Shown: piece after piece, positions 1-28,039 of the stretch
How the letters are laid out: each line of letters opens with the position of its first letter
How positions within the stretch are numbered: position 1 is the first letter of the stretch
Source: a virus
Reading direction: 5' to 3' (one strand)
Length of the DNA stretch: 28,039 nt
IMG/VR virus record: IMGVR_UViG_3300047370_000223
Coordinates: 1 to 28,039 of that record
Translations under genes and position numbers: made by a program
Notes under the pieces: model-generated
Databases searched by the model: none
What the model was told of the DNA's origin: nothing
What the model saw: the letters and a program-made list of their open reading frames with translations, nothing else

Positions 1-41
1 GCTCGGATTCACATAACAGACATATGCGAATTTTATGCGGA

Positions 42-512
42 TTATCCTGCGAAATCAGTGGACTTCACGGCGAGTTCGACGCGGATCGTTTCAGCAGCAG
101 TGACAGCTTCCACGGATGAAAGAGTCAGTTGCAGCTTATCGGCAGCGTCTACGTTTGGAGTTGCTCCGCTTGCAAGGCGAGCGAGAGCGACCACATTGTT
201 GTCGAGACTCGCAACCTGTGCGAGATCGGTAACATTGCCGTCAGCATCCACGCTTTGCAGCGTTGCGCTGAGATCAACATCTCCGGTATCTCCGGTATCA
301 ACGATACGGGAGAGTTCAGGGATGATCTCAGCAGAATCAAGTCCAAGCGAACCAAGGATAATTACGTCAGCGTTAGCTTCAGTGCCATCCAGAGTGTAGT
401 CGTAGTCGGCATTCAGAATTGGTTTCTGTGCGCCACGAAAGCTAGGATTAGCATTGAGCTTGATCGAACGGTCATCCTGATCAGTTGCGAATTGTGTTTT
501 TTTAGTAGCCAT
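42..512 (-). CDS. Hypothetical capsid-associated protein, 156 aa
   Basis: I do not recognise the family. The protein is acidic and low in aromatic residues, rich in Ala, Asp, Leu, Thr and Val, with no membrane segment and no cysteine, which suits a beta-rich structural protein. It begins MATKKTQF at an ATG preceded by a purine-rich AAAGGAAA ribosome site and starts 37 bases after the major capsid gene ends. In podophages this place often holds a head decoration or head-completion protein; that role is inferred from position only. The 41 bases beyond its stop to the window edge show no convincing gene start. Confidence 0.7.
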   Translation of the reverse strand: MATKKTQFATDQDDRSIKLNANPSFRGAQKPILNADYDYTLDGTEANADVIILGSLGLDSAEIIPELSRIVDTGDTGDVDLSATLQSVDADGNVTDLAQVASLDNNVVALARLASGATPNVDAADKLQLTLSSVEAVTAAETIRVELAVKSTDFAG

Positions 513-549
513 GTGATTGGTTTCCTTTCTTCAGTTACTGATCAAGTGA

Positions 550-1458
550 TCAAGGTGAATGATCGCAGTGGATTTCAACGACTCCCTCTTCGTAGCGACG
601 AATGCCACCATACTGCCCGTAAGCAGAGATCTGGCGAGCGTGCTTCTGAGTAGGAAGGACATCGACCTGAATGCTCATCTCGCTAGGCGACATACAAACT
701 CCACGGCGCTTTGAGAACGTGATGGCAGTTTCGATGTCGGACGAGACGGACAGACGATTGGATTTGATCACGTTAAAGTCGAACAGCTTGTTGCTGTTGT
801 CTTTCACGTAATCAGCCACCATTGCGGCCCATGTGTCGTTACCGGCATTCTTGACGTGGTAAGTCAGATCCTTGATGTCCTTGGGAGAACAAACGAGATA
901 AATCTCATCTTCCTCAAACATGATCTCATTCTGCTCGAAAATGCGCTTGGCTTCCAACAACTTGTCAGGAGTCAGGCCGCTGTTAGCGACAGAAGTTCCC
1001 GGCTCGACGTAGTTTACTGCCACCTTCTGAGTAGAAGGAAGAGCAATCGGAGTCGTGTAGGGAGCAACGCCACCATAAACGTCTGCTGAAGCAGCTTCGA
1101 TGATGAGTTGGTCGGTGCGACGATTCCAAGCAAACTTCATCTCTTCCATGAGTTCGCTGGTAGGCTCGGAAAGCATTCCAAGGAAGTGTTTGTCATCCTT
1201 GTCGAATATGATCTGGCAATCGAAATTGCGCTTAGTGATCTTCCGCTTGCTTCCGGTCGCTTCACCGGGATTAGACTTGCCAAGGCGACCCTTAGTCTCC
1301 TTGAAGTCAACTTGATCGAGATCAGTAAGGACATCTTCCTTACCCTCGAAGGCTTTAACCATCACCTTGTCTTCCAGACGGGATACTTCCTGCTGAACGG
1401 TATGGTTCCAATTTTTTTCGAAAGTCCTGATGTAATGCTCAGGAATAGATAGGCTCAT
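550..1458 (-). CDS. Major capsid protein
   Basis: This 302-residue soluble protein is the likely shell protein of the procapsid. It begins MSLSIPEHYIRTF and is rich in charged helices (residues 1-110), followed by mixed segments such as GGVAPYTTPIALPS. The C-terminal part (CMSPSEMSIQVDVLPT, then QISAYGQYGGIRRYEEGVVEI) is typical of phage capsid proteins of the BPP-1-like or marine podovirus group. It lies directly downstream of a scaffold-like gene, separated by a 234-base leader with a terminator. The start is the only ATG at the head of the frame, and I see no good Shine-Dalgarno sequence in front of it. Assignment rests on family resemblance by eye plus gene order. Confidence 0.82.
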   Translation of the reverse strand: MSLSIPEHYIRTFEKNWNHTVQQEVSRLEDKVMVKAFEGKEDVLTDLDQVDFKETKGRLGKSNPGEATGSKRKITKRNFDCQIIFDKDDKHFLGMLSEPTSELMEEMKFAWNRRTDQLIIEAASADVYGGVAPYTTPIALPSTQKVAVNYVEPGTSVANSGLTPDKLLEAKRIFEQNEIMFEEDEIYLVCSPKDIKDLTYHVKNAGNDTWAAMVADYVKDNSNKLFDFNVIKSNRLSVSSDIETAITFSKRRGVCMSPSEMSIQVDVLPTQKHARQISAYGQYGGIRRYEEGVVEIHCDHSP

Positions 1459-1473
1459 TGTATATTGTAGTTA

Positions 1474-1491
1474 CAAGGTTAGTTCACCTTG
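1474..1491 (-). repeat. Perfect hairpin in capsid 5' leader
   Basis: CAAGGT and ACCTTG form a 6-bp perfect inverted repeat around a 6-base loop. It lies 15 bases upstream of the capsid ATG, where a ribosome site would be expected, and no strong Shine-Dalgarno sequence lies between it and the ATG. It could position the ribosome, protect the mRNA 5' end or bind a regulator; none of these is demonstrated. Confidence 0.5.
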
Positions 1492-1494
1492 AGA

Positions 1495-1564
1495 GATAGG
1501 CCGACTATTCGGGTCGCTCAATTCTGGCGAGTCGAAGCTAGATAGGCCACTCGATGAGCGGGTC
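1495..1564 (-). repeat. Two imperfect direct repeats (GATAGGCC...ACT...GGGTC)
   Basis: On the plus strand, 1495-1515 and 1541-1564 share GATAGGCC, then ACT, then GGGTC, with a spacing difference of a few bases. They lie 46 bases apart in the capsid leader. Repeats of this kind can be protein-binding sites or parts of alternative RNA folds (CGAGT and ACTCG between them can also pair). Function unknown. Confidence 0.45.
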
Positions 1565-1639
1565 TGCGTAGACTGTCATCAGATTGATACAGTTTTGCGA
1601 ATAATGCAAGAACAAATGAATTCCTGTAACCCCAAACAA

Positions 1640-1671
1640 AAATGCGCCAAGAGTTTCCCCCGGACGCATTT
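1640..1671 (-). terminator. Hairpin terminator after scaffold gene
   Basis: On the minus strand AAATGCG pairs with CGCATTT, with an additional CC/GG extension past a bulged T, and the stem is followed by a T-rich run (TTTTTGTTTG). It begins 22 bases beyond the scaffold stop codon and precedes the capsid leader. It reads as a rho-independent terminator that would lower or separate capsid transcription from the upstream operon. Confidence 0.6.
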
Positions 1672-1692
1672 CAGTTTGCAGCAGCTAAAAAG

Positions 1693-2613
1693 TTAACCCT
1701 TGTAGGCTTGCTTCATCATATCGTTCACCTTCTGAACGACTGCTTTATGCCTCGGATGATTCGCGTCCCGGTAGGCAGCGTAGTCAGGATTATTCTCATT
1801 GAACATGATCTCGTCTGCCGCGCTTTCAGGCGATAGCTTGTTGTCCATCGCCTCGGACGCAATCAGTTTGTCCTCGCTCAGACTTTCACCGATTTTGGCG
1901 AACGCCCTGACCATGCCAGCATCAGCGAAGATTGAGTCTTTCGGATCTAGTCCGAATGTCTCCGCAGTGCGAGCGGCCATGTGCAGCTTCTCATTCATGC
2001 CGTTGCCGAATTCATTCTCTAGTAACGTCCTCTGCTCTGCGGCCCATTGCCGTTGCTGGTTCGTTTCTTCCTGAAGAGCATCGACCTCGGATTGAACTTG
2101 GAACTCGACCAGACCGTTTAACTGGTCAGGGCTTAGATTCAATTGATGGGCAGTCTCCTTTAGCTGAGTAGTTATCGCCTCATCGAATTCAAATCCTTCT
2201 GGCGCACTCGGAGGAACGGCCAAATCGTAGTTCTCAGCAGCTTCTGGAACGCCAAGAGCGGATCGAAAGGCGGTTACTTCGTCCTCAGATGCTTCCTCTC
2301 CGGGCAGCTTCACATATCCTTCCAGACGTTGCCTTGCAGCAGCTTGATTATCTTTCAGACTTTTGAGAAGTGTGGGCAAATCTTTGTAGTTGCTGGCAAC
2401 TCCTTTCAGGTCAGCATACTCGTCACCCACCAGTTTCTCCTGCCAGCTTTCAACAAACTGTCCCTTGTCATTCGCAAAGATTCCCTCAAAGGAACTTCCC
2501 TCAGAAGTTGCCGATGGCTCGGATGACGGCTCGGCCACCTCTGTAGCAGCAGAATTTGCGTCTCCATCAAGCAGAGACGTTGGCTCGGTATCAATATCGA
2601 TTTCTGGTTCCAT
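1693..2613 (-). CDS. Capsid scaffolding protein
   Basis: This 306-aa, very acidic, mostly helical protein begins MEPEIDIDTEPTS. It has a disordered Ser/Glu/Thr-rich N-terminus (residues 1-45), a long charged helical middle with many Glu, Gln and Ala, and a short basic C-terminal tail (about 274-306) ending MMKQAYKG. An acidic helical body with a basic C-terminal tail is the known layout of podophage scaffolds, in which the tail contacts the coat protein inside the procapsid. It lies directly upstream of the capsid gene. The tail segment DYAAYRDANHPRH recurs almost unchanged in the early gene at 12782-13069, which is unexpected. Confidence 0.8.
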   Translation of the reverse strand: MEPEIDIDTEPTSLLDGDANSAATEVAEPSSEPSATSEGSSFEGIFANDKGQFVESWQEKLVGDEYADLKGVASNYKDLPTLLKSLKDNQAAARQRLEGYVKLPGEEASEDEVTAFRSALGVPEAAENYDLAVPPSAPEGFEFDEAITTQLKETAHQLNLSPDQLNGLVEFQVQSEVDALQEETNQQRQWAAEQRTLLENEFGNGMNEKLHMAARTAETFGLDPKDSIFADAGMVRAFAKIGESLSEDKLIASEAMDNKLSPESAADEIMFNENNPDYAAYRDANHPRHKAVVQKVNDMMKQAYKG

Positions 2614-2618
2614 GATTC

Positions 2619-2954
2619 CTAGTCCTCAAGGTTTCTACCGGCGTATCGCTCCTCGTATTCATCAGGAGCATTCTCCCGATACCAGGCGACCACTTTTGGA
2701 TCTTTATCGCCCAGCGTCTTGTCTGGAATGATCGGGCATATTTCCGACACCGGTTCGATCTGTTCGACCTGTTCTGGCTCAAGCTCCGGTTCTGGAACCG
2801 CAACGTAATCGTCATCGCCATCGTCTGTTGACTGGTCAGCGAATGTCCCGGCTTGGAATTCGATATATGCCGCCTCGACATCCTCGGCTGAAGATTTATC
2901 TGGCAGCGTGATGCCAGCTTCAGCAAGCTGACTCAGCATTTCGTCTGTTGTCAT
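2619..2954 (-). CDS. Hypothetical acidic virion-cluster protein, 111 aa
   Basis: I chose the ATG giving MTTDEMLSQLAEAGITL. A longer reading would begin with a GTG inside the preceding gene and looks unlikely. Residues 1-30 form an amphipathic helix pair, residues 35-85 are an acidic Pro/Glu-rich linker, and the C-terminus (DPKVVAWYRENAPDEYEERY) is a short helix that resembles a substrate- or capsid-binding tail. It lies 5 bases before the scaffold gene and 7 bases after the Bbp19-like gene, within the head-assembly operon. No function is recognised; a scaffold or portal accessory role is a guess. Confidence 0.65.
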   Translation of the reverse strand: MTTDEMLSQLAEAGITLPDKSSAEDVEAAYIEFQAGTFADQSTDDGDDDYVAVPEPELEPEQVEQIEPVSEICPIIPDKTLGDKDPKVVAWYRENAPDEYEERYAGRNLED

Positions 2955-2961
2955 GTGTTGT

Positions 2962-3261
2962 TTATGGTTGTGCGTTTGTTGTCTGATTGGCACTCAGGGC
3001 CGAAATAGGTGGCTGACTTGAGCCTGATCCCCAACGCCAGAGGAATGAAACCAGATCAGTCTGACCGTCCCGGCGAGCAGCGTCAATCGGATCGCTCGCG
3101 CCCTCAAACCGGGATGCCATTGGATGTCTAAACATACAAAGGATCTCCAGCAGCTTCTGGCCTTCAGCCGATGAGAAGATCGAGAACATCTGCTCCAGTT
3201 CTCCCTGATCGAGAACCACGCCAGAACGCTCTAAACACTCAAATAGCTGAGTTTCGATCAT
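2962..3261 (-). CDS. Bbp19-like small podophage protein
   Basis: The 99-aa protein has the pattern I associate with the Bbp19-like phage domain. A helix with F-S-S-A-E-G-Q-K-L-L (about residues 29-38) is followed by a short linker and then D-G-Q-T-D-L-V-S-F-L (about 65-74), where family members have a G-Q-R-x-x-V pattern. The C-terminus is a Ser/Pro/Ala-rich tail. Its ATG overlaps the portal stop codon (ATGA), so it is translationally coupled to the portal. In podophages of the BPP-1 type a similar small gene lies next to the portal. The family call is from memory and its role in virion assembly is unknown. Confidence 0.6.
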   Translation of the reverse strand: MIETQLFECLERSGVVLDQGELEQMFSIFSSAEGQKLLEILCMFRHPMASRFEGASDPIDAARRDGQTDLVSFLWRWGSGSSQPPISALSANQTTNAQP

Positions 3262-4880
3262 TGTGCTTTGACTGCTAATTCAGCTTCGGCCATCAGTTGC
3301 TGCTCTTGCTGCTGCTGCTCAACCATCTCCGCTCTGGCCTGTCGCATCTCATCGCGCTCGGCTTCGGGCATGATCCAGTTCTCCTTCACGCCCTGCGAGC
3401 GAGCGGCATCGCGCATCGCCACATCCAGATCGTAGTTATCAAGCAGTTCAGGACGGTATTCAAAGATTTGGCCGTATGTTCCAAGAGTCGCAGCAAAACC
3501 GGTCGCATGGAGTTGTTCCATCGCCAGTGCTAACCGGGAACTATATCGCACCTGTGGATCGACCACGTTGATCATGCCGTTGGGCATGAGCGACTGCATC
3601 TCAGCCGGGATTTGAGCAAACGCGCCACCCCGGAGCATGATTGAGAACACACGCAGGATTGTCGGCGTGTGATATTCGGTTATCTTTCGGGCGAATGTTG
3701 GGCTGAACAGCGTCAGTTTGTCGTTCATCCTCGCAGTCACCTCAGTCGCCGTCATCTCCCGGTTGACCGGGATCTCTCGGAACATATTAAAAAGCGGCAC
3801 ATGGAATGCCCGGTTGATAGCATCCTGCTTTTCAGCCACACGATCCTTTCCGATGTCATACCGTCCTCCAGTCGCAAACTCTCGCGGAGCCTGCGCCATG
3901 TCCTCAACGAAAGTCACGCCCTTAGCCCGGAGATCGATTTCACCCTTCAGCTTCGACGGTGCAGCTATGCGCGGAAACGCAGCAACCTCGGCCAGCACAT
4001 CCAGATTCATCTGAAGCATATTCACCTGACGGGCATTGGTCAAAGCGTTCCAACTTGGAGCGAAACCGTAGGGACTTTTGCCCCACTTTAAATGGCGATG
4101 ACAGGCGACTGGCATCTCCCACATCCCGGACTCTTTGACTTTATGCTTGTAAGTCTGATCGATGTAGCAACTGGCTATCGGCATATTCTCACCGTCCAGC
4201 TTGCCTGTCTCGCGATATTCTTCCTCACGCGGGTAAATTGCGTGAATGAATTCAAACTGCTGATCGAGTTTCTTGTCCGTGTTATCGAAGAATGCTCGCA
4301 TATTTTCATGCAGATTCTCTTTCCCAAACTTAACAGCAGCTTGCCGAGGAGTCAGTTTGAGTTCACGGAATATGGTATCGACCTGTCCCCTATGATCTTC
4401 AAGAATTGTAAAATCTCCACACTCGAAAGTTTCAAAGCGCAGACCTTGATCCTCCTCGACGTAGAGAGCAGTGGTTCCGAATGCGCCGTCATCGAGATAG
4501 CCTTCATGGACTTCGCCGTAAAAGTTGCTCGCCATCATCTCGGCCTGCATTTCCTCGGTGCAATCGCTCAACCACTTCTTGCAGTTGTCAGAATCCTCTA
4601 AATATCTAGGAGGAGTAAGCTGAAACCACGGTCTGTCGGCTGGCGTTAGCCACTCCATACACCCGGAAGCGTAGGTAAGATTGGCCTCTTGCGCGGTCGA
4701 ATCGAAATGCGAATGGCGACCGATGTCAGGAGTTGACTGCGTTGAAGTTCCGATGTGATCCTTGATCGGCTGAACATAGTCAGCGAGATCGCGCCAAACT
4801 GACACCCAAGGTGATCGCCTTGCCTTAGAATCCTGATACCGGCGAAGGATATTCGCCACCTGATCTGACATGGACTTCAT
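3258..4880 (-). CDS. Portal (head-to-tail connecting) protein
   Basis: At 540 aa this is in the size range of podophage portals (about 500-700). The N-terminus (RRYQDSKARRSPWVSVWRD followed by L-A-D-Y-V-Q-P) and the segment F-D-S-T-A (about 59-63), followed by L-A-S-G-M-like residues and W-L-T-P-A-D-R-P-W-F, are hallmarks of the head-to-tail connecting protein family of T7-like and BPP-1-like phages. The C-terminus is a Gln/Glu-rich helix (QQQQEQQ). Portals form the ring at one vertex through which DNA is packaged and ejected, and on which the tail is built. The ATG overlaps the preceding stop (TAATG). A second ATG three codons in is also possible. Confidence 0.93.
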   Translation of the reverse strand: MKSMSDQVANILRRYQDSKARRSPWVSVWRDLADYVQPIKDHIGTSTQSTPDIGRHSHFDSTAQEANLTYASGCMEWLTPADRPWFQLTPPRYLEDSDNCKKWLSDCTEEMQAEMMASNFYGEVHEGYLDDGAFGTTALYVEEDQGLRFETFECGDFTILEDHRGQVDTIFRELKLTPRQAAVKFGKENLHENMRAFFDNTDKKLDQQFEFIHAIYPREEEYRETGKLDGENMPIASCYIDQTYKHKVKESGMWEMPVACHRHLKWGKSPYGFAPSWNALTNARQVNMLQMNLDVLAEVAAFPRIAAPSKLKGEIDLRAKGVTFVEDMAQAPREFATGGRYDIGKDRVAEKQDAINRAFHVPLFNMFREIPVNREMTATEVTARMNDKLTLFSPTFARKITEYHTPTILRVFSIMLRGGAFAQIPAEMQSLMPNGMINVVDPQVRYSSRLALAMEQLHATGFAATLGTYGQIFEYRPELLDNYDLDVAMRDAARSQGVKENWIMPEAERDEMRQARAEMVEQQQQEQQLMAEAELAVKAQ

Positions 4881-5239
4881 TAATTTCCAAGCATCGAGTA
4901 GTTGCCGCCCAGCTTATTCCCGCCGCCCATTCCGGCGACCAGAGTTTTGCTGAGTCCAAACCTTTTCCGGCTTGATCGTCTAGCCTTTCGCCGGGCCTCA
5001 TCGACACCTGATCCGACCGATTGAGCTACCGGGCCATCTCGACCGTCTCGGTTGGCGAGCATCTCAGCCATTTGACTCTGGGCAGCTAATTGAGCCTCAG
5101 AATTACTCTGAGCAATCTTAGCCATCTCCTGTTGGTGCAGGCGCTGTTGGGCCTCGGATCTCTCCTGTGAGGCTCTTAAATCAGCAGCTTGTTGGCGCAT
5201 CATGGCCTCCTGCCGTTTCCTAGCTTTTCGCATTCCCAT
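4880..5239 (-). CDS. Coiled-coil virion-assembly protein, 119 aa
   Basis: Residues 1-65 are a Gln/Ala/Glu/Arg-rich coiled coil with no hydrophobic core beyond Leu, Met and Ala repeats. The C-terminal third is basic and glycine-rich (RRKARRSSRKRFGLSKT, then GMGGGNKLGG). Similar small proteins with a basic R-x-G-L-x-x-T tail lie just before the portal in many podophages; their role is not settled. The ATG chosen gives MGMRKARKRQ and lies inside the end of the preceding gene (20-base overlap). An AGGTTTCAGGA motif ends about 20 bases upstream, too far to act as an ordinary Shine-Dalgarno site. Confidence 0.65.
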   Translation of the reverse strand: MGMRKARKRQEAMMRQQAADLRASQERSEAQQRLHQQEMAKIAQSNSEAQLAAQSQMAEMLANRDGRDGPVAQSVGSGVDEARRKARRSSRKRFGLSKTLVAGMGGGNKLGGNYSMLGN

Positions 5240-5588
5240 GATAAAATCTTCGTTGTATCTCCTGAAACCTCCACATTTTTACTCTACCGAATCGTTGAAA
5301 GCAAACATATTCTAATTGAAATGGACAAAGTGAAAATAGCTGTGAGAGCTTCCCGGACATAAGATGCACATACCAGGTATCGCTTTCTTCCGGTTCAAAA
5401 AAGTCATCTGACTCTAAAACGCCATTACCGATCAAGTCTGATGGCACTGTTTTAGCCATGACAAAAATGTCAGGTAATGAGTAAACGTAACCGCGATTCA
5501 AGTAAGCAGTCAGGTCAGCAGCGAACCTTTGGTGATCCACGCCCTCAAGCTGCGCCATCATCGCCTGCTGATAAAGAGTCTGCTTCAT
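5220..5588 (-). CDS. Hypothetical protein between terminase and portal, 122 aa
   Basis: The protein begins MKQTLYQQAMMAQLEGVDHQ with a helical N-terminus, then a mixed aromatic-rich body (GYVYSLPDIFVMAK; SDTWYVHLMSG) and a basic C-terminus (MWRFQEIQRRFYHGNAKS). Three cysteine-free segments and scattered aromatic residues suggest a small globular fold that resembles acetyltransferase-like phage proteins, but no catalytic motif is certain. It overlaps the TerL stop by ATGA and the next gene by 20 bases. In T7-like genomes this slot often carries a small protein of unknown role. The residues RFQE are encoded by one of the AGGTTTCAGGA motif copies. Confidence 0.7.
   Translation of the reverse strand: MKQTLYQQAMMAQLEGVDHQRFAADLTAYLNRGYVYSLPDIFVMAKTVPSDLIGNGVLESDDFFEPEESDTWYVHLMSGKLSQLFSLCPFQLEYVCFQRFGRVKMWRFQEIQRRFYHGNAKS
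5260..5270 (-). repeat. AGGTTTCAGGA motif, copy 1
   Basis: Exact 11-mer on the minus strand, continuing GATAC. It lies in the last part of the gene at 5220-5588, read as R-F-Q-E, and about 20 bases before the start of the next gene. Confidence 0.85.
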
Positions 5589-7177
5589 GCCATGCCCCTG
5601 TATCCAGCCAGCACCTGTGGTTTCCGATTAGAATCAATCGCGTCTGGATCGAGACTGACCAAGTTTCGCGCCCACGCTTCAGCGAATGTCCGCAGTGCAT
5701 CAGCAGTGTGCGAGCAGATGTCTCCGACTGGCTCATTGAATACTCCATGCTGCTGATCGACTTTCTTCCGGTAGCCTTCCAAGCGGCCCACCCCAGAAGG
5801 TAGGTTTTCCATCCCGACCTCGTCCTTAACCTCCTGATCAGTTCTACTGTGAAACCAACTGTTTGGAAGCAGTTGCCTAGCCTGACCAATGCCAACCCAC
5901 TTGTCTGGTATCCTTGGAACGACTTGGATGGAATGCCTTGGAATCCCGCAATGCACCATCTGCTCGACAAACGTCATGCCGCTTCCCTTGTCAGTCTGCT
6001 CGGCATCGTGAGGAACGTAGTGCATACTGATTTGACCGTGTTGCGACTGCCATCCCTTAATGACTTCCGCGACTCCGGGCGCACCCTTCCCCTCACCCGC
6101 AGTCCATTCCAGCCAGTTGATGTCCTTGCGCGTAGGCTGAACCATCCAACCGGCCATGTTGTCACTCGCGCCGATGTCCCAGCAAGTGTATAAAGGTGCG
6201 CCTGGTTCCTTCTCAAATTCGCGGATTCTTCCTTTCGACCGGAGTTCAGTCATCATTGAGAAGATTTGTCCCGGAACCACGTGACGGTCACACTCGCTGA
6301 TCACGGACGGAAACTGCTGCCACATTAATTCTCCCTGCTCGGCCTTCTTTTTTTCATACCAAGCCTGCCGACTGGCCGGAATGAACAGTTGATGCTCTGC
6401 TTTAAGTTCATCAAAGTAAGTCTTCGTCTCTCGGTTGTGAGGCTCATGGCCGGGAAGATCGTAGCTCGGATGATTCCACCAAGGGAAGAAATGCATCTTC
6501 CAATCCATCTTCGATAGGCTCTCATAGCCTGATGCCTCCAATGCCATCTTAAAAATCGCGTAGCATTCCCCGAATCGGCCACCCTCCATCGTTGTCTCAA
6601 TGTCGAGGATTCCGTTTGGGGGAACAGCATTCATTGAACCTTGCTTCATACGAGTTGCCTTGAGCGGAAACTGGCATGAGATCGGGCCATACTCGGAAAT
6701 GTGCAGGCGTTGCGGAGTTTTACCGGTGTAGCTGACACCGGCGGTTTGTTTTGCCCCGTTCGCCCACTCGTTCACCCCGGCACTGTCCTTGACTAGCGGA
6801 TTGGCCTTGTGGAGTAATTGCCAGCAGGCAGCGATCTCCGGGTTAGGATGATCCGGGCCATTCTCCCAAGCAAACTTGGCAATGCTCAGTTTATCGAATG
6901 CGTCCTTCTCAGAAAGATCAACATGGCCTGCCTGATAGTTCGCATTCCAGATGCAGCTATCCATTGAGTCGAGCAGGATAATGGTGGACATCCCCAGCTT
7001 CCGCGCCTTCGGAACGAAGTTTCTCTGATGCCTTTCGCGGAGGAACGTCTCCTGCTCTCCTCTCAATTCTAGCGGTATGGTCTGCCCGTTCTCATCCAGA
7101 ATGAGATACATATTCTCCATTCTCCACTGCTTGTCCTGCATCAGCGAGCGGATCTTGTCATGGAGTTCGTCAGCCAT
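5585..7177 (-). CDS. terL: Terminase large subunit (packaging ATPase and nuclease)
   Basis: This 530-aa motor protein docks on the portal and drives DNA into the capsid. The ATPase half shows a degenerate Walker A at ARKLGMST (about 58-65) and a Walker B-type L-H-I-S-E-Y-G (158-164). The RNase H-like nuclease half shows W-D-I-G (Asp 334), V-P-H-D-A (Asp 391) and S-H-T-A-D-A-L-R (Asp 493), the expected acidic cluster. I chose the ATG giving MADELHDKIR rather than a TTG two codons upstream. It overlaps the preceding small gene by 8 bases and the next gene by ATGA. Length and motif order are normal for the family. Confidence 0.93.
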   Translation of the reverse strand: MADELHDKIRSLMQDKQWRMENMYLILDENGQTIPLELRGEQETFLRERHQRNFVPKARKLGMSTIILLDSMDSCIWNANYQAGHVDLSEKDAFDKLSIAKFAWENGPDHPNPEIAACWQLLHKANPLVKDSAGVNEWANGAKQTAGVSYTGKTPQRLHISEYGPISCQFPLKATRMKQGSMNAVPPNGILDIETTMEGGRFGECYAIFKMALEASGYESLSKMDWKMHFFPWWNHPSYDLPGHEPHNRETKTYFDELKAEHQLFIPASRQAWYEKKKAEQGELMWQQFPSVISECDRHVVPGQIFSMMTELRSKGRIREFEKEPGAPLYTCWDIGASDNMAGWMVQPTRKDINWLEWTAGEGKGAPGVAEVIKGWQSQHGQISMHYVPHDAEQTDKGSGMTFVEQMVHCGIPRHSIQVVPRIPDKWVGIGQARQLLPNSWFHSRTDQEVKDEVGMENLPSGVGRLEGYRKKVDQQHGVFNEPVGDICSHTADALRTFAEAWARNLVSLDPDAIDSNRKPQVLAGYRGMA

Positions 7178-7370
7178 TGCCAATCAACCTTTGAGTCAGT
7201 TTGTCTAGATCCCGGTTGGTAAGATCCCGGCATTCAAGTTTGCAATCGCATGGCCTGACGGAAAATGAGCCTGAAAGGATTGCCCTTTTGACGATCCTCT
7301 CAAACTCTGGATTCTCACCGGGAAAGTCAATAATCTCGATTAGAGCGCACTGCGATTGTGGCACTTGCAT
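7170..7370 (-). CDS. Hypothetical protein, 66 aa
   Basis: This small protein has an N-terminal strand-like part (MQVPQSQCALIEII) and a helical, charged C-terminus (LTNRDLDKLTQRL). It has three cysteines (residue 8, and C-D-C-K-L-E-C near 40-46), of which the latter could bind a metal. It fills the space between the SSB-like gene and terL: its ATG directly follows the SSB-like stop (TAAATG) and its end overlaps terL by 8 bases. No family is recognised. Confidence 0.6.
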   Translation of the reverse strand: MQVPQSQCALIEIIDFPGENPEFERIVKRAILSGSFSVRPCDCKLECRDLTNRDLDKLTQRLIGNG

Positions 7371-7661
7371 TTAGAATGGAATTTCCGCACCGCTTTCCCC
7401 AGCGACCGGCACTTGACTCGGTGACTGGTAGGTGGTTTGTCCGCCTGACTGCTCTGGCCTGTCTTGATCGAAGAAGATGTTCAGATAGCCTGACCATTCC
7501 GGTGATAGCGGCAACGCATCCAGCTTGATGCTGACGTGACCACGCTCATCGTCCTTGAAAACGACTCCGCACTTCTGTCTTCTCTTTTTCTCCTGACCAG
7601 TCTCACGATCTTGATAGGTTCCAACTGTGGCGACTAGATCGCCTATTTTTCTGTTTGCCAT
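7371..7661 (-). CDS. Single-stranded DNA-binding-like protein
   Basis: The 96-aa protein has a beta-rich body starting MANRKIGDLVATVGTYQDRE, with the strand patterns G-V-V-F-K-D-D and V-S-I-K-L-D and a W-x-x-Y-L-N-I-F-F strand, consistent with a small OB-like fold. A disordered Gln/Ser/Pro-rich linker leads to a C-terminal tip A-E-I-P-F. Bacterial SSB proteins end in D-D-I-P-F, which recruits replication and repair enzymes, so the tip is a strong hint of an SSB-type role. It is shorter than host SSB (about 170 aa). A good AGGAG ribosome site lies ahead of the ATG. Function is inferred from the tail and the strand pattern. Confidence 0.6.
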   Translation of the reverse strand: MANRKIGDLVATVGTYQDRETGQEKKRRQKCGVVFKDDERGHVSIKLDALPLSPEWSGYLNIFFDQDRPEQSGGQTTYQSPSQVPVAGESGAEIPF

Positions 7662-7698
7662 AAATTTCTCCTGAGAAGCGTTTTCCCCCGCGGTAAAA

Positions 7699-8103
7699 TT
7701 ACCCTTCAGAGGAAATGTCCTTGGCCCCGGTCAACTCGCGCATGAGGCCCAGCAAGTCTGCTTCTCCTGAAACCTCGACTTTGTCAGGCTCATAATATCC
7801 GCACATCCGATTGATCTCTTTACCCGCTGAAATGCGATCTCGCGTCTCCTCGATCCCTTCTGCCGTTGCTATATCCAAAAACAGCCCAAGCATCTCAGAG
7901 CGGCTTACAGACACCTCCTTGGCAGTTTCTGCCGCAATAGTTGCCAAACGCTCCTCGATGTTAGGGTTTGTTAATAAGGTTGATGCTCCAGTCCTCGCGC
8001 TACCGTCAGTCTTAGCCGAATACCCAGCGTCCTTGTAGGATTGCGTTGCATTCCCGGTCTGGTGATAAAGCTGGCAGAATTTCTCCTGTTTCGGATTCAG
8101 CAT
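7699..8103 (-). CDS. terS: Terminase small subunit
   Basis: The 134-aa protein matches the terminase small-subunit family. L-N-P-K-Q-E-K-F-C-Q-L-Y at the N-terminus and G-N-A-T-Q-S-Y-K-D-A-G-Y-S (about 16-28) form the DNA-binding HTH. A-R-T-G-A-S-T-L-L-T-N-P-N-I (about 35-48) is the typical next helix. TerS selects phage DNA for packaging and loads TerL. The ATG (not the GTG one codon upstream) overlaps the preceding stop as TGATG. It is separated from terL by the SSB-like and a small gene, which is less usual than direct adjacency. Its C-terminal V-S-G-E is encoded by an AGGTTTCAGGA motif. Confidence 0.88.
   Translation of the reverse strand: MLNPKQEKFCQLYHQTGNATQSYKDAGYSAKTDGSARTGASTLLTNPNIEERLATIAAETAKEVSVSRSEMLGLFLDIATAEGIEETRDRISAGKEINRMCGYYEPDKVEVSGEADLLGLMRELTGAKDISSEG
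7765..7775 (-). repeat. AGGTTTCAGGA motif, copy 2
   Basis: Exact 11-mer on the minus strand, continuing GAAGC. It lies inside the small terminase gene, read in a different frame from copies 1, 3 and 4 (V-S-G-E). Confidence 0.85.
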
Positions 8104-8216
8104 CACTTCTTGTAACCAGACTTGGCTGTCTTGGTCTTACGCATGATCGTGCGCGTTGTCTTTTTCTTAGGTGGACGGCCCACTTTCGAGCCATAGGTTC
8201 CTTTTCCGTAGGGCAT
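8103..8216 (-). CDS. Tiny basic phage protein, 37 aa
   Basis: The protein begins MPYGKGTYGSKVGRPPKK and continues with Lys, Arg and Thr. About 40% of residues are Lys or Arg, and the composition resembles a DNA-binding or packaged peptide. Similar MPYGKGTYG-type peptides recur in podophage genomes (from memory). It overlaps terS as TGATG and follows the 50-aa gene by 2 bases, so it is part of the same tightly packed operon. Role unknown; DNA condensation or capsid interaction is possible. Confidence 0.65.
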   Translation of the reverse strand: MPYGKGTYGSKVGRPPKKKTTRTIMRKTKTAKSGYKK

Positions 8217-8218
8217 GA

Positions 8219-8371
8219 TTACTTCCTTTTCTTTTTTGCGGTTTTCTCAGAGTCCTTAAACGCCTTCGCGGTAGGCGCACCTTTCGATCCGGGCTTTCGC
8301 ATTCGCTCCCCGGAACCAGCCGCGATGCGTTTACGCTTGGCGTGAATGTTGTGATACAGTCCTAGTTTCAT
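8219..8371 (-). CDS. Conserved small basic phage protein, 50 aa
   Basis: The sequence starts MKLGLYHNIHAKRKRI and contains the segment RKPGSKGAPTAKAF, a pattern I recognise from small proteins in many marine podoviruses and other short-tailed phages, where it is conserved but of unknown function. The C-terminus is lysine-rich. The ATG overlaps the replication-gene stop (ATGA). Conservation of such a short protein suggests a structural role, perhaps DNA- or head-associated. The gene at 16975-17265 is a second small basic protein of comparable type. Confidence 0.72.
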   Translation of the reverse strand: MKLGLYHNIHAKRKRIAAGSGERMRKPGSKGAPTAKAFKDSEKTAKKKRK

Positions 8372-9618
8372 TGCTGTGTGAGTAATTTGCTTCGCTCGTT
8401 TTCAAATAAACGAATGTTCTCCTTGAGGCTTTTTATCTGGTTCATCGCTTCCTCGGTCAGTCGTTTGGGATCTCTCCAAGCATTCCCGGTTTCCTTTGCC
8501 CAGCGGTCGAAAGTTGCGACATCGTCCGGGAACATTTCAGCCAGTTTGGTGCATTGATACTCATCCGAATTGACTGCATCTAGGGCAGCACGATTATTAG
8601 ACATCGTTTCTCGTTCGGAATCAAGCGTTTCCTGAAACCTTGCCCAATCCTCTTGTGTTGCCTCGGTCGTAGCGAATTCCTCACGGGCCTCGGCGACATA
8701 TTGCAACCATTGGCCCTGTAGCCGGTCACGGTGCTGATCTACGTCCTCGGTGAATCCAGCAGCAGCGTTACGATTTTCCTTTTGCTCTTGTATCGCCTTG
8801 ATTTCAGCTTTGACGCGCAACAAATCCTTTTCCACCATCCAGACTTCCCTAGCTCTGCCGGGAACCGGTTTCGATGACGGAGCAGCTAATTGCACCGATT
8901 CCTGACGCTTCTGTTCGCGCATCCAGCACTCACGGAGGAATGCGCCGGGAGAGTTGATCTTTCTACCTTTCACATCGCAACCACCTCGGAGATCGACATC
9001 GGCAGATAATGCCACGGCGAACTCTGACGGGATTCCCATTGCTTCAGCGATACCCAAGTAAATCCCTTGAGATGAAGAAACTGGAGTTGCTGCCTGCTTA
9101 TTTGCAGCAGGAACCCCAGGGCTTTTATATTTATCTGCTTCTGCTTCTGCTTCTGCTTGTGAATTCTGGCGTGACACTGGCGTGACATCGTCACGCAAAT
9201 CGTGACTATTTGTGACATCAGCGTGACTATTCGTGACATTTGCGTGACCACCATCCTGTTTTTGCCGATCCCGTTGACGTTGTTTTCGCAGTCGAGCCTG
9301 CTCTCTCCGGTCAGCGTCAGTTGCCTTATCCCGGTATGTCCCGTGATTCAGCAGTTCCCAGCCTCCGTTGATGGCCTGTATTCGTCTCCCCTCGTTGTCT
9401 GGTGTGCGACTATACTCATCTGGTGCTGAGAGAGCGGCCAGAGCTTCCTCGCAGTCAGGGATGCTTACATTGGCGAGATTGGCTAATCCTGGTATAGATG
9501 CCTGCACTTCCCCGTTTTTATCGGCTAAGGCGAGCAGCGTTACCCATACCACGCGAATGTCGCTGGACTCCTGCCAGACGGTGGAAGTGACGATTGAGTT
9601 GAATAGTTTTGTATACAT
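8368..9618 (-). CDS. Replication initiator / helicase-recruitment protein (lambda O-like layout)
   Basis: The 416-aa protein begins MYTKLFNSIVTSTVW. Residues 1-95 form a winged-helix domain of the phage replisome-organiser type (L-A-L-A-D-K-N-G-E-V, S-I-P-G-L-A-N-L-A-N-V, I-N-G-G-W-E-L-L-N). Residues 103-121 are very basic, 122-170 are a low-complexity linker (Asn/His/Thr/Val, then Gln-Ala-Glu repeats), and the rest is a helical C-terminal part probably used for partner binding. The DNA of the linker holds iteron-like repeats, so the gene carries a probable origin, as lambda O does. The start is chosen at TAATG overlapping the previous stop; 67 extra upstream codons belong to another frame. 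Confidence 0.78.
   Translation of the reverse strand: MYTKLFNSIVTSTVWQESSDIRVVWVTLLALADKNGEVQASIPGLANLANVSIPDCEEALAALSAPDEYSRTPDNEGRRIQAINGGWELLNHGTYRDKATDADRREQARLRKQRQRDRQKQDGGHANVTNSHADVTNSHDLRDDVTPVSRQNSQAEAEAEADKYKSPGVPAANKQAATPVSSSQGIYLGIAEAMGIPSEFAVALSADVDLRGGCDVKGRKINSPGAFLRECWMREQKRQESVQLAAPSSKPVPGRAREVWMVEKDLLRVKAEIKAIQEQKENRNAAAGFTEDVDQHRDRLQGQWLQYVAEAREEFATTEATQEDWARFQETLDSERETMSNNRAALDAVNSDEYQCTKLAEMFPDDVATFDRWAKETGNAWRDPKRLTEEAMNQIKSLKENIRLFENERSKLLTQQ
8630..8640 (-). repeat. AGGTTTCAGGA motif, copy 3
   Basis: Exact 11-mer on the minus strand, continuing AACGC (one difference from the GAYRC seen elsewhere). It lies inside the replication gene, read as R-F-Q-E-T. Confidence 0.85.
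9121..9248. other. Putative replication origin: GTGAC iterons plus AT-rich element
   Basis: GTGAC occurs on the plus strand at 9171, 9182, 9202, 9212, 9223, 9232 and 9244, and inverted (GTCAC) at 9190. Spacing is mostly 9-12 bases, close to one helical turn. On the low-coordinate side come four repeats of a TTCTGC-type hexamer (about 9132-9158) and then an AT-rich run, TTTTATATTTAT (9123-9134). Iterons followed by an AT-rich unwinding element inside the initiator gene match the lambda ori/O plan. The call is from sequence pattern; initiator binding is inferred. Confidence 0.65.
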
Positions 9619-9842
9619 TATTTCGATCCGATCCGGTTCTGATATGCCTTCTTCGCTTCCGTATTTCTTTGTAGCCATTGATAGGCCCATCGTGAAGCAT
9701 CGTCGTATTCGCCGGTCACACTTCCAATGGTTCTCCATTCTCCTCCGTTGGAATTCTGCCGATCTTGCGCTAATCCGATGTGGAAGTGCGCTTGCCTTTG
9801 ACTCCACTCGATCAACCATTTGTCTGTTTCTTGATTACTCAT
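9618..9842 (-). CDS. Hypothetical protein, 74 aa
   Basis: The gene begins MSNQETDKWLIEWSQRQAHF and is rich in Trp, Gln and Arg (for example DDASRWAYQWLQRN). It has no membrane segment or known motif. Its ATG overlaps the methyltransferase second-frame stop (ATGA), and its stop overlaps the replication-gene start (TAATG), so it is certainly within a coupled operon. The Trp/Arg-rich helices would suit a small helical protein binding DNA or a partner such as the initiator. No family is recognised. Confidence 0.68.
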   Translation of the reverse strand: MSNQETDKWLIEWSQRQAHFHIGLAQDRQNSNGGEWRTIGSVTGEYDDASRWAYQWLQRNTEAKKAYQNRIGSK

Positions 9843-11053
9843 AATTCTATTGATTTTCCTTCTGTTAAAATTGTCCATGCTAAAGCCGCTGCTTGGGGGC
9901 ATTGCCCATTGCCGATGGCCTTCAACCTACCTACTCGATGTTTTGTGCCTCCGGTGACTCGTGGCACTGAGCCAGTGTTGGCTGGATCAACCGACCAATC
10001 TCGCCAGTCCAGCTCAGTAATCTTCTCCATACTAGTCCACCCAACGGGCCACCCCATAAGCCATTCAACCCAATCGGGATTGAGTCTCATAACTTTGCCG
10101 TTTTCGAGTTGAGGTGCGCCTGTTTCCAATTCAGCTTTTTCACAAAGATTTCCTCTGTATTGATCGGTGCCGGGTATGCGATCCATTACAGCACCTTTAT
10201 ATTCTGATGATGTTGGCGTAGGCCATTTTTGTTTCTGATATTCCAGTCTTGTACAGTATCCACTCCTAGCTGCGTGACTAAACATCCACTGCATTTTGCC
10301 ATCAGGTGTCCCAGCAGCATCTTCGTTTGCGGTGGGCGTAGGCCAATTTTTATCGCGCTTCGCAACTTGAACTCGAAGTGAATGCTTTGTCCCTTCATGG
10401 TCAGTTTGCATCTCCCAATCGGTTGGCTTGCCGTGTTTAGCCTCTTGCGCTCGCGGCGTAGGCCACATAGCGACAAACATTCCCAAATCCTTGTTTTTGC
10501 CACGCGCATACTCTTTTTCAGCACCTGTTTTAGTTCTGCTGCCTTTGTCACCGTCAGTTGCTCGAGGCGTAGGCAGCAATCCAGATTCTGTCGCGCTTGT
10601 GGGGAGCGCCGACGTGATGCGCTCCCACAATTCCCCATTTTGCATCATACCCCATTTCGGCAAGATCACTGAGGACGGTTGTAAGTCCTCGTCCCACAAG
10701 CATTGGTGAGTTTTCCACGTATGCGTGTTGAGGTCGAACTTCTCCAATGATTCGCGCCATGTGCGTCCACATGGAAGATCGCTCTCCTTCGATGCCTGCA
10801 CCTTTGCCGGCGCAACTGATGTCTTGGCAGGGAAAGCCTCCAGATACGACATCAACACGTCCTCGCCATGGCTTGCCGTCAAAGGTTTGAACGTCATCCC
10901 AGATTGGGAAAGCTGGCAGTTGCTTATCGTTCTGTCGTTGCACCAGGACGGAAGCTGCGTAGGCGTTCCATTCCACAGCGCACACTGTGCGCCATCCAAG
11001 GAGATGCCCTCCGAGTATTCCTCCGCCAGCACCCGCGAATAAAGCCAACTCAT
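9839..11053 (-). CDS. C5-cytosine methyltransferase, C-terminal (target-recognition) frame
   Basis: This 404-codon frame runs through the whole methyltransferase region. Its last part holds what the other frame lacks: P-T-P repeats at about 161, 198, 238 and 278 (37-40 residues apart), L-N-P-D-W-V-E-W-L-M-G-W-P (about 324-336) and R-L-K-A-I-G-N-G-Q (376-384), equivalent to motifs IX-X of C5-methyltransferases. Such PTP-repeat proteins accompany Dcm-like phage enzymes. It may be made from the ATG at 11053 (ATGA overlap with the nuclease stop), from an internal ATG at 10852, or by +1 frameshifting from the other frame at 10556. The first 150 codons overlap a real gene and may be passive. Confidence 0.75.
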   Translation of the reverse strand: MSWLYSRVLAEEYSEGISLDGAQCALWNGTPTQLPSWCNDRTISNCQLSQSGMTFKPLTASHGEDVLMSYLEAFPAKTSVAPAKVQASKESDLPCGRTWRESLEKFDLNTHTWKTHQCLWDEDLQPSSVILPKWGMMQNGELWERITSALPTSATESGLLPTPRATDGDKGSRTKTGAEKEYARGKNKDLGMFVAMWPTPRAQEAKHGKPTDWEMQTDHEGTKHSLRVQVAKRDKNWPTPTANEDAAGTPDGKMQWMFSHAARSGYCTRLEYQKQKWPTPTSSEYKGAVMDRIPGTDQYRGNLCEKAELETGAPQLENGKVMRLNPDWVEWLMGWPVGWTSMEKITELDWRDWSVDPANTGSVPRVTGGTKHRVGRLKAIGNGQCPQAAALAWTILTEGKSIEL

Positions 11054-11057
11054 TCAT
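10554..11057 (-). CDS. C5-cytosine methyltransferase, N-terminal catalytic frame
   Basis: The 167-aa frame carries motifs I to VIII of DNA (cytosine-5) methyltransferases: F-A-G-A-G-G-G (7-13, AdoMet binding), G-F-P-C-Q-D-I-S with catalytic Cys 77, E-N-S (115-117) and K-R-D-R-I-W-I (154-160). The target-recognition region and motifs IX-X are missing and lie in the overlapping frame. It could act as the alpha half of a split enzyme, as in M.AquI, or be fused by +1 shifting at its stop (AAC-TGA-C), giving about 405 aa, normal for the family. A GGGGAGGG ribosome site precedes two starts, ATGAATGA, one for each frame. The likely role is protecting phage DNA from restriction. Confidence 0.85.
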   Translation of the reverse strand: MNELALFAGAGGGILGGHLLGWRTVCAVEWNAYAASVLVQRQNDKQLPAFPIWDDVQTFDGKPWRGRVDVVSGGFPCQDISCAGKGAGIEGERSSMWTHMARIIGEVRPQHAYVENSPMLVGRGLTTVLSDLAEMGYDAKWGIVGAHHVGAPHKRDRIWIAAYASSN

Positions 11058-11454
11058 CGCCCTCCCCTAGATAGTGTTCAATGATTTCGATTGCGTGTTT
11101 GGCCCCGTAACAGACTTCGGTTCGGAAACCTTGTTTAGATAAACTGTCCAGCCACCATCGCTGGGCGGTCGATACGCCACCCTTGCCTGCCCGTTTTGGA
11201 CGGGCAGACTCACGCTTCAGTTCGATGAACAAGCCGTGATGATCTCCGCTGGGAACGGGTAAGCAGAGATCCGGCACACCGGCCTTGACACCTTCGGCTT
11301 TGAGTAGCTTCCCGGTGATGACATTTCGATTCCCTCCATTCGGAATCGCAAACAACAAATCCAGTGCCGGGTATTTCTTCGCAAACACCGTTGCCCAGCG
11401 AACTAGCTGTCGCTGCTCAACGTGTTCTGACGGTGATAATGGATTACGCTGCAT
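11050..11454 (-). CDS. VRR-NUC domain nuclease
   Basis: The 134-aa protein starts MQRNPLSPSEHVEQRQLV. It shows the stand-alone phage VRR-NUC pattern: Glu 13 in the first helix, I-P-N-G (37-40), G-V-P-D (59-62) and E-L-K (78-80), the PD-(D/E)xK core, followed by Q-R-W-W-L (98-102). Such nucleases act on branched or structured DNA and are frequent in phage recombination and replication modules. The start lies inside the end of the YqaJ gene. The stop overlaps the start codons of both methyltransferase frames, so expression is coupled. Confidence 0.87.
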   Translation of the reverse strand: MQRNPLSPSEHVEQRQLVRWATVFAKKYPALDLLFAIPNGGNRNVITGKLLKAEGVKAGVPDLCLPVPSGDHHGLFIELKRESARPKRAGKGGVSTAQRWWLDSLSKQGFRTEVCYGAKHAIEIIEHYLGEGDE

Positions 11455-12106
11455 CGGCTGAAACCTTATTTTCGAGTTCCCACGCCTGCGATTCTTCAGC
11501 AATGGCTTGATCCAATTGCCTTGAGAATTCGCATAGTGCATCGAATAGCTCATCAGTGAATGAATCGCGCACCACCTTGATTCGGAACGATGCCAGTCTC
11601 GGCTCGTAGCTTTGAAACCACCAAGACTCCGCGCCAGTAACGGCCATGCAGCCATGCACCTGGTATTTGTATACTTCCGGCAGGACTCCCGCCCTACGGT
11701 AGCACACGTGTGTGCTTGAGATCGGAACCTTGCCCTCGAAACCAGAATTCTCGCCTTTGAGCAGACCATCTGGTGAACATCCAAACTTACCGTGGACTGA
11801 CCGGCAGAAACCGACATCGGACACCTTCTTTCGGCTCCACCTTTCAAAAGCAGCAACAGCGTCAGGTTCCATCAGCGTTCCCCGTTTCATTGCCTCGTTC
11901 TCGAAAACTGGCGGTTCCCATCCCCCGGCCGCTTGCGCGACCAGTTTACAGATGGCCTTCTCTCTAGCGTCCCGGCTACGCTTGTCCGAATCCTTGAGCA
12001 ACCAAGGCCCGAATTCAGAGCCGGTTAGAATCCCCTTTCGCAGATCGAACCACTCATCACTGCGTTGCTCGCAGTCAAAGATAGTGCATTGATTGAATTC
12101 GCTCAT
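11444..12106 (-). CDS. YqaJ / lambda-Exo-like recombination exonuclease
   Basis: The 220-aa protein follows the YqaJ viral recombinase pattern: Q-R-S-D-E-W-F-D-L-R-K-G-I-L-T-G-S (14-30), G-T-L-M-E-P (76-81, Glu 80), F-G-C-S-P-D-G-L-L (108-116, Asp 113), F-E-G-K-V-P (123-128, the E-x-K motif, usually E-I-K-x-P) and Y-Q-V-H-G-C-M (148-154). It should resect DNA 5' to 3' and load the RecT partner. The Gly in E-G-K is slightly unusual, but the catalytic Glu and Lys remain. The ATG chosen overlaps the RecT stop (ATGA) and has a GGAGG site inside the RecT end. Confidence 0.9.
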   Translation of the reverse strand: MSEFNQCTIFDCEQRSDEWFDLRKGILTGSEFGPWLLKDSDKRSRDAREKAICKLVAQAAGGWEPPVFENEAMKRGTLMEPDAVAAFERWSRKKVSDVGFCRSVHGKFGCSPDGLLKGENSGFEGKVPISSTHVCYRRAGVLPEVYKYQVHGCMAVTGAESWWFQSYEPRLASFRIKVVRDSFTDELFDALCEFSRQLDQAIAEESQAWELENKVSADAA

Positions 12107-12810
12107 GCTTTCGCCTCCTCTAGATTGATTTCCCAATTGAAGTCTCCATCAGGCCCGTCTCCTGTTTCTGCTGGCTCTTCAATCTCTGCTGGCTCAATCT
12201 CTACAGTTGCAGCAGCGAGCGGTTCTTCCTGTTTGAAGGGATTGCCATTGGCCTTCACCGGCTCACCCTTCTGGTATTCAGCCATACGCTCTGCGTCCTC
12301 TGGATCTGCAACGCTCATGCCGAATGCCACGCGAGCGCACTGAATGAAGGCTCGATGTCTAAGCATACGCTTCGGTTGCTTGTTCCAAGGCTCGGAATTC
12401 CGCTTGCACTCATCGAGGAATTCAGTGATCTCTACAGGATGAGAGCGATCCTTTCGGAAGATGCGGCAGGTCGTTGAAACGTGCCTTCCATCCTCGCAGT
12501 TCTCGATTAGTTCGCACCCGTCAAACTGATCGTGATCATTTGCGATTCGATACCATCCATCGCACGATATAACCGGGACGATCCCGCCACCCTTTTTGTC
12601 CGGGAAGGCATAGATTTCCTTTGTGAACGGATTTAATCCGTATTCGTTAGCCACCACGCAAAGTGCCATCATCTGCGAATCAGTTGCACCCCGGAAGGCG
12701 GTGTCCTTGAGAGTCGAGAGAAGTTGCTTCGGCTCCACTTGGAATTTGTTTGCCATGACCACCAGCGCACTGCGCTTCTGGTCACTTGTCTTTTCTATTG
12801 CTGTTGTCAT
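12103..12810 (-). CDS. RecT/Bet-family single-strand annealing protein
   Basis: The 235-aa protein has the family signature Y-G-L-N-P-F-T-K-E-I-Y-A-F-P (57-70), followed by G-I-V-P-V-I-S-C-D-G-W (76-86) and, later, A-R-V-A-F-G near 162. It anneals complementary strands after exonuclease resection. The C-terminus is acidic and Pro/Glu-rich (about 190-235). It is coupled to the YqaJ exonuclease downstream (ATGA), the standard two-component phage recombination pair. The N-terminus overlaps the end of the preceding gene by 29 bases, more than usual, and no clear ribosome site is visible; an internal start near residue 19 is a less likely alternative. Confidence 0.9.
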   Translation of the reverse strand: MTTAIEKTSDQKRSALVVMANKFQVEPKQLLSTLKDTAFRGATDSQMMALCVVANEYGLNPFTKEIYAFPDKKGGGIVPVISCDGWYRIANDHDQFDGCELIENCEDGRHVSTTCRIFRKDRSHPVEITEFLDECKRNSEPWNKQPKRMLRHRAFIQCARVAFGMSVADPEDAERMAEYQKGEPVKANGNPFKQEEPLAAATVEIEPAEIEEPAETGDGPDGDFNWEINLEEAKA

Positions 12811-13069
12811 CTGAATAATTGATTTGAATTTGTTTGCACTCGCCGTCGATGATCGCTTTGACTAACTCATGCGCTCTCACTGGTGAAATGCCTTTGTCCA
12901 TCATGAAGTTCCGAACCTTTTGTTCTGTAATAAAACGGTCATCCTGATCACCTGAATTCGCTGCTTTCATTTCTGCTTCCATCATTTCATCAACGAACTC
13001 CACCACCGTCGCATGACGCGGATGATTTTGATCGCGGTAGGCAGCATAATCGTCATCTATGTCGCTCAT
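12782..13069 (-). CDS. Early protein sharing the scaffold tail segment, 95 aa
   Basis: It begins MSDIDDDYAAYRDQNHPRH. Residues 7-30 match 17 of 24 positions of the C-terminal tail of the scaffold (1693-2613). The rest is helical and basic toward the end (VRNFMMDKGISPVRAHELV, then a lysine/asparagine tail) and resembles no family I know. It has a strong GGAGG ribosome site and an ATGA overlap with the preceding gene. Because the scaffold tail normally touches coat protein, the shared segment could bind capsid or compete with the scaffold, or it could be a generic partner-binding helix recruited twice. Function is unknown. Confidence 0.75.
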   Translation of the reverse strand: MSDIDDDYAAYRDQNHPRHATVVEFVDEMMEAEMKAANSGDQDDRFITEQKVRNFMMDKGISPVRAHELVKAIIDGECKQIQINYSDDNSNRKDK

Positions 13070-13344
13070 TCTGAATCCTCCTGTGGTTTCAGTTGATCCA
13101 CGATGCCAATTCCGATGTCAGTTAGCTGGCAGGAATACATTCGCCGGTCGCCCGGTTTTCTGACCCGAACGGCAAGATTGCACCGCTCGGCTGTATCCAT
13201 CACGGATGTGATATTACTTGGCGTGACCTGTAATGCCTCGGCGATTGCGTGACAATTACTGTCTCTATTTTCGCTGATGAAGCATAGCAGCTTCATCACA
13301 CCGCCTGTCAATCCCGGTGGGATATTATTACTTTCGATTATCAT
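13066..13344 (-). CDS. MarR-like winged-helix DNA-binding protein
   Basis: The 92-aa protein (from MIIESNNIPP; an ATG 33 bases upstream overlapping the previous gene is an alternative) has a three-helix HTH: L-T-G-G-V-M-K-L-L-C-F-I, then C-H-A-I-A-E-A-L-Q-V-T-P-S-N-I-T-S-V-M-D, and a wing K-P-G-D-R-R-M-Y-S. This is the MarR or phage winged-helix pattern. It lies in the early operon and may control early transcription or lysogeny. No catalytic residues are visible. The C-terminus is acidic (KPQEDSE). The family is assigned by pattern and its target is unknown. Confidence 0.7.
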   Translation of the reverse strand: MIIESNNIPPGLTGGVMKLLCFISENRDSNCHAIAEALQVTPSNITSVMDTAERCNLAVRVRKPGDRRMYSCQLTDIGIGIVDQLKPQEDSE

Positions 13345-13351
13345 ATGTCTG

Positions 13352-13564
13352 TTACTTAGGTTGTGGGTATTCCCCATTTAAAATCCGCTGCTCGACTTGT
13401 CTAAAATCGCGCACCGAATAGATTTTTTTTGTGCGGCCCCGCTCTGGAACCTTCTGGCAACACGGCTTGATCCAGCCTGCTGCGATCGCGTCCTCTGCGA
13501 TCTGTCTCGTTAGACCAGCGAATAGCTCGGTCTGCGTCATGGTCTGCCGGGTTATTGTTCTCAT
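13352..13564 (-). CDS. Small putative HTH protein, 70 aa
   Basis: The sequence MRTITRQTMTQTELFAGL is followed by I-A-E-D-A-I-A-A-G-W-I-K-P-C, a helix-turn-helix-like stretch, and a wing-like part R-T-K-K-I-Y-S-V-R-D-F-R. It is basic and the size of phage excisionases or Cro-like factors, but it lies in the early operon away from the integrase. Its ATG overlaps the preceding stop (ATGA). MTQTELF, eight codons in, is an alternative start. Call by pattern only. Confidence 0.6.
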   Translation of the reverse strand: MRTITRQTMTQTELFAGLTRQIAEDAIAAGWIKPCCQKVPERGRTKKIYSVRDFRQVEQRILNGEYPQPK

Positions 13565-13767
13565 ATCTCGCGTAGGTAATCCTCAATGCGATCAGCAATA
13601 TCGTCAGTCAGTTCGCATTTACTTTGCGTCTCCTGAAACCTCAAGTCTGTGATCTTGAGGAAACCCTGCTCGCAACGGTCGTATTCAAACTCAACGCTTT
13701 CGCCGTCATTTTCGCCGCCAACGAGATACATCTCGTAAGTGCCTTGAATTGGTTGAAGACTACGCAT
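13561..13767 (-). CDS. Hypothetical acidic protein, 68 aa
   Basis: The protein starts MRSLQPIQGTYEMYLVGG. It has beta-like segments (EMYLVGGENDGESVEFEYD) and a helical acidic end (DDIADRIEDYL). No motif is recognised. Its start overlaps the stop of the zinc-ribbon-like gene by 8 bases and its stop overlaps the next ATG. The residues R-F-Q-E-T are encoded by an AGGTTTCAGGA motif. It may be an inhibitor-type early protein judging by its acidity and size, but that is a guess. Confidence 0.6.
   Translation of the reverse strand: MRSLQPIQGTYEMYLVGGENDGESVEFEYDRCEQGFLKITDLRFQETQSKCELTDDIADRIEDYLREI
13631..13641 (-). repeat. AGGTTTCAGGA motif, copy 4
   Basis: Exact 11-mer on the minus strand, continuing GACGC, identical to copy 5 for 16 bases. 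It lies inside the 68-aa gene, read as R-F-Q-E-T. Confidence 0.85.
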
Positions 13768-14059
13768 CTGGCAATCCTTTCACTGCTGTTAGAACCTTCT
13801 CAGCGTGTTGAACCTGGTCGAAACCATTCGACTTCACCAAACGCTCCAGCGCATCGATCAGGATCGGAGCAAGCTCATCATTCCGGGCAAGATTGTATCC
13901 TGCCTCTTGCGCTTTCTGCTGGCAAATTTCGCAAGGCTCGATCTCAAACGTCACCGTTTGTGGACTGTTACCTAGAGCTAAATCAATACTTGGATCTGAA
14001 CCAAGAATTTTCGCCCAAAGCATCTCGCCGCAGGAGCATTTTAAAACACTTGTGATCAT
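13760..14059 (-). CDS. Putative zinc-binding early protein, 99 aa
   Basis: Cys 8 and Cys 10 (K-C-S-C-G-E) and Cys 43 and Cys 46 (E-P-C-E-I-C) form two knuckles that could bind one zinc ion, with a linking beta-like part. The C-terminal half is helical and charged (ELAPILIDALERLVKSNG). No enzyme family is recognised. Its ATG overlaps the preceding stop (ATGA) and its end overlaps the next gene by 8 bases. Confidence 0.62.
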   Translation of the reverse strand: MITSVLKCSCGEMLWAKILGSDPSIDLALGNSPQTVTFEIEPCEICQQKAQEAGYNLARNDELAPILIDALERLVKSNGFDQVQHAEKVLTAVKGLPDA

Positions 14060-14256
14060 TGATTGAGGCTATATTCGGCGACCAGTTTCCCTGATTGCGT
14101 CTTGATCATCTCCTTATCAATCGTGAATCCCATGCTTTTAAGATCATGGATTCGGGCCGCTAACCGTGTGCAATTGAATTCCCGGAACGCATCCAGACTG
14201 GTGATTTTTCCACCAGAAAGGAGATATTCCCCAATTTTTTTTGCCTGACTATTCAT
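14056..14256 (-). CDS. HTH-domain early regulator, 66 aa
   Basis: The protein MNSQAKKIGEYLLSGGKI continues with L-D-A-F-R-E-F-N-C-T-R-L-A-A-R-I-H-D-L-K-S-M-G-F, a winged-helix pattern found in small phage HTH proteins (the HTH_39-like group): helix, helix, recognition helix with R-L-A-A-R-I, then wing G-F-T-I-D. It is coupled by ATGA overlaps on both sides. It lies second in the leftward early operon, facing the repressor, so it may act like Cro, CII or an early activator. The role is inferred from position. Confidence 0.72.
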   Translation of the reverse strand: MNSQAKKIGEYLLSGGKITSLDAFREFNCTRLAARIHDLKSMGFTIDKEMIKTQSGKLVAEYSLNQ

Positions 14257-14444
14257 TTATGTGAACCTTTCTTTTGCTCTTTAATTTGTGGATCGACGAG
14301 TTCCAATTCGTCGTTTTCCAGTTTAGTTAACCCGTAATTCAGAAGGAGATTTGCTAACTCCTGTAGGGATCTAGGGCTTTTCTTTGCGTTTGATGAAAGT
14401 CGGCTATGCGTAGCAATACCGACCCTTATGGGTTTAGTGTCCAT
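14253..14444 (-). CDS. First gene of the leftward early operon, 63 aa
   Basis: I chose the ATG giving MDTKPIRVGIATHSRL, with an AAGGAT ribosome site about 9 bases upstream. An in-frame extension runs back into the opposite gene and is unlikely. The C-terminal half is helical (SLQELANLLLNYGL) and ends in a Lys/Gln-rich tail. It lies opposite the repressor across about 106 bases, the position of cro or a regulator in lambdoid phages, but its sequence is not a clear HTH. Function unknown. Confidence 0.62.
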   Translation of the reverse strand: MDTKPIRVGIATHSRLSSNAKKSPRSLQELANLLLNYGLTKLENDELELVDPQIKEQKKGSHK

Positions 14445-14550
14445 ATATTTCTTTATCCTTAATTTAAGTTTTGTAAACAGAAAAGACACAAGTTTGGCTA
14501 CCGTTTTGAGCAAATAACGTATACAATTGCGTAACACTCTCGATTGCATT
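14445..14550. promoter_or_regulatory. Divergent early control region (promoters/operators)
   Basis: This AT-rich gap separates the leftward early operon from the rightward repressor. It contains a TATACAAT element (14520-14527), a fair -10 about 20 bases before the repressor ATG, and the small palindromes GTATAC and CAATTG. No perfect long operator repeat was found by eye. Repressor binding here is inferred from the divergent layout. Confidence 0.5.
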
Positions 14551-15015
14551 ATGGGAATCAAACTGACGGATAATATGAAAGGACTTATCTCCCATGCTAT
14601 TAAGGCTAAGGGATTGAGCAAAAAACGAATTGCTGAATCGGTTGGTCTTAGTCAACCTTGGGCTACTTATCTCACTCGTCCTCTCAATAGCGGTGGATTG
14701 CGCTCTCTGACAGACGATCAGACCAAAGTTCTTTCACAATTGCTCGATTTGGAGTTTGTCGAGCTTCTGGAATCCAACCGGCCAACGGAGTCAGCGATGC
14801 GACTAAGCCGACTGGCGAGAGAAGATCCACTGCTGAATAATTTGATGGTTTCGCTTGACCTCTACGCCTGCGAATGTGACCGCTTCAAGTCAAATAAACT
14901 CACCGATCAGGATCTGATCGATCTCGGAAGTAAATTCATTAAGATCGTTGAGAGCCGTAAGAAGAGTCCGCAAGAAACAGCACAAGAGATTCTTGACCTA
15001 ATTAGTAGGAATTAA
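14551..15015 (+). CDS. Putative phage repressor (HTH)
   Basis: The 154-aa protein starts MGIKLTDNMKGLISHAI; an ATG 24 bases further on is an alternative, and neither has a strong ribosome site. Residues 21-43 (GLSKKRIAESVGLSQPWATY) form a lambda-repressor-type HTH. The C-terminal half is helical, without a visible Ser-Lys LexA-like peptidase pair. It is therefore not an obvious self-cleaving CI, and induction may work by another protein. It faces the early operon and is followed directly by attP and the integrase on the same strand. It is the best candidate for the lysogeny repressor; the assignment rests on the HTH and position. Confidence 0.75.
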   Translation: MGIKLTDNMKGLISHAIKAKGLSKKRIAESVGLSQPWATYLTRPLNSGGLRSLTDDQTKVLSQLLDLEFVELLESNRPTESAMRLSRLAREDPLLNNLMVSLDLYACECDRFKSNKLTDQDLIDLGSKFIKIVESRKKSPQETAQEILDLISRN

Positions 15016-15016
15016 T

Positions 15017-15038
15017 TAGCACACAATTTCTAGCACAC
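15017..15038 (+). repeat. Integrase arm-type sites, left pair (TAGCACAC x2)
   Basis: Two direct copies, 15017-15024 and 15031-15038, 14 bases apart, directly after the repressor stop codon. They match the pair on the other side of the core. Confidence 0.75.
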
Positions 15039-15081
15039 GGTTAAAAGTGAAAATCTTCAAACCTTTATAGAATAAGCAAAA

Positions 15082-15119
15082 GGGGCATTAGCTCAGTTGG
15101 TAGAGCATCTGCATGGCAT
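15082..15119 (+). other. 5' half of tRNA-Ala(GGC), attP core
   Basis: The segment matches tRNA positions 1-38: acceptor strand GGGGCAT, D-arm GCTC/GAGC, anticodon-stem strand TCTGC and anticodon loop ATGGCAT. It then departs from tRNA sequence at 15120, where GCAGA would be expected. No matching 3' half follows, so it is not a functional tRNA gene. A TATAGA element at 15066-15071 lies just upstream and could act as a promoter. Phages usually carry the 3' half of the target tRNA, so the 5' half is unusual. Confidence 0.8.
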
Positions 15120-15132
15120 AACCGCGAGCGGC

Positions 15133-15141
15133 CCTGAAACC
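15133..15141 (-). repeat. Core GGTTTCAGG of the recurrent motif, within attP
   Basis: The 9-base core of the AGGTTTCAGGA family, again on the minus strand, lies 13 bases beyond the tRNA break in attP. Flanking bases differ (GGG before, GCC after). Confidence 0.6.
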
Positions 15142-15202
15142 CGTATAAAATAAAGGATCTTGCTGAATCAGGTATTGCAATTTGTGCTAATTTTGCCCAC
15201 TT

Positions 15203-15223
15203 TAGCACACGTTTTTAGCACAC
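15203..15223 (+). repeat. Integrase arm-type sites, right pair (TAGCACAC x2)
   Basis: Direct copies at 15203-15210 and 15216-15223; the second ends one base before the integrase GTG start. With the inverted GTGCTAA at 15184-15190 they can form a hairpin with a short loop. Confidence 0.75.
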
Positions 15224-15224
15224 T

Positions 15225-16214
15225 GTGAAAGGCATCTACAAACGAAGGCAAACGTTCTGGTTTCGCTTTACGGCGAACCGCAAGCAGCATCGCGTCTCTC
15301 TCGGAACAAACGACGAGATCGAAGCAATCGAAATTGCTCACAAAATTCTCGCCAATCCCCTCCCCTATATCAATGGTGAAAGTTACGTCACTGACTTGAT
15401 CAATCAATATCGGAAGCATTGCATTGTCGAAAAGTATCAGACTGAAGGATGGGCCGTCGATCAAGGCATTAGAATAACTGCCTTCTGCCGCGATTTTAAG
15501 ATCCACCACCCGACACAAATTACTGTCCAGAGTATCAAGCGATGGTTGTCGCTTTACGCGAATGAGAATACAGCGATCCAGCAGCTTGCTATCCTCTCTC
15601 GTTTTACCCGCTGGTTGACTGCGAACGGCCATATTATGGTCGATCCCTGTCTGGAGATCCCTCGGAAGAAACAGGTCAAACGTCCTCGATACAATTTTCT
15701 CAACCGGGAGCAGGCGCGTTCCTTGATCGAAACTGCAAAAGGCGACAGGGATATGTCGATGCTGGTATTCCTCGCCCTGCAAGCTGGATTGAGGAAAAAT
15801 GAATGTCTCCATGCGACTCCTGACTGGATCGACCTCAAATCAAAACTGCTGCACGTTAAGGGCAACATCGACTGGAGTCCAAAGAATGGCCGGGATAGAA
15901 CGATTCCGATCACGGATGAGTTTGCTGATTTCCTAGAGTCAATCGAGATCCCGCAGCCATACCTGGTGCGACCAAGCGCGAGGAACGTAGGCCGATACCG
16001 ATGGGACTTTCGCAAGGCGTTCAATTCTCTCCGGGAGAAAGCTGGCGTTGAATGCACGTTCCACGATCTTCGCAGATCATTCGGAAGTCTCCATGCGTCA
16101 GCCGGGACTAGTCCTTATAAGGTTGCCAAATGGCTAGGCCATTCGATAATCGTGTTTGAACAGCACTACGGTCATCTGATTCCAGCCGATGACGAAATCA
16201 ATAACGCTTGGTGA
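15225..16214 (+). CDS. int: Tyrosine integrase
   Basis: The 329-aa site-specific recombinase begins with GTG (MKGIYKRRQTFWFRF). The N-terminal arm-binding domain (1-50) is followed by a SAM-like core-binding domain (about 52-145) and the catalytic domain. Catalytic residues are Arg 190 (A-G-L-R-K-N-E), a beta-hairpin Lys (212 or 220), H-D-L-R (His 280, Arg 283), L-G-H-S (His 306) and Tyr 315 (E-Q-H-Y-G-H-L). It should recombine attP here with the host tRNA-Ala gene. No ribosome site is visible, because an arm site occupies that position, so synthesis may be low or autoregulated. The next gene follows after one base. Confidence 0.95.
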   Translation: MKGIYKRRQTFWFRFTANRKQHRVSLGTNDEIEAIEIAHKILANPLPYINGESYVTDLINQYRKHCIVEKYQTEGWAVDQGIRITAFCRDFKIHHPTQITVQSIKRWLSLYANENTAIQQLAILSRFTRWLTANGHIMVDPCLEIPRKKQVKRPRYNFLNREQARSLIETAKGDRDMSMLVFLALQAGLRKNECLHATPDWIDLKSKLLHVKGNIDWSPKNGRDRTIPITDEFADFLESIEIPQPYLVRPSARNVGRYRWDFRKAFNSLREKAGVECTFHDLRRSFGSLHASAGTSPYKVAKWLGHSIIVFEQHYGHLIPADDEINNAW

Positions 16215-16215
16215 T

Positions 16216-16752
16216 ATGCCGCCGTATTCCGATCCCGAAGAGCAGAAAGCGTATCGCAGGCGATGGTATCGTGAAAACTATGCTCGCGACAAAGATTTCA
16301 GGCTGGAAGAGCTTCAGCGCAAGCAGGAAGCTCATCCTCGTCTCCGCGATAAAAAGATTGAGTATTACCGCTCGACCAACGTGCCAAGAGATATTGAAAT
16401 CTCTGTAGCGGTGACCCCGGATGAGTTTGATCTGTTTAGAAAGGCAGCAAAGCGAATAGGCAAGCGTGTTGGCCCCACAATCCGCATCCTCGCGCTCGAC
16501 CAGTTCACTGATTCAGAGCGTCTTGAACTTCGCCGGAAATGGTATCGAGACAACGTCAGCAGTGATCAACTACGTGCCTTAAAGACCATTGGAGCCGACA
16601 TTAACTCGGTCAACCTCTCTCGCACAGTCTATCCGAAATCCGTCACGGTGAAGCTGACTAGCGATGAAGCGTTGCTAGTGAAGACCAAGTTGCGAAAAAA
16701 CCAGCAGCTTCGCACTGGCATCAAGGATCTGGCACTTGCGTCGATTTGTTGA
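16216..16752 (+). CDS. Integrase-coupled protein with two internal repeats, 178 aa
   Basis: It starts MPPYSDPEEQKAYRRRW, one base after the int stop (TGATATG). The protein is a tandem duplication. Repeat A has R-R-R-W-Y-R-E-N (14-21), a strand I-E-I-S-V-A-V-T-P-D-E-F (60-71) and a helix ending I-R-I-L-A-L. Repeat B has R-R-K-W-Y-R-D-N (106-113), K-S-V-T-V-K-L-T-S-D-E-A (141-152) and I-K-D-L-A-L. The strand-helix parts resemble ribbon-helix-helix or MobC-like DNA-binding units. Coupling to int suggests a directionality factor or regulator. No named family is recognised. Confidence 0.72.
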   Translation: MPPYSDPEEQKAYRRRWYRENYARDKDFRLEELQRKQEAHPRLRDKKIEYYRSTNVPRDIEISVAVTPDEFDLFRKAAKRIGKRVGPTIRILALDQFTDSERLELRRKWYRDNVSSDQLRALKTIGADINSVNLSRTVYPKSVTVKLTSDEALLVKTKLRKNQQLRTGIKDLALASIC

Positions 16753-16774
16753 ATAAAAAAGAAATTTTATTCAA
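16749..16774 (+). terminator. AT-rich hairpin at the end of the int operon
   Basis: TTGAATAAAA and TTTTATTCAA form a 10-bp perfect inverted repeat with a 6-base loop, overlapping the stop codon. The stem is almost pure A+T and has no long T-tract, so it would be a weak terminator, but it lies exactly between two convergent operons and may act on both strands. Confidence 0.5.
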
Positions 16775-16810
16775 TAAATACGATTGCGCTAAACCCCACG
16801 AAAAAAGCGG

Positions 16811-16975
16811 TTAAGTCGCAATTGTTGAAGATTCAGTGCTTTCACTGGCCTCCAAAAGAATCATAATTGCAGCGAGCAGCTCTTCCTCAAAATGTTGCTG
16901 GGAAGAGATCCACTGGCCTGTCCCGCCGTCCTGATCTGCCTCGTAATAACCGTATCCCTCCAAGCGGTCAGGCAT
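16811..16975 (-). CDS. Small acidic protein, 54 aa
   Basis: The short reading frame begins MPDRLEGYGYYEADQDGG, is acidic and ends in a Ser/Thr/Glu-rich tail. The middle holds a hydrophobic helix (EELLAAIMILLEA), perhaps amphipathic. Its ATG overlaps the stop of the preceding gene as TGATG, the same coupling used throughout the operon, which is the main reason to believe it is real. It is the last gene of the rightmost leftward operon before the convergent int operon. No function is recognised. Confidence 0.6.
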   Translation of the reverse strand: MPDRLEGYGYYEADQDGGTGQWISSQQHFEEELLAAIMILLEASESTESSTIAT

Positions 16976-17265
16976 CACCACTTAGTCTTTGCGGCCCAAA
17001 AAGCCGCGCTCATCTTGCCCTTTTTGATATTCCTACCGTGACGCGCCTTGAAACTCTTACGCTTGTTCTTCATGGCCTGAGATTCCCCAGCCTTCGGTTT
17101 CCCGGCAGTCTTAGCACCCTGCTCACCGAACCGGATGAGTTTCGTTTTCCCGCCTTCAGAAGCTAATACCATGTGGCTTTTCTTCGGATGACCGGGAGTT
17201 CGCTTCGGTTGATTTACCTTACTCAATCGGAACCGCTTGAGAAGTTTTGCTGTTTTATTTTCCAT
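16975..17265 (-). CDS. Conserved basic phage protein, 96 aa
   Basis: I chose the ATG giving MENKTAKLLKRFRLSK, directly after the phosphoesterase stop (TAAATATG). The part K-L-I-R-F-G-E-Q-G (about 52-60), then K-P-K-A-G-E and K-R-K-S-F-K-A-R-H, ending K-G-K-M-S-A-A-F-W, is a pattern I recognise from many podophage proteins of unknown function. About a third of residues are Lys or Arg. A DNA- or capsid-associated role is likely but unproven. Confidence 0.75.
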   Translation of the reverse strand: MENKTAKLLKRFRLSKVNQPKRTPGHPKKSHMVLASEGGKTKLIRFGEQGAKTAGKPKAGESQAMKNKRKSFKARHGRNIKKGKMSAAFWAAKTKW

Positions 17266-17267
17266 AT

Positions 17268-18446
17268 TTAAACTTTGGGCCTCACCACGACGCTGCCACA
17301 CTCGCCGTGTTCGCTATGGTAGGTAGTCGCTCTCGCCCCTGAGTTTGAGAAGTAACCGTGATGCGATGCATAGGCATCTCTCGCCGCCAGCGTTGGATGC
17401 TCTATAACGTGCATACCTCCGACCTCGCTCTCCATCAGTTTTGAAGTGTGGCGATGACCAATGTGAGCGTATCTGTATTTCGTTTTACCCCACATCTCCG
17501 ATTCGGTCGCAGCAAACAATCCGGGCAAGGACGGAGGCTTCACCATATGACCGTGATGCATTGCGAGCATCGTTGATCCATGTTGATGCGAATAGAAAGG
17601 CTTCGGGCTGAGATCGACTGTGACTCTCGGCTCATTTTCGTAAAGAGCAGCGAGCAGTTGCCTCAACCAAATCGAACCAGACGAATCATGGTTCCCGGTA
17701 GCCATGACCGCATGAACGCTCTCATGCTTCTTCAGAGCGTCGTCTATGACCGTCCTGATGATCTTGACTGCTATTCCAACTACCTTCGCGTAACGCCCGT
17801 CTCCGTCCAGCACATGGCCACTGGCAGGCGTGACTGGGAGGAGAGAATCCCAATGAAGGAGATCCCCCAACTGGGCTATGACGCAGCGTTTAGCTTTAGG
17901 ACTCTGTTGCACCATCGACCTGAACGCATCGATAACCACGTCCTCTGCGATTTTTAAATCCCAATCTCGATCACCCTCTTCGTGCCAAGCCAGCATCCCG
18001 ATGTGGCAATCGGTCAATACATAAAAATTCAATAGCTCCTCATCGCACTTTATCGGTTTCCGAATTGCCGGGAGACGTTTTACATCTTTCGATAAATCCT
18101 CGTAAATTTGTTTGGCAATCTCTAACTCAGCACCCTTGTCGGCATCCGTTTTGACCCACTGTTGCTTAACTTCACCGTCCTCTCCTAAAAGCGTTGACGT
18201 GCCTTTCAGATGGTAGCCGGGAGGACATGGGCTGGTTACATTGTGGGCAGGCGACCAACCTCGACGAGCAGCGTTTGCCTCGATCCGTTGGATTGTTTTT
18301 ACCAAAGACGAATGATGTCTATTGAGAACGCGGCTTGCTTTGCGGATCTTACCACCGTTATCGCTGAGTAATTTTAACACCGACTTTTGCGTATCGGTCG
18401 ATGCGTAGTCCAGAAGCGAACTATAATAAAAAGCGTCTTTTTCCAT
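17268..18446 (-). CDS. Metallophosphoesterase with N-terminal HTH domain
   Basis: The 392-aa protein has a helical, HTH-like N-terminus (about 17-60: T-Q-K-S-V-L-K-L-L-S-D-N-G-G-K then L-N-R-H-H-S-S-L-V-K), a linker with P-P-G-Y-H-L-K-G-T-S-T, and a calcineurin-like phosphoesterase domain. Metal ligands are Asp 146 and His 148 (T-D-C-H-I-G), Asp 195 (L-G-D-L), Asn 252 and His 253 (G-N-H-D), His 300 (H-H-G-H), and His 331 and His 333 (G-H-R-H). Phage enzymes of this form are common but poorly understood; nuclease (Mre11-like) or phosphodiesterase activity is possible. Eight G's lie immediately before the ATG. Confidence 0.85.
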   Translation of the reverse strand: MEKDAFYYSSLLDYASTDTQKSVLKLLSDNGGKIRKASRVLNRHHSSLVKTIQRIEANAARRGWSPAHNVTSPCPPGYHLKGTSTLLGEDGEVKQQWVKTDADKGAELEIAKQIYEDLSKDVKRLPAIRKPIKCDEELLNFYVLTDCHIGMLAWHEEGDRDWDLKIAEDVVIDAFRSMVQQSPKAKRCVIAQLGDLLHWDSLLPVTPASGHVLDGDGRYAKVVGIAVKIIRTVIDDALKKHESVHAVMATGNHDSSGSIWLRQLLAALYENEPRVTVDLSPKPFYSHQHGSTMLAMHHGHMVKPPSLPGLFAATESEMWGKTKYRYAHIGHRHTSKLMESEVGGMHVIEHPTLAARDAYASHHGYFSNSGARATTYHSEHGECGSVVVRPKV

Positions 18447-18463
18447 CCCCCCCCTTTTCTCCC

Positions 18464-19111
18464 TTAAAACAATCGAATGTGCGAGCGAACCAGAGAGAGT
18501 TTTCGCTTCTGCGCGTAAACTCCACCGCCCTCACGCGATCCACCGATGTTGGTATTCCCCTCGACAGTGTTCACAAAGCCGTCCAACTCATCGTCAATCG
18601 CCAATCCGATATGGGAAAACGTGTAGACAAGGATGTCCCCGGCTAGGATTTTCTCTTTCGGCTTGAAGAGTTTTAGTTTTTCAGTCCTTGCCCATCGCTC
18701 AAAGTCCCAAGCACCAGCCGTTTGCGGACGCGCAAATGGAAGATCATATTTAGTATCAAGCTGCTGGATTCCCCAGCAGATAAATGCCGCGCACCAAGGC
18801 CAACCAGAACCGTCGAGCCAAGTTGATGCCTGGTATTTCTCAACATCTGGGCCGCGATTGCTGTTGAGCGGTATCTCGCGGACACCGGTTTCAGAAACGA
18901 GGATGTCGATTAGCTCACTGGTAAGAGGATTCCGTTCACTTCCAGTAGCCGGATTTGATTGAGCTTTTACGGTCTGCAAGTAGTTTTGATACGCCGCTTT
19001 AGTGATCGGCCCCGGAAGTCCTCGCGTAGTGCCATCGTAGAAACCAAGAGCCTTTAGGCCATGCTGGATGACGACCGCATCAGATTGCTCAAGATTTTCC
19101 CAATCGATCAT
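18464..19111 (-). CDS. Endolysin: PG-binding plus CHAP-type amidase/peptidase
   Basis: The 215-aa lytic enzyme has an N-terminal peptidoglycan-binding-like helical region (1-50: V-I-Q-H-G-L-K-A-L-G-F-Y-D-G, then G-P-I-T-K-A-A-Y-Q-N-Y), a linker and a CHAP/NlpC-like catalytic domain with Cys 107 (G-W-P-W-C-A-A-F), His 167 (F-S-H-I-G-L-A) and V-E-G-N-T-N (183-188). It degrades cell-wall peptidoglycan late in infection. No signal peptide is visible, so release depends on the holin encoded two genes upstream. The ATG overlaps the o-spanin stop (ATGA). Confidence 0.9.
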   Translation of the reverse strand: MIDWENLEQSDAVVIQHGLKALGFYDGTTRGLPGPITKAAYQNYLQTVKAQSNPATGSERNPLTSELIDILVSETGVREIPLNSNRGPDVEKYQASTWLDGSGWPWCAAFICWGIQQLDTKYDLPFARPQTAGAWDFERWARTEKLKLFKPKEKILAGDILVYTFSHIGLAIDDELDGFVNTVEGNTNIGGSREGGGVYAQKRKLSLVRSHIRLF

Positions 19112-19347
19112 TTACTGCCGATGATTAAGGCTCTTAAATAACTATACTCACTGTGAAACCGTTGATTGTCCCCTGTGAGAACACCTTCCTCAAATTGGTA
19201 GGTTTTACCCGGTATCAGAGTCACCGTGGGAGGATCGTATAAAGCCGACCTGTTCACTCGCTCGTTGTTTGCGTTTTGCAATCGTCTCGATTCGCAGCTT
19301 GGCAGCAGGAGAACCAGACAAAGCAAGGCGATGCATTTCATCCTCAT
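19108..19347 (-). CDS. Outer-membrane spanin lipoprotein (Rz1-like)
   Basis: The 79-aa protein begins MRMKCIALLCLVLLLPSCES: a short lipoprotein signal with lipobox L-P-S-C, so Cys 18 would be lipidated. The mature part contains P-P-T-V-T-L-I-P-G-K-T-Y and ends with S-K. It starts inside the i-spanin gene in another frame and extends beyond it, the known overlapped Rz/Rz1 arrangement. With the inner-membrane partner it fuses inner and outer membranes at the end of lysis. An AGAGGA ribosome site precedes the ATG. A second ATG (MKCI) two codons in is possible. Confidence 0.82.
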   Translation of the reverse strand: MRMKCIALLCLVLLLPSCESRRLQNANNERVNRSALYDPPTVTLIPGKTYQFEEGVLTGDNQRFHSEYSYLRALIIGSK

Positions 19348-19453
19348 AATCCTCTATCTGCCGCTCGATCTTGCGAATCTCAATGATCGGCAAAACTTTG
19401 AGTAAAGCGGTCGCCGCATTAAAAAAAGCAGCGACCGCTCTAAACAGTGTCAT
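19205..19453 (-). CDS. Inner-membrane spanin (Rz-like)
   Basis: The 82-aa protein starts MTLFRAVAAFFNAATALL. An N-terminal hydrophobic helix (about 4-24) serves as signal-anchor, followed by a charged periplasmic coiled coil (I-R-K-I-E-R-Q-I-E-D-Y-E-D-E-M) and a polar C-terminus. The shape matches i-spanins, and its gene overlaps the lipoprotein gene for 143 bases. Its ATG overlaps the holin stop (ATGA). It lies in a holin, i-spanin, o-spanin, endolysin order. Recognition rests on topology and overlap, as spanin sequences vary greatly. Confidence 0.8.
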   Translation of the reverse strand: MTLFRAVAAFFNAATALLKVLPIIEIRKIERQIEDYEDEMHRLALSGSPAAKLRIETIAKRKQRASEQVGFIRSSHGDSDTG

Positions 19454-19620
19454 GCTGACTTTTCTGGTGCAAATATCGACCAGATAGTCCCGATGAGCAG
19501 AACAAGGCCACCGATGATTTCTTGTGCAATATCCTCCTGCACATACCCACGCGCCGTAGCGATTCCCGCTCCGAAGGTAAGCAAGTGACGGATGATTCCT
19601 AGTGTTTTTTGTCGATTCAT
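19450..19620 (-). CDS. Holin, 56 aa
   Basis: I chose the ATG giving MNRQKTLGIIRHLLTFG; a TTG 66 bases upstream, just before the tail-fibre stop, gives a longer but less likely reading. Two hydrophobic helices, about 7-25 and 33-50 (EIIGGLVLLIGTIWSIF), and a charged turn make a small class II-like holin. The stop overlaps the i-spanin ATG. It should form holes in the inner membrane and time lysis. No good ribosome site is visible; an AGGTTTCAGGA motif ends about 28 bases upstream. Confidence 0.8.
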   Translation of the reverse strand: MNRQKTLGIIRHLLTFGAGIATARGYVQEDIAQEIIGGLVLLIGTIWSIFAPEKSA

Positions 19621-19648
19621 AATTGAGGCAATGTTAAAAGTCAGCGTC

Positions 19649-19659
19649 TCCTGAAACCT
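19649..19659 (-). repeat. AGGTTTCAGGA motif, copy 5
   Basis: Exact 11-mer on the minus strand, continuing GACGC as in copy 4. It lies in the gap between the tail-fibre stop and the holin ATG, and is preceded by an AT-rich stretch. Confidence 0.85.
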
Positions 19660-19676
19660 TATAAAAATCAAGTTTA

Positions 19677-20867
19677 TTAAGTCCAAGCCGTTTGCTGCGA
19701 TTGGAAAGGGTATTGAATCTGCATTCCTAAAACGATAGCTGTTGGCATCCCGGTTGAATAATCCCTCGAAATTTTCAGCATCATTGGCCCACCGGCACTG
19801 TATCCAGATCCGATTGAAACAGGATCGGATACGGAAACCGCGCCGTAACTCGTCTCGCCATCAACCGCAATCGTAGCTGGCGTAGCGTCGAGCGAATATT
19901 CAGTCACAGTTCCATCGAATTCAGGATTATAGTCGCCGCTGCCTTCTCCCGAATAATTGCTTCCGGGCCAGTCAGCATTGACCTTGAATTTCCAATCGAA
20001 TGCCGTCCCGCTTGTTAGAGCAAAATATATCAATCTCAGTTTCAATGTGCCGCCATTGTAATCACCGGGCAGAAAAAACCGATGATAGGCAGATTCATCT
20101 TGAGAGCCTTGGAACCGAGCAACGACCTCATCAATAGTGCCGCCAGTGTAAGCACCTACATCTGGGCCTGAAGTTGTATCTGGAATCAAATCGCCTGCAC
20201 GAACATTGAAAGTTCCGTAATGGGTTTGGACTAGCGAATCCTCAAGTGTGGATTTGCTGGCCTTCTTCCACGCGCCTCCTACACTGACCAGAAATAAATC
20301 AGCATCCGCCAATGTGCTGGCAGTAGCGAGCGAAGATTCACTAAGTCCGATGGTAGGATTGCCGTCAACCCCATCACCATTTGTAATCGCTATGGGCGAG
20401 CTTGCGTCTGGGGAAATCGTTCGACCTACAAAAGATCCTGCCGAAACTTGTGAAACAAGCCCGGTTTCAGATGCCGTGATGTTACTTGTGCCGGAATAAA
20501 CAGAATCCCGGCGAGCCTCCTGAGCGATCATTGTCGCCCGGTCGAAGGCAGTCTCCGCTGCTTCGGCTGGGAGAGAACCACCCGCTACCAGGTCTAATGT
20601 CTGGATTGCTGGCGTTTCGCGGAAAAACCGAATGGTTGAACTGGTTGAAATTGCAGAACCGGTCAGAACTTCGCCGCTCACGTTGCGCCCCTCACCGTCC
20701 TTGCTGGCGACTACAGAGAAATCTGTGAGCGTTGTGATTGTCCCGCCTGAATCGGTCACCTCACATTTGACGTGACTCGCTTCCAAAAACGGGAACGGAA
20801 TAGTGTAAACCTGCTCGGTTGAATTGTTTCCGCTATAGGAAACTGCTGAATTTTCAGTGGTGATCAT
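19677..20867 (-). CDS. Tail fibre / tail spike protein (T7 gp17-like N-terminus)
   Basis: The 396-aa protein begins MITTENSAVSYSGNNSTEQV, then Y-T-I-P-F-P-F-L (22-29), I-R-F-F-R-E-T-P-A-I-Q (near 79-89) and A-F-D-R-A-T-M-I-A-Q-E (107-117). This is the T7 tail-fibre N-terminal pattern that joins the fibre to the tail. The rest is Gly/Ser/Thr-rich beta structure with no recognised enzymatic motif and should carry receptor-binding specificity. It follows the giant virion gene by 23 bases. An AGGTTTCAGGA motif lies 14 bases before its ATG. Confidence 0.88.
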   Translation of the reverse strand: MITTENSAVSYSGNNSTEQVYTIPFPFLEASHVKCEVTDSGGTITTLTDFSVVASKDGEGRNVSGEVLTGSAISTSSTIRFFRETPAIQTLDLVAGGSLPAEAAETAFDRATMIAQEARRDSVYSGTSNITASETGLVSQVSAGSFVGRTISPDASSPIAITNGDGVDGNPTIGLSESSLATASTLADADLFLVSVGGAWKKASKSTLEDSLVQTHYGTFNVRAGDLIPDTTSGPDVGAYTGGTIDEVVARFQGSQDESAYHRFFLPGDYNGGTLKLRLIYFALTSGTAFDWKFKVNADWPGSNYSGEGSGDYNPEFDGTVTEYSLDATPATIAVDGETSYGAVSVSDPVSIGSGYSAGGPMMLKISRDYSTGMPTAIVLGMQIQYPFQSQQTAWT

Positions 20868-20881
20868 ATTATTAGTGTAGT

Positions 20882-20892
20882 TCCTGAAACCT
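20882..20892 (-). repeat. AGGTTTCAGGA motif, copy 6
   Basis: Exact 11-mer on the minus strand, continuing ACTAC. The first two bases (AG) belong to the TAG stop codon of the giant gene, and it lies 14 bases before the tail-fibre ATG. Confidence 0.85.
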
Positions 20893-23800
20893 AGTTATCT
20901 ATTAAATTTGTTATTATATCAACGCCGTCTCTCATCGGATGCATGAAAACCGCTGCTGCCGCAGTTTGGTCATTGAACAATCCAAGTGCGGTCATAATCG
21001 TTTCTGTTGACCGCATAAGATCATCAACGTCCTCAATCTTATGAAGATTCTTAACAGCGTAGGCTGCCTTTGGGATTGCAGAGAATGCAGTCCCTTGCGG
21101 CTGTGTTTCACCCAAAAGTGCCAGAACCGCGTTTTGCACCTCTTCACCTAAAACCGGAACCCCATACATCCAATCGGTTAGAACAGACGCGATAATTTTT
21201 TTCATTCGCCAATGTTTCGGGTCGAAGATTTCATCATCCTCATCATCTCTGAGATCGCGCCATGAATTTCGTATGATGGCAGCTATTAATGCGTTCGCAA
21301 CGATAGCGAACATCGTCGCCCTCCCCATCTCTTTAGACCAAACTCCATTTTGCAATTTAGCCTGAATCATAAGCGAAATATTCTTTCGTGCTTCACTGCC
21401 GAATACCCACGAGATTTTTGCTAATGGATTAACCGTAGTGTTTTCAATTATCGAACGTGCGCCTGATCTTGTGGGTTGTGCTAATCGATCCGTTACCCGC
21501 TCGGCCTCGTTTAACGCAAACGCCTCCGCTTCGCCCCTCTCTAATCCTCTTTCCAAGGCTTTTTGTAGGCGATGATCATAAACAATTGCAAAAGTTCCCG
21601 CAGTGAAAAGCGCATCAGCACCACCGATTAACTTTCCAACTTTTTGTGCATTAAATTTAACTTTCGTTGGCTTGCTTTTGCCTAAATCATTCATCAACTC
21701 ACGAACCATCACTGGCTGCTCTCTTAGTCGCCGTTTGATGTAGTCTGAATTGATTGCAACTCCCCAACCGAGTTGACCAGCGAACAGCTTGAATAAGCGA
21801 GTATTATATTGATACGATGACATCACAACATTCCCGGCAGCAAGCTGAGTCACCTGAATTGCAATTGTTCCGAGCCTGCCCCATAGGGCCATGATCGCAA
21901 AGTTTCCACCCACTTCGCGTATAAACTTATTGAAGCCTAAATGAACGCCTGCCGCTCGCACCCCGCCCTCGGTAAACATGGTAGTCCACTCCACTATCGT
22001 GTTGATTGACTCCTGACCGGCCTTTGCAGAAATTGCATTTCTAACCTTTCTGTTGCCAAGAACCGCATTCGCCTCCTGTGAAAATTCAGAGAAGGCCAAC
22101 CAGTGTTCCATCTGACGCTTGTGTGAGAAGTATTTTTCAAGACCGTTTTGGAAGTCAGGTTCCGCAATAAAACCACCTCTTGTTCTTAATGCACCGGGAG
22201 TATTGTTTCTGGACAACTGCATTCCGGTTGTAGGATCGGTATTATCTCCCTCACTTGACTGAATAGGGATTACAGAAATCGGAGCGTAGAACTTGTTCTT
22301 CGGCATATCTACCCCGTTCTGTTTCCTGTAGAGCTTATTCAACCTGTCGTATTCCTGCGAATATCTGCTCTGCAAGAAAGATAAAATCATCCTACCGGTA
22401 TCACTCAAACCCTTTTCGATTTGTTTTACGAACTCTTCGCCGTAATGCCAATCGCCGTTAGGTTTGCCAGTCTCCTCATCCTTGTGGCCCTCCATGTGCC
22501 GCCGCCCGTCCTCTTGATCCCATGTCAGAAGAATGTCAACAGCATCCAATTCAGAGTAAATTCCTTCGTCAGTTTCTATTGTTGGCTCATCCAACTTGGT
22601 CAAAATTTTAGCTGACTTCACATCATCAGATTCGATGTTCTCTTTAACATAGGCTTCGAAGTCATCGTAGATGGCTTGCATTGCGTCCGTTAAATCGTTT
22701 TCGGCTTTTCTCTGCCCATCAGCAAGATAGATCGCTATTTCCGAATCTTCTCCGAATAGGTAAGAAACAACAAAGTCCCAAGGCTGAAATCCTAGAATCC
22801 CTTTTCGTTTGCCTTTCACCTCATTCTTTTTCTTCTTGCGCGACTTCGCTGAACTATCGGCATTGGTTGAATCTATTGCCTCACCACGCAATGCTTCATA
22901 CCGCTCTCGTTTTTCAGCTTCACTCTCAAGCGCATTGATCCATGCACCGTTGTAGAGATCGTTGAGCATCTTAACAGCGTCATGCCGTTGCGTAGCGTCT
23001 CGATCTCTCCAACCGGCGAAGGCCCGGTAGATTTCAGCCAGCAGACCAGCTCGGACACTGTCCTCCATTAGTTGCTGTTTTTTTTCCTCGCTCAACGTAT
23101 CGAAATTAATTTCCTCAATACTAGCAATGTCGATCTCTGCTTTTTGTGCCTCTGCTTCCCCCTGCTCCAATGTAAGCAAATTCCTAGCCTCTTTCGCAGC
23201 GTCTACCAGTGTATAGAAACTTTGACCCAGACGGCCTTTATACTTCTTGCCAGCTTCGGTAACTTTAGTTTTTTGTATCCTCGCCAGTATTCCATTTTTC
23301 GGATCATCGAGAGCGGCATCAGCTTCTTTATACAAATAGTATTCCAGTTCTTGGTCAGCACGTTTCACGCGCCGCTCGATCTCCTTCAACATTGCCTCTG
23401 GCGATGATCTCTTTGCGATGGCAGTGACACCACCGACCTTCCCCCGGATCTCCATCGGCAGCGAGCTGACAACAGCGTCGAGCATTCGCAGTGCGCCTAA
23501 TAAAGTTTTCTTATCGCTGCCAACGGTCTTCTTTTCCTTGAGCAGTTCTGCTTTCCTTGCCTGCCCAGCTTCCCTCGCTTCCCTCGACATCCCAGCCACC
23601 TCGCGTCTCGCCGCAGCAGCAGCTTCCTTCTGATCATTAAAACTCTTAATCTCCGAATCTAGAGCAGAGAAGAATTCTGCTACGTCATCGAAGCCAGCAA
23701 TTTTTGCTGCCTGATCCGGGGACAGATTCCCGCCAAACACATAAGATGGCAAACCTTCAGGCATATCATTGTATTCAGCAGTGCTTCTCCCCTCTGCCTT

Positions 23801-26800
23801 AGCGCGAGTCTTGCCCATGATCGAACCACCAGGCATCCTCACCTGTATGCCGTCCTTCCTAGTGATAGTCCGGTAAGTTGTCAGTTCTGCTAGAATAGGA
23901 CGTTGAGCCGTATCATCAAGACTGTCGCTGAGTTCCAGTGCGCCAACAGTCGCGGGAGATATCCCCTCCAGTAGCTCTGACAGTTTCTCTTCCTCAACTT
24001 TCCGGGCTGCTTCGTTGATTTCTTTGGGAGTCCGGTTTGCCTCAAATACGGGACGAAATTTAGCATACAGGTCTAGGATCTTCTTGTGCGCTCTCGCCCC
24101 AACCTCATGCCTCAGAACCGGTGATCGCTGGAACGGCGAGAACATATCCGCGATACGTTCCTCTGCGTTTTCGATGACGGAGAAGGAAAGTTGCTTCCCT
24201 GATTCTCTCGTTTCCGATCCAGGCATTACCTTCAATGTGGTCGAAGACATACCAGAAGTTGGAAAAAGGTTTTTTCGCGCCTTTTCAAACGACTTCGTAT
24301 ATGGCTTTTTAGTCTTTGGATCAATCAGTTCCACATCCCCGAAACCAGAAGTTTCATGCCCAACCACCTTTTGCCAGTCAAACGCCTCTTTCATCGTATG
24401 AAGAACCACTTTGCTTTCACGGTTCTTCGGAACAATTGCGAACGGGTAGCTTTCATGGTGATCTGATTCAATCGCCTCTACCTCTCCCTGCGCCTCAATC
24501 ACTGCATAGATCATCCCGTTTTGATTGCCTTCTTGGAAATCCCGAAGGAACGGCTCGGTCAATAGGTTACCTAATCCCTGAGTCAAATTCGCCACACTAA
24601 GTTCGCCTTTTGCCAATGTTGCAGCAGCATACGGATTGTGATCCCCGTGGAGTTTGTCTGCCACAAACCGCGCTTGCTTCATAATCTTCGGATCAGCTTT
24701 TGCCTTTGCAGTTCCAATCTCGTCAGTCAGTTGCTTGATCAGGGATTGAACGAACGCTTTGCGAACAGCAAAGACGGCATTTTCTGGATCTAGCAGACCG
24801 TCCATCCTATCGATGTTTGCCGCCAGTCCGTCCTTAACCGCTAACGGGTTGTCTCTAAATTTGTTTACCTTCCCCTTATCGTCAGTTATGGACACCTTGC
24901 TCGCCTTAACGATCATGCTGTTAAGTTTCGACTTCGTCACTCCAGTTTTTCTTGGTTGATCCGCAAGTGCCTCAAAGAATCGGACAACTCCCCGCGACAT
25001 TGTCGTAGAAGAAAACAATTTGCCAACCGGGGCCGAAACCAACCCCATGAGAATTCGACCTCCGTTCTTCCTTCCAATTTCGTTTAGGTGGTTGGCTGTT
25101 TTTTCAGCAACTGCTTGGGTGGATGCCCAAAAGTAGTTTAGATCAGCAAAAAGTGCCGGATAAAACACTCCCCCTTTCCCTTCCAACTCCTGCCCGTCTT
25201 CAAATATTACCTTGCCGGAAAACGCATTGTCAGGAGCGTGAAGAAGAATGTTCTGTCCTACGAAATTATCAATGGACTGGTCAGGCTTGATCTTGCCTTC
25301 TTTCAGAAGATCGTCAAACCGATCATCGTTCCGAAGGTATTCTGTGCTTTGAATAACAGAAAAACCAACCTCGTCCCTGCTCTCTGCTTCGGTCAGAGGC
25401 CCACCCGCCTCTAATCCTGATCGGTCGCCAGAGACGTTGCTCGATCCAGAATCAGATCCTCTGCCTGCTCTTTGAGTAGAATCTCCTCCGCTTCTTGGAA
25501 GAGGGAATCCAATTCGTCGTTCGAGACTTCCTTCTCGCTTGAGTCGTTTGAGGTATTGGTCATAGCTCTCAGGTTCATTTCCACTTTTTCTGATTGATGC
25601 TGCCCAGATTGCGGCTTGAACCTCTCGCGGCTCCCATCCTATAAGATTTGCAATCTCAGTCAATACTTTCTCTGCTTTTTCAAATTGCGCTTTGGTAGGA
25701 GATGTTACCCCGAAAAGCATCCTCGCTACGTGCCGATCAACGACCACCTTTGATTTGTCTCCGCTGGAAGCCTCTTCGTAGTTTCCAATCTTCCTGCCGT
25801 TGAGTTTCTTACTATCGTTACGGATTTTCTCCAAGTTTCCGATTACTGGAGCAAGATAGCCCACAAATTCCTCTCCTCGCTTCAGTTGACCGTACGCCTT
25901 CAGCGCAAGTGATACATTGGCCTTTACACTTGCGGCCTGAGATGTGGCACTGAGAAGTCGCTGAAACAGTTTATGATCAGGCCCAAAATACTCGCGAAGA
26001 AGTTCCTCATGCCTCTCGTAGAAATCCTTCCAGTCCGACGAAGCCTCCACTGCCTCTATGATTTGCGCTCGGGTCATCTTCAACCGAAGAGATGACTTTT
26101 GATTGATAACAGAAAACGAAACATCATCCGTAGGCTCAACCTTGCTTTCCTCCACCTCCAATTCTACACCGTCCTCTTCTAGCTCCTCTTTAAATTTCTC
26201 CGCTTCAGTCAGGACATCGGCCTCATACTGACCCTGGTCACTCATGCCGACTGATCTCGCCAGTTCCTGTTCCAACTCCGCATCAAGTTTACCTTCCCGG
26301 CGAAGTTTGTTTAGTTTAGCTGCCCTCCTCCATATAGAGCGGAAGAATTGAGCATATGCTCCCATTGTCGAACCAAGGCCAGCACGCATGATGTCGGCAT
26401 ATTTCTGCCGGGCGTTCTTAGCTTTTCCTTCTGAATCCTTTTCCGCTCTGCCAAGCACTTCACCTTTCTTAGTCCTACCGACAAAGTAGGATTGAACTAA
26501 CGCAGAATAGGCTTCCTTGATGTCACCATTAGTTAGATCCTCATCAGCTTTTCCAGAGATAAACACCTTATCTCCTGAAACCTCTTCGTAGCCACGGATT
26601 TTAGAAATCAACCAGTCGCGTTTGCCATCTTGCAAAAGCACTGCTGCATCGCCTTCACTCTTTTCCTCGATGATCGTAATTGGTGAAAATCCTTGATACA
26701 GTGTTGACGTTGTCTTTGCGATGCCCTTAGCAAACTCGGTGACGTTTTTACCTAGAATTCTAGCATTCGCTAGACGCTCGTCATCGGTCATCCCCTCCAA

Positions 26801-28039
26801 GTCTGCCGTATTGCGAGCAATATTGTATTCTGTTTCTAGATCATTTTGCAAACTTTGCCCGGTCTGCTCTTTAGCAATGTCGAGTCGATTCAACGCCCTC
26901 TCTCGCGTTTCTTCTCCTTCCTCAACTACTTGAAGCATATTCCTCTCAAACGGTTTTATTAAGTATGTTAACTCTCGGCCTGCTTCTACATCCTTTTCCA
27001 CCTGTGAAATCGTTGCCTTTATCTCCTCATGTAAATCTAGAAATTTGTCTTGGAGATGCTTTTCTCTTGCGTTTTCCAATTCCGCGTAGGTCTGGAATTC
27101 CACAACGCTCTCATCGGCAAAACGCAAACCCCAACCGTTTTGGGTTTTAATCGTGGTTGGAATGAAACCAAGTTCCTCACCCTCCTCAATTATCTTGCTT
27201 CTTTTATCTATTTCCTTTTTTTGCAGCTTTAGCGCATCAGCTAACCTAGTATTGGGAGTCTTAGTTTTTTTGCCTTCTTCACGCTTTAATCCTTTGCGGA
27301 GTATCGCTTGCGCCTCATCCAGCTTGCCTTCCTTTTGCAACGCATCGACCTCAAGAGCTTCTGCCTCAGTCAACCCGGACGCGACCATTACGTCAGTGCT
27401 AAACATCAAACCTTTGGTAAGGGCATAGTCACGCCACGATCCAACGCCAGCACCGATAAGGTTCATCAGAACGATAGTTGGAATCAATTCCTCTAGGTTT
27501 TCTTCTGAAGCAAAAACGCTAAGTTTTTCTTCCCAATTAACATTAGGAACATCCTTTTTCAAAGCTGCTGCAATTGACTGAACAACCCAAGGGGCCATGT
27601 CTTGAGCGAACTCCTGTCCAAACTCCAGTGTAGTTCCCACTGTCAGACGAGTTAAAGCATTTGCCGCTCGCCTCCTTTTTGTAAGTGTAGGATTTTTTAG
27701 TAGCCTCCCCAAAAAAGGAGTCCTTCCCGTAATAACCTGAAACGGAATGTATTGCAGAAGATGCTGGAAAACGCCTGCGGTCGTTCCCAATTCAGTTGCA
27801 TCGCTGGCAGACATACCGGGATTGGATCTCATAATATCCAATGTCGAGCGATCTGAGAATGTTTTAATATTAACCGCCCTTAGAATCGGATTCGCCATCA
27901 TTATCAAATCTGGCGCAGACGAAGAAAGTCCAAGGACGGCCTTTGCTGTGTAAAACGCGGCCGGGTTTTCTTCTTTTGTAGTATTAGGTTCAGCCGGGTC
28001 AATTACTTGAGTAGCCAACTGATTTATGTCGTGATACAA
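20891..28039 (-). CDS. Giant polyvalent / internal virion protein (partial, N-terminus outside window)
   Basis: 2382 residues are visible and the frame is open at the window edge. The visible part is mostly charged helices. An N-terminal hydrophobic stretch (about 30-210) is followed by coiled coil. A segment near 650-830 resembles the DUF7178-type helical domain (V-V-V-D-R-H-V-A-R-M-L-F-G). The C-terminal 500 residues hold Y-x-x-x-N-K-L-Y and N-K-F-Y-A-P-I, then alanine-rich hydrophobic segments like the LPD38-type polyvalent domains. A motif F-S-V-I recurs at 642, 893 and 1286. It is probably packaged in the head and ejected with the DNA, like T7 internal proteins. Confidence 0.85.
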   Translation of the reverse strand: MYHDINQLATQVIDPAEPNTTKEENPAAFYTAKAVLGLSSSAPDLIMMANPILRAVNIKTFSDRSTLDIMRSNPGMSASDATELGTTAGVFQHLLQYIPFQVITGRTPFLGRLLKNPTLTKRRRAANALTRLTVGTTLEFGQEFAQDMAPWVVQSIAAALKKDVPNVNWEEKLSVFASEENLEELIPTIVLMNLIGAGVGSWRDYALTKGLMFSTDVMVASGLTEAEALEVDALQKEGKLDEAQAILRKGLKREEGKKTKTPNTRLADALKLQKKEIDKRSKIIEEGEELGFIPTTIKTQNGWGLRFADESVVEFQTYAELENAREKHLQDKFLDLHEEIKATISQVEKDVEAGRELTYLIKPFERNMLQVVEEGEETRERALNRLDIAKEQTGQSLQNDLETEYNIARNTADLEGMTDDERLANARILGKNVTEFAKGIAKTTSTLYQGFSPITIIEEKSEGDAAVLLQDGKRDWLISKIRGYEEVSGDKVFISGKADEDLTNGDIKEAYSALVQSYFVGRTKKGEVLGRAEKDSEGKAKNARQKYADIMRAGLGSTMGAYAQFFRSIWRRAAKLNKLRREGKLDAELEQELARSVGMSDQGQYEADVLTEAEKFKEELEEDGVELEVEESKVEPTDDVSFSVINQKSSLRLKMTRAQIIEAVEASSDWKDFYERHEELLREYFGPDHKLFQRLLSATSQAASVKANVSLALKAYGQLKRGEEFVGYLAPVIGNLEKIRNDSKKLNGRKIGNYEEASSGDKSKVVVDRHVARMLFGVTSPTKAQFEKAEKVLTEIANLIGWEPREVQAAIWAASIRKSGNEPESYDQYLKRLKREGSLERRIGFPLPRSGGDSTQRAGRGSDSGSSNVSGDRSGLEAGGPLTEAESRDEVGFSVIQSTEYLRNDDRFDDLLKEGKIKPDQSIDNFVGQNILLHAPDNAFSGKVIFEDGQELEGKGGVFYPALFADLNYFWASTQAVAEKTANHLNEIGRKNGGRILMGLVSAPVGKLFSSTTMSRGVVRFFEALADQPRKTGVTKSKLNSMIVKASKVSITDDKGKVNKFRDNPLAVKDGLAANIDRMDGLLDPENAVFAVRKAFVQSLIKQLTDEIGTAKAKADPKIMKQARFVADKLHGDHNPYAAATLAKGELSVANLTQGLGNLLTEPFLRDFQEGNQNGMIYAVIEAQGEVEAIESDHHESYPFAIVPKNRESKVVLHTMKEAFDWQKVVGHETSGFGDVELIDPKTKKPYTKSFEKARKNLFPTSGMSSTTLKVMPGSETRESGKQLSFSVIENAEERIADMFSPFQRSPVLRHEVGARAHKKILDLYAKFRPVFEANRTPKEINEAARKVEEEKLSELLEGISPATVGALELSDSLDDTAQRPILAELTTYRTITRKDGIQVRMPGGSIMGKTRAKAEGRSTAEYNDMPEGLPSYVFGGNLSPDQAAKIAGFDDVAEFFSALDSEIKSFNDQKEAAAAARREVAGMSREAREAGQARKAELLKEKKTVGSDKKTLLGALRMLDAVVSSLPMEIRGKVGGVTAIAKRSSPEAMLKEIERRVKRADQELEYYLYKEADAALDDPKNGILARIQKTKVTEAGKKYKGRLGQSFYTLVDAAKEARNLLTLEQGEAEAQKAEIDIASIEEINFDTLSEEKKQQLMEDSVRAGLLAEIYRAFAGWRDRDATQRHDAVKMLNDLYNGAWINALESEAEKRERYEALRGEAIDSTNADSSAKSRKKKKNEVKGKRKGILGFQPWDFVVSYLFGEDSEIAIYLADGQRKAENDLTDAMQAIYDDFEAYVKENIESDDVKSAKILTKLDEPTIETDEGIYSELDAVDILLTWDQEDGRRHMEGHKDEETGKPNGDWHYGEEFVKQIEKGLSDTGRMILSFLQSRYSQEYDRLNKLYRKQNGVDMPKNKFYAPISVIPIQSSEGDNTDPTTGMQLSRNNTPGALRTRGGFIAEPDFQNGLEKYFSHKRQMEHWLAFSEFSQEANAVLGNRKVRNAISAKAGQESINTIVEWTTMFTEGGVRAAGVHLGFNKFIREVGGNFAIMALWGRLGTIAIQVTQLAAGNVVMSSYQYNTRLFKLFAGQLGWGVAINSDYIKRRLREQPVMVRELMNDLGKSKPTKVKFNAQKVGKLIGGADALFTAGTFAIVYDHRLQKALERGLERGEAEAFALNEAERVTDRLAQPTRSGARSIIENTTVNPLAKISWVFGSEARKNISLMIQAKLQNGVWSKEMGRATMFAIVANALIAAIIRNSWRDLRDDEDDEIFDPKHWRMKKIIASVLTDWMYGVPVLGEEVQNAVLALLGETQPQGTAFSAIPKAAYAVKNLHKIEDVDDLMRSTETIMTALGLFNDQTAAAAVFMHPMRDGVDIITNLIDN
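26573..26583 (-). repeat. AGGTTTCAGGA motif, copy 7
   Basis: Exact 11-mer on the minus strand, continuing GATAA. It lies deep inside the giant gene, read as V-S-G-D, in the same frame as copy 2. Confidence 0.85.

Follow-up and report, generated by a model that had tools for sequence, protein, structure and literature searches.

A dispersed, one-way 17-bp repeat in a marine temperate phage and its possible stoperator-like role

We found that an asymmetric site of about 17 bp (AGGTTTCAGGA-R-A-H-R-C-A) recurs along the genome of a marine, temperate podovirus-like phage, where it constitutes a real, strong and species-private signal, present in at least seven copies and probably in eight. By analogy with known phage systems, we tentatively read these copies as dispersed sites for one phage-encoded DNA-binding protein that would act like the stoperators of Cluster A phages, a reading to which we give somewhat less than an even chance. 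The fuller proposal, namely that a temperate, podovirus-like phage of Verrucomicrobiota evolved a stoperator-like silencing system independently of that in mycobacteriophages, with its sites mostly in coding sequence, is more doubtful.

Results

A strong, oriented repeat along the lytic genes

The DNA analysed (henceforth the window) comes from IMG/VR and is a fragment of 28,039 nt, and all site counts refer to this fragment, not to the complete phage genome. It encodes a portal (head-tail adaptor), a major head protein and TerS, together with a TerL-like ORF that matches phage terminases at about 30% and RecE/Bet-like (i.e., RecE/RecT-like) recombination genes. Genes run leftward throughout the window except in a lysogeny block at 14.5-16.8 kb. 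Overlapping relatives extend the sequence by about 7 kb, to a total of about 35 kb, and the added part held no further clear site.

The 11-mer AGGTTTCAGGA occurs seven times on the transcribed (minus) strand of the window, each time without a mismatch, and is missing from the plus strand, with every coordinate as given in the original prediction. The chance expectation of exact copies is 0.011-0.051 on the minus strand (Markov orders 1-4) and 0.005-0.010 on the plus strand. When all dispersed 9-12-mers were searched blindly, this word ranked first with a log10 score of -10.3, the best score in 100 order-3 Markov sequences being -2.7. Five copies lie in coding sequence, compared with a mean of 0.14 and a maximum of 3 in 1000 synonymous-codon shuffles that kept the proteins, meaning that protein and codon usage do not account for the repeat. 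Together with the two reading frames used and the two intergenic copies, this bears out the earlier proposal that selection acts on DNA or RNA and not on protein.

Aligned flanks of the seven copies are conserved on the downstream side only, at +11 (R), +12 (A in 6/7), +13 (H), +14 (R, a purine in 7/7) and +15 (C in 6/7), with +11, +12 and +15 being the informative columns beyond the 11-mer. The 11-mer was correctly proposed; what had been described as a partly shared flank belongs to a longer site of about 17 bp. A 17-bp weighted matrix added a match at 11456 (AGGTTTCAGCCGATGCA; score 18.0, next best 11.2), which we count as only a probable eighth site because the top score in 60 null runs (mean 13.3) reached 18.1. 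No minus-strand word differs from the 11-mer at one position and ten differ at two; such a sharply bimodal set (seven exact, none with one mismatch), with a weaker 3' half-site, is what would be expected of a protein-bound site. The 9-mer in attP at 15132, originally taken as a core copy, has no 3' extension, falls outside the top 30 of the 17-bp scan and is probably there by chance. The sites are as follows:

5254..5270, minus strand: site 1, AGGTTTCAGGAGATACA, in ORF 5220-5588, about 40 nt before the ORF end, with the next start 20 nt downstream
7759..7775, minus strand: site 2, AGGTTTCAGGAGAAGCA, near the 3' end of terS (7699-8106)
8624..8640, minus strand: site 3, AGGTTTCAGGAAACGCT, in ORF 8368-9819
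11450..11466, minus strand: probable eighth site, AGGTTTCAGCCGATGCA, at the 3' end of the RecE-like exonuclease ORF 11444-12136
13625..13641, minus strand: site 4, AGGTTTCAGGAGACGCA, in the early operon, ORF 13561-13767, with the next start 66 nt downstream
19643..19659, minus strand: site 5, AGGTTTCAGGAGACGCT, intergenic, just past the tail-fibre-like ORF 19677-20867
20876..20892, minus strand: site 6, AGGTTTCAGGAACTACA, overlapping the TAG that ends the giant ORF 20891-28039, with the next ATG 14 nt downstream
26567..26583, minus strand: site 7, AGGTTTCAGGAGATAAG, within the giant ORF

All sites run with leftward (lytic) transcription, so that the predicted co-direction, including the strand bias, was borne out, and the lysogeny module (14450-16960) is free of them. 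Coding sequence contains six of the eight, and for 6/8 the nearest gene 3' end is no more than 80 nt away (P = 0.00095, for a statistic picked post hoc).

The giant ORF (minus strand) is virion-gene-like, has no PDB match and no clear family, and corresponds to a 2735-aa counterpart in the related contig L015 (3426-11633); it is strongly mosaic among strains, with a 79% stretch adjoining 97% stretches. Elsewhere, similarity to a DNA methyltransferase at 9839-11057 (minus strand) is divided between the overlapping frames 10554-11057 and 9839-11053, which suggests a frameshift or decay, and near-identical strains do not align at 10233-10335 within this region.

Conservation and distribution among phages

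The sites are retained in conspecific contigs (95-100% identity). Three sites with differing flanks showed 0/51 site changes versus 19/559 flank changes, numbers too small for significance, and site 2 is unchanged in three contigs (L009, L010 and L016) whose flanks differ at 7/159 positions. In L015, which provides the only diverged stretch, site 7 has changed at 4/17 positions (both end bases lost) versus 42/200 in the flank; it evolves there at the flank rate and shows no constraint. Strains other than L015 are too similar to reveal purifying selection at the remaining sites.

Outside the species, about 80 TerL relatives (1.0 Mb) held 0 copies of AGGTTTCAGGA, and 38 unrelated viral contigs, chosen by a 16-mer match, carried one copy apiece; judged by these comparisons, the motif belongs to this phage species alone. 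The original prediction had named a lack of enrichment in related phages, or the vanishing of copies at synonymous sites in close relatives, as findings that would speak against it, and this was seen in part: related phages show no enrichment, and one copy decays in the sole diverged relative. A blind scan of some 45 TerL relatives returned no comparable dispersed non-gene motif. An apparent analogue in L058 was rejected, as it consists of start codons from a family of paralogous genes (at 12726-20982, ten dispersed genes beside a TerL relative open with the same 12-mer, ATGTCCCGCCGC), and the top k-mers of L062 and L058 were rejected as tandem repeats.

Resemblance to stoperators

The long asymmetric site, its single orientation, its gene-end bias and its species-private word fit stoperators, the best-fitting reading and one that the originally listed roles had left out. 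Applied to mycobacteriophage D29, the same blind scan returned the known stoperator word as its top match (log10 -21.7, 9-10 exact copies), and D29 stoperators are oriented within each arm, with 12/20 lying within 80 nt of gene 3' ends. As in Cluster A phages (L5, Bxb1, D29), the sites are asymmetric and scattered, share one orientation with respect to transcription and mostly fall at gene ends (PMC9283540, PMC6550527). Measured against the short intergenic intervals or gene junctions that house Cluster A sites, the picture is mixed, with the post hoc bias to 3' ends on one side and six of eight sites in coding sequence on the other. L5 stoperators function in one orientation only (PMC9283540), and among Cluster A relatives motif and repressor co-diverge, so that a species-private motif fits fast-changing immunity specificity (PMC6550527). 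Unlike the 13-14 bp Cluster A stoperators, the sites described here are about 17 bp long, unrelated in sequence, present in about eight known copies, mostly within coding sequence and missing from the divergent promoter region, and they occur in a different phage lineage with a different probable host phylum. Phage P1, which is temperate too, has asymmetric sites of 17 bp scattered through its genome (P1 annotation), the C1 operators, but these are annotated at or near promoters and on both strands, whereas ours point one way and lie mostly in genes or at gene ends.

By this analogy, we infer that a protein binds the sites, that it is a repressor and that it blocks elongation. In a lysogen, the repressor would occupy the sites, all of one polarity, along the single leftward lytic transcription unit; the bound sites, mostly at gene ends, would halt host RNA polymerase leaking through, and the halted read-through would keep the lytic genes silent.

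Candidate binding proteins

The lysogeny block encodes an integrase and two candidate binders:

14551..15015, plus strand: putative prophage repressor with an N-terminal XRE-like HTH (weak model), adjoining the integrase
15225..16214, plus strand: tyrosine integrase (phrog_1, E = 4.7e-46)
16189..16752, plus strand: orphan protein of 187 aa whose two halves are partly similar, an alternative candidate

An integrase together with a predicted HTH protein at a divergent promoter region fits the stoperator reading. The AF2 model of the putative repressor (3 sequences, pLDDT 59.5) gave weak matches to XRE/HipB-type folds; only its N-terminal part is HTH-like, its C-terminal half is of low confidence, and a single-sequence fold was poor. 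Repressors of the Cluster A type combine an HTH with a Stoperator domain, and none of the 50 matches listed for our model was a stoperator repressor. A homologue with 26% identity lies beside divergently oriented genes (L205 16705-17187, minus strand; G193). G193 is a Verrucomicrobiota genome, and the prophage-like region that holds the homologue has an oriented 12-mer of its own (CCGCGTTTTGTC/GACAAAACGCGG; 4 copies, log10 -6.0).

The main objection to a stoperator-like role is the lack of a site at the divergent promoter region of the putative repressor, which is where L5-type repressors have an operator. Within 14256-14600, where the early promoter is itself a predicted one, we found no 17-bp site (best score 6.5), meaning that the binder may be another protein (e.g., the product of ORF 16189-16752) or that the sites serve another process. 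This orphan protein has a weak NikA-like Pfam match and halves that align over 18 aa (E = 7e-5), and it has no relatives in the phage collection or in 289 Verrucomicrobiota genomes. Also against the reading are the number of sites (8 in 28 kb versus 20-30 in about 50 kb in known systems), their location mostly in coding sequence, the flank-rate change of the copy at 26573 in L015 and a binder represented by candidates only.

The attP region lies within 15016-15225. Here 15082-15119 resembles the 5' half of a tRNA-Ala(GGC), with five TTAGCACA(C)-type repeats on its two sides, at 15016, 15031, 15183 (inverted), 15202 and 15215. By analogy, these repeats are likely integrase arm sites; being another word, they led us to reject the 17-bp motif as an arm-type site.

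Discussion

We regard the function of the repeat as putative: promoter or activator, RNA-level and polar DNA readings stand beside the stoperator one. Under the first of these, which we consider unlikely, a positive regulator of the phage would bind the sites as late or middle promoters or as activation points upstream of genes. Three sites do have a start codon 14-28 nt downstream, and 4/8 have one no more than 80 nt away (P = 0.046), but three others are 395-5700 nt from the next start. The oriented 22-bp repeats of T1-like phages have been discussed as possible enhancers (PMC11447400), and those of Stevie, TLS and T1 resemble our sites in being asymmetric, dispersed and transcription-oriented (PMC4319613, PMC11447400), while differing in sequence, in copy number (16-20), in being predominantly intergenic and in belonging to virulent phages. 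The phage-specific promoter proposed originally fares poorly: no single-subunit phage RNA polymerase was found among the ORFs of about 35 kb (window plus overlaps) of this incomplete genome, no upstream block and no -10-like block at fixed spacing is conserved, and sigma-70-like matches do not exceed those in shuffles. An ECF-type -35 (TGAAAC, plus strand) was rejected, having no conserved -10 by eye and the extension on the wrong side.

An RNA-level element in the lytic transcript, i.e., a protein-bound site for processing, antitermination or translational control, is improbable as well. All copies are on the sense strand of the transcript and many are by gene junctions, and three lie just upstream of starts that have no obvious close Shine-Dalgarno sequence. 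Against this, the sites have no Rfam match and no common or unusually stable fold (z-scores from -0.47 to +1.15); the fold result led us to reject an RNA hairpin, and an RNA structural element is not supported.

A polar DNA signal serving recombination, repair, packaging or the handling of the chromosome, whether an analogue of host Chi or KOPS or a phage-specific equivalent, seems quite improbable. The sites resemble E. coli Chi and host KOPS as a short, oriented, overrepresented DNA word, exact and at about 250 per Mb in the window (Chi has a similar density in E. coli), and RecE/RecT-like recombination proteins are among the products of the phage. TerL relatives of known cellular origin belong to Verrucomicrobiota, which makes this phylum the likely host, and none of 286 Verrucomicrobiae genomes showed enrichment of AGGTTTCAGGA (no more than about 2-3 copies per Mb, in a class sample from which the true host may differ). 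This argues against the host Chi or KOPS role suggested originally, as does the longer, phage-private site; a polar signal is also at odds with its absence from related phages, its gene-end bias and its 17-bp extent. In the genomes with the highest counts (G160 and G193), copies are scattered, unoriented and, in all but two cases, without the 3' extension, and none of the 13 copies in G193 lies in the prophage-like region holding the HTH-protein homologue; prophage copies as a source of the slightly raised counts in G280, G193 and G160 were rejected, as the copies are scattered. The tRNA half of attP, a 38-mer that could point to the exact host, had no exact match in this class sample.

Finally, it is very unlikely that the copies have no regulatory role and are short linkers or boundaries which recombination has spread at module junctions: direct repeats (19649, 20882) flank a tail-fibre-like gene, most sites are at gene ends and relatives are mosaic, but several separate coding contexts would require independent in-frame origins, and gene swaps between copies were not seen in relatives.

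One group of actinobacterial phages is established as having stoperators; in T1-like and Nostoc phages they are suspected. If the stoperator-like reading is true, dispersed repressor sites that block elongation would seem to have arisen more than once, here in a phage of a distant and poorly studied host group, with compact sites and a binder to be sought among a few genes.
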